NCBI GenBank assembly: GCA_030280995.1
Contig: JASXTE010000002.1
Coordinates: 25,641,683-25,705,682 of the forward strand
Source of the DNA: Hemileia vastatrix
Taxonomy: Eukaryota; Basidiomycota; Pucciniomycetes; Pucciniales; Zaghouaniaceae
Direction: 5' to 3'
DNA length: 64,000 bases
Positions 1-64,000 of the stretch are shown in pieces. Made by a program: the position numbers and the translations under genes. Numbering within the stretch: the first letter of the stretch is position 1; every line of letters begins with the position of its first letter. The notes under the pieces were generated by a model. That model was not told the DNA's origin. It saw only the letters and a program-made list of their open reading frames with translations, and made no database searches.

Positions 1-3000
1 AGAGCCCATACTACAGCTAAACACTCTAATTGAGTAGCACCATATTTCAATTCACTATTTCTCAAGGTTCTTGAAATATAACAAATTACTACCTCTGAAA
101 CTTTATCATTTATCACTTGTTTTTGATGGAGGGCAGCACCAAGACCAATAAAACTGGCATCAGTGTACAAAACAAATGGTTGATCAAAGTCAGGTAAAGC
201 AAGAATTGGTGCTGACATCAAACAGTGTTTCATAGTGTCAAAGGCTCTTTGTCTTTCACTATTCCAGACAAAAGCAACATCCTTTCTAGTTAATTGGGTA
301 AGGGGTAAAGCTATGACTTGGTAATTTTTAATATACTGTCTATAGTATCCACACATTCCCAAAAAACTTTGGAGCTCTCTCACTGTTGTAGGAGCTTTCA
401 CCTGTTGTATGGCTGCCACTTTGTTCTGGTCAACACATATCTGTAAGCCTGAAACAACATGACCAAGAACTTTTAAAGAATGGAAACCAAATTTACATTT
501 CTTTGAAGCAAGTGTCATATTTATTTCATCCATTTTCTGGAATACTTTACACAGGTGTTTAAGATGGTCCTCAAATGTTTTTGAGAATATAATGATATCA
601 TCAATATAAACCATCAGCCAACCTTCAATTATCTCTTGATGGAATGTGTTATCCATTACTTTTTGGAAAACTGAAGGGGCATTTTTAGGGCCAAATGGCA
701 TCCTAATATACTTATAAATACCCATATGAGTGGCAATCATCAGAAAGTTCTGAGAATTTTTCTCAACAGGTACCTGGTGATATCCCTTATTACCATCCAA
801 ACAGCTGATATATTTAGCACCCTGTAAAGTAGCATGTATAGAGCTGATTCTAGGTAAAGGATAGATATCATCAACAGTATAAGTATTTAGTGCTCTATAA
901 TCACCACATAACCTGGCTTTATCTTTCTCATAAGAAATTAGGACAGGTGAGATAACACAATATTTAGGTGTTTCAACTACCTTTTCAATAATATTCATTT
1001 TTAAAAGGGTAGAGATATTATCTTCAATATCTTTTCTCTTTGTGGGAGAAGCAGGATAAGGCTTCTTCTTTAAACTAGGTGGTATATCAGTTAATGGGCA
1101 AGACAATGAAAGTTTCATTTCCTCTTTAACTAATCCCAGTTCATGTGACCCATGAGCAAAGGCCATAGGAAAAGATTTTATCAAGTTAATGATGGAATCT
1201 TTATCCTCACCAGAAAGTTGTTCTCCAAAAGAGGCATTGTCAATTTCAGACATAAGGGCATGCATTTCCTTTGTAGATCTTCCTTTATATTGAACCACAG
1301 AATTACATGTGTTCAATTCTGGTTTTAATAATTTTTTAGGGGAGGAAATTTTAAATTTTCTCTTCCCATTCAACCCCATTGTGAAACATTGGTTTGAAGG
1401 ATCCAATTTTATGCCATACTTGGTTAAAATATCATTTCCTACAATAAACCAATTGCTCAAGTTATCATTTTTCATGACAACAAAATCACAAATAGCTCTT
1501 ACAAAACCATGGTTATATTTAAAAAACACTGTGGCTTTGTATTTACCAATGGGGGACAAAACTGAGCCATACCCTCTCCAATTTTCAGAAATGATAGGCA
1601 ACAGTTTAGATTTATAGTCTTGATCTACTGAGGCAAGTGCTCTTTCAGATACTACACTTCCTCCAGCTCCAGAATCCAGAACAACTTCAATGCTGGTTCC
1701 ATTAATCAAGACTGGTCCCTTAAGAGGGGCAATAACAATTGAGTTATCCTCAATGTTCTTTATGATCTCAGCATCCTCAACTGTAGATAAATCATTATTA
1801 TCAATGTCAATAGTATTTAAATAATGAATATCTTCTTCCAGCATCAAGATTTCTTGTTGAGATTCATATGAAATATTGCTGGCACAATCACTTGATGTAT
1901 CATCCAGTGCCACTGTGTCATCAGCATGCTCCTCTGTTTGTTCCACAAGATTTATCTTCTTGTCACAAACATGGCCTTTCTGCCAAGGCTTGTTGCACTT
2001 GAAGCAAGTGTTTGTTGCATACTTCTTTGGTGCAAAAGGGGCAGAAGGTTTTCCAACCTTTTCCATAGATTTTTGTTGGTAAGTGGAGGGTTTCTCCAAA
2101 GGGTTCCTAGGAATGAATCTTCTTGCATCATACTTATTGTTTAGAAGTATCTCATTGCAAGTATTAATGAAAGAAGAGGGTTCTTTGGAGAACTCAGTCC
2201 TAGCCACAATCAAGTCTCTCAGAGACATTGGTAATTTATAGAGGATCCTGTCCTTCCATAAATCAAACTCCATATTTGGGTCCATTGCCCTTAAGATTTT
2301 TACAAGTTTCATTAAAAACTCAATAGGTTTATCAGTAGAAGAGCTATATCTAGTTTCCTCATACTGCCTTTGTTGAGCCATTCTGAACTTGGAGCCACCA
2401 AATTGTGCTTTAATTAATTTCTTCCAATCCTCCCATGAGTAGTCATTCCCATCCAGGAGAACAGATTCATACCACATCAGGGCAACATTAGTGAACAAAG
2501 AAATTAACTTGGACACAATTTCCTCATCTGGGAGTTTGTAAGAATTTTTTAAATTATCAATTCTGCAAATAAATTGTTGCCAATCAGAAGAAGAATCACC
2601 ATCAAATGTTGGGTACTGGTCAAGTTTTGGCCAATTCTTTCGATTTGAAGGAGTCTCCTTAGTACTAGCTTGTTTCTGAGTAAGAAGCAGCTGTAATTTC
2701 TCTAATTGTGCTGAAATCCCATTGTTTAATTCTGTTGCAGATCCTGGTGCATCATCAGGTTTTGATGGAAACTCAGTGTTATCAACAGGTATTTCTGGAT
2801 CAATTTTTATTTTAGATGAACTAGCCACAGGTACTGGTTGAGCATCCTGCACTATATGTTCCTTCACAGAATTGTCAGAATATTTTTGGTCATTTAACAA
2901 TGAGTTCAATGTTTCTTCAATGGTTGTTAGTCTTGTTTTCATTCTTGGAAGACTAGATAAACTTTCATTGACAGTTGCAAAAGATAATTGGTTTTTATGT

Positions 3001-4187
3001 TGAAAAGATGACAAATGGTCACTCAATCTTTTCAGATTTATCTTATCTATTTCTACCTCCTGGCAACAGGCAGATACAGTATCTTTTAGCTTAGACAAAT
3101 CATTTTTTATATTTTTCCATAAAGCGATTTTCTTTTCATGGGTTGCTTTGTAATGAGACAATTCATCAGAGACTCTCTGTGCTTCACTTTTTAATGCTTG
3201 ATAACCCTGATCAGTTAACAAACTATTATATCTCTGAGTCAATTGCATATTGTTCATTATATGATTTTGCTTGGCAATAATATCTCTCAAGTGCTCATCA
3301 TTAATTCTTGCTACATCTGGAGTGTTTCTCAATAAGGAAACTGAGTAACTTTCCAGACTCTCATAGAACTCAGGGTCAAGAGTTTCATCAATCACAGCCA
3401 TATCAGGATTAATCATTGAGGTAGCAATTAAAATTAATGGATTGGATACATGAGATAACTGTCTACTATTCCCAGCCTCTATAGGTCTCAAGGTTTCATC
3501 CTGACTTCCAGATTTACCTGAAGGAACAGAGTCAGCCACAAGAAAAGGCACTTGAGAATCAATAGAGGGACGTACCAGGGTTTGCTGGGTATCACCATAT
3601 TGGGCTTCCTTCTTCTTTTGCCTCCTTGATAAGGGTGGGGAGGAGTGGGGTTTGCCTGGGTGGGCCTTGATGGAACTACCTGAGGTAATTGATGCTGATT
3701 TTGAGCTAAGTAGTCCCACTGTGTGTTGAGCCAGTCCCACTGCCACTTGGACACTTCTACCATCTCTTGGGATTGGGGAGCCAATTGTTCTTGATCCCTG
3801 GGAGGAAGAGGTTTCCTTTTCTCTTAGAGAGAAGTATTTGTTCTTTTCTCCCATTCTTCCAAGGCATCTACCCTTACCTTTAGTTTTAAGCTGTCTGTCT
3901 TTAACTCCTTTATGTGGGTTGACAGATTCTTTATCTGCTGGGACAACGGCATCTTTTTTATCTTGAAGCCTCTTGGAAGCTCTTCTGGTGGGTTTGTCCT
4001 GGGTTTCTGATCCTGAGTATTGTCCACTAGGATTTCTACTTCTTCCATTTCCACATCCTGTTTGGGGCAAGGATTTATTAGTTTGAGAAATTCTTCTTGT
4101 TAAAGGAGAACTTACAGAAGTAGGCTCATCATAATCAATTAAGTCTAGTTCTTCTTCACGTGCAGCAAAACCACTTTGATCAGTCAT
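1..4187 (-). CDS. E1 gag-pro-pol polyprotein, partial (C-terminal end outside window)
   Basis: I read this frame codon by codon from the ATG at 4187-4185 to the window edge and found no stop in about 1395 codons. Approximate landmarks are a Ser/Arg/Lys-rich N-terminal region (residues 1-250), a gag core with a D-W-Q-Q-F motif (about 520), a zinc knuckle of the CX2CX7HXC type (about 730), an aspartic protease with D-S-G-A-G (about 830), reverse transcriptase with the catalytic Y-I-D-D at 597-608 (residue about 1194), and RNase H with T-D-A-S (about 1343). E2 has stops at equivalent places; this copy has none. Gag, protease and RT therefore appear to be made as one polyprotein. The product would form virus-like particles and make cDNA in the cytoplasm. 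Integrase and any chromodomain lie outside the window. This is the best-preserved coding frame here. Confidence 0.88.
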   Translation of the reverse strand, partial: MTDQSGFAAREEELDLIDYDEPTSVSSPLTRRISQTNKSLPQTGCGNGRSRNPSGQYSGSETQDKPTRRASKRLQDKKDAVVPADKESVNPHKGVKDRQLKTKGKGRCLGRMGEKNKYFSLREKETSSSQGSRTIGSPIPRDGRSVQVAVGLAQHTVGLLSSKSASITSGSSIKAHPGKPHSSPPLSRRQKKKEAQYGDTQQTLVRPSIDSQVPFLVADSVPSGKSGSQDETLRPIEAGNSRQLSHVSNPLILIATSMINPDMAVIDETLDPEFYESLESYSVSLLRNTPDVARINDEHLRDIIAKQNHIMNNMQLTQRYNSLLTDQGYQALKSEAQRVSDELSHYKATHEKKIALWKNIKNDLSKLKDTVSACCQEVEIDKINLKRLSDHLSSFQHKNQLSFATVNESLSSLPRMKTRLTTIEETLNSLLNDQKYSDNSVKEHIVQDAQPVPVASSSKIKIDPEIPVDNTEFPSKPDDAPGSATELNNGISAQLEKLQLLLTQKQASTKETPSNRKNWPKLDQYPTFDGDSSSDWQQFICRIDNLKNSYKLPDEEIVSKLISLFTNVALMWYESVLLDGNDYSWEDWKKLIKAQFGGSKFRMAQQRQYEETRYSSSTDKPIEFLMKLVKILRAMDPNMEFDLWKDRILYKLPMSLRDLIVARTEFSKEPSSFINTCNEILLNNKYDARRFIPRNPLEKPSTYQQKSMEKVGKPSAPFAPKKYATNTCFKCNKPWQKGHVCDKKINLVEQTEEHADDTVALDDTSSDCASNISYESQQEILMLEEDIHYLNTIDIDNNDLSTVEDAEIIKNIEDNSIVIAPLKGPVLINGTSIEVVLDSGAGGSVVSERALASVDQDYKSKLLPIISENWRGYGSVLSPIGKYKATVFFKYNHGFVRAICDFVVMKNDNLSNWFIVGNDILTKYGIKLDPSNQCFTMGLNGKRKFKISSPKKLLKPELNTCNSVVQYKGRSTKEMHALMSEIDNASFGEQLSGEDKDSIINLIKSFPMAFAHGSHELGLVKEEMKLSLSCPLTDIPPSLKKKPYPASPTKRKDIEDNISTLLKMNIIEKVVETPKYCVISPVLISYEKDKARLCGDYRALNTYTVDDIYPLPRISSIHATLQGAKYISCLDGNKGYHQVPVEKNSQNFLMIATHMGIYKYIRMPFGPKNAPSVFQKVMDNTFHQEIIEGWLMVYIDDIIIFSKTFEDHLKHLCKVFQKMDEINMTLASKKCKFGFHSLKVLGHVVSGLQICVDQNKVAAIQQVKAPTTVRELQSFLGMCGYYRQYIKNYQVIALPLTQLTRKDVAFVWNSERQRAFDTMKHCLMSAPILALPDFDQPFVLYTDASFIGLGAALHQKQVINDKVSEVVICYISRTLRNSELKYGATQLECLAVVWA
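3488..4054 (-). pseudogene. E1 overlapping +1-frame ORF (ORF B), interrupted
   Basis: In the +1 frame relative to gag, an ORF from an ATG at 4054 runs to a TAA at 3824. The same frame is then open from after that stop to 3488. The two halves match the intact 149-residue ORF B of E2: an N-terminal helical region with the I-K-K motif, a middle coiled-coil-like stretch, then a K-W-Q-W-D-W motif and a Pro/Lys/Arg-rich tail with H-P-Y-Q-G. E3 has the same pieces. The gag frame through the region is open and low in complexity. Whether ORF B is translated is unknown. In this copy it is broken by one stop. Confidence 0.5.
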
Positions 4188-4337
4188 TTTAAGATTCTAC
4201 TGAAATGAAGGAAAAGAGACAAAATTAATTAGTCTTTATTTTTAATTTTTTATTTAACAGAAATAAAATAAAAATAATAATAAAAAATCTTTTTAGGATG
4301 AAAATCAACTTTAAATAAAATTAAAAAAAATTTAAAA

Positions 4338-4778
4338 CCAGGATAATGCAATCAACTGTAGAAATAAATTAGAATTTCTATTAATTTTTATTTTCAGGAT
4401 TTAAATCAACTAATTTATTACCAGGATTTATTGTCAACTGAAATAATCAAATATGAATCTTTAAAAATTATTTTAACTGATTAATTAACTACCAGGACTT
4501 AATGTCAACTGAAGTAATTTAAATATGAATTTTATTACTTAAAAAGATTTATTGGATTACCAGGACTCAAAGTCAACTGAAGTAATGAAATGTTAATTAT
4601 TTATTTAAAAAAAATATAATTGTCAGGACAATTTGTCAACTGGAACAGTTAATTAATCAGGACAAATGTCAACTGAAAAATTATAATAATTATTTTATTT
4701 AATAAAAATATTATTGTCAGGACAGTTTGTCAACTGGAACAATTAAAATTCAAATTAATCAGGACAATTGTCAACTGA
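4338..4778 (-). repeat. Array of degenerate bulged-hairpin repeats in the E1 leader
   Basis: Read on the minus strand, the unit is CAGTTGAC, 4-5 variable bases, then GTCCTG. Copies lie at about 4338-4358, 4395-4411, 4420-4440, 4492-4511, 4561-4579, 4623-4642, 4657-4675, 4716-4737 and 4759-4778. Within a unit CAG pairs with CTG and GAC with GTC, leaving a two-base TT bulge and a small loop. The loops vary while the paired bases mostly persist. The array is in the 5' leader just upstream of the gag ATG, where packaging or translation signals are expected. Confidence 0.7.
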
Positions 4779-5049
4779 AAAATGATAATAATTAATATTA
4801 ATATATAATTATTTTATTACCTCTGGGACTAAGAACAGTTATTGCTCTATTATGGTCAACCAGGAAAAATAAAAAAAATATAATAATAAAAATAAATTCC
4901 AATTACCAGACACCTCCCCCTGCAAAATGAGCAAATTAATGCCACTTACAGAGTGCTGAGTAAAAGGAAATACGTAGCAAATGAAGAGTGAAGAGTAACC
5001 CACAAATAGTAATCACAATAATTACCACGATATATACGATCTTTAGTCA

Positions 5050-5096
5050 GTATATGAACTTAAGTTTTGGAGCGCGGTTCGATTCCCGTTTGCAGC
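5050..5096 (+). other. tRNA-like fragment with a perfect B-box
   Basis: GGTTCGATTCC matches the Pol III B-box consensus exactly. A D-arm-like stretch (TTAGTCAGTATATGAAC) lies about 25 bases upstream. The T-stem does not pair properly and no 5' acceptor strand matches the 3' side, so this is not a working tRNA gene. It could be a tRNA relic, a SINE head or coincidence. Confidence 0.3.
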
Positions 5097-5100
5097 AAAA

Positions 5101-5950
5101 ACTTTTATCACGTGACGTATGACGTTCGTCGTTTTTCTAGCCTCCACTCGTCCTTTACAGGTGCTTGTACGCCGATGGTCCCCTCGATTACACCTCAAGT
5201 AACGTTGCGCCGTCGATATTTTGGAAAGGTTCCCAATTGTCAAGGTACGCTTTTAGTCTAGAAGTTTTGGTACGAAGTTCTACGAGGATTTTAAAGGTTT
5301 TAAATGGACTCTCAACAAATTTGTACGTATTTCTTAATTCAAAGATGATTGTTTTACTCAATAAAAAGAGGTAGGATTAAAATATTAATATAATTTATAG
5401 ATTAGAATTACGCTATTGTAAATACTAATGATATAGAATATAAGAATAAGTTTTTTATTGGTTATTGTTGTAATAAAATGGTTTGGTAAGATAGAATGAT
5501 CAAAAGACAACAAAAAGAGAGGCCTTTTATAGGCAAAGGAGAGACAAAGCACGGGAATCAAATTCTAAAAACAGTAGGAAGAGAGAGAGAAAAAGAAAAT
5601 TCCAGAAAGAGTATTTCAAATAATAAAGTTATTCCAAAAAGAAGGCGCCAAAAAGATGTATTTACAGAGTATGTCAGAAATACATCAATATTTTTAATAT
5701 TTACTGTAAATGTCAATTCCAAACAGGAAATTTGATTTTTTCGTATATATTTAATATTAGTTGAATATCTAAATCTTATTTTATCTTTGTATTTTTATTT
5801 TTTTAAATATAAAGTTTTATTTTTCCCAACCTGTCAATTGAGCACGGTGTTAGAGAAAAATATAAGGGACAAAATTATAATTTTAATTTTACTTATTTAT
5901 TTAATTAATTAATTTAATTTTAACATTCTGTAACTAGTTAATTTATAACT
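5101..5950. other. Unassigned stretch, possible decayed LTR
   Basis: No convincing gene is present. The first 150 bases are richer in CpG than the surroundings, and a CCTTTTATAGG stretch near 5522 resembles the minus-strand TATA region of the E4 LTR. The rest is AT-rich. No duplicate in the window proves an LTR, so I leave it unassigned. Confidence 0.3.
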
Positions 5951-6097
5951 AATTTTAATGTAACTAAATGATAATTAAATAAATAATAATTAAAGATGAT
6001 AAGGTGCGGCTTCATCCAGTAAATAATTAATTATTTCACTGGGTAAGTCTAGTAGCCTGGCTGACAAACCTTCTTAATTTAAATATTGGCAAGTTTG

Positions 6098-6138
6098 GGG
6101 GTAATTGATGGGCTGGCTGCTCTATACACAATTACCCC
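6098..6138 (+). other. Conserved stem-loop I (EA copy)
   Basis: GGGGTAATTG pairs perfectly over 10 bp with CAATTACCCC. In EC the same structure is GGGGTAACTG/CAGTTACCCC (on the opposite strand, 14596-14637, 17460-17501, 17722-17763). The central pair differs by a compensatory change, so the stem is kept while the sequence varies. The loop also conserves a GCTGGCTGCTCT core, read in element sense. Confidence 0.7.
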
Positions 6139-6206
6139 ATAATGTTAGTTTCCAAAATTTTCCCTGTTTCTAGTTGAATACTGGATTTGTCTTTTAATTT
6201 TAGGAA

Positions 6207-7450
6207 GTCCACTAAGACTATAAACTGGAACAAATCAAGAGACACCGCTCTCAACGCCGGATTCAAGATTTTTTTTATATTTTTTTGATTTTGATTTTTT
6301 ATGTTAGATTGTGATTTCTTTCCTTTAAATATATATTATTAATTATTGAAAAGGTGATGCTCACTGGTGGTCTCTAATCACTTTTATAAATTGGAGGGAG
6401 CCCACCCAGTAATCATCATTATAAAATTATCTTCTAAAAACTTTCATTTATTTTCATTTATTTTCAATTTCTCAAAATTGTGTAACCACATCAAGTTGCA
6501 CTTGGATGTGGGTATGATGTTAAGGGTACGGCTCATCAAATGGCCAGGGGGCATCTTTTAAAATTTTATTTTGAAATTTTTATTGTCATTATTATTATTA
6601 TTTTTTTTTATCTTTCTTTAAAAATTAAATTTTAACTTTTATTTCAAAACTATCTTCTCTAAAATCTTTTATTTTAAATTAAAAACAAATTTAAAAAAAA
6701 TAAATAAATAAAAAATAAAATAAAAATAAAATAAAAATAAAAATAAATAAATAAAAATAAAATAATAAAATAAAAAAAAATTATTATTATATTTCTTAGT
6801 TTTATTTTTCCCTCTTCACTCTTTTTAGTTTTATTCATTTAATTTAGACAGGAAACAGGGTCTAGGGGAGCTCAAAACCTATGGGATTTTACTTCAAGAC
6901 ATCTGTTAGTCCTCCAAGACTTTAAACTGGCTACTGTTCAAGACGTTCTTTAAGGTTTTTTTATACGTATTTTGGATCTGTTAGTCCTCAAAGACCTTAA
7001 AATGGCTACTGTTAAAGACGTTCTTTGAGGTTTTTTATACGAATATTGGAGCTGTTAGTCCTCCAAGACTTTAAACTGGCTAATTTTCAAGACTTTCATT
7101 AAAGATTTTATATTGGAGTTGTTAGGTCCACCAAGACCTTAAACTGGACTATTATCAAGTTGTTGGGTCCACCATGTCGTTAAACTGGATTTCTCATCGA
7201 TCAAATGTTTGGTCCACTATGACATTAAACTGGATTATCAAGTTTATTCAATCTTTGGTCAAGCCTAGGCCTTACTTAGGAATATTTCAAGTTATTCATG
7301 CACTTAAACGATCTTTGGTCCACCAAGACCATAAACTGGCAATCGATTATATTTTTGGTCCTCCAAGACTTTAAACTGGAATGTCAATCTTGTTTGGATA
7401 ACTCAATTCAATCTTTTAATTTATCACTGTCCACTAAGACTCTAAACTGG
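6207..7450 (+). repeat. Array of a 24-bp motif (GTCC-CCAAGAC-TTAAACTGG)
   Basis: About ten copies of a motif close to GGTCCWCCAAGACTTTAAACTGG lie at 6207-6230, 6907-6930, 6982-7005, 7056-7079, 7124-7147, 7165-7188, 7210-7233, 7316-7339, 7356-7379 and 7427-7450. Each holds a small GTC-loop-GAC hairpin. EC has the same motif in the same element-relative orientation at 14411-14840 and near 17368 and 17631. The spacers are unrelated and of uneven length. Confidence 0.75.
6354..6512 (+). other. Stem-loops II and III (EA copies)
   Basis: Around 6366-6412 an ACTGG-type arm faces CCCAGT across a loop (stem-loop II, EC equivalent about 17273-17326). At about 6485-6511 CCACATC pairs with GATGTGG with an inner AAG/CTT (stem-loop III, EC equivalents 17060-17084 and about 16852-16878). 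In both elements stem-loop III is followed, in element sense, by a related GGCTCATCAA segment. Confidence 0.55.
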
Positions 7451-7499
7451 TTATTCAATCATATCTGGAATTGGGTGATGATAAGCTTTAGGAGGTTAA

Positions 7500-8035
7500 A
7501 ATTTTAGGTGGTGATGATGCTAAGGAAGGCGTAATGGTTAATTAGGTGAAATTTGTGGCGCTTTAACATGGTCTAAAGATAATATTATTATTATTGGAAG
7601 CCTGGAAAAAGTATTTTATAGGTTGCTATTTAGAAATGGTTGAAATTAGGATGAAGGAATCAGAAGTTAGGATGGTAGTTGGATTTTAGGGAATGATTTT
7701 TAGTGCCTCATTGTTAGGCAATTTTTGGTGTGAAGCTTGGAGGACCTTATGGCAAGACTGGAATCATAGAATTTGGCTCAGTGGGGGGCCCTATGAGGCT
7801 GGAATCAGGAGTATTCAGCTCATAGGAAGATCCACTCTCTCAATGCTGTGACAAGAAGGAAGACTGGTATATGGGAGTCTGAAGGGATTCACACCTTGCT
7901 CTCAGTAGTGAAATCATCACAAGATTTATATTATTTATTATTTTATGTTATGTTAATCCAGAGAAGAAAGAAAACAACATTTATTTCAAAGTTAAAGAAG
8001 ACCAAGCAAAAACAAAATTTTATCAAGTTATACTG
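7500..8035. other. EA noncoding segment between motif array and antisense gene
   Basis: This stretch has no supported gene. A 63-codon plus-strand frame (7848-8039) has no recognisable features. The segment separates the motif array from the 3' end of the antisense gene. Confidence 0.4.
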
Positions 8036-8733
8036 TTAGAAAAGATAATTTCTTTGAAATTGTTCAACATCATTATCAATGCTTTGCATTAAAATTCTTC
8101 TTTTCATGAGGTCTTCATGGTTATTAGCTGGAGTTTCTTGAAAATAGGCCAGCATTTTTTGTTTCAATTCATTTGTAAAGTCAAGAAAAAGATAGCAATG
8201 AAAATTTGGATAATGATTAATATAGTCTGTCTTCACTTTGCCAACGTCATCAGTGTTGGTTATTTTGACAACTAGAAGTTCAAATATGTTATTAAGTTAT
8301 AGGTTTAGTCAATTTTGATTAAAAGTTTTTTTTAGTAAGATAATAGGGTCTTACATTTAGAGTCAGGAAACATAATCTCAGAAAAGTTGGTTGGGGGCAC
8401 TGGCGTTATAGGATTAGGATCTTGTGAAGGCAAAATTAGGCCAGGATCCGCTGAAGAAGATTGAACTTTTGACGTTGAAGCTGTTTTTGATCTTATTCGT
8501 TTTAAGAAGACAGGAATTTTTGATCGCTTTTTAGAAGTTGTGGTATCAGGGAGAGCTGCTGGTCCTAAATATACATTTGTTTTAGAAGGAACTATTGGAT
8601 GGTTACATTTGACTTTTTTCACACGGCATAAGTTGCAAGTGGTCCTGCCAGGAAGATTAGGGTTGGACATTAAACAAGGTACCTGGTAGCGTGCGCAGAG
8701 TTCACATGGAGCAACAAGTTCTTTGAAAGACAT
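8036..8733 (-). CDS. EA antisense gene A: double CX2CX6C (Zn2Cys6-like) protein, two exons
   Basis: The exons are 8733-8355 and 8271-8036 on the minus strand. The 83-bp intron starts GTAAGA and ends TTCTAG. The splice is in frame (phase 1) and gives about 204 residues. Cysteines at 10, 13, 20, 33, 36 and 43 form CX2CX6C, a 12-residue linker and CX2CX6C. The second half (C-R-V-K-K-V-K-C) looks like the basic half of a Gal4-type cluster. A basic Ser/Pro-rich middle follows. Exon 2 encodes a helical C-terminus. The gene runs opposite to the element and starts about 114 bp inside the polypurine tract. Its upstream DNA (CTCCCTCCAATTGAGAA) is shared with gene C of EC. The role is unknown; nuclear DNA binding is inferred from the cysteine pattern. 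Confidence 0.72.
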
Positions 8734-8846
8734 ATTGATGAAGATGAATTTTAAAGTTGATTGAAGAGGATGGTGGTTGAAGGTTAAAGATGAATATTGT
8801 GTTTGATCACTTATGCAAAGTTTAAAGAATGAGGACATTCTCAATT

Positions 8847-8856
8847 GGAGGGAGGA
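8847..8856 (+). other. EA polypurine tract
   Basis: GGAGGGAGGA lies directly before the LTR start TGTGG. EB has AGAGGGAGGA in the same place, and EC has the complementary tract at 13684-13693. Confidence 0.75.
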
Positions 8857-9984
8857 TGTGGTGGCCTAAAGTTTAGTATGGCACCCAAAATACGAAACTG
8901 GAGCTATTAAGATGTGCGAGATTGACGATGTTATTATTTTAAAAAGGGTTTTATTTAATTTATTTGAGTTTTAAATATGAAGAAATTGGTTAAACACGAA
9001 TGCCTACGCATAAAAAACAATTTATTTTACGGAGAAAACTTATTTTTACGGTCTGAAAAGCTTATAAGTATCAAGTCCAGTCACTCAAGAACCTTGAGAA
9101 ATTTTCCCAGAATTTTTACTATTTTTCTTATATTTTTAAATGAATTTTAAAGATTTATAGAAATATTTACGTTTTTAGAAATTACTTAACTTTGATGAAT
9201 TTTCACGGGGTGATTAGAGCTGGGCAGACTACAAAAATTAGTTGGGACTGTAAAATGGAAGTGGCTCTATCATGTGTAATTTTTCTAGATTTTTTATTAT
9301 ATTTTTAAGGTTCTAATTGAGTCCAGAGGTCCGGAAGGACTCTGCTTGGACTCCGGACGGACTCCGTACGAGCTCCGTACGGGCTCCTGATGGGCTCTGG
9401 CTGAGCTCTGGAGAGGAAAATTAGGCATGTGACTAGGTATACTTAAGAGACTCTCAGACTCGAAATTGGGCATCATCATACATCATACAGACATCATACA
9501 GCTTAATCTTTAACCACCACTGTCTTATTTTTTATTACTCAACAAATTAAATAAAATTTTAATACCCTTATAACTTTTTATTTTATATATAACATTTTAG
9601 AAATACTACTCAACATTTTAAATCACACTTCATACAGGGTATCTTTAGAAAGGTATTCATCACTGGGACTTGATTATTGCTGTCTCATAAAAACTCAAAT
9701 TATTATAAAAACATAAAAGTCAATCTTTTCAGATCTTTCACTGGTACACCTTAATTGTTGTTATCGGTATTTCTTTTTTCAACAGCCACAATCATTAAAT
9801 CTGAATAAGTGTTAAATTTCTCAGAGTTTCATAATATTATATTGCATCAGATTTAAATAGACTGGGTAGCTTAGTGATTTAGAACGCCTACTTTGTTATT
9901 TTTGTTGGAAGGACGGGGTTTTCAACTAAATCCACATATCTACGGATTCTGCTTACAGCAAGGCAACTGTAAGAGTTTACCATA
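8857..9984 (+). repeat. EA 3' LTR
   Basis: It starts TGTGGTGGCC and ends ...TTACCATA. Over its whole length it matches, in inverted orientation, the solo LTR at 30439-31547, which defines the boundaries. Near the 3' end CTTACAG pairs with CTGTAAG in a 7-bp hairpin. A CpG-rich minisatellite sits at 9309-9420. Confidence 0.82.
9309..9420 (+). repeat. CGG/CCG-rich 11-12 bp minisatellite in the EA LTR
   Basis: About seven degenerate units around GGACTCCGTACG follow each other in otherwise AT-rich LTR DNA. The solo LTR has the same block at 31038-31095 with variant units. CCG and CGG triplets occur in inverted pairs such as CCGTACGG. Confidence 0.65.
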
Positions 9985-9990
9985 CCATAA

Positions 9991-10002
9991 CGTTGGGCAC
10001 CA
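9991..10002 (-). other. Primer binding site of the head-to-head LTR fragment
   Basis: TGGTGCCCAACG on the minus strand lies just inside the LTR fragment that begins at 10007. EC has TGGCACCCAACG at its 5' LTR. The sequence fits a tRNA 3'-end binding site. Confidence 0.6.
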
Positions 10003-10006
10003 AATA

Positions 10007-10510
10007 TGTAGGTAGACTCTTACAGTCGCTTTGGTGTAAGCAGAATCCAAAGGAGTTGGATAAACTGTAGAAAACCCTGTCCTTCTAAGTAAAATAAGGT
10101 TTGCTCAAATAACTTAGCTCTCTAGTCTACTTGAATTGATTGAAATATATGAAACTATGGTTTATAAACACTTATTGAGATTTAGAAATAGAAGCTGTTT
10201 AAAAAGAAATACTGATGACAACAATTAAGTTGTACCAGTGAAAGATCTGAAAAGATAGACTTTTATGTTTTATAAGATTTTATTTTTAATGAGATAAAAA
10301 TAAAAACAAGTCTCTGAGATGGAGAACTTTCTAACAATACCTTTATGTTGATGAAAATATAATTGTTGGGCTGTATTTCAAAAGTTTTATGAATAATATA
10401 AATGTTATAAGGGTGTTATAACTTTATTTAATTTTGTTTAGTAATGAAAAATATTAAGGTGGTTGTTAATTATTCCAAAAAGACTCTCAATATCGAAAAC
10501 TAAAGAGTGA
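10007..10510 (-). repeat. 5' LTR fragment of an EA-type element, inverted to the EA 3' LTR
   Basis: It aligns with the reverse complement of 9440-9984 over about 500 bp at roughly three quarters identity by eye. Similarity is lost near 10510. Together with the EA LTR it makes an inverted repeat with a 22-bp spacer holding the primer binding site. Confidence 0.65.
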
Positions 10511-10669
10511 AAAAAATCTAGAAGACTAAGATACTCTCCCTTCTATCTGGTTCTCCTACTCCAGACCTTTCCAACAATACCCTACATGCATAGGATCTAC
10601 AATAAACTATTGATATAACAAGCATAATAAATTCTAACCAAATTTTGCCACAATAGCCAAAATTTTCTG

Positions 10670-11000
10670 AAGTGACCAGACTTTTCACTGGTGATCAGAC
10701 TTTTCTACAGTGACCAAACTTTGCACTGGTGATCAGACTTTTCTACAGTGACCAAACTTTACCACAGTTCCCAGACTTTTCTGCAGTGACCAAACTTTGC
10801 ACTGGTGATCAGACTTTTCTACAGTGACCAAACTTTTCACTGGTTATCAGACTTTCACATTGTGAGAAAATTTGCCACAATGAGCTATTTTTCTATAATG
10901 AGCTTATTTTGCCATAATGAGCTAATTTGGCCAGAGTGAGATAAATTTTCCACAGTGAGTTAATTTTGTAACCATGACCAAACTTTTCCACAATGACAGA
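10670..11000 (+). repeat. Tandem array of a ~20-bp motif (CAGTGACCAAACTTTT-like)
   Basis: Units close to ACAGTGACCAAACTTT and GCACTGGTGATCAGACTTTT alternate, giving a higher-order period of about 38-39 bp. Degenerate copies continue to about 11000. CAGTG and CACTG in neighbouring units can pair. Confidence 0.75.
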
Positions 11001-11859
11001 AGTTTTCCAGTACACTTTGCTTTTTCACTGGAAAATCACCAGAGCAAACCAGAGTGCACCGGAGAACTGGAGCTCAGTGGCCATTCCATCAGCACACCAT
11101 GTCCACCAAAAATACTATAAGTCACTAACTCAAGTAAAACACTAAGAAAACAGTAAAATATGATAAAAAATCATAAAGACATAAAAGATAAAGAAAAATA
11201 TGGGCTATCCAATGATAAGAATTATTTTCCAAAATTCCAAATATCCAGCCTTATAATCCAGAAAATTTCTACTAATCTTCAAAAATTAACCTAAGTGGCA
11301 TACCCAGATGTGGAATGCCACAGCGGTGGATTCAAGTGTGTCTTCAGTAGGCACAGTTTCAATGCAAGAGGATGAGGAAGGCAATGATAGGTATATCCTT
11401 TATTAATCAAAGTCTTTTACAAAGGTAGAGTCTAGTTACTCACAGTCAAAACTGGAGCTATGTGCAGTTTCAAAGAACTTAAAGAAGTTTCAGTGTGTGA
11501 GAATTTGGGTTAAAGGGCGAGGAGGTGTGCTATGGGTTCTATGCATGATAACAGGTGGAAGAATGAATATTGCATAAGGGGTTATTTGGGGAAAGTGCTG
11601 TGGGGTAATTCTCTTCAGAAAACTTATCTAGTAATCCAATTTCTCTCTAGTCTCACTTATCTGTCCAGAATAGTCAGTCCTATCATCCCTTAATTTTAAT
11701 ATTCCTAACATAGTCAGTCTAAGTTAGTCTCACTTCTGTACTCAAAATAGTCAGTCCCACCTCAGGCTAGCTTTAGCACTAGTAGCAGTCGACCTTCTTA
11801 GGTCTTAACATTTTGACAGATATAAATGGTTCCCTACTTAAGAGAAATGAACCCCTCAG
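11001..11859. other. Unassigned repeat-rich stretch, possible LTR of the gag relic
   Basis: It holds a small GTGGCAT/ATGCCAC hairpin (about 11294-11320) and several AGTCAGTC-type repeats (11660-11760). It lies directly upstream of the gag relic, so it may be the remains of that element's LTR and leader. No second copy in the window confirms this. Confidence 0.3.
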
Positions 11860-11929
11860 GTAAACCTGAGGCAGAAATCCTCACTTCAATTCAAGATAAA
11901 ATGGAATGCAGCAAGAGATAAAGACCAGA

Positions 11930-12597
11930 CTCTTGGAACATCTACTGGAGGAACAGCTTTCATATCATGGCCCACAGAATCATAACTGGATGTCACCAAA
12001 GCTGATGCACTGGTACTTCCTATAACACCAGTTCCACTTGTTAAACACTTAAAGATTGCAGTCCCAGATACCTTTTATGGAAAGAAATACCCCCTTGTGG
12101 ATTAGTAAAGATCTCAAGTAAACCTTTTCGTCCTGCTCAACTGCCATCAGTTCCCAGATGAGCAATCAAAAATTGAACTCACACTCTCGTACCTTAAGGA
12201 TAAGGTGGCCCACTGGGAAAGGCTATAAACAAAGGAGCACCTTGTGAATGGACATTTAGAAACAGATTTCTGTCAGTTCATGGTGGCATTCAAATAAGCA
12301 TTTGGTGACCCCAATGTGGCCACAAACTTGGAGAATTCTCTCAACAAGTTACAACAGAAACACTCTTTTTCCAAGTATGTGTCAGAATTCTGGGGCAACA
12401 CTAGCTATATTACCACATGGGGAGAAGTTGCAGTTATGTTTCATTTTAGAAATGAGCTCTTTCAAAAAATTAGTAACACCCTAATCAGTCAACATTGTCC
12501 AGCCTTCCTCCCTGTGCTAATGGAACTGGCCATCCAAAATGATAACAAACTTTCACATCAGTTAATTGTTGGTTGGATTGGTGCTTTCCAGTGGCAC
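11930..12597 (+). pseudogene. Gag relic of another Ty3/gypsy element
   Basis: Fragments in more than one frame resemble the E4 gag capsid: a segment with D-T-F-Y-G-K near 12070, then F-G-D-P-N around 12300, and an open stretch to 12597 that parallels the E4 region after its own F-G-D-P-N. Stops and frameshifts break it. EC begins at 12598 and cuts it off. I found no continuation to the right of EC. Confidence 0.5.
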
Positions 12598-13683
12598 TGT
12601 AGAAAATCCTATAGTACTAGCTATAGGCCTTGAATAAGGGAGTTGGAGCAGAACTTAAGAGAAAAACCCCTGTCCCTTTGAGAAATACCAGGTGAGACTT
12701 ATTTGCTACATAAAATTAGAGACTGTTACTATACCCCTTCCAACACACTTCTTGACTGCTTAACAAGTCAAGACAGTAGCCAATATCAGACCACTGAGAA
12801 CCAAAGAACCAGAAACCAGAAACGCAGAAAGATTCACACCAGAAAAATAAAACAGTGTGCACTTGTTGCAAAGAAAACAGCAATAATACTTGATGCAGGT
12901 TGCAAAGGTACACCAGAGAAACCAGTTGCCAAAGTTGAGTTAAATGAAGAACTAACCTTGCAAAAAACACAGCCAACTGTTTCCAAAAAACAGTGAAAAC
13001 TGAGCAAGAAACAATGATATCACCTCTGGATGGTTGTATGATTATTAAACTTGCCCCAAAATGTTTTATTCAGTATGTACACTCAGACCATCATCTAAAA
13101 AATCAATGCACAGAAACAAATTTGGCACTTTTGGCAACCAAATTGAATAAAAACACTCTAGAAGCTCTCCCCAGCCTTCTAAAACTGAGGAATGCGGCCC
13201 GCCTATAAGTGGCCAGACCTCCCTGAAGCCAGAAAACCACCAAAAACCCCCAATCAAGCCCAAAATACTTGGAAAAATCAACCACGACAACTAAAACCCT
13301 TAAAACACAAAAGTAAGCTATGACAATTTTGTGACATATAATATAGTGCTAAGTTAGCTCTACTTAATGGCTCTAAGCACTTAACCCTAAGACTTAAAGT
13401 TAGCCTGTAAAACATTCAAAACAAAATTAAACAGCTATCTTTTAGAAATTAAAAATGAGCAAACGACCCCTTAAAATTTAGAATATGAAGAATGTCATCA
13501 ATACATAAAATAGAAAGAAGAACCAGTTCCATCCAATGATAGTACCCACATACCCATAGTCCCAATATTCACTGAATAAAACCAGAAAAATATCCAATAA
13601 TTATTTAACCATTGTCAATTTAGACATACCAAAAAAGCGCCAAACAGACCAACAAAGGCCTCTGCCAATTTTGAAAAACCAAA
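12598..13683 (-). repeat. EC 3' LTR (left copy)
   Basis: It matches 37555-38483 from its left edge to about 13508. The remaining ~180 bp lead to the polypurine tract at 13684-13693. The left edge is TGTAGA. It interrupts a gag relic. Confidence 0.7.
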
Positions 13684-13731
13684 TCCTCCCTCCAATTGAG
13701 AACTTCCACATTCTCCATCACTAAAACCACC

Positions 13732-14248
13732 ATGTTCACACATTTTTCAAAACCCATCTCTGAAATGGGTCCCTGTCAATACTGTATTGACCATTACCTC
13801 ATCTGCACCATAACACCACCAATCAATCTATACAGAAATGCTTTTGACTCCTGCTATTCCAGAAAGAGATCTTGCTCCAGACCTGTTCTATTATCATCTG
13901 CAACAAATTCACCTCCCCCTCAACCTGGTCTATCTTCCAGCAAATTCAAAAGATCTAGGCCTTCCATCTTGATACCCAGATTAATCAACAAGTTAAACCC
14001 TTCCAAAAAGAGTTCCAAAACCACCAAAATCACAAGATCTACCATACCTTCTCCTTCTGATGGTAAAACCAATGCTTCTCCCTACTGAAATTTAAGCTGA
14101 TGAATTTCCAGTTCATTCCCATCCAGACAGTAATGATGACAGTGTGGGAACCATTGAAACACCACCACCCAATCAATTGCCCACCATCAAGGAAAAATTC
14201 CAAAAACACTCTTCTCAACAAAAACATCTCATTCTAAACTCCTTCTAA
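13732..14248 (+). CDS. EC antisense gene C: Zn2Cys6-like protein with one ligand lost, two exons
   Basis: The exons are 13732-14062 and 14112-14248, with a 49-bp intron (GTAAAA...CTGAT...CCAG). The phase-1 splice is in frame and gives about 155 residues. Cysteines at 15, 18 and 25 form the first CX2CX6C. In the second half Cys41 and Cys48 are present, but the expected first Cys is Phe38 after a 12-residue linker. A basic Ser/Pro/Lys-rich tail follows. Position, strand, intron phase and upstream sequence match gene A of EA. It starts about 40 bp inside the EC polypurine tract. The reading frame has survived in an otherwise ruined element. The lost ligand suggests it no longer folds as a full cluster. 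Confidence 0.62.
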
Positions 14249-14410
14249 TCCACTCCTGCCAAAGATTCACAGGAAATTGAGAAAAGAACACACCTCATCC
14301 ACCAGTTCAAGACTTATGCTGAACACTTTGTTTCATCTCTTGATTCTCTACTGTAATTGATTCTTGCCTGAAATTCTTGACTTAGAAATAATTTAATTCA
14401 AAAAAACTCT

Positions 14411-14840
14411 TCAGTTTAAAGTCTTCAGGGACTCATCCTCAGATTTATGTCTTGGGGGACTAAAAGCCCTCATTTTATAGTCTAGGGGGACTCAAAAACC
14501 CTAAGTTTATAGTCTTGGGGGACTCAAAACCTAAATCATAAAGACAGAATCAGAGATCAAACCATTAAAGACCAAAGAAAATAATCTAAAATTCTGGGGT
14601 AACTGTTCTACAGAGAAGCCAGCTCATCAGTTACCCCCACACTTTCCCTAACTAAATTCAGAGACTCCCCCTTTGGATGACCTCTTCCAGAATTACACCA
14701 ACACCACATTATCAGTTTATAGTCTTAAGGACTCAACCATCAAAACATCCTCATTTTATAGTCTTGAGGGACTCCCCCATTTTTCAGTTTAAAGTCTTGA
14801 TGGATTTACCACATTTTTCAGTTTAAAGTCTTGACGGATT
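14411..14840 (-). repeat. EC array of the CAGTTTAAAGTC-GGACT motif
   Basis: About eight copies of a motif of the form CAGTTTAWAGTCTT-N-GGGACT lie between 14411 and 14840. AGTC and GACT pair around a six-base loop. This is the reverse complement of the EA array, so the orientation relative to each element is the same. Confidence 0.7.
14596..14637 (-). other. Conserved stem-loop I (EC copy 1)
   Basis: GGGGTAACTG and CAGTTACCCC form a perfect 10-bp stem around a 22-base loop. It is the most divergent of three EC copies; the loop has AGAAGCCAGC where the others have AGCAGCCAGC. Confidence 0.7.
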
Positions 14841-14995
14841 TTCACACTTTTCATAAAACAGAAAGAGCCATTTCCATTCAAAATACTCTGAAACCACCCT
14901 ACTGAACTTCCACTTTCTCCTCATCATCTACACATCACTGATAAAACCTTTTTCTTTTATCTCTTTTCTCTTCATTGTTTTCTCATCACAAATCA

Positions 14996-16490
14996 TGGCT
15001 GGATTTCCAGATTTTGACCCATCAGACCTTCCTTGTCTCTCTGCTCTCAAGGGCTATGCTTGAAAACAGTGTATCCACATGTGCAGATTTTGAACCTTCA
15101 CTCTTCCAACTCCTGAAGCCAAACTCTATAACAGTGCCTGAGTTACTTGCAACTCCAAAAAGAAAAAATGAGACAGAAACCCCAATTATCCTATACCATC
15201 ACCTTCACCTTCACACAAAAACACCTCTAGATCTCCTACAAGGTCCCTAGAATTAGTTCCTGCTTCCTCTTCTCGATCTTCAGCTTTATCCAGAAGATCA
15301 TGCTGCTCTGTCCCCAGAACTCTCTCTAAAAGACCTGCTTTATCATCCCAAAAAACATCCTTTATCTCAGAAAATTCAGCTAAAACAGCTTCAAAATAAG
15401 CTCCCAGGCTTCTAGACTGCATCCAGGTTGCCCGCTAACCTCACTAGGAAGCAGGAATTAGGCTCAAAACTTCCAAATTCAACCAGAAAACAGCCAAAAT
15501 CCACCAGTAAACAACAACAAATCCACATAACAACCTCCTAGAGCTCCCAGAGCAATGCACACAACAATTTTTTCATCAAAAATTACCAAATACTCTAAAA
15601 GTTCTAGAAGACCTGCAAAAGGACCTCAAGAAGGCACCAGAACACCAAACACTTCCCCCAAACAAAATTCTCCCTCTCAATCAATAAGATTTAACTACAC
15701 CTCTTCTCTAACAGCCAATTACTCTTCTGAAAGTTCCATTTCTTCGAGATCTTCATCCAGAAGATCCCAAGCAGCTTCAGGTCACCTTCTCCTGGTCCAA
15801 CCTACAACAACCCTGGTACTTCACCACCATTGTCCAACCCAACTGGGCCAATCAATAATATCCACAACAACAACAGCAGCCCTGCTGCTCCAACCAGGCA
15901 ACAGGAATGCCCTCCTTCTAGTCCATATTCACAACACCATTTAGAGAATGATCATGAGAATCCATACCTCCATCTGGTTAATCCTCCTACAACATGCATT
16001 CAGAATTCTTCAACATCCCAAATCCCTGCCGCTTAAAAATTTTAAGAGCTCCCAATCTGTAAGTACCAAGTTAATATATCCAATTTCTTTAGCCAAAAAC
16101 AATTACTGGTCCCATTTCTTCTGTTTAGTTGCAAAACTTCCTCCTGAAACTGAAATTAGGATTGTCCAACCTCTAGTAACTAATTTAAAGCTCAATTAAG
16201 CCAACATGAAACAATGCCTAAGCATGATGTGTTATAACATGCTTAAGGCCTTTTCTCTTTATGGTTGTTTGAATGAATTTGAAAAGAATCTGCAGAAACA
16301 GTTACTTGAAGACCACTTGAAGATGTCTAGAATAATCAAGCACACCTTCCAACACCCTATCCCCGCTTCATCCACTTCTTCCCAAAAATTACCTTCTAAT
16401 CCAGTCACTGAACATTACAACCCATATACTCTTTCTAGCCATCTACATTACAAAGAGCACAGTTCTTCCTCCAATCCTAAAAAAAAGTAA
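14996..16490 (+). pseudogene. Possible decayed second antisense gene of EC
   Basis: An ATG at 14996 opens a short frame ending in TGA. Downstream, broken frames encode Ser/Pro/Arg-rich peptides (15190-15430 and 15555-15944), and a last frame (16206-16490) has a helical stretch and a Lys-rich end. Position and strand match the second antisense gene B1 of EB. No clear cysteine cluster remains and the exon structure is not recoverable by eye, so this is tentative. Confidence 0.3.
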
Positions 16491-16559
16491 AAATTCCACC
16501 ATAATCCAGACCAACCACTGGGGGCTTCTTCTTCCAGACATTAAAATAAAAAGAAAGAA

Positions 16560-17460
16560 ATTAATAAGTCACTAAATAGAGAGAACAATTATACTTAAAA
16601 GATATATATATATAAATTTGTTTTATTTTTATTTTTGTTTTTATTTTATTCTTATTTATTGTTATTTTTTGATTTTTTTATTTATTTAAGCTACTAACAT
16701 ACTAAAAAAAACTTTAAAATAATTAAACAAAATTACCCAAAAAATATGAGAGCTGAGAAATTAAAATTAAATGAATAATAATAAAATGAGATAAATAAAA
16801 ATTTAAAATGGTATTTCCCAGCCAATTGATGAGCTGATCCCCTGATACCTTTCCCACATCCAAGTGCACCTTGATTTGTATACACCTTTAAATAATTTTT
16901 AAATAAATTGAGATGAAATAAATTTATAAAAATAATATCAATGAAGAAAATATGAAATAAATAGAAATCAATGAAAATAATAAAAAAATGAGATAGAGAT
17001 AAAAAAAAGAAAATAGCATTGCCCGGCCAATTGATGAGCCTTTCCCCACCAATGCTTGCCCACATCCAGGTGAACCTGATGTGGTGACACCACATAATAT
17101 AATTTTTGATTTTTCAGCTTTTATATACTAATAACCCCTATAAAAAATTAGAAGAAAAAAATAAAAAAAATAAAATAATCTAAAACATCTACATAATCCA
17201 ACCATAGACAAAAAAATTAAAGAAAAGAAAAAGAAAATGTCCAGCTCTATATAAAGTCCAGTACAAGGAAATTATCACTGGGTGGGCTCCCTCAAATAAG
17301 TAAAAATGATAGGAGACCACCAGTGATCCCCCACCAACCAAATATACCAAATAAGCTGTCCCAAGCCAGTTTAGAGTCATAGTGGACTTGAAACCTTAAT
17401 AACAAAAACCAGAACTAGGATTTAACTAGGACAAAAAAATTACTTAAAAAATAAATTATG
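16560..17460 (-). other. EC structured 3' noncoding region: stem-loops II and III, motif copy
   Basis: Stem-loop III occurs at 17060-17084 (CCACATC/GATGTGG with an inner AGGT/ACCT) and, degraded, at about 16852-16878. Stem-loop II (ATCACTGG/CCAGTGAT) spans about 17273-17326, and a motif copy lies near 17368. The order matches EA. AT-rich filler with no gene separates them. Confidence 0.55.
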
Positions 17461-17763
17461 GGGTAACTGTTCTGCAGAGCAGCCAGCTCATCAGTTACCC
17501 CCATACTTGCCAAAATAAAATCTAGAAGCCCACCCCTGAGTACCTTCTAACAAAAATACAAAATCAAACACAATAAACCAAAAACAATAAGGGTGAAGAG
17601 TCTGGTACTTAAAAACTAAAAGAATTTCCAGTTTAAAGTCATAGAGGACTAAAACCTGTGAAGAAAAAAACAATATTAGAGTTCAACCATATTAAGAGAA
17701 GGTGTTGGAAACAAACAATCTGGGGTAACTGTTCTACAGAGCAGCCAGCCCATCAGTTACCCC
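17460..17763 (-). other. Stem-loop I, EC copies 2 and 3
   Basis: The two copies are 17460-17501 and 17722-17763, each with the 10-bp GGGGTAACTG/CAGTTACCCC stem. The flank (CTTGCCAAAATAAAATCTAG) is shared, so this is a local duplication with a period of about 262 bp. A motif copy at about 17631 lies between them. Confidence 0.7.
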
Positions 17764-17980
17764 CACACTTGCCAAAATAAAATCTAGAAGCCCCACCCAT
17801 GGATACCTTCTAAAAAAAAGATTCCAACAAAAAAAATGCACAGCATCACCAAAATCCAAAATTAAAGAAAAGTCCATAGTTTATCTTCATTGCGGGGTCA
17901 ATATTCTTCACTTATAGTGGCTCTTGGGAAAAATTTCTTCACCTGATCAGCAAACACTCTCTTCTTTAAGACTGAGCCAT

Positions 17981-18485
17981 CTAACTCCTACAAAACATAA
18001 GAACCTCCAGAAAACTGATATCTGACTCTATAAGGTACATTCCATCTTTCAAAAAAAAATTTCCCCACTGACTATCCAAACATCTATTATACACCAAAAC
18101 CACACAACCAGGTTTCAAGGGATTTCTAAGTCTATGAGCTAAATTCTTGTCCCAGTAATTGACTGATTGATTTCTTATCTTCATCATTCTGGAGTATGCC
18201 TTCTCTTGACATTCCTCTCTACATTTTAACTGTTTCACCCTGGCATAGAGCAAATCTTCTGTTGAGCATAAATCATCCCTATTTGTTCCAAGATAAGAGA
18301 CAGCTTTCAAATCCACTGGTAAAATAGATTTCTGCCCAAAAATTATTTCATAAGTTGAATAGCCAGTTGTCCTTTTCACAGTGACCCTATCAGCAAATAA
18401 CACCAAGGGTAAACAATGCCTCCACTTTTTAGAAATATCTCCACACCTCTTCACCAAAAAATTCTTGATAACTTGTTGGCCTCTT
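17981..18485 (-). pseudogene. EC integrase C-terminal part
   Basis: This frame covers the end of the integrase core and the C-terminal domain and aligns with the EB stretch at 29260-29700 (A-D-R-V-T-V-K-R-T-T-G, then R-L-R-N/K-P-L). It is out of frame with the upstream integrase segment by one base near 18490, and a TAA interrupts the segment just after the expected third catalytic position. The G-P-Y module seen in EB is damaged. No chromodomain follows. Confidence 0.7.
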
Positions 18486-18489
18486 TAAA

Positions 18490-19188
18490 TCATTCCTTCA
18501 GCTTCAGGATAATAAGGTGTATCCATCTGACTCTAGAACCAATACTTGCCACAGATTGTTTGAATTCAGCTCCAAATTCTGGCCCACCATCGACAGTCAC
18601 CAACTTCATCAACCCATACCTAAACACCCATTCCTTTTTCAAAAATTCTCCCACATTTTTGGAAGTCAAATTAAGAAGAGGCATTGCCTCAACACAACCA
18701 GACAAATGATCCCTAGAAACAATCAAGTATTTATACCTGCCCTCTTTAATATGGAAAGCATTCAGACTTATTCTTCCAAACACAGTTGTTTCACCAGTAG
18801 CATGGCCAACCTCTTTAAGTTTGAAGTGAATTATTCTTTGACATTCTTCACAAGATTGAAACCAACCATGTACAGCCAACTTTATAACTGGCCACCAAAA
18901 TATATCTGCTACTTTCCTATAAGTCTCTTCAAAGCCTCTATGACCAAGGTCTTCATGCAAAGACTTGAAAACCAACTCTTGACCTTTCTTCTGAGTCACC
19001 ACCACTTGAAGAGTTGGATGTCTCCTCCTCATCAACCTCCTTCCTGAAACATATAATCCAGGACTTTTCCTCTTGATTGCCACCCAAGTATCATCATCAC
19101 AAATATCTGGCCTCTCCAAGGTTAACAGATATTCAACCATATTAAAATAAAACCCAGTCTGAACCCAGGTCACATATTCAAAATCCAA
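18490..19188 (-). pseudogene. EC integrase, zinc-binding domain and core
   Basis: The frame holds the HHCC-type domain (H-E-D-L-G-H, then C-E-E-C) and most of the catalytic core. The first catalytic Asp is replaced by Asn (S-L-N-A-F-H where EB has S-L-D-A-V-H). The second Asp is kept in V-D-G-G-P-E-F. A frameshift ends the frame before the catalytic Glu. The enzyme would be inactive. Confidence 0.75.
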
Positions 19189-19269
19189 CTAAAAAACATA
19201 CAAGGGTACAGCCCTATCATCAAAATCATCAGTGGACACATGATCAACACAACCAGCCCATCTAGGATA

Positions 19270-20004
19270 CTAATCCCTAAATTTTGGTACATCCTTTTTA
19301 TTAAACTGAATCTTAAGAGAATCCAGTTCACCAACAAAAACACCATTCTCCAATTTTAAGCCATCCCAAAAAACAGCCCCATCTTCATCAACAAAAAAAT
19401 ACTGATCACCAGAAACAATATCAGAACAAGCCAGTTTAACCTCTTGGTGGAGGAGAGAACAATCATCCATTTCAGCCTCATGGGGGAGGAGAGAAAAATC
19501 TTCAGCACCCTTTGTGCTGGCTCTAACCACTGGGACATCTTCATCAAATTCTTCAGAATCTGAATCTTCATCTGTGGGTTGTCTCCTTGATAATCTATCA
19601 GGCATTGTAAAAGTTTTTCCAGGTTTGTGTACCAGGTCAAAAGAAAAATTCTGAATGAATGCCACTCACCTAGTCATTGGAGAATTTGGAAGACTTGGTG
19701 TATTGATCATTTGAACCAGAGATTTTGCATCCACCTGCAGCTCGAAATTCTTCCCCCACAAAACAGTTTATAGCTTCTTCAAAATTTTTTCCACACCACA
19801 CAATTCAAACTTTGGTTGAGAATATTTAGATTCCACCTCATTAAATACCACAGACTCATACTTTATTGGCCTGAACCTCCCAGTTTTATCTTCCTGAGAC
19901 AGCACAGCACCAGTGGCAATATAACTTGAGTCCACTGCCAGATAAATTTTTCTAGCTCCCACTCCATAATCTAACTTATGAAGAATAATATCCTCATGTA
20001 CCAC
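19270..20004 (-). pseudogene. EC RNase H and connection region
   Basis: Two segments in different frames (20004-19768 and 19665-19270) align with the EB RNase H. The first has the V-D-S-S-Y motif and the S-Q-P-K-F-E-L helix. The second starts at the D-L-V-H-K-P-G-K motif and continues into an acidic linker before integrase. Stops separate them. Confidence 0.72.
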
Positions 20005-20144
20005 CTTCTTCTACTTCTGAAAATCCTCTTCAAACCCTTCAGTTCATACCCACTCTGTGTCTTTCATGGTCAGCTTCCTCAAAGGTGAAGCCAAAAAGAA
20101 AAATGGTTAATAAAAATTCTGATGTACACACAAACCCCTAAAAA

Positions 20145-20738
20145 TCAACTGACTTCAGTAGTATTTTTAGGCCTTTGCCATGACTTAGTTTTATTAACTT
20201 TCTTCTTTGCCATAATTATTCCCTCCTTACATACAACATGACCCAGAATTTCCAGAGCTGGAACACAACAAAAAAAATTTGACCAAGAAATGGTCAAACT
20301 AGCCTCTTCAATCCTAAACAATACACTCTCTAAAGTAATTGCATATTCCCAAACAAATCTCCTTATACCAGGTTTCTCCTTCAGCACAGAATTCCCATAA
20401 TCAGTGGATGGTCCTTTTATTCCACCATCATCAATAAAAATACCAGCATGAGTAGGAACCTCATCCTGTAAAATCCATGCCATTTCTACTTGATATACTG
20501 CTACTGAATTTTTATCTCCTTGAGGCAACCTAGTTAGCTGAAATATCCACATAGGAGTCTCAAGCATTGTAAGTGGCCCTGAATCAGTGTGTAGTTCCCT
20601 TTTATTATAACCACACAGAATAACTCCCAAACCATAACACACCCTACCAGCAAAAGATTCCACAAAGTCCTCTTTACTTGGCAGCAACCCCAAATCCTTG
20701 ATTGTGACTCTATTCAAGGCCCTAAGATCATGCACCAC
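20145..20738 (-). pseudogene. EC reverse transcriptase core
   Basis: It aligns with EB RT from V-H-D-L-R through the fingers and palm. The active site is F-I-D-D at 20427-20438, so the two catalytic Asp are intact. L-P-Q-G-D-K-N-S replaces the usual L-P-F-G. A stop at 20145 and a further break toward RNase H disable it. The frame upstream (to about 20900) is RT N-terminal sequence ending in a TGA just after the preceding ORF. Confidence 0.75.
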
Positions 20739-20900
20739 CCTCAGGTTCCCATTCTGCTTCTTTACACAGTAGACTGGACTTGAGTAACTAGATGTTGACT
20801 GTTTGTATAAACCAGTCCTGAATCTTTCCTTAAAAATCTCTAAAAAATCATCTCTAATAGCAGCTGGAATTGGAATAGGTTTGATTTTCCAAGGTTCATT

Positions 20901-22331
20901 TCAAACCACAGGAATCAAGTAAGGTTCCCCGTAAGAGTATTTCAACACACCCCTTTCTTCTTCAACAAATGCCACCACTTCCTCCCCCAGCACAATAACA
21001 TGCAATAAAAACTTCTTTTCCTCATCAGACAACCACCCATCAAGACCAAAAATTACAACTTTCAACCTTTCCCCAGTCACCCTATCAGTTTCCACAAAAT
21101 ATGGAGGATTCTTTACCATAGGAGTACAGTACAGATCTCTTGACAAAGGAGGTCTCTTCAAAGGAGGATTCAAACCTACAGGCATAGGCTCATTGACAGG
21201 CCTAATCTTCTGTGCTACCTTCTTATACTTTTCAGCTCCCCCTTCAACTTGAGGGATCTTCAGGACGTCTTCACCAAAAGACCTGGAACAAAAACCAAGG
21301 GTTTCTCCATTTCTCACATGTGTGTCCAAGGTACTGTTTTTGAAAGGTGTAGAAGAAACCCTAGTGGTGCACAATTGGGAAGACTTACTTTTATTCTCCA
21401 ATCTCACCACTCTAAAACTTTTCTGAATTTCCACATCTTCATCCTTGCTTCCATATTCTAAATCTTTAAATCTTGATTCATCTTCTGAATCACATCTTCT
21501 AAAATTGTGCAGTTTAACCTCAAGCTGGAGGCACAAAAATTGATCTTTCTGATCTTCTTTCTTCAAAAGCTTGTGCATTTTAACCTCATGCTGGAGGATC
21601 AAAAATTGATCTTGATGATCTTCACAAAAACAATTCTTTTCTTCTATCTTGATTATCTTCAGATTTTTTTCTTGATTTTCCTCAGTTATCTTGAAATCTT
21701 TCTTTTCTATTCTTGAGTCTTCTTCTACCCTACAAAAATAACCAGGGGTTTCCACAATGCTCAAAGGTGTGGCCCAGGTAATGTTTTTGAAATGTGTAGA
21801 AGAAACCCTAGCAGTGCACAATTGGGAGGACTTACTTTTATTCCCCAATCTCACCACTCTAAAACTTTTCTGAATTTCCACATCTTCATCCTCGCTTCCA
21901 TATTCTAAATCTTTAAATCTTGATCCATCTTCTGAATCACATCTTCTAAAATGGTGCAGTTTAACCTCATGCTGAAGGCCCAAAAATTGATCTTTCTGAT
22001 CTTCTTTCTTCAAAAGCTTGTGCAGTTTAACCTCATGCTGGAGGCTCAAAAATTGATCTTGATGATCTTCACAAAAACAATTCTTTTCTTCTATCTTGAT
22101 TATCTTCAGATTTTTTTCTTGATTTTCCTCAGTTATCTTGAAATCTTTCTTTTCTATTCTTGAGTCTTCTTCTATCCTACAAAAATAACCAGGGGTTTTT
22201 CCAATGCTCACAGGTGTGGCCCAGGTAATGTTTTTGAAAGGTGTAGAAGAAACCCTAGCAGTGCACAATTGGGAGGACTTACTTTTAGACCCCAATCTCA
22301 CCACCCCAAAGCTTTTCCCCATATCTTTCAA
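20901..22331 (-). CDS. EC pol linker with tandem 149-residue repeats, plus RT N-terminal region
   Basis: This 476-codon frame starts with two near-identical copies of a 149-residue unit (22316-21870 and 21869-21423) and a truncated third (to about 21290). Each unit has a basic Ser-rich start (V-V-R-L-G), a Glu/Lys-rich middle and two internal copies of a D-Q-F-L-x-L-Q-H-E-V-K-L-H motif. The last third (from N-P-P-L-K-R-P) aligns with the start of the EB RT frame at 26625. EB lacks the repeat between protease and RT, so the repeat is an EC-specific gain. The function is unknown. The open frame may reflect recent duplication rather than selection. Confidence 0.6.
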   Translation of the reverse strand: MKDMGKSFGVVRLGSKSKSSQLCTARVSSTPFKNITWATPVSIGKTPGYFCRIEEDSRIEKKDFKITEENQEKNLKIIKIEEKNCFCEDHQDQFLSLQHEVKLHKLLKKEDQKDQFLGLQHEVKLHHFRRCDSEDGSRFKDLEYGSEDEDVEIQKSFRVVRLGNKSKSSQLCTARVSSTHFKNITWATPLSIVETPGYFCRVEEDSRIEKKDFKITEENQEKNLKIIKIEEKNCFCEDHQDQFLILQHEVKMHKLLKKEDQKDQFLCLQLEVKLHNFRRCDSEDESRFKDLEYGSKDEDVEIQKSFRVVRLENKSKSSQLCTTRVSSTPFKNSTLDTHVRNGETLGFCSRSFGEDVLKIPQVEGGAEKYKKVAQKIRPVNEPMPVGLNPPLKRPPLSRDLYCTPMVKNPPYFVETDRVTGERLKVVIFGLDGWLSDEEKKFLLHVIVLGEEVVAFVEEERGVLKYSYGEPYLIPVV

Positions 22332-22758
22332 TAAAGATATATAACCAATCTTCTTTTTTGAACTTGAATTTAAAATAATTGAGAATGTTTAGAAAGAACA
22401 GATACTTGATAAAAAACAAGAAGAAAACTTGCAGAGAAGAGAAACATTAGAAAGAGAAAATTAAAAATTGACTTGGTATATCTCCAAGGGAGTTAACCTA
22501 CTACAACCTGGGATTTCATCATCTTGGGGAGATGCTGCAGCAGTTGGGACATCAGCCCTAATCACTTTAAAAAATAAAGACTCTCACTAGAGCCTGAGCC
22601 ACACTCCAAAAATCCAGAGGCACAACCCACTTCTCTCCTTCTCCTACAATGATCCATGCACTGGCACATTGATGCCAAAAAAGGCCGTGTCTCCTAACCA
22701 TCCTATCCAGGGGATGTTAACCTCATATGAAGTTTCTTTAATTTTCACCAGTCAACTC
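22332..22758 (-). other. EC linker between protease and repeat region
   Basis: This is the minus-strand sequence between the protease stop (22759) and the repeat ORF start. It has several stops and no recognisable motif. A short ATG-led frame starting at 22331 follows it. Confidence 0.35.
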
Positions 22759-22869
22759 CTAACTGATCCCCACATCAAACTGATAACCAATTCTTACTTG
22801 GAAATCCATCAAGAATGGTCCACCCAAAATAGCTTTTACGGTGCCTTTGGCAATGTAAAAATGAACCGT
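22759..22869 (-). pseudogene. EC protease, C-terminal half (left of EB)
   Basis: It encodes T-V-H-F-Y-I-A-K-G-T-V-K, then I-L-G-G-P-F, matching EB H-F-Y-V-P-M-G and L-G-T-P-F. It continues exactly from the N-terminal half at 35353 onward, with EB between. A TAG ends it at 22759. Confidence 0.8.
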
Positions 22870-24203
22870 TGTGGTACGCTTCTCGCAGGAAGCGTGATTT
22901 TTAACCAATCTTCGCGCGTAGTCCAGGAAGAACAAAGGGGAGCTAGTGCAGCAGGAAATTTTAAAATATAATATGTATTTGCGTGTTTCAAGGAACAAAG
23001 GAAATGGAAGCGCGGAGAAAGATTGAGGGTCTGTGCGCTCGGATTTTGTAGCAAAATGTGCCACACAATGGGGAATTGTGTGTTATTGATTTAGGACCAT
23101 AAAGCGCTAAACAATATGGATTTGGGCTTTCCAAAAGGTATGTGTTACGCATTAAGAAGAAAGTCATGGATTAAGGACAACTCAAGTGCATGGTATGCTG
23201 CACCCCGGCCAGTTGGGAAACTTACCGAGACAAGTAATAAAAAAGGCTAACTAGTAAAGCAAGCTGTCAGAACTACGAACCTAGTATTAAAGCAAAGAGA
23301 GTGGGGACTCAATCGTAAAACTACCCAAGAGCTAAGGCAACTAGACGCAGCGTGAGGATAAGTCAAACATGGAACTAGTGCTGAAACAAAATAAGGTATA
23401 GTTAAAAGTGCATATGTGGAGAATCAGTGAAACAAGTTAATACTAGTGTTAGTAATAATAGGGTCTGATTTAGGCGCTGTAGTTGTTGCAAGCAGTGTAA
23501 CTAGAATACTAATAAATTATTTATTGTTTTACTAATGTGGCGCTAGAGTCAGTGCTGGAGATCCATTAGGGAACTGTGTCTTGAGGGCCGGAAGAATATA
23601 AAAGGAGGACTATTAGATAGGGACAAGGAGAGAACTGGTCAATCTATCTATTTAGTTAATAAAATAAGAAAAATCACATTAGTTGTCATTTTTAAAAAGC
23701 AGATCATAAAGAAAATCAATATAGAGATATATGTGTAGCTATAGTCATAGTACCCAGTATAAGATATTAGATCATTTGTGATTAATTGTTGAGAGAATAT
23801 TAAAAGGTATTTTCTGAGTCTTTAGAGTTTGTGCATCTGTGTGTGTATTTCCTATAGTATAGTGAAAGAGCGCACCATAGAGAGAATATATAGATTCAGT
23901 GGGATTAACTATTATTAGAGATATTTTATAACTATAATAAGGCAAATTCAAAGAGAGCGCTTAAAGAGGGAGTAGCTGTGGATAATAGCGCTTGTTAAGA
24001 ATAGAAATATCCAGATAGTAGTGCTTGTTTCCTTATCTTTAACTCATCTCAACTTATAAACTTTCTAGTCAAATATTAGTGTTACACATTATTACACTGT
24101 CTTTAAAAAATAAGAGTGGCAGGCACTTCTTTTTATAAATTAAAAAGGAGAACCAACCCATCTCGCATTGTGTCTACTGCTTAGAACTTTAGAACTGTCT
24201 ACA
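22870..24203 (+). repeat. EB 5' LTR
   Basis: Same length (1334 bp) as 34019-35352, with several dozen visible differences at most, many of them CG versus CA/TG. A TATAAAAGG box lies at 23597-23605. Confidence 0.92.
23597..23605 (+). promoter_or_regulatory. EB LTR TATA box
   Basis: TATAAAAGG follows GGCCGGAAGAA. The 3' LTR copy is at 34746-34754. The E2 LTR (41897-41905) and the E4 LTRs (minus strand, 55321-55329 and 62986-62994) have the same nine bases. Confidence 0.65.
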
Positions 24204-24205
24204 AT

Positions 24206-24222
24206 TGGTGTCCCAACAGTGG
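24206..24222 (+). other. EB primer binding site
   Basis: TGGTGTCCCAACAGTGG begins two bases after the LTR end, the usual place and form for a tRNA-primed element. Confidence 0.7.
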
Positions 24223-24405
24223 CATAATTGTAACTAGTGTTTTTGATTAGATTGTTTTTTTTTTTTAGGGTTTTGTCAAGAGGACGTAATCAAGCCGGCG
24301 CTTCAGCAGAAGAGTTGTAGGATCTACAACAAGTGGATCAATAGCTGTTATCAGAGGATAGGGTAGGGCTGTATCATGAAAACAGTCAGGTTTAATTAAC
24401 CAAGA

Positions 24406-25155
24406 GTGTGTTTTTTCCTTTGTGATCTTTTCTTGGATTATTTTAGTGATGTTAATGCGTCGTTACCTTGGTTTTGCGAAGAGTTAGCGCCAGAAGTTGA
24501 AGACTGGGTAAAAAGGCGCTTAGATAAAGAAGGAAAGTTGGTTAAAAAGAGGGACAGAAATTATAAGTACCCTGGATTAGAGGAAGTAGAAATGGCAGTG
24601 GAAGCAGAAATGAAGTTGCGTCAAGTTGAGCGACGTGCAGCAAGGGTGGCTCTGGATAATGAGGATATGGGGGAAGATGCGCCAGGCGTACGATTGCCTT
24701 CTCAGATCTTGTCTCCTAAAGATAAAATTCTCTCTAACGATCCAGATTCAGTCATGGCAAGAATCGATGAGTTGGAGAAGAAGATAGTTGAAGCGGCAAA
24801 AGCAAAAGAATCGTTTAGGCCCAAGAGTTCTCCTCAAACTTCGCGTTTTTCCGCTATGGTGTGCTATTATTGTAATAAAGAAGGGAATACAAGGATGAGG
24901 TGTAATGCGCTTCAAAAGGATAAAGAGGAAAAGGTAGTTTACGAGGATGGGACTACACTTATGTTGGAAGATGGTACCAGGTTAATTAAAGACAAAGATC
25001 GAGGAATGCAAGCCATGCTCATTGATCATATTAATAAAAAGTCTATGGAAAGCAGGTCAAGCAAGGGAAAAGAGCCGGAAAATAAGGAGAAAAGCAAGGA
25101 TACGAAGTCGGTTAATTTTGCAGTTACTTGCGCGGTGTTAGATTTTAAAGTATAA
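24406..25155 (+). pseudogene. EB gag, C-terminal part only
   Basis: About 250 codons hold a Lys/Glu-rich region and a zinc knuckle C-Y-Y-C-N-K-E-G-N-T-R-M-R-C, in which the expected His is Asn. The ORF begins in non-homologous leader sequence, and the capsid segment of EC gag (residues about 30-200) has no counterpart here. A TAA ends it, and the same frame continues into protease after a further TGA. Confidence 0.65.
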
Positions 25156-25200
25156 GAAGAACAAGTGGTTGAAGCACCACTTACCGCAGCATGACTGGAG

Positions 25201-26283
25201 ATGTTCGTGGTGAAGCATAAGAAAATGGCCCCACCTACAATTAATAGGCCAAGAAGGGCTGGCGCTAGGTATGCTAATCCAGAGGATATGGAGGAAGTAG
25301 GGTATACTACTAGAGAAAATACACCTGCACCTATCGAGGATGTTGAAATGGATGGTATGGACTCTGGAGGTTACGGCGTGGATCACCACAAAATAGAACA
25401 GATGGCAATGTTAGAGAAACCAGTGGTAGTACAGCAAAGAGCGGTACCTGCTGAAGGAATGCCAGGAGCAAAGCATAATACTCCAAAGAACCCACCCGGA
25501 AGAGCGAAAACTGGTGCCAAGGCAACTCAGCCTAAATGGAGAATGCAGCGCCCGGTTCATTCTGATTTTCCCAAAGCTGCCAAGGATTTAGTTGCGAAAT
25601 GTTTGAAGACTACAGTTTCTGTTCCATTGGGGATGCTGACTGCAGTAGCGCCAGACGTAGCAAATGGAATCGTGGATAAGTGCAGAAAGCAAAGGATTGC
25701 TAATTGTGCTGAGTTTGATATGGCGGAACACTCATTTCAACCAGTTGTTGGATTACCTAGGACGCCACATTACGCAGGACCCTTAGGGTATTTAACTATT
25801 ACGGTAAATGGTAAGCAAATTAAAGCATTAGTGGATACGGGTTCACAAATCAACATGGTATCAGTGGATGATGCAGTGGAATTAGGTCTTCCTGTAAAAG
25901 ACGGCGAAGGCACTGTTGCAGGAATTGGGGGAGGTAGGTTACCTGTTATAGGTGTAGCAGAGTATGTACGCACTAGAGTTGCGGGAGCAACGAGAGATAT
26001 ACATTTTTATGTTCCAATGGGTGAAGTTAAAACAGTTTTAGGCACGCCATTTTCAATGGATTATTCAGCGACTATAGATTATTGTTTAAATAAGACTATA
26101 GGAATCAGGATTATGGGTGATGACGGTGTTCCAGTAACAGCAGTCTTAGTAGCGCCCAAGGATGGTGGCTGGGAAACTAAGTACTCTGGAGCTGCGCGGT
26201 TAGAGAAAGAAAGTGAGTTTTATGAGGAAGTCTCAGATGAGGAGATAGGGCAACAGCCAGGAAGGCGTCAACATTTTCATTAG
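25201..26283 (+). CDS. EB protease region
   Basis: The 360-codon frame has a Pro/Ala-rich N-terminus and a retropepsin domain with D-T-G-S at 25834-25845, then I-G-G-G and L-G-T-P-F. It is in the same frame as gag, separated by TAA and TGA, so gag and protease were probably once continuous. It corresponds to the EC protease split by EB itself. Protease would process the polyprotein in particles. The catalytic region looks intact. Confidence 0.78.
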   Translation: MFVVKHKKMAPPTINRPRRAGARYANPEDMEEVGYTTRENTPAPIEDVEMDGMDSGGYGVDHHKIEQMAMLEKPVVVQQRAVPAEGMPGAKHNTPKNPPGRAKTGAKATQPKWRMQRPVHSDFPKAAKDLVAKCLKTTVSVPLGMLTAVAPDVANGIVDKCRKQRIANCAEFDMAEHSFQPVVGLPRTPHYAGPLGYLTITVNGKQIKALVDTGSQINMVSVDDAVELGLPVKDGEGTVAGIGGGRLPVIGVAEYVRTRVAGATRDIHFYVPMGEVKTVLGTPFSMDYSATIDYCLNKTIGIRIMGDDGVPVTAVLVAPKDGGWETKYSGAARLEKESEFYEEVSDEEIGQQPGRRQHFH

Positions 26284-26600
26284 GGACTGGCATTTTAGGT
26301 GTTTATATCTCCCAGGATGAGAAGAACCCGGATAGTGACCAGTCAGTCCAACAAGGAGGGATACGTAAAGCTGTACTTCATAGGTGTCTTGGGGATACTA
26401 CTATAGAATGTATTATACCTAAGCTTTTTAATTTCTTTAATTATGGATATTGTTATACTCATATTAAAAAGAAAAGACAAAAACAGGATTTAGGTGTAAC
26501 CCGTAGTTATATTAGAAAGGGTTTTATTTTAATTAATGAAGGAAACAGTAAGGACTGTTTTGCATCTAAGTATAAACCAGTAGCTTTTAAGGTTAAACCA
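26284..26600 (+). pseudogene. EB protease-RT linker
   Basis: Frames are broken here and the reading frame changes between protease and RT. A stretch near 26560-26600 is in frame with RT. It lacks the 149-residue repeats of EC. Confidence 0.4.
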
Positions 26601-28592
26601 GTGAATATAGCGATACCTGATTTGAATCCTCCTTTGCAGAGGCCGGCACTATCTAGAAATCCTTATGATACACCTTTAACAAAGTTTCCGCCTGATTTTG
26701 CATTCACCAGTAAGATCATGATGGAAAGGCTTCAGATGGTAGATTTTGGACCAGAGGGCTGGTTATTGCAGGAAGAAAAGAAGTTATTATTACATGTTAT
26801 GGCTCTTAGGGAAAAGGCTATTGCGTTTTCAGAAGAGGAAAGATGTTTGTTAAAACACTCTTATGGTAAACCTTATATTGTTCCAGTTATACCTCATGCG
26901 CCATGGCAAAAGAAGGCTTTTCCAATACCAGCGGCTATAAGAGAAGAGTATACGCAATTAATTAGGGGAAGGTTAAAGTCCGGCTTGTATGAACAGTCTA
27001 TGTCTAGTTATTCAAGTCCAGTGTTTTGTGTGGTCAAACATAATGGTAAATTAAGGGTTGTTCATGATCTTAGGGAGATGAACAAGGTTACGGTAAAGGG
27101 TGCAGGTATGCCACCAACACCAGAAGAATTTGTGGAATCTTTTGCGGGGCGTGCATGTTACGGATTAGGTGATATTATGGGAGGATACAATGAGCGCGAG
27201 TTGGACAAATTGTCCAGACCCATGACGACGTTTGAAACACCACTGGGGTGCTTTAGGTTGACAAGGTTACTGCAAGGCGCAACAAATTCTGTGGCGGTAT
27301 ATCAAGCACAGATGATGTGGATATTGCAGGATGAAATCCCAGAACATGTGGGAATTTTCATTGATGAAGGCGGTATAAAAGGACCAGCCAGTGATTATGA
27401 AGGGGGGGTGTTAAAAGAAAATCCGTATATTAGAAAGTTTTTTTGGGAATATGGGATTACCCTGGAAAGAGTGCTATTTAGGATAGAGGAGGCAGGATTA
27501 ACGATTTCTGGGTTTAAATTTGCCTGTTGTGTTCCAGCGCTAGATATAGTGGGACATGTGGTATGTAAGGAAGGGAGAATCATCGCTGAAAAACAGAGGA
27601 ATAAGGTACTTACATGGCCAAGACCAAGAAATACTAAGGAAGTTAGAGGGTTTTTAGGCATTTGTACATATGTAAGAATGTTTATTCGAGATTTTGCTTT
27701 GATGTCTTTGCCTTTACGGCGCTTAACAAGAAAGGATGTTGTATGGGATTGGACGGAGGAAGGTGAGGAGTCATTCGAGTTATTAAAGAGGAATGTAGGA
27801 AAAGATATTCTTTTGAAGAAATTGGAGTATGGACCAGGCGCTGGAAAAATTACTCTAGCAGTGGATTCTAGTGTGTCCGCGGTGGGCGCAGTTTTGATGC
27901 AGGAGGACGAAGAAGGTAATGATAGACCTGTCCTTTACGAGTCCAAGACTTTTACCAAAGTGGAGTCTAGGTACTCCCAGTCCAAGCTGGAGTTATGTGG
28001 AGTAGCGAAGATCCTTAAAAAGCTACAATGGATGCTTTGGGGGCAGCATTTCGAGCTGCAGGTTGATGCGCTATCGTTGGTGCAAATGATTAGTAGCCCG
28101 AGTTTACCAGATGCGCCCATGACGAGGTGGGTAGCGCAGATTAATTTGTTTTCTTTTGATTTAGTCCATAAGCCAGGGAAATCTTTCACTATGCCAGATG
28201 CGCTGTCAAGAAGACCGTTGTGTGAAGAAGACTCGGAAGTGGAAGAATTTGAAGAAGATAAGAGATGGGTAAATGGGATAGATTATTGTTATACAAAATT
28301 TGGCAAGAACGTCCGCAACAACGATAAAGTATCAAGCAAGAATGTCTGCGAAGACCATAAACTAGATTTTTGTAGCAAGGTTGAACTGCAACTGGATTTA
28401 GGGAACACTGAAGCTAATGTAGCGACAAGGAGTGCACAAGGCGAGGAAGTGGAGGAGTCAGAGGATGGAGATACTTCAAAGGGAAGTCAGGATAGTAGTA
28501 CTCAACTTGAAGAGGGGGAGTATTTAGAAGACAACGCATCTACAGATGAGGGAGTAGAGTTGTTAAAGTTATATTTGGAAGGTAATAGTTGA
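26601..28592 (+). CDS. EB reverse transcriptase-RNase H, altered active site
   Basis: The 663-codon frame covers the RT N-terminal region (residues 1-130), fingers and palm (V-H-D-L-R-E-M-N near 155), the active site at 27357-27368, a thumb region, and RNase H (A-V-D-S-S about 415, with the E-L helix following). The active site reads F-I-D-E rather than F-I-D-D as in EC, so the second catalytic Asp is Glu. The L-P-F-G motif is replaced by L-L-Q-G-A-T-N-S. An acidic tail follows RNase H before integrase. The long open frame suggests fairly recent activity. Glu at this position would be expected to cut polymerase activity strongly. Confidence 0.8.
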   Translation: MNIAIPDLNPPLQRPALSRNPYDTPLTKFPPDFAFTSKIMMERLQMVDFGPEGWLLQEEKKLLLHVMALREKAIAFSEEERCLLKHSYGKPYIVPVIPHAPWQKKAFPIPAAIREEYTQLIRGRLKSGLYEQSMSSYSSPVFCVVKHNGKLRVVHDLREMNKVTVKGAGMPPTPEEFVESFAGRACYGLGDIMGGYNERELDKLSRPMTTFETPLGCFRLTRLLQGATNSVAVYQAQMMWILQDEIPEHVGIFIDEGGIKGPASDYEGGVLKENPYIRKFFWEYGITLERVLFRIEEAGLTISGFKFACCVPALDIVGHVVCKEGRIIAEKQRNKVLTWPRPRNTKEVRGFLGICTYVRMFIRDFALMSLPLRRLTRKDVVWDWTEEGEESFELLKRNVGKDILLKKLEYGPGAGKITLAVDSSVSAVGAVLMQEDEEGNDRPVLYESKTFTKVESRYSQSKLELCGVAKILKKLQWMLWGQHFELQVDALSLVQMISSPSLPDAPMTRWVAQINLFSFDLVHKPGKSFTMPDALSRRPLCEEDSEVEEFEEDKRWVNGIDYCYTKFGKNVRNNDKVSSKNVCEDHKLDFCSKVELQLDLGNTEANVATRSAQGEEVEESEDGDTSKGSQDSSTQLEEGEYLEDNASTDEGVELLKLYLEGNS

Positions 28593-29837
28593 CCAGATTT
28601 TTGAGATAAAAAGGTTTGGCGCAATATTAAAAGGCGCGCTAAAGGCTATTTTATTAAAAATGGGAAGTTATGGAAGAATCAAGCATTGTCTCCTCAGTTA
28701 GTTATTCAAACTAGGGAAGGGAAGGAGAAGATACTCAGGGAGTTACACAAGAATTTAGGACATAGAGGTCAAGATGAGACTTGTCGCAGAGTTAGGGAAA
28801 GATTCTGGTAGCCCAACATGAAAAATGAAGTAAGAGATTGGGTTAAATCTTGTCCTGAATGCCAGTGCAGAAGTTACAGAAAGCCAAAAGAAAAAGGGAG
28901 AGCGACAGGCGAGGATACTGTTTTTGGTAGGGTCAGTTTAGATGCAGTCCATATAAAACAAGGACACTTTAAATACCTGGTAGTAGCCAGGGATGATCTA
29001 TCAGGATGGGTTGAAGCACCGCCGTTGATAAACCTCAAGGCAAGTAATGTGTCCGAGTTTTTGAAGAAAGAATGGATTTATAGGTATGGGGTAATGAAGA
29101 TGGTAACCGTAGATGGTGGTGCTGAATTTTTGGGAGAATTCCAAGAAGTAGTAAAAGGTATTGGCGCAAAGTTACGAGTTGCAACACCATATTATCCTGA
29201 AGCAGAGGGAACGGTAGAAAGAGGGCATCAAGTTATAAAAGATGCGCTAGTTAAGTTATGTGGAAATAATGGGGCGAAGTGGAAGAACTACTTGTCATTA
29301 GTTTTGTTTGCGGACAGGATTTAAGTTAAAAGGACAACAGGGTTTTCGCCGTTAGAGCTTATGTTTGGTCAAAGGGTGGTATTACCTATTGATCTGGAGG
29401 CTGGATCTTTCCTAGGATGTGATTGGGATCAAGTGCGCTCAACCAAAGATTTAATTCTAGCAAGGGTAGCGCAACTTGAAAGAAAAGACGAGTTTGTGGA
29501 GAAAGCGTATGAAAGAATGATGCAGATCCGGGACAAGTCAGTTAAATATTGGGATGAGCACTTGGCGCATAGGTTAAGAAAGCCATTGAACCCAGGAGAT
29601 TTGGTTTTGGTTTATAATAGAAGTTTAGAAAGCCAATGGGGGAAGATGTTTTCTGACAGATGGAATGGTCCTTATAGGATAAGAAAGCAGATAACTGGAG
29701 GGTCTTACTTACTGGAGGAATTAGATGGTACTGAGTGGAAGCGGCGTGTGGCCGCAGACCAGATCAAAAGATTCTACCCACGGGGTGTTCTAGTGATACA
29801 AGATAGCCTCCGAAATAAGGATAAACTACCAGAATAA
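28593..29837 (+). pseudogene. EB integrase with G-P-Y module
   Basis: Reading on from RNase H there are two TGA codons, a TAG at W (near 28809) and a TAA near 29323. Between them the protein is complete: H-K-N-L-G-H with C-P-E-C, then catalytic Asp in S-L-D-A-V-H, Asp in V-D-G-G-A-E-F and Glu in E-G-T-V-E-R. The C-terminal part has W-N-G-P-Y-R-I and ends R-N-K-D-K-L-P-E. No chromodomain is present, unlike E2-E4. The open pieces are 28818-29324 and 29361-29837. Confidence 0.8.
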
Positions 29838-30434
29838 TACCTCCGGGAAGAGGATTAAACTAAAAAGTTATGTTAAGTTTTGTTTTTTTTCTAAGAGGAC
29901 TCACAGGAGGCTTTTGACACAGTTGTGACGGATAGAGGGCACTAACTGGAAGTTAGGCGGACTATGGCAGAACAGGCAACTGGCACAAGCGCTTAGATGA
30001 GGGTGCAGAAGAAAATGAAATCTTATATTTTCATTGTTTGAGGGGGCATGACAAAATAGGTAATTGAATTAAAGGATATGTGTATCATGTAAACGCAAAA
30101 GACGCTGGGGATTTAGCTAATGGGTTAACTAACTAGGAGTGGAATAGCAATTTATAGATGAGGCGCTCTACAGTTCAATTCTTATATTACGTAGTATATT
30201 TCTGTATCGCAGTAAAGGCCGTAAAGTTTTACAATATGAAGGTTTATTTATGATTTTTTTGGGTTTACAGTCTTTTAAAGAAAGTAGAGGGAGCAAAGTT
30301 AGGCGCTCTAAAAGTATGGAAGACAGGTGTAACAAAATAGCGCCATGTCTAAAAAGATTATTTGAAGGCATAGCATGAAAAATATATGAAGACTATTTAC
30401 AGGAAGGATGGACAGAGGAGACTCATAAGGAGAA
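29838..30434 (+). other. EB noncoding segment after pol
   Basis: I see no gene. The DNA is AT-rich with scattered GCGC tetramers. A GAGGCGCTCT / TAGGCGCTCT repeat occurs at about 30160 and 30300. The EA-type stem-loops are not recognisable here. Confidence 0.4.
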
Positions 30435-30438
30435 GCGC

Positions 30439-31547
30439 TATGGTAAGGTAAACTCTTACAGTCGCCTTGCTGTAAGCAGAATCCGGAGGAGATATGGGGA
30501 TTTAGCTGAAAACCCCGTCCTTCCAATAAAAATAACAAAATGAGAATTCTAAATCACTAAGCTAACCAATCTACTTGAATCTGATTGATAAAAATAATGA
30601 AACTCTAAAATATTTAACGCTTATTGAGATTTAATGATTGTAGCTGTTGAGAAAAGAAATACTGATAACAACAATTAAGGTGTACCAGTGAAAGATCTGA
30701 AAAGATTGACTTTTATGTTTTTATAATAAATTGAATTTTTATGAGACAGCAATAATCAAGTCCCAGCGACGAAGACCTTTCTAAAGATACCCTGTATGAA
30801 GTGTGTTTTAAATTGTTGAGTGGTATTTCTAAAATGTTATATATAAAATATAAAGTTATAAGGGTATTACAAATTTATTTAATTTGTTGAGTAATAAAAA
30901 ATGAGACTGTGGTAGTTAATGATTAAGCTGTATGTTGTGTCCCCCCTCTCAATTTCGAGTTTGAGAAGTGCTTAAGTATTCCTAGTCACGTGCCTAAGTT
31001 TTCCCCTCCAGAGCTCTTCCAGAGTCAATCCGGAGCCCGTACGGAGTCCGTACGGAGTCGAAACGGAGTCTGTCCGGACTTCCGGATTCAATTAGAACCT
31101 TAAAACTATAATAAAAAATCTAGAAAAACTACACATAATAGAGCTACTTCCCCTTTACATTCCAAACTAATTTTCGTAGTCTGCGCAGCTCTAATTACCC
31201 CGTGAAAATTCATCAAAGTTAAGTAATTTCTGAAAACGTAAATATTTCTATAAAACTTCAAAATTCATTTAAAAATATAAGAAAAATAGTAAAAATTCTG
31301 GGAAAATTTCCCAAGGTTCTTGAGTGACTTGACTTGATACTTATAAATTTTTCAGACCGTAAAAATAATTTTTCTCCGTAAAATAAATTGTTTTTGTGTA
31401 GGCATTTGCTCGTGACCAATTTCTTCATATTTAAAACTCAAATAAATTAAATAAAACCCTTTTATAAAAAATAATAACACCAATCTTGCATGCCGTAATA
31501 ACTCCATTTACGTACTTAGGTGCCATACTAAACTTTAGGCTACCACA
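30439..31547 (-). repeat. Solo LTR of the EA family inside EB
   Basis: It matches the EA 3' LTR over its length in inverted orientation. In LTR sense (minus) it starts TGTGGTAGCC at 31547. GCGC flanks both sides (30435-30438 and 31548-31551), a 4-bp target duplication. No internal element sequence adjoins, so it is a solo LTR left by LTR-LTR recombination. Confidence 0.85.
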
Positions 31548-31558
31548 GCGCTAGTGGT

Positions 31559-32358
31559 CTATTCAGTATCAGGATGAAAGCTAATAGGATATCCTTTCCA
31601 GTCTTCAGGCATGACAAAGTGACGGGGATCAGCAGGGAATCCAAGAATAGTCGTTGAGCTGATTTTGTTCATTAGTTGACCTATCATTTCTATATGAGTA
31701 TAGCAAGCTTCAAGTTCAGCCTCAGAAAAAGCTGGTGCGTTATTGTAGGATAGGGACATAGCATCATATATAAGACGAAGTCTGGAAAACATTTGCATGG
31801 AATGGACAAAAGGTAAAGGAATGGGAACCCATCCCAAGGAGATGGATTCATTGAAACCTGAGAGGAAGTTAGTAAGCAAGAAGAGCATAAGTATTGTGAA
31901 GGATGCTTACTTGCTAATAAGTTTTGTGGGTGCGCTGACGGTGAAGTAACAGTAACCGCGTCAGGAGCAGCTGTAGGGGAGCCTGAGCGCATGGAAGCAC
32001 TGGAACTCGGAGGGGGAGAAAGTGTAGCGCTAGGCTGTATGGATATTTGGCACCTGGGAAAACTAGGAAGTGATGGCGACTCATAAGGAACATTATTATT
32101 ATTAGTGGAAATAGCGGGACTAGTGGTGGTAATTATGGGAGCGCTACTAATAGAGCTAGGTGGAAAGCGAATATAACCAGTAGGCTGAAGAGTATTCTGG
32201 TTAAGGGAGGTATTGCAAGTTTTGTGGTATCTAAAGCAATTATCACAGGCAGGTCTAAAAGAGGCATAACCCCGAGGTCTAGAAAATGTACAGTTAAAGT
32301 TACGGCGTTTGCAAAATGAGCAAGCTTGATCTCCGGGAACTGTGCGATATTGAGTCAT
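31559..32358 (-). CDS. EB antisense gene B1: double CX2CX6C (Zn2Cys6-like) protein, two exons
   Basis: The exons are 32358-31911 and 31857-31559. The 53-bp intron has GTAAGC, a CTTACTAAC branch site and CTCAG. The phase-1 splice is in frame and gives 248 residues. Cysteines at 13, 16, 23, 38, 41 and 48 form CX2CX6C, a 14-residue linker and CX2CX6C, with basic residues after each CX2C (K-R-R; R-Y-H-K). A long Ser/Pro/Thr-rich middle follows, and exon 2 adds a helical C-terminus. A TATA-like TATAAATA lies at 32397-32404. The reading frame is fully intact although EB gag and pol are broken. The solo LTR begins 11 bp past the stop. Nuclear DNA binding is inferred from the cysteine pattern only. 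Confidence 0.75.
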
Positions 32359-32396
32359 GATGTTAGAATAGAGGAAACTCAGGTTATTAGAAGGGC

Positions 32397-32404
32397 TATT
32401 TATA
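32397..32404 (-). promoter_or_regulatory. Gene B1 TATA box
   Basis: TATAAATA lies 39-46 bp upstream of the B1 ATG on the minus strand. Confidence 0.5.
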
Positions 32405-32842
32405 GGTTAACAATAGCATTATAAAGAAGTCATCAGTTGCGCCACTTCTGGCTTGAGCGCTGGATGGTTTCTAAGAAGCTAGCAAGAAGCGTTTCTCATA
32501 ATGAAGAACCCAAGGAAAGATGAATTGTTACAATCAAGGGAAAGGTATGTATTGCGAAGGTTTAAAGATTGAAAGAAAGCACATATGCAAATGATGCAGG
32601 AGAAGTAATTGCTGTAGCAACAATCTCAAGTTGTTATTTTTAGTTTCATCTTTCATAGGCACTTAGTAAAAGGGTGCGCTGCTTAGAAAAAGGATGATAT
32701 TTTGGGGGCAACTCATCTCGCGGTTGTAGAGTTTTCACAGGAAAGTTAAGTGAAAATAATAATAAAAATAAATAAATATATATTACATTTTTTTACAAAG
32801 CTATATACATTACAAGGAATAAATACAAAAGAAAATATTTTT

Positions 32843-33895
32843 TTAGTGGTATTCTTCTTCATCAAAGATTGGGACGCAGATAGCCCAATTGTTAACAGCT
32901 TCTTGCATGTTTTGTTGCAAGGCAGCTATTAGTTGTTTTCGCTTATTATACTCAGCGCGAGTATAAACCGGAACCTCCTCAAGGAATGTTTCAATGGCCC
33001 CAATCATGTTATTCATACGACGCATGGTCGCATCGTAAGGAGCGCAGGCGATTTGTTCTGCAAATTCCCAGTTTTGAGCCATGGCGGGCTCATCCTCATC
33101 TACTACCGAAAAGTTATCGGTTGGCCACTCGACCGGAGTGAGGGTATTGAAGACCGGCTGCATATCAGACCAGTCAGGAGTGGGCGAACGAGGAGTAGGT
33201 GTCGTATCCCAGGTGGGATCTTCTTCCAAGGTAGGAAGGAATAGTGGAGTGATAGGAGGCAGAGGCCTTTCAGCGTAAGGAGTATCTGGTGCATCCTACA
33301 TAGTAAAAAAAAAAAAAAAAAAAAAAAAAGGGGAAAAAGAGAATGTTAGTATTAGAAAGGGAAGAAGTAAGAAAAAGAAACTTACTGTACTTTCCTCCGA
33401 GAAAAGATATTTAGGGACAGAAGCGACGCTACTAGGAGTAGGCTCGCGGTAACCAACCTTGGTTCGTTTGTTACTAGGTGGGGTAACAGGAGCAGGCTCC
33501 GGGCACTTGATGGTCATTTGACTCATCATATTTGTCGTAGAAGCATTTGGGTCCAGGCGCGCTACGGTGGGAAGCCCATTGTAACTGCATTTCTTCTTGC
33601 GTTGCTTGCAGTAATCGCATGACTAGGAATAAATGAAAAATGAAAAGGTTAGAAACAAATGGGAAGGAGAATGAAGAGAGCTTACAGTGAAGAAAGTATT
33701 GCCACAGTGGGATTTTGAAAAATGTCATGGAGTTATGCCATTTTTGATGCAACAAGTGCATCTCGTCCCACCCATCAGTGTGGTTATGGGCGTTGTTGGG
33801 GAAGCAGTAGGGGGCTGAGTGCGCACGAACTGTCAAATAGCGTCCACGACGTTGGTGGTATTTTCAGCGTTAGTAGGGGTTCTTCTGGTATTCAT
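32843..33895 (-). pseudogene. EB antisense gene B2: second Cys-cluster gene, three exons, two in-frame TGA
   Basis: The exons are 33895-33686, 33622-33386 and 33295-32843. The introns (63 and 90 bp) have GTAAGC/GTAAGT donors and TAG acceptors, and all junctions are phase 0 and in frame, about 299 codons. Exon 2 opens with S-C-D-Y-C-K-Q-R-K-K-K-C, a classic Zn2Cys6-type half. Exon 1 has C-T-C-C, and a TGA at codon 57 lies where the third ligand would be. Another TGA is at codon 21. Exon 3 is acidic and helical. The gene is nearest the 3' LTR, as are genes A, C and D. The splice structure is well kept, so the two TGA codons look like recent nonsense changes. Confidence 0.65.
33304..33329 (+). 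repeat. Poly-A run inside B2 intron 2
   Basis: About 26 consecutive A on plus (T on the transcript strand) lie between the B2 exon 2 donor and exon 3 acceptor, forming a long polypyrimidine tract. Confidence 0.8.
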
Positions 33896-33977
33896 TGTGA
33901 AAAATAAAAATAATAAAGATAATAAGAAAAGTGAAAAGGATAGAAGGTGGAGGAAGAAAACTCTGTGAGACGCAGAA

Positions 33978-33985
33978 TATTTATG
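33978..33985 (-). promoter_or_regulatory. Gene B2 TATA-like box
   Basis: CATAAATA on minus lies about 83 bp upstream of the B2 ATG, between it and the polypurine tract. Confidence 0.4.
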
Positions 33986-34008
33986 GGCTCCTGGGGACAG
34001 TCGCGAGT

Positions 34009-34018
34009 AGAGGGAGGA
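34009..34018 (+). other. EB polypurine tract
   Basis: AGAGGGAGGA lies directly before the 3' LTR start TGTGG, as expected for plus-strand DNA priming. Confidence 0.8.
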
Positions 34019-35352
34019 TGTGGTACGCGCCTGGCAGGAAACGTGATTTTAGACCAATCATTGCACGTAGTCCAGGAAGAACAAAGGGGAGCTAGCGCAG
34101 TAGGAAATTTTAAAATATAATATGTATTTGCGTGTTTCAAGGAACAAAGGAAATGGAAGCGCAGAAAAAGATTGAGGGTCTGTGTGCTTGGATTTTGTAG
34201 CGAAATGTGCCGCACAATGGGGAATTGTGTCTTATTGATTTAGGACCATAAAGCGCTAAACAATATGGATTTGGGCTTTCCAAAAGGTATGTGTTACACA
34301 TTAAGAAGAAAGTCATGGATTAAGGACAACTCAAGTGCATGGTATGCTGCACCGTGGCCAGTTGGGAAACTTACCGAGACAAGTAATAAAGAAGGCTAAC
34401 TAGTAAAGCAAGCTGTCAGAACTATGAACCTAGTATTAAAGCAAAGAGAGTGGGGAATCAATCGTAAAACTACCCGAGAGTTAAGGAAACTAGAAGCAGT
34501 GTGAGAATAAGTCAAACCTGGAACTAGCGCTGAAACAAAACAAGGTATAGTTAAAAGCGCATATGTGGAGAATAAGTGAAACAAGTTAATACTAGTGTTA
34601 GTTATGATAGGGTCTGATTTAGGCGCTGTAGTTGTTGCAAGAAGTGTAACTAGAATACTAATAAATTAGTTATTGTTTTACTAATGTGGCGCTAGAGTCA
34701 GTGCTGGAGATCCATTAGGGAACTGTGTCTTGAGGGCCGGAAGAATATAAAAGGAGGACTATTAGATAGGGACAAGGAGAGAACTGGTCAATCTATCTAT
34801 TTAGTTAATAAAATAAGAAAAATCATATTAGTTGTCATTTTTAAAAAGCAGATCATAAAGAAAATCAATATAGAGATATATGTGTAGCTATAGTCATAGT
34901 ACCCAGTATAAGATATTAGATCATTTGTGATTAATTGTTGAGAGAATATTAAAAGGTATTTTCTGAGTCTTTAGAGTTTGTGCGTCTGTGTGTGTATTTC
35001 CTATAGTATAGTGAAAGAGCGCAACACAGAGAGAATATATAGATTCAGTGGGATTAACTATTATTAGAGATATTTTATTACATTAATAAGGCAAATTCAA
35101 AGAGAGCGCTTCAAGAGGGAGTAGCTGTGGATAATAGCGCTTGTTAAGAATAGAAATATCCGGATAGTAGTGCTTGTTTCCTTATCTTTAACTCATCTCA
35201 ACTTATAAACTTTCTAATCAAATATTAGTGTTACACATTATTACACTGTCTTTAAAAAATAAGAGTGGCAGGCACTTCTTTTTATAAATTAAAAAGGAGA
35301 ACCAACCCATCTCGCATTGTGTCTACTGCTTAGAACTTTAGAACTGTCTACA
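34019..35352 (+). repeat. EB 3' LTR
   Basis: Matches 22870-24203 at the same length (1334 bp). It is followed by CCGT, the target duplication, and then by the EC protease coding sequence. Confidence 0.92.
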
Positions 35353-36007
35353 CCGTTCCTGAGGCTCCACCAACATATAACCTCACAAACTCAGATGTTC
35401 CAACAAATTCAGTGACATAGCCACCAATACCTCTCAAATTACTACTGATACCTGTTTTTATGGGGAGTCCCAGATGAGTAGGCTCAAAAAAAGAAATCAG
35501 GTTAATCTGAGAGCCTGAATCCACTAATGCCCTAGCCTCCCTGCCATTCAGAGTGACATTGAAATATGCCAGAGGTGCAGAAAAATGAGTTCCCAACCCC
35601 TCTCAAAAATTTTCAGAAGAATTACAAATGTATTATACCTCCCCAGAAGAAGCCCTTCTCCTAGTCAAAAACTTTTTTGGCCTATCAGCCAACCCAGGAC
35701 TGATAGCATACAACTCCCCACAATTTAGTGAAACCTGAGCATGATTAATCCTTTCCAGGACAGAGTCCATAACATTAACTTGGCCAGAAACCACTGGCCT
35801 CTCAAAGCAATCTCTTTGCTTCACTACCTTCGTCCTAGAAGATTCTTGAGAACCTGAACCACCAACAGCTTCACCATCAACAGGAATCAAACCAGATCCC
35901 TCACCAGAACCTCTAACTCCAACAGGTTTTGGAAATGAAGCCAAAGGGACATCCTCCTCAGAGTCAGAATCAACATCCATAGGCATTGGCTCTCCATTCA
36001 TTTCCAT
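35353..36007 (-). pseudogene. EC gag-protease junction and protease N-terminal half
   Basis: The frame holds an acidic linker (36007-35633), a stop, then protease with V-D-S-G-S-Q-I-N (near 35504-35525) and G-I-G-G. It breaks at the EB insertion, where the sequence continues on the other side at 22869. It is in a different frame from gag. Confidence 0.75.
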
Positions 36008-36062
36008 GCTCCAAAACTAGGGGTCCCATATCTGCCTTACCCTTCTGCATTTTATACAGCTC

Positions 36063-37448
36063 CTATTTGCTGTACTTATTCATAGCTGCACTCAGAATAG
36101 GATCCACATTTGAAGCCTTAGGCTTTGGTTGGTCCTTAGAAATACTCTTAGGCCTTCCCACCTTTCCTGCTTCCACATCATTCACACCAGCCAAGCATTC
36201 CTTACTTGACTTTCCACCACAAGAATGAATCTCAAAACCACCAAAGGAAGTTGTAAATGAGACTCTATTAGCCTCCTTTCCTTTGCCCTTGCCATCATCT
36301 CCACCTTTACCAGAAGAAGAAGCCTCATTAGGCAACTCCTAAAATCTTGGCCTCCTTGAGTTGACATTATGTCTCCTCCTCGTCAAGTTTACTGGAGCCT
36401 GACAATCATTAGGCTTCAAAAAAGAACCATCTGGGAAATTGAAAACTTTCCAATAAAATTCCACCTTCCATTCTGACACATCCCTATTCAGTGCCCAAAA
36501 ATCATTGGTCTTGTGGCTCTTCCTGCTGCAATAAGAACAGACAAAAGGATCACTCCTGCAAGCCCTCCTATCAAAATCTCTTGGCTGAGAAGGAGCCTTA
36601 TTGGCCTTCTGAGCCTCCTGAACAAAAATATGCAGATGTTTGGTTAAATAAGCCAACTGCCCCACCACAGGGTCTACCTCCTTAGGCTTCTTAGGAGCCT
36701 TCCCCTTGTTCACCACTTCCTTCTTTCTGGACTCCTCCACATCCTCAGCCAATGCTTCACTGACCTTGCTAAAATATTTAGTGCTAGCTTATTGGCAAGA
36801 ATCCACTTCCAACAGTTTCAGATGCTCCTCTACAAACTCCTTCACCACAGAAAGAGCAGGGAATTTCTGATTGCTATTAGGAAGAGCCTTCATCTTGTCC
36901 TTCCTAGCCAACTCCCTCAAAACATCAATCCTGACATTCCTGGCCAGAGAAGACCAGAAACTATCCCTTGCAGAGTCAGTACTCTCCAACTCTTGCATGT
37001 CCACCAAATATTCCACCACTGGCTCCAACTGAGCAGGAAACTTCTTATTAGTGTGGAGATTATCCAGACCTCCATAAGATTACCATTCACTAGCAATCAT
37101 ATTGAGATCCACAATTGATTACCTGGAAAGCCACCTGTCTGTCATCTTCAAACACAACTTTTTCAAATATTTTCTCCTATCACCCTCCATAGCAAAAATT
37201 TCCTTCACCAATTCCCTGTCACTAATGTAAAAGATGACTTGCTTCACCATGTCCAAGTGAGAAGCCCTATCTACATTCCCAGAAGCCTCAAATATCTCCA
37301 GAAACCACTTCACATCCTCCCCCATAAACATAGGCTCCTTCCAGGACTTTATCCTGAAAGAAGGCCTAAAATAAACAGGAGGAGTACCATCCTCAGCTGC
37401 AACAACAGTGCCACTACCACCACTAGAGAAAGAGGGTCCAGAAGCCAT
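36063..37448 (-). pseudogene. EC gag
   Basis: The likely start is the ATG at 37448 (M-A-S-G-P). The frame has stops near 37119, 37082, 36789, 36339 and 36063, all TAA or TAG explainable by C-to-T change in Gln codons. The capsid part has W-F-L-E-I-F-E-A. A zinc knuckle begins C-S-Y-C and H but has Phe where the last Cys belongs. A Lys/Gly-rich C-terminus follows. Confidence 0.75.
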
Positions 37449-37533
37449 GGTCAAATAGATTCCAGAAAACCAATTTCCACCCACAGAAGAGTTCCAAAAG
37501 TAACAGAAAATCCAAAAAGCTAGCAAATCCTCA

Positions 37534-37550
37534 CCCTACGTTGGGTGCCA
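37534..37550 (-). other. EC primer binding site
   Basis: TGGCACCCAACGTAGGG on minus lies four bases inside the right LTR. Confidence 0.7.
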
Positions 37551-37554
37551 GAAA

Positions 37555-38483
37555 TTTAGACAATCCTATAGTACTAGCTATAGGCCTTGATCAAGGGAGT
37601 TGGAGTAAAACTGGAGAGAAAACCCCTGTCCCTTTGAGAAATACCAGGTGAGATTTATTTGCTACTGAAATTTAGAGACTGTTACTATACCCCTTCCAAC
37701 ACACTTCTTGACTGCTTAAAAAGTCAAGACAGTAGCCAATAGCAGACCACTGAGAACCGAAGAACCAGAAACCAGAAATACAGAAATATCCACACCAGAA
37801 AAACAAAACACTGTGCACTTTTTGCAAAGAAAAAAGCAGTAATACTTGAAGCAGGTTGCAAAGCTACACCAGAGAAACCATTTTCCAAAGTTGAGTTAAA
37901 TGAAGAACTAACCTTGCAACAAACACAGCCAATTGTTGTCAAAAAACAGTGAAAACTGAGTAAGAAACACTGATATCACCTCCAGATGGTTGTAAGATAA
38001 TTAAAGTTGCCTCAAACTGTCTTATTTAGTATGTACACTCAAACCACCATCTGAAAAAAATCCTTGCAGAGCAACAAATTTGGTGCTTTTCGCAACCAAA
38101 TTGAGTAAAAACCCTCTAGAAGTGCTCCCCAGCCTTCTACAATGAAGGCAGGTGGGCCGCTCAATGGGGGTGGCCTGCCTAGAAGCAGCCAGACCTCCCT
38201 GAAGCCAGAAAACCACCAAAAACCCCCAATAAAGCCCAAAATACTTAAAAAAATCCACCACTACTACTAAAACCCTTAAAGCACAAAATTAAGATATGAC
38301 AAAATTGAGGCATAAAACATAAAGCCAAATTAGCTCTACTTAATGTTACTAAGCACTTAACCCTAAGACTTAAGGTTAGCCCATAAAACACGAAAACAAA
38401 ATTAAACAGCTATTTTTTAGAAATGAAAAATGAGCAAATGACCCCTTAAAGCTTAGAATATGAAAATTTCATCAAGACATACA
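37555..38483 (-). repeat. EC 5' LTR (right copy), truncated
   Basis: Matches 12598 to about 13508 (shared CCTATAGTACTAGCTATAGG start). The terminal ~180 bp present in the left copy are absent at 38484, so this end was lost or replaced. Confidence 0.75.
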
Positions 38484-39060
38484 CCACGGAAAATCTAGGG
38501 GTGAATCACTAGCAATCCTCTCTCTTGAAATTTAGAGTGTCCCTTAAATATGCCAGGTTTATCAATACTTTATAAACATAAGTAAATTAGAGTTAGATTT
38601 ACATTTATTCTCGGATTGATTATAGACAGAATATCAACTGATTCGAAATTATGCACAAGTTGATCCTCCAGAACTTGATTTTGGTCCTCTGATGAGCACA
38701 AATTGAGCACAAACTGATCTAACCTAAGCTTATGCATATATAATAATTCAGGATACTTGCTCTATTAAATTTGATAATTAAATAAAATATTGATGAATTT
38801 ATATAAAAGAAATTATTATGTAAGATATTAAATTATAAATTTAGGCATCATAGGAGGGCACTTAATAGAATTTAATTATACTATGTGACACATTAATACT
38901 GTATCACGCAGTTTGAAACATTTAAAACAAAATGAGTCATGATGGGCAATGAAATTGCTTGGACAGACACTTTCAAAATTAATAATGACCATAATACACA
39001 AGTATGAAACCTAGGCATCTATCCAATAAAAGATTTTCCTTCTGATAAATGGATTTTTCT
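38484..39060. other. Unassigned AT-rich stretch
   Basis: No gene or clear repeat is seen between the truncated EC LTR and the palindrome array. It includes GATGAGCACAAATTGAGCACAAAC-type short direct repeats near 38690. Confidence 0.4.
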
Positions 39061-39074
39061 CAGTTACTCCCTGC

Positions 39075-40655
39075 TAAAAAGTGTCCTTCTGAGCTTTGTC
39101 TGACCTTCAGGGGGGTAATTTGGCCACATCACACTACTTCTATTTCCATGATTGACCAAAACATCATCCTCATTCCCATCTAAAGAGTTGATCTCATCTG
39201 ACTGTGGCTGATCAAAGGGGTCCACCACAAGTTTAGCCAAAATTTTGGTGAACAATTTTTTGATGGATAGTGACTAACTTGTGCTTTCCAAAATTGTCCA
39301 CCTCAAGTTAGGCTAAACTTCAGGAGGATAAATTTATTATTAATACCAAATTAACTGAAGAATACTTTTGCCCTAGCTACTCTGCATCATAAAAGTGTCC
39401 AACTGAGGTTTATCCATAATTCAGGTAGACACTTTTGGAAAGGCACAGTCTGATGGGTTTAATATCTATAGATGGCAAGAAGTATCAGTTTTTTATCAAA
39501 ATGGAACTAGAATTAATTTAATATGGCCAAAGTGTCCACCTGAAGTTTGGCCAAAATACAGGTGGAAATTTTTATGAGGATTACTTGATGAAATGAAGAA
39601 GACTTGAAATTACTTTCCATCATAAAATTTTCAAACTTAAGTTTATCAAAAATTGTGGTGACACTTTTGCCAGATCCATTCATATGGGATCAACTCTCTG
39701 TATGGAAATGAGAATCAATTTTTAGTCAATCATTGCATTAGAAGTAATTTTATATGGAAAAATGTTCCACCTGATTTTTGGCCAAAAATAAGTTGGAAAT
39801 GTTTATGAGGAATACTAGATTAACTAAAGAAGACTTGCACCCTACTACTTTCCATCATAAAAGTGTCCACCAGAAGAATTCTCAAACTTGTGGTTGACAC
39901 CTTTGGCCTGGTCCAGCCATATGGGATCAATTCTGCATATGGAAATGAGGATTTAATTTGGTCAATCATGGTACTAGAAGTAGTTCAATATAGATAAAGT
40001 GTCCAACTAAATATTGGAAAAAAATCAGTTGAAAACTTCATTTAGTTTTTCAAAAAATCAAATTAAGTAAAAAATTTTTCCTGATGATGCCCATTTTATC
40101 CAACACCTCTTCTGAGCCTTGAAAATAGGCATTTAGCTTGAATTTTGAATTTCATATAAAATCCCTATTATTCAACCTATTTCTTTTTATCCCTTTTTTT
40201 TCTTTTAGATATCAATTAATTTTATGTAAAACAAATCATTTTCATAATTTTTTACCTGGATTTAATAAAATTATTAAAGGTTTAACATCACCCTGTAAGC
40301 ATTTGGCACATGTTTTTTTGCTATACTAATAAAAATAATAATATACTGGTAACAAAAAATTGATCAAATGATAAAATATTAATAAAACAGAAAGATCAAA
40401 TACCAGTGGATATTTTTTAAAAAAATACCAGTTGCACTGAAGAAGAGCTGCACCCTACATACTCACCATCAAAAAAGTGTCCAGCACAAGTTCGGCCGAA
40501 CTTGTGCTGGACACTTTTGGTCAGTTGCAGTCATATAAGATCAATTCTCGCTATGGTGATGAAAAAATATTTTTGTATAAAAAACTTCACTAGAAGTTGT
40601 TTTACATAGCCAAATTTTCTACCTAGATTTCATCCAAACCACAGGTGCACAATTT
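39075..40655. repeat. Array of ~46-bp palindromes in a ~225-235 bp tandem repeat
   Basis: Ten palindromic units lie at about 39075, 39289, 39391, 39528, 39624, 39758, 39859, 39995, 40474 and 40607. Two palindrome types alternate within a larger unit of about 225-235 bp. The copy at 40474-40519 is a perfect 46-bp palindrome centred on CGGCCG (arms AAAAGTGTCCAGCACAAGTT). Other units are imperfect. Between units an ATATGGGATCAATTCT segment recurs. No ORF is present. Confidence 0.85.
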
Positions 40656-40726
40656 TTTATCTTTGAAAAAAAGTCAATTTAGTACAATTTATCCCTGATG
40701 GCTCTCATTTGCTTCAAAACCTCTAC

Positions 40727-42226
40727 TGTCAGCCTGTATATCCCCAGGACTGAGTAAAAAGTGCTTATAAGTTATGTTAAACACATGAACTATACATGGG
40801 AACAAGAAATGAGAGTACACAAACAGTATACATAAGTAAAATTATGATAATACACATAGAATGCCATTATAACACCTTATATACACGCATATATCCACCT
40901 TTTATAAGTCTTATATACTTAATATTCAGTTGGAATATGTTAGGGTAATCTTAAGAACCTTAAGTATAAGGCTACATAATTTTTAAGTACACTTAAAGCT
41001 GTTATATTCATTGTTTTACACAAAAAACAAGAAATGCGCTTTATTTCACTTAAAAGTTGACTATATGCGCTATAAAATTGAGAATATCAAAATTGCCCTT
41101 TGACAGATCAATTGGGCTCATTTAGAACTATTGATTTGGCTATTTAAACGTATAAAAATAACACTTTTCAAATTTGGTGTTTTTTATGCCAGAAATGGCT
41201 TCTGTGTACTGGCTACATACTGCCTGCTTTTTTCCCGTGTGAATAGCTTCATTTTTAGCAAAGTTAGCTTTTTCACACTATAATTACCCCACATTCTACG
41301 CCCACTGTGGGGAAACACACTAAAATAGGCAACAGGCGCTTATTTAGTGTCCTTGCTTAATTAATAACGCATTGACCTTGTTTATATGCACTAATTTCAT
41401 TAATAACCTTACTCTTGGCACTTTATTTCATCACCACGCTTAAATTCGCCTAATTTTAGTCAAGGATTTACCCGTGCAAGCGCCTGCCAAGGACTGCATG
41501 TAGTTACCCCACATCTCACGCTGTTTTTTAAGTTTTTGGGTGATTTCTCAGTCAATATTGGTTATTTTTGAATGGGAATTTCATGTAGTATAATGTCAGG
41601 ATTAGCCCCTCCATTTCTACTGTAGACTCCCCTTACTATTAAGCTATAATTAACCTTAAAAAGTCTCCTTTCACCTTGTTATAATATTGTTTTCAACGCA
41701 TATACTCTCTTTTTGTCTTTTCTTTAATTTTGATGGATCTCCCTTATTATTAATAGGATTTTAGTGGTTTTTGTTTGTTTAATTATGTTATTGGACACTA
41801 GGGGCGTTGATGGAGAGGTCTATTAGTTGTTTGAAGGCGTCATTAACATTTTATTGAGTGGTACATCAAGGTGGTTATTGGGGAAACTTAGTGTGTATAA
41901 AAGGAGGGGGTTTTGGTCTTGTTTTCTGCATTCTTTATCAATTACAATTTACACCATATAACCAAATCAATTACAATACACTTCAATTAGTACTTTATAA
42001 GACTTTTGAGTAGTATCTGAATTATTATAATCTATTTTTCTACCAACTAAAAGATTGTAAGCCACATATAAAAATAGTAAGAATTATATTACTGAGACCT
42101 TTATTCTGAATTATATTTTATTATTTGTTGGATTTACACTACAGTATTCATATAGGACCATTTAAATCTTCTAGAAAAAGACTTTTCAAGCTATTTCACG
42201 TCCTTTTACTTGATCTTAGCCTGAAA
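40727..42226 (+). repeat. E2 5' LTR
   Basis: Starts TGTCAGCCTG. The right end is set by analogy with E3 (CTGACA then ATTGGGGG; here CTGAAA then ATTGGGGG), giving 1500 bp. A TATAAAAGG box lies at 41897-41905. The 3' copy is cut by E4. Confidence 0.8.
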
Positions 42227-42228
42227 AT

Positions 42229-42244
42229 TGGGGGCCTTTCCTCA
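42229..42244 (+). other. E2 primer binding site
   Basis: TGGGGGCCTTTCCTC begins two bases after the LTR. E3 has TGGGGGTCTTTCCTT at 49318. The match between the two supports the LTR ends. Confidence 0.6.
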
Positions 42245-42817
42245 AGAATTCTGTTATAATCCAGTAAGTGAAATTTTCAATAGAAGGTGCACGTAAATAA
42301 TATCCCTATAGAAATATTTGGATAATTACAACAGGTTGGGGTCACTTATATAGTGATTTCAGAAAAAGAAGCCCTGTTATATAATAAAAATTGTGATATT
42401 GAATCAACAATTTTACCACTAATTTAACATAAAATTGTTATTAGTGGGAGTCTGTCAATAGACCAATTAAATTTGTGATCTTTGCAGATAATAAACCAAA
42501 TAAACTGATTAATTGTTTTCTTTTAACAGGACTCTTAATTTTTTCTTTTTATTGGTTTGTAATACTCATTAAATATTTAGAGAGAATCTTACTAACAGTT
42601 GTTTTATTTTAAATATAAAAACACGGCTACATATTGTAGACCAGTTAAATTAAGTGACCACATAAAAAGCATATTTGACTTTTGGCACTTAAAGATTCAC
42701 TTCATACCAATAAGTAAGCAATAAAATTGTCTTCAGTGGTATTGATAAATACTGATAAAACTCTTTTTTGAAAATTTTTTTATCTAAATTCTCAAATTCT
42801 TTAAATTCCCTGTGAAA
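42245..42817 (+). other. E2 leader with hairpins
   Basis: No repeat array like that of E1 is seen, but local hairpins occur, such as CCACTAAT facing ATTAGTGG (about 42417-42452) and GTCACT/AGTGAT near 42337-42352. The gag ATG follows at 42818. Confidence 0.45.
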
Positions 42818-45517
42818 ATGTGTGACAACAATGACATTGTAAGTAATAAGGCAAAACCTTATAACTTAAGACCTAGAGCTGAAAGACCTGTTACAGGACA
42901 TTCAAATGGAGGGCCAGGACTCGCCCATAATCAACAACACTCCACAAATGTCTCTGGAGGAAAGGGAAAAGCTTCTAAAGCATGTTTCAATAAAGAAGTC
43001 AAAAAATACTTTACAAGAACAAGTTCACTCCCTATCCACCCTAATGAAAACCTTGACAATAAGAGTCAACAACATAGTGGACCAGATCAACAATCTGGAA
43101 AAGAGAGCAGCTCAAGGTTTCATAGAAGTCAACCAAGCTCTAGTGGACATAAAGACTCAACCACCAACAGTGGCATCCAACAATTCCATAGCAACACCTC
43201 CAGCCCAAGAGGAGGACCAAAAAATTACAGAAAGCAAATGGAAATGGGATTGGTACGCCCAAAATTACAACAATCCTCCTCAACAAGGATCCAGCAGTCA
43301 CCCTTACAGGGGAAAGCCAAAGAGAGGCAGGGGAAATGGAGTAGGACCTTGGTGAGTCATCCAACTTCTTATGAACAATTACATCAACCTAACAATGAAT
43401 TACTTATAGGTAATGAGATTGATATGGAAATATTGGATATAATTGATAATGATTTAAAGGAGTATTCATTTGAAAAAAATATGTTAAACTTGTCTTTGCA
43501 CAAAGACAATGTAGATAGTTTTATTGATCACCAGGATAATGCTATTAATATTAAAATGGAATCAAATGATTAGTCTTCTGAGTTGGACACAGAAAAAATA
43601 GAATATTTTTTAAAAGAAAATCCAATGGAATCAAAGATAATAAGTAAATTATTATTGAGAATTGAAAAATTGGAAGAGTTCTCAAAAGAGTCAAACAATA
43701 ATAAAGAAAAGGTATTATTACAGCTAACACAATCATTGAGTGCAACGGCCAATAGATTAAAAATTATTGAAAATTCATATAATGAATTAATCAATGTGAA
43801 TAAAGGTTTAAAATCTGAGATTAGAGATTTAGAAAATAAATTAGAACACTCTCAGAATATTATGGCTACCATTGAGGGACGTGTTAAATTATCTTTTTCA
43901 AATGTAAATGACACCCTAACTCATGTACCAGTAATACAGGATAGGTTACAAAGAGTGGAAATAGAAGTGGCAAACATGATGAAAAATACTAAAAGAATAA
44001 AAGATAACACTTCTTATGTAACAAGAATGCCTGTTTTCATGAAACATGCAAATGAAACACCAATGATGGAACATGAACACAGTATCATGGGCTCTGAGAA
44101 TAATAAATCAGTAAAAAATGAAATACATGATCATATTTCTAAAGTAAGTGAATTACTCAATATTCCTCAGGTTAGGGAAGCAAAAACTAGCCAAAAGAAC
44201 GGGCCTAAGTTAGATCAGTACCCATCTTTTGACGGAGATTCAAAATCTGATTGGCAACAATTCATACAAAGAATTGATAACTTAAAATTTTCATACAAAT
44301 TACCTGATGAAAAAATTACTTCAAAGTTAATATCTTTACTTACAGATGTGGCCTTATTATTGTTTGAATCTGTATTGAGTGAGGGAATTCATTACTCCTG
44401 GAATGAATGGAAGGCACTAATTGAAAGGCAATTTGGTGGCCCAAAATTTAGAATCACTCAACAAAGATTGGATGAAAAGGCCAGATATAATCCAAATGCT
44501 GGAGATAAACCTATAGTATTTTTAATGAATTTAATAAAAATCATGAAAGCCATGGATCCAAAAATGGATTATGAAGAGTGGAATGAAAAAATAATATACA
44601 AGTTACCTATATCAGTTAGAGACATTATTGTCGCTAGAACTGAAACTATCAGAGATACCTCTGGGTTCATTAATATATTTAATGAAATATTATTAAACCA
44701 CAAATATGAAACCAAGTATATTAATTACAGACAAAGTGTTGACGTGGTAAAACCTACTACAAGTAAATTACCAGTGGAGAAGAAAAAACCTTCAGCTCCC
44801 CTTGTCCCTAAAAGACAAGAGAATAACACTTGTTATAAATGTAATGAACCTTGGGTTAAAGTTCACACGTGTAAGAAAAGAATAAATGTTATTGAAACCT
44901 CCCAGAATTCTGAACCAAGTAATCATGAAGATGAAAATATGGAATCCAGTGAGGATTGTAAAAGTAACATATCTTACAGTGATGATGAGAATGAGATATT
45001 TGTATTAGAACAGGATATAATGTTCCTGAATGATGCTATACCTCATACAGATACATCTTTAACTTCCTTTGAAGAAGCTGAGATAATTAAAGATTTATCT
45101 CATGATACTTACAAAATAACACCTATCAGAGCACCTCTTATTATATGTGGAAAAGAAATGAATGCCATTCTTGACACTGGGGCTGCAGGTAGTGTATTTT
45201 CTATTAATAAATTAATGAAACTTGACAGTAAGTATAAGGAAAAACTAGAACCTGTTCAGACAAAGAACTGGAGGGGTTTTTGTTCAATATTAAATCCAAT
45301 TGGCAAATACAAAACTGCAGTATTCTTTAAATATAATAATGGATATGTAAGAGCAGTTTGTGAATTTGTAGTAATGGATAATAATAATTGTAGTGATTGG
45401 TTTATTATTGGCAATGATTTATTGACAAAATTTGGAATTAAACTAGATCCTAAAAACAGTTGTTTCACCATAGGAGTGAATGGTAAGAGAAAATTCAAGA
45501 TATGTTCTGAAAATTGA
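42818..45517 (+). pseudogene. E2 gag-protease, two in-frame stops
   Basis: From the ATG at 42818 one frame runs to a TGA at 45515-45517, interrupted by a TAG at 43571-43573. At the aligned spot E3 has Gln, so CAG to TAG is likely. The N-terminus has Y-N-L-R-P-R-A, the counterpart of Y-N-T-R-S-K-A in E3. Then come a coiled coil, the gag core with D-W-Q-Q-F, a zinc knuckle (C-Y-K-C-N-E-P-W-V-K-V-H-T-C, type CX2CX7HXC) and a protease with D-T-G-A. In E1 the equivalent frame has no stop and continues into pol, so the TGA here also looks like damage. Confidence 0.82.
42906..43355 (+). CDS. E2 ORF B, overlapping gag in the +1 frame
   Basis: This 149-codon frame lies wholly inside gag, shifted +1. 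It starts at an ATG 88 bp after the gag ATG. It encodes M-E-G-Q, an M-S-L-E-E helix, I-K-K-S-K, a coiled-coil-like middle and a tail with K-W-K-W-D-W and H-P-Y-R-G-K, ending G-P-W. E3 and E1 have the same elements in the same +1 relation. Between E2 and E3 the ORF B frame is more alike than the gag frame over residues 1-85. Product and use are unknown. Leaky scanning or reinitiation after a short upstream ORF (ATG at 42831) could allow translation. It may instead be an N-terminal gag segment reached by frameshift. Confidence 0.5.
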   Translation: MEGQDSPIINNTPQMSLEEREKLLKHVSIKKSKNTLQEQVHSLSTLMKTLTIRVNNIVDQINNLEKRAAQGFIEVNQALVDIKTQPPTVASNNSIATPPAQEEDQKITESKWKWDWYAQNYNNPPQQGSSSHPYRGKPKRGRGNGVGPW

Positions 45518-47284
45518 GTGTATGCCATTTCTCCTAGAGAAGAACAACTACAAGGTGGAAGAACCACCAATAAAATGGGTGAATTGGAAAATGAAATCCA
45601 AAAGGCCTCTTTCAGTCCTCAACTCTCAAAAATTAAAGAAAAAAATATTTTGAGATTGATTAAATCATATCCTATGGCATTTGCTCATGGTTCAAATGAA
45701 CTAGGATTGGTCAAAGACCATGAGATAAAAATCTCTCTAAGCTGTGATTTGGATAATATTCCTTGCAGCCTAAAAAAGAAACCTTACCCAGCATCTCCTG
45801 CAAAAAGGAAAGATATTGAAGACAATATAAAAATGTTGTTGGAAATTGGTATTGCTGAAAAAGTGGACACAACACCTAAGTATTGTGTCATCTCACCAGT
45901 ATTGATCTCTTATGAAAAAGATAAGGCAAGATTATGTGGTGATTATAGAGCTCTGAATACATACACAGTAGATGATATTTACCCTCTACCAAGGATAGCT
46001 TCTATCCATTCTACTTTACAAGGAGCAAAATATATTTCCTGTCTGGATGGAAACAAAGGTTACCACCAGATTCCTGTGGAAAGAATTTCTCAAAATTACT
46101 TATTAATAACCACACATATGGGTATATATAAGTATGTGAGAATGCCATTTGGCCCAAAGAATGCGCCTTCAGTCTTCCAAAAATTGATGGATAGTGTTTT
46201 TCATCAGGAAATGGTTGAAGGATGGCTATTGGTCTATATTGATGACATCATAGTGTTTTCAAAAACATATGATGAACATTTAAGTCACCTGAAAAGAGTC
46301 TTTCAAAAAATGGATCAAATTAATATAACAATTGCATTAAAGAAATATAAATTTGGATTCCAATCTTTGAAAGTACTTGGACATGTTGTATCTGGATTAC
46401 AAATTTGTGTTGACCAGAACAAGGTGGCAGCAATAAAAAACATTGGTATACCTAAGAATGTAAAAGAAACTCAAAGTTTTTTAGGTATGTGTGGATATTA
46501 TAGACAATATATAAAAAATTACCAATCTATTGCAGCCCCTTTGACAACATTAATCAGGAAAAATGAAGCTTTCATTTGGAATAATGAAAGACAACATGCC
46601 TTTAATAAATTAAAGGAATGTTTAATGACAGCTCCAATTTTGGGACTGCCTGATTTCACCTTACCTTTTATCTTGTACACTGATGCAAGCTTCATAGGTT
46701 TAGGTGCTGATTTACAGCAAAAACAGATAATAAATGGAAACTTATCTGAAGTGGTTATCTGTTATATATCCAGAACCTTAAGAAAAACTCAATTAAGGTA
46801 TGGTGCCACACAGTTAGAATGTTTAGCCGTGGTGTGGGCTTTGGAGAAGCTTCATTACTATCTGGAAGACCAGAAGTTTGAACTTATAACAGATTGCAGT
46901 GCAGTAAAATCATTGCTAAACATGAAAACACCTAATAGGCACATGTTTAGATGGCAACTAGCTGTACAAGAGTACAGAGGAAGAATGACAATCACTCACA
47001 GAGCAGGAACATTGCATTCTAATGTGGATTTATTATATAGAATTCCTTTGCCAAATGATGCTGACAACCCAGCTTATGTACCTGAAAATGAGGTTATACA
47101 TATATTTGGGAATCATATAGTGGATTTAGAAGAAGAATTTATGCAAACTATATTAGAAACTTATTTATCTGATAAAGATTTGTCTAAACTATCTACCATT
47201 CTTAATGATCCAAAAAATGCCTCCATGAGTGCATTAATTAAAACCTTGCCTCCAAAGTTTAAAAATGCATTGGAAAAAGGTTAA
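45518..47284 (+). pseudogene. E2 reverse transcriptase-RNase H
   Basis: It follows the protease TGA in the same frame. RT has L-C-G-D-Y-R-A-L-N, the palm motif Y-I-D-D at 46235-46246 and M-P-F-G-P-K-N-A-P. RNase H has T-D-A-S-F-I-G-L (near 46679) and L-E-C. A connection leads toward integrase. A TAA ends the frame at 47282-47284, then a frameshift precedes integrase. Catalytic residues of RT and RNase H look intact. Confidence 0.85.
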
Positions 47285-47332
47285 TTATCAATTGAAGATG
47301 GATATATATATATTACAGAAAAAAGTTAAGTA

Positions 47333-48137
47333 ATGTTATAGTAATACCACCTTCTATGAAAGAGTTAATGTTGAGTACTTGCCATGATGACATCTTAGCT
47401 GGTCATTTTGATTTTAACAAAACATTAACCAGAGTTAAAAATACAGCCTGGTGGATAAACATGAAAGAAGATGTACAAAAATACATTGAAACATGTGACT
47501 CTTGTCAGAAATCTAAAAGATTAACTGGTAAGAGAGCTGGGTTGTTACAACAAATAGAGCAGCCAAAAGCTCCATGGGAAATTATAAACATGGATTTTGT
47601 AACTAGCTTGCCATTAGCAGGAAAAGAAAGTTTCAATTCTTGCTGGGTAATTGTGGATAGATTAACAAAAATGTGTAAATTTATCCCTACCCATAAAGAG
47701 GTATCTGCAAAAGACTTGGCATTATTATGGTGGACTCAGATGATGAATACTTCTGGGTTCCCCAAAGCCATAATCTCTGAAAGAGATCCTAAATTTACTT
47801 CAGAGTTCTGGACATCCTTGATGGAAGTATCAGGTTGTCAATTAAAATTGTCTACAGCACACCATCCACAGACTGATGGGCTGGCTGAGAGGATGATACA
47901 AACTCTAGAAGACATGATCAGAAGATATTGTGCCTTTGGATTAGAATACAAAGACAATGAGAAATTCACACATGACTGGGTAACATTAATTCCTGGCCTT
48001 GAATTTGCTTATAATAGCACAAATCATTCCGTAACAGAGAAGAAACCATTTGAACTCTGGCTGGGATACGTACCAAATACCCCAGTAAATGATTTTAATA
48101 AATTAACAAGGTTAGATATACACCCTGGTACTAAATC
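47333..48137 (+). pseudogene. E2 integrase N-terminal and core part, cut by E3
   Basis: Open from 47356. It has the zinc-binding H-D-D-I-L-A-G-H with C-D-S-C, catalytic Asp in N-M-D-F-V, and Glu in A-E-R-M. The second catalytic Asp is Glu (I-S-E-R-D-P-K-F, codon 47779-47781), where related integrases have I-S-D-R. The frame runs to P-G-T-K-S, where E3 is inserted; AAATC at 48133-48137 is the left target duplication. Confidence 0.8.
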
Positions 48138-49315
48138 TGTCAGCCTAAATATCCTTAGGACTGAGTATTTCTTATGTTTAAAATAAGATAACCTTAACTA
48201 GATTAAGCTTATATCTTAAAAATAAGGTTAAAATAATAATATATATTATTTTATTATATATATATATAATTATTATTCTATTATATAATTTATAATAGTT
48301 TAAATAGCTTATCCATGGCCTAATAATACTTATTAAGGTGTTAATGGAGTCATAATATACTTATCTTAAGTGATATGAAGTAATTATTGACATACATAAG
48401 CTTATATGTATACATAAATCTCATATTCAGTGAAATATGCAGTATATTATGTATATTTAGGTATATAAGTGGGTTTTAGCCCCTTAATAGCCTATAACCT
48501 TTGTTTTTCTGCTTATTTTAGGTCATATGGACGAAATCAGTGGATTCACAACGCCTACAGAAGCATAGACACCTATATCAGGCGCATACACCCAGTTTGG
48601 ACAAACTAAAATTACTTCCTTGGATGGTTATTCACGGATTTATGGGTTGGAAAGATGTTTCTGGGTTAATGTGGATGCTTGGGGATGTTATTGGGGGCTT
48701 GGACATTTTATTTGTTTCCTTTATATGCTTTTAGTTTCATTAAATCTCTTTTTGATCTTTTATTTTACCTGTTTCTTTATGGTATCCGCTTTTATCTGGG
48801 ATTTCTATTTATGGTATGACTCTGTGTTATTATTAATAGTGATGGAGGGTCCTTACTGGAGGTCTGGGTGTTGAAACTGCTTGAAGTGGACGCCATGGGG
48901 AGGTGATGGGCCCTCACAGTGCTGTAATTGCCGGGGATAGCAGTGACATCATCTGGATTGAAGGTCTGTGCACTCCAGTGGATTTGGGTATAAGTAAGGA
49001 GGGATTTTGACGGTTTATTATCATCATTCAATTACTACACTTCAAACAAACATTACACTACAATTATTAACATTCAGAAATATATTATAAAGCCCTTATA
49101 AATTGATATTATCTTTATAATAGCTATAACTATATTTTATTCTTCTATTTTCCACCACTAGCACGCATTTAAATCCAAGTATTGTGAGTTTAATTTGAGT
49201 ATAACTATTTTATTAGTCTTCCCCTGAGGTTTAATCACTAAATCATTTATTAATAAGTAGTAGGACCATAAAATAACACTATTATATCATACTTATATAC
49301 TAGACTGTACTGACA
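48138..49315 (+). repeat. E3 5' LTR
   Basis: 1178 bp, TGTCAG...CTGACA. A TATAAG motif lies at 48989-48994. Virtually identical to 52993-54170. Short ORFs inside it are repeated identically in the other LTR and are not genes. Confidence 0.93.
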
Positions 49316-49317
49316 AT

Positions 49318-49333
49318 TGGGGGTCTTTCCTTA
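49318..49333 (+). other. E3 primer binding site
   Basis: TGGGGGTCTTTCCTT starts two bases after the LTR end and matches the E2 site apart from one internal base and the far end. Confidence 0.6.
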
Positions 49334-49828
49334 TATTTTACTTATTATTTAGTATAAGCCTTGGGACGTGATTTTTCCCTTAGTACAACTCAAAATTAAC
49401 CAAATATTTGGGTCTGCTGCATATTAGTGGGTCATCATAACTCATTGATTGCGGAAAAGAATCCTTATAATAATTGTACTAATTTTTTATTATAAAAATT
49501 AGATATTTACAGTAGTAACTGTACCCAATATAAACCCAATTTCACTTGGTATTTGGACACCAATATAACACCCAATTAAATTGGTATTTGGCTAAAGCTT
49601 GGTAAGCTAATTATTCACCGTTATAGAGGTCTAGTTAAACTTATTATTATATTTTTAACAGATTTTTTCGAATTTTTCCTACATTTTATTTAAATAAATA
49701 AAGATATAAATTCAGGGTAAGCTTCATTGCTTTTTTTTATTAGTAATATAATTACTAATATCTTTTGTCTACTAATTCCACAGAGTTTTTTCCTTTTGTA
49801 GACGTAAAATATTGTTATTCTGAACAAT
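49334..49828 (+). other. E3 leader with small hairpins
   Basis: CCAATTTCACTTGG and CCAATTAAATTGG occur in tandem (about 49538-49590), each followed by TATTTGG. These are short hairpin repeats, different in sequence from the E1 array but in the same leader position. Confidence 0.5.
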
Positions 49829-50233
49829 ATGAGTGCTCCTCAGGATAGTGTAAGTGAACAGCCTGCTTATAATACCAGGTCTAAAGCTAATAAAAACTTT
49901 CCAGGACATCACCATGGAGGGACAACAGTACCCCCAACCAGAAAGCATGAGTATAGAGGAAAAGGATGCCCTCTTAAAAAAGATAACTATCAAAAAGACG
50001 TCTCCTCCTCTTCAGGATCAACTGTCCCACCTGGCCAAACAGGTTCTGAAGCTAGAGGAATCAAAATCTCTCATGTTCAAAGAAGTAGAGCAGTTGCAAA
50101 ACAATTGCAAGGTAGGATTTCAGCAGATGAATCAGGCAATGGCAGAATTAAAGGGAGGCCAGCCCAGTCAATCAAATCAGCAACTCCCCTATCCAAGGAG
50201 GGTCCACTCACTCCCAGGAGAAAATCCTGGTAG
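49829..50233 (+). CDS. E3 gag N-terminal frame (ORF A)
   Basis: It starts at the ATG at 49829 and encodes 134 residues with Y-N-T-R-S-K-A near the start and a Ser/Lys/Gly-rich remainder. It corresponds to the gag N-terminus of E1 and E2 but ends at a TAG at 50231-50233, because the gag core is in the other frame in this copy. Confidence 0.5.
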   Translation: MSAPQDSVSEQPAYNTRSKANKNFPGHHHGGTTVPPTRKHEYRGKGCPLKKDNYQKDVSSSSGSTVPPGQTGSEARGIKISHVQRSRAVAKQLQGRISADESGNGRIKGRPAQSIKSATPLSKEGPLTPRRKSW

Positions 50234-52127
50234 ACAAATGGAAATGGGACTGGTTTCACCAACAGTGGACAAGCCACAGTTGCAACAGGGATCCACCCCC
50301 TCATCTGACTTCCTCAGCTCACCCTTACAAGGGAAAAAAGCGCCAAAAATCAGGCCTGGCAACCATCCCTTGGTAAGTAACTTACCCTCTCAGATTAGAC
50401 ATAATACTGATAATTACAATATAGGTAATTCTATTGATGTTAAATCTGTACAAAAAATAGAGGAGGATTTAAGAAATTTGGGTTTTAGAGTAGATACACC
50501 TGACTTGTCTTTTATCCATAATAACAGTACTATATACAATGATAATACAGTTAATCCTCAGTTGCAACCACCTACTAGTGAGATGAGTACTTCACAGGAG
50601 AGTGAGAGAATTGAAAAGGAGGACATGGAATATTTTAACAATAATCCAACTGTCCATAGAATTGTTTCAGCATTGTGGAATAGAATGACTGATTGTGAGG
50701 AACAGACAGTTAAGCTCACTAGTGATACAATTTCATCCTTAACATTGAACATTTCTCAATTAGCAACACGTAATAAAGAATTAGAGAAAGAACATTTGTC
50801 TCTAACTCTTAAATATGATTCATTGAGTAATAAATATAATGACCTTTCAAACAAATTTTGTGAGTTAGAAAAATTATATGAAACACACTTATTAAAGACT
50901 GAATCAAGAACAAAGTTATCTTTTGCACAGACAAATCAAAGTGTCTCTGAGTTGCTACAAAGATTAACTAAAGTTGAGATTGAAACTGCCAATCTACTAA
51001 TGAACCAGGATAATCATAAGTATAATCAATATAATAATAATCCTTTCATTGGCAAGAGTGAATCTCATTCCTTCCCTGTACCACCACAATTAAAACCATC
51101 TGGTGGTAGTGTCAAATCTGAAAATGTAAGTCACAAATCCGTGCAGGAAGAAATACAAGACCATTTATCAAAAGTAAATGAGTTGTTGAATTTACCTAAG
51201 ATTAGTGAGATAAAATCCAATCAGAAGAACTGGCCTAAGATAGATCAGTACCCAACTTATGATGGGGAAGCCAGCTCTGATTGGCAACATTTTATTCAAA
51301 GAATTGACAACTTGAAATTCTCATATAAGTTACCAGATGAAGAGATAACATCAAAATTAATTTCTTTATTTAAGGATGTTGCTTTATTATGGTTTGAAGC
51401 TGTCTTAAGTGAGGGTAGAGACTACTCTTGGGCTGAATGGAAACAACTTATTGAAAAACAATTTGGAGGTTCTAAATTCAAGCTTACTCAGCAGAGATTG
51501 TATGAGAAGACTAGGTATAATCCGTTGAATGGTGACAAACCTATGGTATTTTTAATGAATTTAAACAAAATATTAAAAGCCATTGAGCCTCATATGGATT
51601 TTAACTTATGGAAAGATAAGATAATATACAAATTACCTATATCTGTCAGAGACATTGTTGTAGCTAGAACATTAAATGTTACTGAATATTCTGACTTTAT
51701 TAATATTTGCAATGAAATATTATTAAACCATAAGTATGAATCAAGGTATTCCACTTATAAACAAAATGTTGAACCTGTAAAAATTCAGAATTCAAAAACA
51801 CTTCAGGAGAAGCAGAAAAAACCTACTGCACCTGTAGTACCTAAAAAGTATGAAACAAATACTTGTTATAAGTGTAACAAACCTTGGGTAAAAGGTCACA
51901 AATGTGAGAAAAACATAAATATTGTTGAAAATCAACGTGAATCTGAAACTGAAACTGAAAAAAGTAAAGAATCAAGTGATTATGACAGTAATATCTCATA
52001 TAGTGATGAAAATGAAGTCTGTATGTTGGAAGATGATTTGTCCATCTTTTACAATCCAATATTAAATATAGACTCAAATGAATCTTTAATGAATTTTGAG
52101 GATGTTAAAATCATTAAGGATATATAA
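49914..52127 (+). CDS. E3 gag (ORF B N-terminus fused to gag core)
   Basis: The likely start is the ATG at 49914 in a CACCATGG context; the frame is open from 49854. The first ~100 residues are ORF B-type (M-S-I-E-E, I-K-K-T, coiled coil). A small indel then brings the gag frame into line (Q-M-E-M-G-L onward). A coiled-coil region, the gag core (D-W-Q-H-F near 51270) and a zinc knuckle C-Y-K-C-N-K-P-W-V-K-G-H-K-C (near 51862) follow. The frame ends at TAA, right where the deletion begins. The protein keeps assembly and nucleic-acid-binding parts and lacks all enzymes. It may form particles in trans with an intact relative. Confidence 0.75.
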   Translation: MEGQQYPQPESMSIEEKDALLKKITIKKTSPPLQDQLSHLAKQVLKLEESKSLMFKEVEQLQNNCKVGFQQMNQAMAELKGGQPSQSNQQLPYPRRVHSLPGENPGRQMEMGLVSPTVDKPQLQQGSTPSSDFLSSPLQGKKAPKIRPGNHPLVSNLPSQIRHNTDNYNIGNSIDVKSVQKIEEDLRNLGFRVDTPDLSFIHNNSTIYNDNTVNPQLQPPTSEMSTSQESERIEKEDMEYFNNNPTVHRIVSALWNRMTDCEEQTVKLTSDTISSLTLNISQLATRNKELEKEHLSLTLKYDSLSNKYNDLSNKFCELEKLYETHLLKTESRTKLSFAQTNQSVSELLQRLTKVEIETANLLMNQDNHKYNQYNNNPFIGKSESHSFPVPPQLKPSGGSVKSENVSHKSVQEEIQDHLSKVNELLNLPKISEIKSNQKNWPKIDQYPTYDGEASSDWQHFIQRIDNLKFSYKLPDEEITSKLISLFKDVALLWFEAVLSEGRDYSWAEWKQLIEKQFGGSKFKLTQQRLYEKTRYNPLNGDKPMVFLMNLNKILKAIEPHMDFNLWKDKIIYKLPISVRDIVVARTLNVTEYSDFINICNEILLNHKYESRYSTYKQNVEPVKIQNSKTLQEKQKKPTAPVVPKKYETNTCYKCNKPWVKGHKCEKNINIVENQRESETETEKSKESSDYDSNISYSDENEVCMLEDDLSIFYNPILNIDSNESLMNFEDVKIIKDI

Positions 52128-52879
52128 GAAGATACTGTGCTTTTGGTCTTAACTTTAAAGACAATGACAAATTCACGCATGATTGGGTAACCCTTATCCC
52201 AGGTTTAGAATTTGCATATAATAGTACAGTACATTCTGTCACTGGCAAAAAGCCATTTGAGTTATGGTTGGGTTATGTACCTAATACCCCTGCTAAAACT
52301 CTTAATAAGTTACCTAGATTGGATATTCATCCAGGTACTAAATCTTTTCTTCAGATGCAAGAATTATGCAGAAAACATGCTCAAGAATGTATAAATAAGG
52401 CTTTTGAGTATGAAAAGAAAAGATGGGATAAAGCCCATAAAGAACAAATGTTCAAAGAGGGTGATGAAGTCCTTATTTCAACGCTACATTTCAATTTAAA
52501 TGGTAATGTTAAATTGAAGGATCCATTCATTGGAACATTTGTAGTTAAAAAGATGGTTGGTAATAATGCTGTTGAGGTTATTCTATATGCACCTTATGAT
52601 AGAAAACATCCAGTATTTCCTATTTCTCTTATAAAACCATACCATTCTAATGATACTGCTCTCTTTCCAAGAAGATCAGGAAGGCATAAACAGCAACCTG
52701 AAGAAATAGTGGAAAAAGCAGAAATTGAAAAGATACTTAAAAAGAGACACCTTACAAAAGAAAAGGGAGTTGAGTATCTACTAAGATTAAAAAATAAATC
52801 AAGTGAATATGACCAGTGGATTCCAGAAAATGAAATCTCTGATCTTAAAAATCTCTTGAAAAAATTTAAATCTAAATAA
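52128..52879 (+). pseudogene. E3 integrase C-terminal end with chromodomain, after deletion
   Basis: Sequence from R-R-Y-C-A-F-G onward matches E2 integrase, but the start of integrase and all earlier pol is gone. The open part (52268-52879) contains D-I-H-P-G-T-K-S, a G-T-F module, and a chromodomain-like end (I-V-E-K-A-E-I-E-K-I-L to W-I-P-E-N-E-I-S). At the junction an ATA is shared by both sides. With no start linked to gag it is probably untranslated. Confidence 0.8.
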
Positions 52880-52980
52880 TACTGTTCATTCAGTATATGT
52901 ATTATAAAAATTATTTTTTATTTTTTATTTCATTCCTTAAGATTAATTAAAATGTCTTAACATTTTTTTTTGTTTTTTTT

Positions 52981-52992
52981 GGGGTGAGGGAG
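52981..52992 (+). other. E3 polypurine tract
   Basis: GGGGTGAGGGAG directly precedes the 3' LTR. E2 has GGGTGGGCGAG at 54879-54889. Confidence 0.65.
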
Positions 52993-54170
52993 TGTCAGCC
53001 TAAATATCCTTAGGACTGAGTATTTCTTATGTTTAAAATAAGATAACCTTAACTAGATTAAGCTTATATCTTAAAAATAAGGTTAAAATAATAATATATA
53101 TTATTTTATTATATATATATATAATTATTATTCTATTATATAATTTATAATAGTTTAAATAGCTTATCCATGGCCTAATAATACTTATTAAGGTGTTAAT
53201 GGAGTCATAATATACTTATCTTAAGTGATATGAAGTAATTATTGACATACATAAGCTTATATGTATACATAAATCTCATATTCAGTGAAATATGCAGTAT
53301 ATTATGTATATTTAGGTATATAAGTGGGTTTTAGCCCCTTAATAGCCTATAACCTTTGTTTTTCTGCTTATTTTAGGTCATATGGACGAAATCAGTGGAT
53401 TCACAACGCCTACAGAAGCATAGACACCTATATCAGGCGCATACACCCAGTTTGGACAAACTAAAATTACTTCCTTGGATGGTTATTCACGGATTTATGG
53501 GTTGGAAAGATGTTTCTGGGTTAATGTGGATGCTTGGGGATGTTATTGGGGGCTTGGACATTTTATTTGTTTCCTTTATATGCTTTTAGTTTCATTAAAT
53601 CTCTTTTTGATCTTTTATTTTACCTGTTTCTTTATGGTATCCGCTTTTATCTGGGATTTCTATTTATGGTATGACTCTGTGTTATTATTAATAGTGATGG
53701 AGGGTCCTTACTGGAGGTCTGGGTGTTGAAACTGCTTGAAGTGGACGCCATGGGGAGGTGATGGGCCCTCACAGTGCTGTAATTGCCGGGGATAGCAGTG
53801 ACATCATCTGGATTGAAGGTCTGTGCACTCCAGTGGATTTGGGTATAAGTAAGGAGGGATTTTGACGGTTTATTATCATCATTCAATTACTACACTTCAA
53901 ACAAACATTACACTACAATTATTAACATTCAGAAATATATTATAAAGCCCTTATAAATTGATATTATCTTTATAATAGCTATAACTATATTTTATTCTTC
54001 TATTTTCCACCACTAGCACGCATTTAAATCCAAGTATTGTGAGTTTAATTTGAGTATAACTATTCTATTAGTCTTCCCCTGAGGTTTAATCACTAAATCA
54101 TTTATTAATAAGTAGTAGGACCATAAAATAACACTATTATATCATACTTATATACTAGACTGTACTGACA
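52993..54170 (+). repeat. E3 3' LTR
   Basis: 1178 bp, one visible difference from the 5' LTR. Followed by AAATC (54171-54175), the right target duplication. Confidence 0.93.
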
Positions 54171-54710
54171 AAATCCTTTATTCATATGCAACAAATGTGT
54201 AGAAAGCATGCTGAAGAATGCATACAAAAAGCATTTGAATATGAAAAGAAAAGGTGGGACAAATCTCATAAAGAATTTGAATTTAAAAAGGGAGATGAAG
54301 TTCTCATATCAACCCTACATTTTAACTTACAAGGTAATTTTAAATTAAAGGATCCCTTTGTAGGACCTTTTGTAGTAAACAAAATGGTTGGTAATAATGC
54401 AGTGGAAGTCATATTATATGCTCCATATGATAGGAAACATCCAGTTTTCCCTATCTCATTATTAAAACCTTACCATGCAAATTATCCTGACTTATTTCCA
54501 AAAAGAAGGGGAAGGCCTAAAAAGCAACCTGAAGAAATTGTGGAAAAAGCAGAGATTGAAAAAATACTCAAGAAAAGAATCCTTACTAAAGAAAAAGGAA
54601 CTGAGTATTTACTAAGATTTAAAGGGAAATCAAATGAATTTGATAAATGGATACCTGAAAAAGAAATTTCTAATTTATCCACCCTTCTTAAGAAATTTAA
54701 ACAGAAATAA
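54171..54710 (+). pseudogene. E2 integrase C-terminal domain and chromodomain (right of E3)
   Basis: It continues K-S-F-I-H-M-Q-Q from the P-G-T-K-S break at 48137 in the same frame. It contains K-R-R-W-D-K, a G-P-F-V-V module and a chromodomain-like end (I-V-E-K-A-E-I-E-K-I-L, Y-L-L-R-F-K-G-K, W-I-P-E-K-E-I-S), then a TAA at 54708-54710. Chromodomains steer integration to modified chromatin in this clade. Confidence 0.85.
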
Positions 54711-54889
54711 ATTTCTGTTTAACCAGCTGAGGGGTTAAAAACCAGTACTCATAATATTTTATTATGTTTTATTTCTTTAAAGTTTAATCTTTAATGCTAC
54801 AGAATTATTCTGAATACCTGAAAATTACAAATAAATAAATAAAATGTATAACTTATCATTTTTTTTATTGTTTTTTTTGGGTGGGCGAG
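54711..54889 (+). other. E2 3' untranslated stretch and polypurine tract
   Basis: AT-rich, ending in a T run and then GGGTGGGCGAG just before the 3' LTR. Confidence 0.6.
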
Positions 54890-54954
54890 TGTCAGCCTGT
54901 ATATCCCCAGGACTGAGTAAAAAGTGCTTATAAGTTATGTTAAACACATGAACT
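54890..54954 (+). repeat. E2 3' LTR, first 65 bp
   Basis: TGTCAGCCTGTATATCCCC matches 40727 onward. It ends at GAACT (54950-54954), the E4 target duplication. Confidence 0.9.
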
Positions 54955-55726
54955 TGTCACCGGACGACCTACGCACAAGGTTGAGGATGTTCCTGAAAGT
55001 GAGATGAGAAATTTAGAAACAACTTCAAAGCACAGAGGAATGATTCGAGGAAATGGTTCGAAGGTCACTCGAAGTAAGAGCTACAGGTTCGAGGTTCGTT
55101 CGAGAAGAATTATAGACTAGTTTCAAAGGTAATAGTAATTCTTAAAATCTCACGAAGGGTTGGAAACTCAATAATCAAAGATTTAGGATTTAGAAATGAA
55201 TATTGAGAAAATAAAAGAAAGATACAATAACAATGATTTTAACTTTAAAGATTTACCACTATTAATGTAAATACGATTTTATAATTTAATTCTAAGGAAT
55301 ATCGAACCAAATACCCAACCCCTTTTATATCCTTTGTTCCTCCTCGCATTGACCTCCCTTCCATCGCACCATTCCCATTCCATTGACCATTACTAACATA
55401 CACTTAGACCCTCTTTGCTAAATATCCGTCCATGCTCAATTTACCCCTTTTTAATTAATTAACAAAACTTTAATGAAAACTACTACTGTACTATTTCGTT
55501 GAACCTAGCGCTGTGCGTCGCTTATTGAAAAGGACTAAGGCACCCTATTGGGAGATTTACTAATTTAGATTTAGAGTTTAGGCTAGCGCAGTTAAATAGT
55601 AAGTACACAAAGGAAAATTGCAGTTGCTATGGAGAATTGCTTTCTGCGCTTCGAGTATATATTTAGGACTCGATATTATTGATTTAATGAGCTGCTTTCG
55701 CCTCGAGTGTCATGTGGCGCGTGACA
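54955..55726 (-). repeat. E4 3' LTR (left copy)
   Basis: 772 bp, matching 62620-63391 with a modest number of differences, several of them CG versus CA or TG. A minus-strand TATAAAAGG lies at 55321-55329. Confidence 0.93.
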
Positions 55727-55736
55727 GATGCCCGGG

Positions 55737-55742
55737 TATAAG
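55737..55742 (+). promoter_or_regulatory. Gene D TATA-like box
   Basis: TATAAG lies about 95 bp upstream of the gene D ATG and only 10 bp inside the LTR. Confidence 0.4.
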
Positions 55743-55835
55743 AATTGCGAACTCCGTTGAGCTTGAGCCATCTTCCCACACTAGTTTCCCTTCTTCTATA
55801 ATTTTTTCCTCACTTATTATTATCTCTTTTTTATA

Positions 55836-56785
55836 ATGAGCTGCCCCACTCCCACACCTACGCCTCCACACCCTAAAGCGGATGGGGGAATGATTACGCG
55901 ACAGTTTTCACAAACTTGCACCGCTTGTGAAAGCATGGAGTATTTCTGTGTCGAAAGTAAGGTGACTCAAGGCCCTCGCCAGAAATGCGAGTTTTGCCGT
56001 TGGCGACGAGTGGTGTGCGATGTGTTGACAAAGAACGCAGAGATCGAAAAGCGATTCACCAAGACCAAGTTTTGGGTAATCCCTAAAACCAAAGAGGTGG
56101 TCCAAGACATTTGGGATGTCTCGATTGAAGATGAACAATCGGTGGGGGAAAAGGATAAGGAATTAAATAAACAGATCTCAACCTGGGTAACCCAGGCCAC
56201 GAGTTCGAAGCAAGGTGTCAAGGAAGAGGTCGACGAGTTGGTGGAGGAAGATGAAGATGAAGTCCCTGTTCCAGGTCGGGCACCCAAGAAACGATGGGTG
56301 GTCATCGAAGACAACGAGGAGGAGAGAGAGGCAGAGGTCGAAGTGGCGCCAAGGTTATTTTTAGAGCCTGACCCCATCTTCGAGGTAAGTTTTAATTGTT
56401 ATTTTTAAGGATGAAGTTACTGATGAGTTTTGTTTAGACATCGAATACCCTTGAAGAGCCAATTGGGGAGCCTGCGCCGGTTATAACAACTGAGGCAAAC
56501 CCTCCGGCCATGGAAGTAGTTGAAGAACCTGAAGACACCCTGGACCAGGTGTGGTCGAAGAAACCTCGTCAAGGTCGACGAGTAAGGTTTGCGGAAGAGT
56601 TATGTGGGGAGGTCGACACAATTATTGACGCTGCTTCCTTCGACGTGGCAGAGGAGCTCTTGGAGATCGAAGAGGTGGTTCCAGTAGGAGAGGAGGAGGT
56701 ATTTGAGAAATGCAGGAAGGAGATAAGGGTAGTTTTGGAGAAAATGAAAAGATTGGGTCGAGAAAAATTAAAAGAAAAGATTTGA
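55836..56785 (+). CDS. E4 antisense gene D: double CX2CX6C (Zn2Cys6-like) protein, two exons
   Basis: The exons are 55836-56384 and 56438-56785. The 53-bp intron has GTAAGT, a CTGAT branch site 13-17 bases before the acceptor, and TTTAG. The phase-0 splice is in frame and gives about 298 residues. Cysteines at 28, 31, 38, 51, 54 and 61 form CX2CX6C, a 12-residue linker and CX2CX6C, the second half reading C-E-F-C-R-W-R-R-V-V-C. The rest is acidic, with a basic G-R-R-V-R-F patch in exon 2 and a charged helical end. It lies between the end of pol and the 3' LTR, opposite to pol. The frame is intact while pol has four stops. DNA binding is inferred. Confidence 0.75.
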
Positions 56786-57714
56786 AATGAAAAGGAGATG
56801 TAAAGAAGTAGAAAAAACTTGTATTTTAGTTTTATTTTATTTTATTTTATTTTATTTTATTTTATTTTTTTATTGTAGGTGAATATTATTAATTTTATAA
56901 GATTTGGGAGAGAGAGAAAAAGAAAGAAGAAGTTTTAAAATAAAAAATTTTAGAATTTGAAAGAAGAAATTTAAAGAAAGAAAAAGGTTGTTTTAATTTT
57001 TTAAAAGGAAAATTTTATGTAAGAAAAGAGAGAGAAAAAGAAACGGTTTTGTGATTGAGATGAGTTTGTTAAATTGAGGATTTAATGAAAGAAAAAATAT
57101 ATGTTTTTTTTTTTTTTTTTTTTTTTTTTAGGAAATTTTAGTTTGAAAAGAAAGGAAGAAGAAAGAAAAGAAAAAAGCAGAATTTAGAATTTAAGAGAAT
57201 TTGAAAAGAAGAATTATTTGTTTCGAAGAATTATTATAGGGAGATTTAGAGGTTGAAGTTGAGTTCGAGGAAATGGTCGTGTCGTACAAGATTTGATGAT
57301 TCGAAGGAAAGAAAGTTTTTAAAGAGAGAATAAATTTTTAGAAAAGAAATTTTTAAAGAGAATTTTAAATTTAAGAAAAGAATGTATTTAGAGAATTGAA
57401 AAAGAAAAGAAAGAAAATATTTAGAGAGATTTAAGAGTTTTTTTTTTTTTTTTTAGTTTATTTTATTATTTATGTTTATTCTATTTATTTTATTTTATTA
57501 TTTATGTTTATTCTATTTATTTTATTTTATTTCATTTTATTTTATTTAATTTTAATTTTGATTTTACTTTTTGTTGGTTTTGGAGAAAATTTTATAGAAG
57601 GAGAAGAAAGAAAAAAGAAGAGAGAAAAAAGAAAACAAGGCTAAGAAATTTAAGAGGTGTTTTAGATTTTAAAAAAAGAAAGAAAAAGAAAAGAAAATTT
57701 TAAATAAAGAAATT
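56786..57714. repeat. Low-complexity region between gene D and pol
   Basis: It has a (TTTTA)n run (about 56829-56872), long A/G-rich strand bias, a T-run of about 30 (57101-57130) and a second TTTTATTTTATT block (about 57440-57550). The region separates two convergent genes. No ORF is supported. Confidence 0.75.
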
Positions 57715-58242
57715 TTAAGGTTTTGGTTTTAAAGGATATTTCAAATGAAAAGATTTTAGGAGTTCAGGGGCATTAGAAACATTGATGGCTGGTTCCCAGG
57801 ATGTTTTGTCTGAGTCATTGAGGAAGCCTTCGCATTCCACGAGGTATTGAAGTTTCCCCTTGCGTATTCTTGAATCAAGGATACAACTTACTTCCCACTC
57901 TAGATGATCTTCTACTTCGACCGGTTCCGGAGGGGGTTGGTTCTTGCCCGGATATATTTCTCGAGCCAGTTCCAGGAGAGATACATGGAAAACAGGGTGA
58001 ATTGCCTGCCATTTAGGAGGTAACTTGAGTCGAAATGCAGTTTTAGAGACTTCAGAGTTGATTTCGAATGGTCCCAAGCGCTTTTCAGCCAGTTTCTTTG
58101 ATGGTCGTGTTGTTCGAATGTTTTGTGCGTTGAGCCATACTTTGTCGCCTGGTTTAAAGGAAGGAGCAGATTGTCGATGTTTGTCGGCCTGTTCCTTGTA
58201 TCTTCGAATCGCTGATTACAAATTTGTTTTAAGTTCTTCTTG
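57715..58242 (-). pseudogene. E4 integrase C-terminal domain and chromodomain
   Basis: It continues in the pol frame after a TAA at 58216-58218. It has W-L-N-A-Q-N-I, a G-P-F-E-I module, the H-P-V-F-H-V-S-L-L motif and a chromodomain (W-E-V-S-C-I-L-D, Y-L-V-E-C-E-G-F, T-S-W-E-P). It ends K-Y-P-L-K-P-K-P. The stop fits a Gln codon changed from CAA to TAA. Confidence 0.85.
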
Positions 58243-59673
58243 AAGTCGTGATATAGTTCGAAGATAATGTTCCGCAGGATGATTAGTTCCTACATGGATT
58301 GAGTTGAATCGAGGATGTCGTCCATAAATGGTTTCGAAGGGAGATTGTTGTGTCGAAGAATGAGTCGAGTTACTATAAGCAAATTTGGCCAATGGTAACC
58401 ATGTGGTCCAATCGTCTTGTTGGTAACTGACATACATTCGAAGATATTGTTCGAGGATTTGGTTAACTTTTTCTGTTTGACCATCGGTTTCAGGGTGATA
58501 GGCCGTGGAGAGATTCCTCATGATATTGAGTTGTCGACACAGTTGGGTCCAGAATGTGGATACAAACAATGAGCCTCTATCTGAAATAATATCATTTGGT
58601 AAGCCATGTTTAGAAAATACATATTCTAGAAAAAGTTTTGACAAATCTTCTGCTGTAGCAGTAGTAGTGGTTTTAATGAAAATAGACATTTTTGAAAATC
58701 TATCTACTATTACTAATATAGCATCAAAATCATTAGAAATAGGAAGTTGAGAAATGAAATCCATCGATAAAGATTCACAAGGTTTAGAGGGAATAGGAAG
58801 TGGTTGAAGCAACCCATGCTTCCAGTGACGGGGAGCCTTATTCCTATTACATTCGTAACAAGCTTTTATATAGGCCTTGATTTCCCTGGTCATACCTGGC
58901 CAGAAGAAATCCCTCGCTATTAACTGGTAGGTTTTATCAACCACAAAATGACCAGCTAATGGAGAATCATGTCGACTGTTGAAAATCCATAATTTTATCT
59001 CTTTGTTGTCGGGTATGACTACTCTACCTTCGAATACTAATAGACCTGATTCAATACTAAATCTTTTAGCCCCTTGCTTCGAGAGTATTTTGTCTTTTAT
59101 CCCTAAACAATATTCGTCCTTCGACTGAGCTTCGAGGATGTTGGATAGTGGATTTCGAAAAGATTGAATTGTCATAGAATTAAGTTGATGAGTTGTTAAC
59201 ATTGATTCGTTGAAGATTGATTGCACATTTTCTGGGTTCTTGTCAGAAAATGCGTCCCCCCGCTGTGGGTAAACGTCGTCACGACGTGACAAGATATCTG
59301 GGACAATGCAGTTTTTTCCTGGGCGATAGGAAATAGAGAAAGAAAATTCAGACAAAAATTCAGCCCACCTGGCTTGACGCCTGGTTAACACTTTAGAAGA
59401 CATGAAGTATTTCAAAGCATTATGATCTGTTAAGATTTGAAAAGGACTATCTAGGCTGAGAAGAAAAGAACGCCATTTTTTAAGACAATGGATAATAGCT
59501 AAAAGCTCTTTGTCATGAATTTCATAATTTAATTCTGCGGCTATGAGTTTGCGTGACTCAAAAGCAACAGGATGAAACAAATTTGTTTCAGGATTTAATT
59601 GGGAGATGACCCCTGCAATAGCATAATCGCTCGCATCTGTCTCAACTATTGTCAAGGCAGAAGGATCAAAATG
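58216..59673 (-). pseudogene. E4 RNase H and integrase
   Basis: RNase H begins E-T-D-A-S-D-Y and includes the D-H-N-A-L motif. Integrase has H-D-S-P-L-A-G-H with C-Y-E-C, and the D-D-35-E triad: S-M-D-F-I, I-S-D-R-G and, 35 residues after that Asp, the Glu of Q-T-E-K-V. All catalytic residues are present. A TAA at 58216-58218 cuts off the C-terminal domain. Confidence 0.87.
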
Positions 59674-60576
59674 TCAAAGAATTAAGGCTGTGGTGAACGC
59701 CGTTTTTAGTGCTTCAAATTCCTTTTGTGCTGTAGAAGTAAAAACAAAAGGAATGTCTTTTCTAAGAAGAGTAGTAAGATTGGAAATAGTTTTAGAGTAA
59801 TCTTTAATAAATCTTCTATAGAAGTTTGCAAAACCCAAAAATCTTTGGAGCGATTTAATGTTTTTGGGCTCAGGCCATTCCAGGATTTTCTGGACTTTGT
59901 TGTTATCCATGACTAAACCCTCAGTGGACAACGTAAAACTCAAAAAATCAATTGATTTGAGGTGGAATTTGCATGTATTATGCTTGGCGTAGAGACCATG
60001 ATCTCGAAGACGATTTAGGACCTGTCGAACATGATGAATATGTTCATATAGTGTTTTCGAGAATATTAAAATATCATCTAAATATACGACTACAAATTGT
60101 TCAACAACATCTTGAAAGATATCATTAACAAAAGTTTGAAAAGTTGAAGGTGTTTTACATAATCCAAAAGGCATAACTAAATATTCAAAACTACCAAATC
60201 TAGTGCGCATTGCAGTCAGTGGTTCATGACCTTCTGAAATGCGAATCAGATTGTAAGCGCCTCTAAGATCAATTTTAGAAAAGAAATTAGCACCATTAAA
60301 AAGGGTAAGAAGTAATGACATAGGAGGAACAGGATATGCATTCTTCTTCGTGACTGTGTTGAGCTTTCTATAGTCAACACACAACCTAAGACTACCGTCC
60401 TTCTTTTTTACAAAGAGGACAGGGGAGCCGGTTGGAGATTTACTGGCTCTGATGAAACCTTTGGCTACATTATCTGCAATGTAGTCTCAAAGAACTTGAG
60501 ATTCATCCTTCGATAAAGAAGAGACAGGACCTGCCAGAGGTACTGGGCCTATTAACTCTATTTGATGATCATAGGG
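59674..60576 (-). pseudogene. E4 reverse transcriptase
   Basis: Open from 60384 to a TGA at 59674-59676, with a TGA at 60487-60489 upstream in the same frame. Motifs are [24 protein letters not shown] and Y-L-D-D at 60073-60084. Both TGA codons fit CGA (Arg) changed to TGA. The active site is intact. Confidence 0.87.
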
Positions 60577-61371
60577 TCAATGAGGTGGTAACTTATCGGC
60601 CTTACGAATTGAGAAAACATCGAGGAAATTGTGGTAGATTTCTGGTAGAGCTGATTTAATGGCTTCAACGTTGATTTGGTCGTCCTCTTCATCTTCGAGA
60701 GAATCTGTCGAGGGGATACCTGCATTGAGAGAGCATAATTCGATTACTTCGAGGCAATTTAAATCCTCTTCGAGTGAAGTCATCGAGCTAGAAGGGTTAG
60801 CCAATTGCTCATTTAAAGAAGGATCAGATGCTTGCAAGTCATCTGGCAGAGACTTGTCCTCTAGCAGGATGTTGTCAGGCGGGTTGTTTAACTCCCTATT
60901 GACCTGCATTGAAGAATCAGAAATATACTTAGATCGTGGGGTGATCAATCCCTTAGTCCAATCAATTTCGGGGTTCCAATGCATTAAAAAGTCATGGCCA
61001 AGAATGGTATTGTCCATTCTTGGGGCGTCCAAGACTGATAATTCCCACTCGAAGGAGGGAAAGTTCGGAAAGTTGAAAACCCATAAAACTTTCTTACTTA
61101 CCCAATATTTGGGTTCCTCTGATTCGACCAAATAGATTGGAGTTCGATCGATATCTGTAAATGTTAGTTGAAGCTTCTCGGCAAAAGATAAACTAACAAA
61201 AGAAATTGAAGCTCCAGAGTCTATAAGACAACTGAAGGGGATATCCTCCTTAAAAAGAATGAATCTCAAGCGGTTTAAGGCAACTCCAGTCCTTAAGACA
61301 TGGAGGTTCTGTGCACTGGGAGAGATAAGATAGTTTGCTTTGCACACAAGTAAACTATCTACTAGTTTTTT
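60577..61371 (-). pseudogene. E4 protease and start of pol (-1 frame)
   Basis: In the -1 frame relative to gag the sequence is open across the gag stop and through protease to a TGA at 60577-60579. The protease has L-I-D-S-G-A-S (near 61207-61221) and I-L-G-H-D-F. No ATG opens the frame before protease, so expression must come by frameshift from gag. The TGA fits CGA to TGA. Confidence 0.83.
61329..61371 (-). promoter_or_regulatory. E4 -1 ribosomal frameshift signal
   Basis: The slippery heptamer A-AAA-AAC (61371-61365) directly precedes the gag TAG (61364-61362). After a 5-base spacer (TAGTA), GATAGTTT (61359-61352) pairs perfectly over 8 bp with AAACTATC (61336-61329) around a 15-base loop. 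Slipping by -1 enters the open pol frame. Confidence 0.82.
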
Positions 61372-62549
61372 GACTTCGAACTAGTACCTTCTCTTTCCTT
61401 TAACTTTACACAGTCTTCCAACTTGTGCTTACCCCCACAATACATACATAACCCATTATCTGCTCGTCTCTTCCTCTCAGCTTCTTTAAGTTCCCCTTTA
61501 GGATCCAGTACTTTGCTGATATTGCCTGGGGTCGAGCCTTTTGGTCGAGGTTTATCCTTTCCCTTATTGAATTTGGATTGAGTCGAGGAGGATTGATTTG
61601 GTCGTGGGTGTGAAGAAGGTCCCGATTTAAAATTTAGGCCTTTGGATTTGTTGGCATATCGACGATGTTGAAGTCGTCCTTGATAAACGCCATCAAGTTT
61701 GAGGGTTAGATCCATTAAATCCGTTAAAGTAGTCATCTTCTGACCAAGAATATTTAATTGATCTAGAATCCTTGAAGGAAGTCCTTTCTTGAAATGATAC
61801 TTAAGGGCAGCATCATTCCAACCTACTCGAGTTTGAAGTGCTCTGAAGTTTGAGATATATTCAGAGGCTTTACCATTATCACTCATGCAAAGAAAATCAA
61901 GTTCAATTTCCGCGTTGTCCGTTTCATTAGGGTCCCCAAACAACATAAAAAGTTGGTCTTCGAACTTTTCCCAATTATTGATAAGTAAGTAGGTTTCTGT
62001 CGAAGAAAGCATGAGCAGATAAGGTTTGAACCATCTTGCTGCTTTCCCGGCTAGGAATGAAGAAGCGTAAACAACCTTTGATCGGTTTCTGTTAAAGGTT
62101 CGAGGGTCATTATGGAACAGTAGCTTGCAGGTTTGCAAGAAGGGTCGCAATCTGTCGGGGTGATCTCCGTCGAATTTGTCAGGAGATTTCATAGAAGGAG
62201 TTTTGTACTTAGATCCCTCTGAAGATGTTGGATTTGAAAGGGTTTTCATGAAAAGTCTCATGAAATCTTCCAGAGAGTTAGATGGTCCAGGTTCTGAGGA
62301 TTGACCAGAAGGGTGATTGGCAGGGGCGGATGGTGCCTGGTGCATTGTATCCTCTCCTTCTTCTTCATCACTAGAATCCTCAAAATCTTGTGGGATGTCT
62401 TCTACAGATTGAACTGAATGTTGCCGTTCTCTAAGGTCAAGTGGTTCCAAAGAGTGAGTGCGGGCGACAGACCTTGTGGCTGTTGGCCTGCCTCTAGCGC
62501 GAGCTCTAGTAGTAGTGCCTGTAGGAGGAGTGCATTGAACAGGTGCCAT
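61362..62549 (-). CDS. E4 gag
   Basis: 395 codons from the ATG at 62549, with no stop. An Arg/Ala-rich N-terminus and an ac­idic Ser-rich stretch (to about 100) lead into a capsid with K-F-D-G-D-H-P, A-A-R-W-F and F-G-D-P-N (about 210). The C-terminus has a basic Pro/Ser-rich region and a zinc knuckle C-M-Y-C-G-G-K-H-K-L-E-D-C with one residue fewer than usual between C and H. The leader to the LTR is only about 70 bp. Gag ends at a frameshift signal. It is intact while pol has four stops. Confidence 0.88.
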   Translation of the reverse strand: MAPVQCTPPTGTTTRARARGRPTATRSVARTHSLEPLDLRERQHSVQSVEDIPQDFEDSSDEEEGEDTMHQAPSAPANHPSGQSSEPGPSNSLEDFMRLFMKTLSNPTSSEGSKYKTPSMKSPDKFDGDHPDRLRPFLQTCKLLFHNDPRTFNRNRSKVVYASSFLAGKAARWFKPYLLMLSSTETYLLINNWEKFEDQLFMLFGDPNETDNAEIELDFLCMSDNGKASEYISNFRALQTRVGWNDAALKYHFKKGLPSRILDQLNILGQKMTTLTDLMDLTLKLDGVYQGRLQHRRYANKSKGLNFKSGPSSHPRPNQSSSTQSKFNKGKDKPRPKGSTPGNISKVLDPKGELKEAERKRRADNGLCMYCGGKHKLEDCVKLKEREGTSSKSKN

Positions 62550-62619
62550 TTAAAATTTTAAAACACCTAAAAGGATGTAGTAGTGCAAAGAATGAGAACT
62601 ACAGAGAATTAAATTATAC

Positions 62620-63391
62620 TGTCACCAGACGACCTACGCAAAAGGTTGAGGATGTTCCTGAAAGTGAGATGAGAAATTTAGAAACAACTTCAAAGCACAG
62701 AGGAATGATTCGAGGAAATGGTTCAAAGGTCACTCGAAGTAAGAGCTACAGGTTCGAGGTTCGTTCGAGAAGAATTATAGACTAGTTTCAAAGGTAATAG
62801 TAATTCTTAAAATCTCACGAAGGGTTGGAAACTCAATAATCAAAGATTTAGGATTTAGAAATGAATATTGAGAAAATAAAAGAAAGATACAATAACAATG
62901 ATTTTAACTTTAAAGATTTACCACTATTAATGTAAATACGATTTTATAATTTAATTCTAAGGAATATCGAACCAAATACCCAACCCCTTTTATATCCTTT
63001 GTTCCTCCTCGCATTGACCTCCCTTCCATCGCACCATTCCCATTCCATTGACCATTACTAACATAGACTTAGACCCTCTTCGCTAAATATCCGTCCATGC
63101 TCAATTTACCCCTTTTTAATTAATTAACAAAACTTTAATGAAAACTATTACTGTACTATTTTTTTGAACCTAGCGCTGTGCGTCGATTATTGAAAAGGAC
63201 TAAGGCACCCTATTGGGAGATTGACTAATTTAGATTTTGAGTTTAGGCTAGCGCAGTTAAATAGTAAGTACACAAAGGAAAATCGCAGTTGCTATGGAGA
63301 ATTGCTTTCTGTGCTTCGAGTACAGATTTAGGACTCGATATTATTGATTTAATGAGCTGCTTTCGCCTCGAGTGTCACATGTCACGTGACA
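62620..63391 (-). repeat. E4 5' LTR (right copy)
   Basis: 772 bp, TGTCAC...GTGACA, followed by GAACT (63392-63396). A minus-strand TATAAAAGG lies at 62986-62994. Confidence 0.93.
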
Positions 63392-63396
63392 GAACT

Positions 63397-64000
63397 ATAC
63401 ATGGGAACAAGTAATGAGAGTACACAAACAGTATACATAAGTAAAATTATGATAATACACATATAATGCCATTATAACACCTTATATACATGCATATATC
63501 CACCTTTTATAAGTCTTTTATACTTAATATTAAGTTGGAATATGTTAGGGTAATCTTAAGAACCTTAAGTATAAGGCTACATAATTTTTAAGTGCACTTA
63601 AAGCTGTTATATTCATTGTTTTACACAAAAAACAAGAAATGCGCTTTATTTCACTTAAAAGTTGACTATATGCGCTATAAAATTGAGAATATCAAAATTG
63701 CGCTTTGACAGATCAATTGGGCTCATTTAGAACTATTGATTTTGCTATTTAAATGTATAAAAATAACACTTTTCAAATTTGGTGTTTTTTATGCCAGAAA
63801 TGGCTTCTGTGTACTGGCTACATACTGCCTGCTTTTTTCCCGTGTGAATAGCTTCATTTTTAGCAAAGTTAGCTTTTTCACACTATAATTACCCCACATT
63901 CTACGCCCACTGTGGGGAAACACACTAAAATAGGCGACAGGCGCTTATTTAGTGTCCTAGCTTAATTAATAATGCATTGACCTTGTTTATATGCACTAAT
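63397..64000 (+). repeat. E2 3' LTR, continuation after E4
   Basis: Matches 40793 to about 41400 with a few differences. It follows the right GAACT duplication and runs off the window. Confidence 0.92.

What the first reader, a model, noticed from the sequence alone, without database searches (positions are those of the whole stretch)
8036..56785. Antisense Zn2Cys6-like genes sit between pol and the 3' LTR in four different elements
Genes A (EA), B1 and B2 (EB), C (EC) and D (E4) all run opposite to their element and lie between pol and the 3' LTR. All have introns that splice in frame. All carry C-X2-C-X6-C, a linker of 12-14 residues and C-X2-C-X6-C, or a damaged form of it. EB and EC belong to one lineage and E4 to a chromovirus lineage, so the module is shared or spread between lineages. 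A, B1 and D have intact frames while pol is broken or lost. Zn2Cys6 proteins bind DNA in fungi, so a self-regulator, silencing antagonist or host-gene controller is possible. I know of no described system like this, which is not proof of novelty.
Basis: partly seen in the sequence, partly recalled or inferred. Interest (0 to 1): 0.86.

Follow-up and report, generated by a model that had tools for sequence, protein, structure and literature searches.

The report
Antisense zinc-cluster genes in fungal retrotransposons
Two distant families of LTR retrotransposons in what looks like a giant fungal genome carry small, apparently spliced genes on their reverse strand that encode proteins with an unusual zinc-cluster DNA-binding motif, kept by selection at least in one family, which suggests that these parasites encode their own nuclear regulators.

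Summary
The core observation holds. Antisense genes with a double C-X2-C-X6-C module lie between pol and the 3' LTR in EB, EC and E4; EA is a pol-less remnant, but 4 of 4 relatives fetched have pol in place. D: 30 of 30 copies (the window's own included) keep a GTAAGT...AG intron, dN/dS is 0.11 (exon 1) and 0.24 (exon 2, outside the query), and the 3' LTR ends 87-110 bp before the ATG in 30 of 30. A: intron in 13 of 13, frame open in 10; constraint weaker. New here: the EA/EB/EC lineage has two tandem antisense genes, and by Pfam the zinc-cluster halves lie in reversed order (9 hits among 22 pieces, all swapped). Corrections: B1 is damaged, EC holds two genes, no chromodomain was found for E4. 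Antisense accessory genes are known in plant Grande/RIRE2/Retand, fungal Boty and HTLV-1 (HBZ); a reversed binuclear zinc cluster in this role I have not seen described. Best explanation: an element-encoded DNA-binding self-regulator made from the element's own antisense promoter. Expression and function are untested.

The parts
8355..8733 (-). Gene A exon 1: 126 codons with CELCARYQVPC-X12-CNLCRVKKVKC
   Evidence: 150 of 7785 first-look candidates scored, 87-100% identical
8272..8354 (-). Gene A intron, GTAAG...CTTCTAG
   Evidence: GTAAG in 13 of 13 copies, 3' AG in 12 of 13
8036..8271 (-). Gene A exon 2, to stop; spliced protein 204 aa
   Evidence: Frame open when the exons are joined in 10 of 13 copies; one of the ten, L058, lacks the 3' AG
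8857..9992 (+). LTR-type repeat taken as 3' LTR of EA; begins about 124 bp from the ATG of A
   Evidence: 86.8% identical, inverted, to 30436-31547; purine tract GAGGGAGGA before TGTGG shared with EC
12600..13507 (-). 3' LTR of EB (matched part; inner edge probably near 13682)
   Evidence: 87.0% to 37557-38481; tract TCCTCCCTCCAATTGAGAA as in EA just inside
13732..14248 (+). Gene B1 (antisense in EB), exons about 13732-14062 and 14112-14248; damaged
   Evidence: Module CQYCIDHYLIC...FDSCYSRKRSC lacks one Cys; splice sites read from one sequence only
14968..16126 (+). Gene B2 (antisense in EB), broken, matches in three pieces
   Evidence: tblastn with L049 ORF, 55-62% identity
17977..20840 (-). 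EB pol (RT, RNase H, integrase parts), broken
22870..24203 (+). EC 5' LTR
   Evidence: 96.3% to 34019-35352
26601..29837 (+). EC pol
31559..32358 (-). Gene C1 (antisense in EC): exons 31911-32358 and 31559-31857; 248 aa, open when spliced
   Evidence: CSFCKRRNFNC...CDNCFRYHKTC; branch-like TTACTAAC; TATAAATAG about 40 bp before the ATG
32843..33895 (-). Gene C2 (antisense in EC, LTR-proximal): exons 33686-33895, 33386-33622, 32843-33295; two in-frame TGA in exon 1, first half of module incomplete
   Evidence: Read; second half matches Zn_clus positions 2-16, 21.3 bits, cut-off 21
34019..35352 (+). EC 3' LTR
54955..55728 (-). E4 3' LTR (TGTCAC...GTGACA; target-site duplication GAACT)
   Evidence: 97.5% to 62620-63393
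55735..55742 (+). TATA-type box of gene D at the inner edge of the 3' LTR, about 95-100 bp before the ATG
   Evidence: TATAA readable in 29 of 30 copies (alignment)
55836..56384 (+). Gene D exon 1: 183 codons with CTACESMEYFC-X12-CEFCRWRRVVC
   Evidence: 150 of 6886 first-look candidates scored, 88-100% identical
56385..56437 (+). Gene D intron, GTAAGT...TACTGATG...TTTAG
   Evidence: 30 of 30 copies; intron 53-75 nt while exon lengths stay 549 and 348/349
56438..56785 (+). Gene D exon 2 to stop; spliced protein 298 aa
   Evidence: dN/dS 0.24 over 435 pairs, outside the search query
58216..62549 (-). E4 gag and pol
   Evidence: Retrotrans_gag, RT, RNase H, integrase
62620..63391 (-). E4 5' LTR

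Best explanation
These are true accessory genes of two Ty3/gypsy-type lineages, each a small RNA polymerase II gene of its own on the reverse strand next to the 3' LTR. SHOWN by sequence: fixed position beside the 3' LTR, conserved introns oriented for antisense RNA, purifying selection on the protein (clear in D, weaker in A), thousands of candidate copies. INFERRED: transcription starts at a promoter at the inner edge of the 3' LTR (TATA-type in D); the mRNA is spliced; the protein folds as a binuclear zinc cluster whose basic half comes second, enters the nucleus, binds DNA and tunes transcription of the element's own gag-pol (repression or latency as HBZ does, or activation; the sign is open). 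The antisense position would explain how introns survive retrotransposition: the sense genomic RNA that is copied shows no such splice sites there.
Against: No expression data. No target site known: CGG/CCG triplets are not enriched in the LTRs (E4 3 against 11.0 expected, EA 14 against 8.9, EC 7 against 8.7, EB 2 against 2.5). D gives no Zn_clus match in either half and its model failed (pLDDT 34). In A the intron (0.024) and upstream stretch (0.039) differ between copies no more than codon positions 1-2 of the exons (0.028-0.041), so constraint there rests on pN/pS alone. Copies were ranked by exon-1 protein similarity, which biases exon-1 ratios down (exon 2 is free of this). 17 of 30 D and 3 of 13 A copies are not open. 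A third pol lineage shows no antisense module in 4 of 4 copies looked at, so not every element has the gene.
Confidence: 0.55

Rival explanations
1. The protein acts after transcription: a nuclear cofactor of the pre-integration complex or an integration-site adaptor, doing the job that a chromodomain does in other elements.
For: In the window the two elements with a Chromo match (E2 ORF 54186-54710, E3 ORF 52268-52879) show no double motif, while one D-family pol frame has no Chromo match at E<=0.01. Grande GENE23 is nuclear (PMC7264820).
Against: Tiny sample; a gene with its own promoter, apart from gag-pol, suits a regulator better; the L001-type lineage shows no antisense module (4 of 4) and its chromodomain status was not checked.
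Confidence: 0.15
2. Anti-silencing factor: the protein binds its own element family and keeps it free of heterochromatin or small-RNA silencing, like VANC proteins of plant VANDAL transposons (recalled, no call).
For: High copy number (6886 and 7785 first-look candidates), DNA-binding-type module, probable own promoter, two paralogues per element in one lineage.
Against: No chromatin, methylation or small-RNA data; no binding motif looked for beyond CGG.
Confidence: 0.2
3. The antisense RNA, not the protein, is the functional product (double-stranded RNA control), and the frame is incidental.
For: Antisense non-coding transcripts of retroelements are known (PMC7264820).
Against: Frame-keeping exons beside a length-variable intron and dN/dS 0.11-0.24 in D point to a selected protein.
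Confidence: 0.05
4. A captured host gene carried passively, decaying after capture.
For: Introns and a fungal-type module could come from a host gene; 17 of 30 D and 3 of 13 A copies are not open.
Against: Purifying selection in D, fixed position, presence in several related element families and in a remote lineage.
Confidence: 0.05

Closest known systems
Plant antisense accessory ORFs (aORF-3R): maize Grande gene23, rice RIRE2, Silene Retand (TRP28), bean PvRetro13
   Same: Antisense, between pol and 3' LTR, kept in most copies; Grande gene23 has its own promoter and a nuclear product; TRP28 is predicted to bind DNA (PMC7264820 parts 1 and 2 of 3; PMC11963269 passages)
   Different: No zinc cluster is mentioned in what I read; here introns are conserved, and one lineage has two tandem paralogues; host looks fungal
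Boty/BcGypsy1 of Botrytis cinerea, antisense gene brtn (Zhao et al. 2011, Virology; not held, known only from PMC7264820 and PMC8365987)
   Same: Fungal gypsy element with an additional antisense gene between pol and 3' LTR
   Different: I could not see the brtn protein, so its relation to this module is untested; the passages I saw mention no zinc cluster, tandem genes or introns for it
HTLV-1 HBZ and APH-2/3/4
   Same: Spliced antisense gene at the 3' LTR encoding a nuclear regulator; APH-3 and APH-4 are listed as inhibiting LTR activity (PMC10186651 passages)
   Different: bZIP domain in HBZ and none in APH proteins, not a zinc cluster; HBZ transcription starts inside the 3' LTR, while in D a TATA-type box lies at its inner edge; no homology claimed
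Fungal Zn2Cys6 (GAL4/PPR1) transcription factors, Pfam PF00172
   Same: Six-cysteine spacing; halves match the family profile; A model resembles GAL4/PPR1 cores
   Different: Basic half is C-terminal instead of N-terminal; short proteins; encoded by retrotransposons

Membership tests
Antisense accessory gene of an LTR retrotransposon (aORF-3R) | Opposite strand to gag-pol, between pol and 3' LTR | tested here: met
   E4, EB, EC in the window; D 11 of 12 close pairs with RT; A 4 of 4 fetched. The 9 of 9 stretches (E4 and 8 loci) were chosen as RT-D pairs and are no independent test
Antisense accessory gene of an LTR retrotransposon (aORF-3R) | Present and conserved in most copies of the family | tested here: inconclusive
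   Thousands of first-look candidates and selection, but copies were found through the gene itself, so the share of elements with it was not measured
Antisense accessory gene of an LTR retrotransposon (aORF-3R) | Antisense transcript | not testable with these tools
   No expression data
Zn2Cys6 (PF00172) binuclear cluster protein | Six cysteines C-X2-C-X6-C-X(5-16)-C-X2-C-X(6-8)-C (spacing recalled, no call) | tested here: met
   A 13 of 13 copies; C1 and D; gene 2 of L063-L065; L049. B1 has lost one and C2 is incomplete
Zn2Cys6 (PF00172) binuclear cluster protein | Whole-domain match over the Pfam cut-off in family order (basic half first) | tested here: not met
   Whole ORFs below cut-off (A 20.1, C1 14.8 against 21 bits; D none; L049 none); halves match in swapped order only, 9 hits among 22 pieces
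Zn2Cys6 (PF00172) binuclear cluster protein | Two-helix binuclear cluster fold | tested here: inconclusive
Zn2Cys6 (PF00172) binuclear cluster protein | Zinc and DNA binding | not testable with these tools
   Needs the bench
HBZ-type self-regulator (works like, not member of) | Product represses or tunes the element's own sense promoter | not testable with these tools
   No CGG enrichment in the LTRs gives no support
Chromovirus (E4) | Chromodomain at integrase C-terminus | tested here: inconclusive
   No Chromo match at E<=0.01 in the 721-codon pol frame of L046; found in E2 and E3; no tree against reference chromoviruses made

The most novel reading that the evidence does not exclude
Fungal LTR retrotransposons have built a new class of transcription factor: a binuclear zinc cluster with its halves in reversed order, expressed from the element's own antisense promoter and spliced, duplicated into two tandem paralogues in one lineage and present in a second lineage only 24-28% identical in RT, forming an element-encoded regulatory circuit that controls thousands of copies in trans.
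Probability: 0.3. Interest if true: 0.82.

Novelty: new variant of a known kind. Interest (0 to 1): 0.64.

Why it matters
It would show that antisense regulatory genes of the HBZ type arose in retrotransposons outside animals and plants, with a DNA-binding module typical of fungi. It suggests a simple rule for how a retroelement can keep introns (encode them on the strand whose spliced RNA is not the one reverse-transcribed). It also makes the old question of what antisense accessory genes do testable, because the protein has a recognisable module and many natural copies, intact and broken, to compare. A reversed zinc cluster may mean that other fungal genomes hide such genes below Pfam's cut-off.

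Tried and rejected
Chance: 3 double motifs seen, 0 in 60 simulated windows, rejected.

Gene A in the element whose pol lies at 9-1691: rejected, that pol is on the minus strand.

Homology of the C-terminal parts: shuffles hinted at it (C2 exon 3 against A exon 2 z 3.3, against D exon 2 z 3.7; A exon 2 against D exon 2 z -0.7), but profile comparison does not support it (probability below 1%). One search used wrong frames for B1 exon 2 and C1 exon 2; those rows are void. One search is circular (alignment A2 contains D) and was replaced.

D structure: mean pLDDT 34, not used. Public protein search: no hit for D exon 1 (65 candidates, E<=0.01) or A exon 1 (3 candidates, E<=0.1); I do not know how many fungi that collection holds, so this says nothing about other fungi. 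No Chromo match was listed for L046.

Reversed order by structure: the structural alignments run in plain sequence order (model 7-46 on GAL4 8-41), which the pseudo-symmetry of the cluster allows; they neither support nor refute the swap. It rests on the Pfam pieces and on the weak PPR1 alignment (E 0.21).

CGG sites in LTRs: no enrichment. The string count used GTATAAG (13 of 30, on gap-stripped rows); read on the printed alignment, TATAA is present in 29 of 30.

One search was a hand-picked subset of rows and is superseded (all 150 and 150 rows). Papers: nine searches; among the titles and abstract starts listed, none is about an antisense zinc-cluster gene in an LTR element. In one search the 20 of 158 papers listed had no occurrence of 'circularly permuted'; the rest were not seen. 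Searches returned none.
Full report
WHAT IS THERE. The window lies in a 748-Mb assembly of 791 contigs. Hit coordinates show 18 contigs reaching beyond 20 Mb; this, the size and the AT-rich window (GC 27-42% per 2 kb) fit a rust fungus, but that is inference and no name was available. The window is a stack of nested LTR elements: EC (LTRs 22870-24203 and 34019-35352, 96.3% identical) sits inside EB (minus strand, LTR parts 12600-13507 and 37557-38481, 87.0%), and E4 (minus strand, 54955-63391, LTRs 97.5% identical, duplication GAACT) sits inside another element, E2, that also holds a young element E3 with 99.9% identical LTRs.

THE GENES. D: exons 55836-56384 and 56438-56785, 298 aa, CTACESMEYFC-X12-CEFCRWRRVVC. 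A: exons 8355-8733 and 8036-8271, 204 aa, CELCARYQVPC-X12-CNLCRVKKVKC. EC has two antisense genes, C2 near the LTR (three exons, two in-frame TGA, incomplete first half of the module) and C1 (two exons, 248 aa, open), both read. EB has B1 (one cysteine lost, early stop) and B2 (broken). Four relatives of EA were fetched (L063-L066, chosen among the 150 scored A hits). They have pol in sense, 67-73% identical to EC pol (L064 shows only the integrase part within the stretch), then the A gene antisense in 4 of 4, and a second antisense gene with CKYCAFTHRECIFTFNW.(K/N)HTYNR.CLSCYEKKRKC in 3 of 4. So the EA/EB/EC lineage carries two tandem antisense genes. Their modules are partly related beyond the cysteines: with cysteine-fixed shuffles, B1 against L063 gene 2, B1 against L049, C1 against L049 and L049 against L063 gene 2 are reached by 0 of 1000; A against L049 by 3, A against B1 by 4, B1 against C1 by 10, C1 against L063 gene 2 by 103, A against L063 gene 2 by 148, A against C1 by 170.

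LINKAGE. D is a resident of its element. Of 12 pairs of independently scored RT and D hits within 10 kb, 11 have D 3419-3650 bp downstream of RT on the opposite strand; the twelfth is 7989 bp away on the same strand (0.6 pairs expected). Eight of these 11 were fetched and, with E4, show pol followed by antisense D, exon-1 frame open over 190-204 codons in 8 of 9 and 159 in L039; they were chosen as pairs, so this describes them and is no further proof. The E4-type LTR ends 87-110 bp before the ATG in 30 of 30 D loci, the window's own included. In A the purine tract and LTR start lie about 124 bp before the ATG, and the tract is recognisable, with single changes in three, in 13 of 13 aligned copies.

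SELECTION AND SPLICING. Across 30 D copies (the window's own included) exon 1 is 549 nt in 30 of 30, exon 2 is 348 or 349 nt, the intron 53-75 nt, GTAAGT 30 of 30 and AG 30 of 30. Pairwise divergence by codon position is 0.036/0.025/0.132 in exon 1 and 0.034/0.035/0.084 in exon 2, against about 0.08 upstream and 0.06-0.07 downstream. NG86 dN/dS over 435 pairs: 0.107 (exon 1) and 0.238 (exon 2; bootstrap on 10 sequences 0.11-0.33). Exon 1 was the search query, which favours conserved copies; exon 2 was not. 13 of 30 D copies are open to the normal stop, 17 are not. A, 12 fetched copies and the window's: 10 of 13 open when the exons are joined (one of the ten, L058, has lost the 3' AG), six cysteines 13 of 13, pN/pS 0.47 and 0.41, an in-frame 6-nt difference in 4. 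The A copies are close to each other, and their intron (0.024) and upstream stretch (0.039) differ no more than codon positions 1-2 (0.028-0.041), so constraint is less clear than in D. No intronless copy was seen among the 43.

PROMOTER. D copies have TATAA at the inner edge of the 3' LTR in 29 of 30. By eye, C1 has TATAAATAG about 40 bp and C2 CATAAATATT about 90 bp before the ATG; A and B1 show no clear TATA. Transcription is not shown.

THE MODULE. Pieces of 24-43 residues, one half each (one L063 piece also reaches into the second half), were scanned against all 24,736 Pfam models: 4 of 10, 2 of 6 (which also held one whole ORF with no hit) and 3 of 6 gave a hit, each to Zn_clus and to nothing else. 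Second halves of A, C2, L049, L051, L063 and L064 match profile positions 1-16 (E 6.4e-5 to 0.039; three of them over the 21-bit cut-off); first halves of B1, C1 and L063 match positions 17-36 (E 0.0039 to 0.1). That is the reverse of family order in 9 of 9 hits. The four D pieces and nine others gave none. The hits are mostly weak one by one and not independent, and since the two halves are pseudo-symmetric the safest wording is that the basic half comes second. A PPR1 alignment shows the same swap at E 0.21. AlphaFold2 of A is confident for about residues 1-50; Foldseek's first eight rows are Pho7, Hap1, Leu3, Put3, GAL4 and PPR1 at E 0.6-3.9, and structural alignment runs in plain sequence order, which leaves the swap untested. 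D shares the cysteine spacing and linker length with A (41 ungapped columns, probability 64%, E 6.6e-5), but 42 of 1000 cysteine-fixed shuffles reach the A-D score, and D against B1, C1, L049 and L063 gene 2 is matched by 320-731 of 1000. So common origin of the two lineages' modules is possible but not proven.

DISTRIBUTION. RT identity: EC-EB 66%, EC to the E4 family 24-28%, E4-E2 35%, L001-type to the E4 family 39-48%. Downstream of the RT of four L001-type copies (L047-L050, of eight L001-type loci held) no antisense double motif was seen within 8.4 kb; L050 holds a nested insert, and L049 holds a B2-like gene on the sense strand of that stretch, 5.9 kb away, probably from a neighbouring element. 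The canonical Zn_clus profile over the whole genome gives 13 matches (150 of 3262 candidates scored), 12 of them on contigs that carry none of the RT, D or A hits listed.

MECHANISM. The most economical reading is an element-encoded nuclear regulator expressed from the reverse strand. Steps shown: gene structure, position, selection (D). Steps inferred: transcription, splicing in vivo, zinc and DNA binding, effect on the sense promoter. Lack of CGG enrichment in the LTRs speaks against a plain GAL4-like site there, but a rearranged cluster need not read CGG.

KNOWN WORK. [quoted passage not shown] PMC11963269 (passages) describes Retand TRP28; PMC10186651 (passages) describes HBZ and APH proteins; PMC8365987 (passages) names brtn in BcGypsy1. 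The kind is therefore known; the domain, its reversed order, the conserved introns and the tandem pair are what is new here as far as these sources go.

Noticed in passing
48138-54171: Young nested element E3: LTRs 99.9% identical, a 757-codon ORF without Pfam match at E<=0.01 and a chromodomain ORF (52268-52879); no double motif.
   Followed up: partly
40787-64000: E2, host of E3 and E4, with chromodomain ORF 54186-54710 after pol; no double motif of its own seen. Chromodomain and antisense gene seem to exclude each other in this very small sample.
   Followed up: partly
30436-31547 and 8857-9992: Same LTR family in inverted orientation; the first looks like a solo LTR inside EC beside gene C1; 9510-10469 is also an imperfect palindrome.
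   Followed up: no
10599-10902: Short tandem array with 19-bp period.
   Followed up: no
21282-22317: 447-bp tandem repeats, 86-94% alike, in the 5' coding part of EB.
   Followed up: no
L049:5918-7114: Open 399-codon frame with the module CKQCIHMCRPC...CDSCYSKKKKC, a relative of broken B2.
   Followed up: partly
L050:2024-7368: Very young insert with 684-bp repeats 100% identical and a 1310-codon frame opposite to the neighbouring pol.
   Followed up: no
G000 contigs C472, C511, C313, C446, C632, C698, C520, C89, C696, C738, C104: 12 of 13 canonical Zn_clus matches lie on contigs that carry none of the listed RT, D or A hits; they may be unplaced pieces or contaminants.
   Followed up: no
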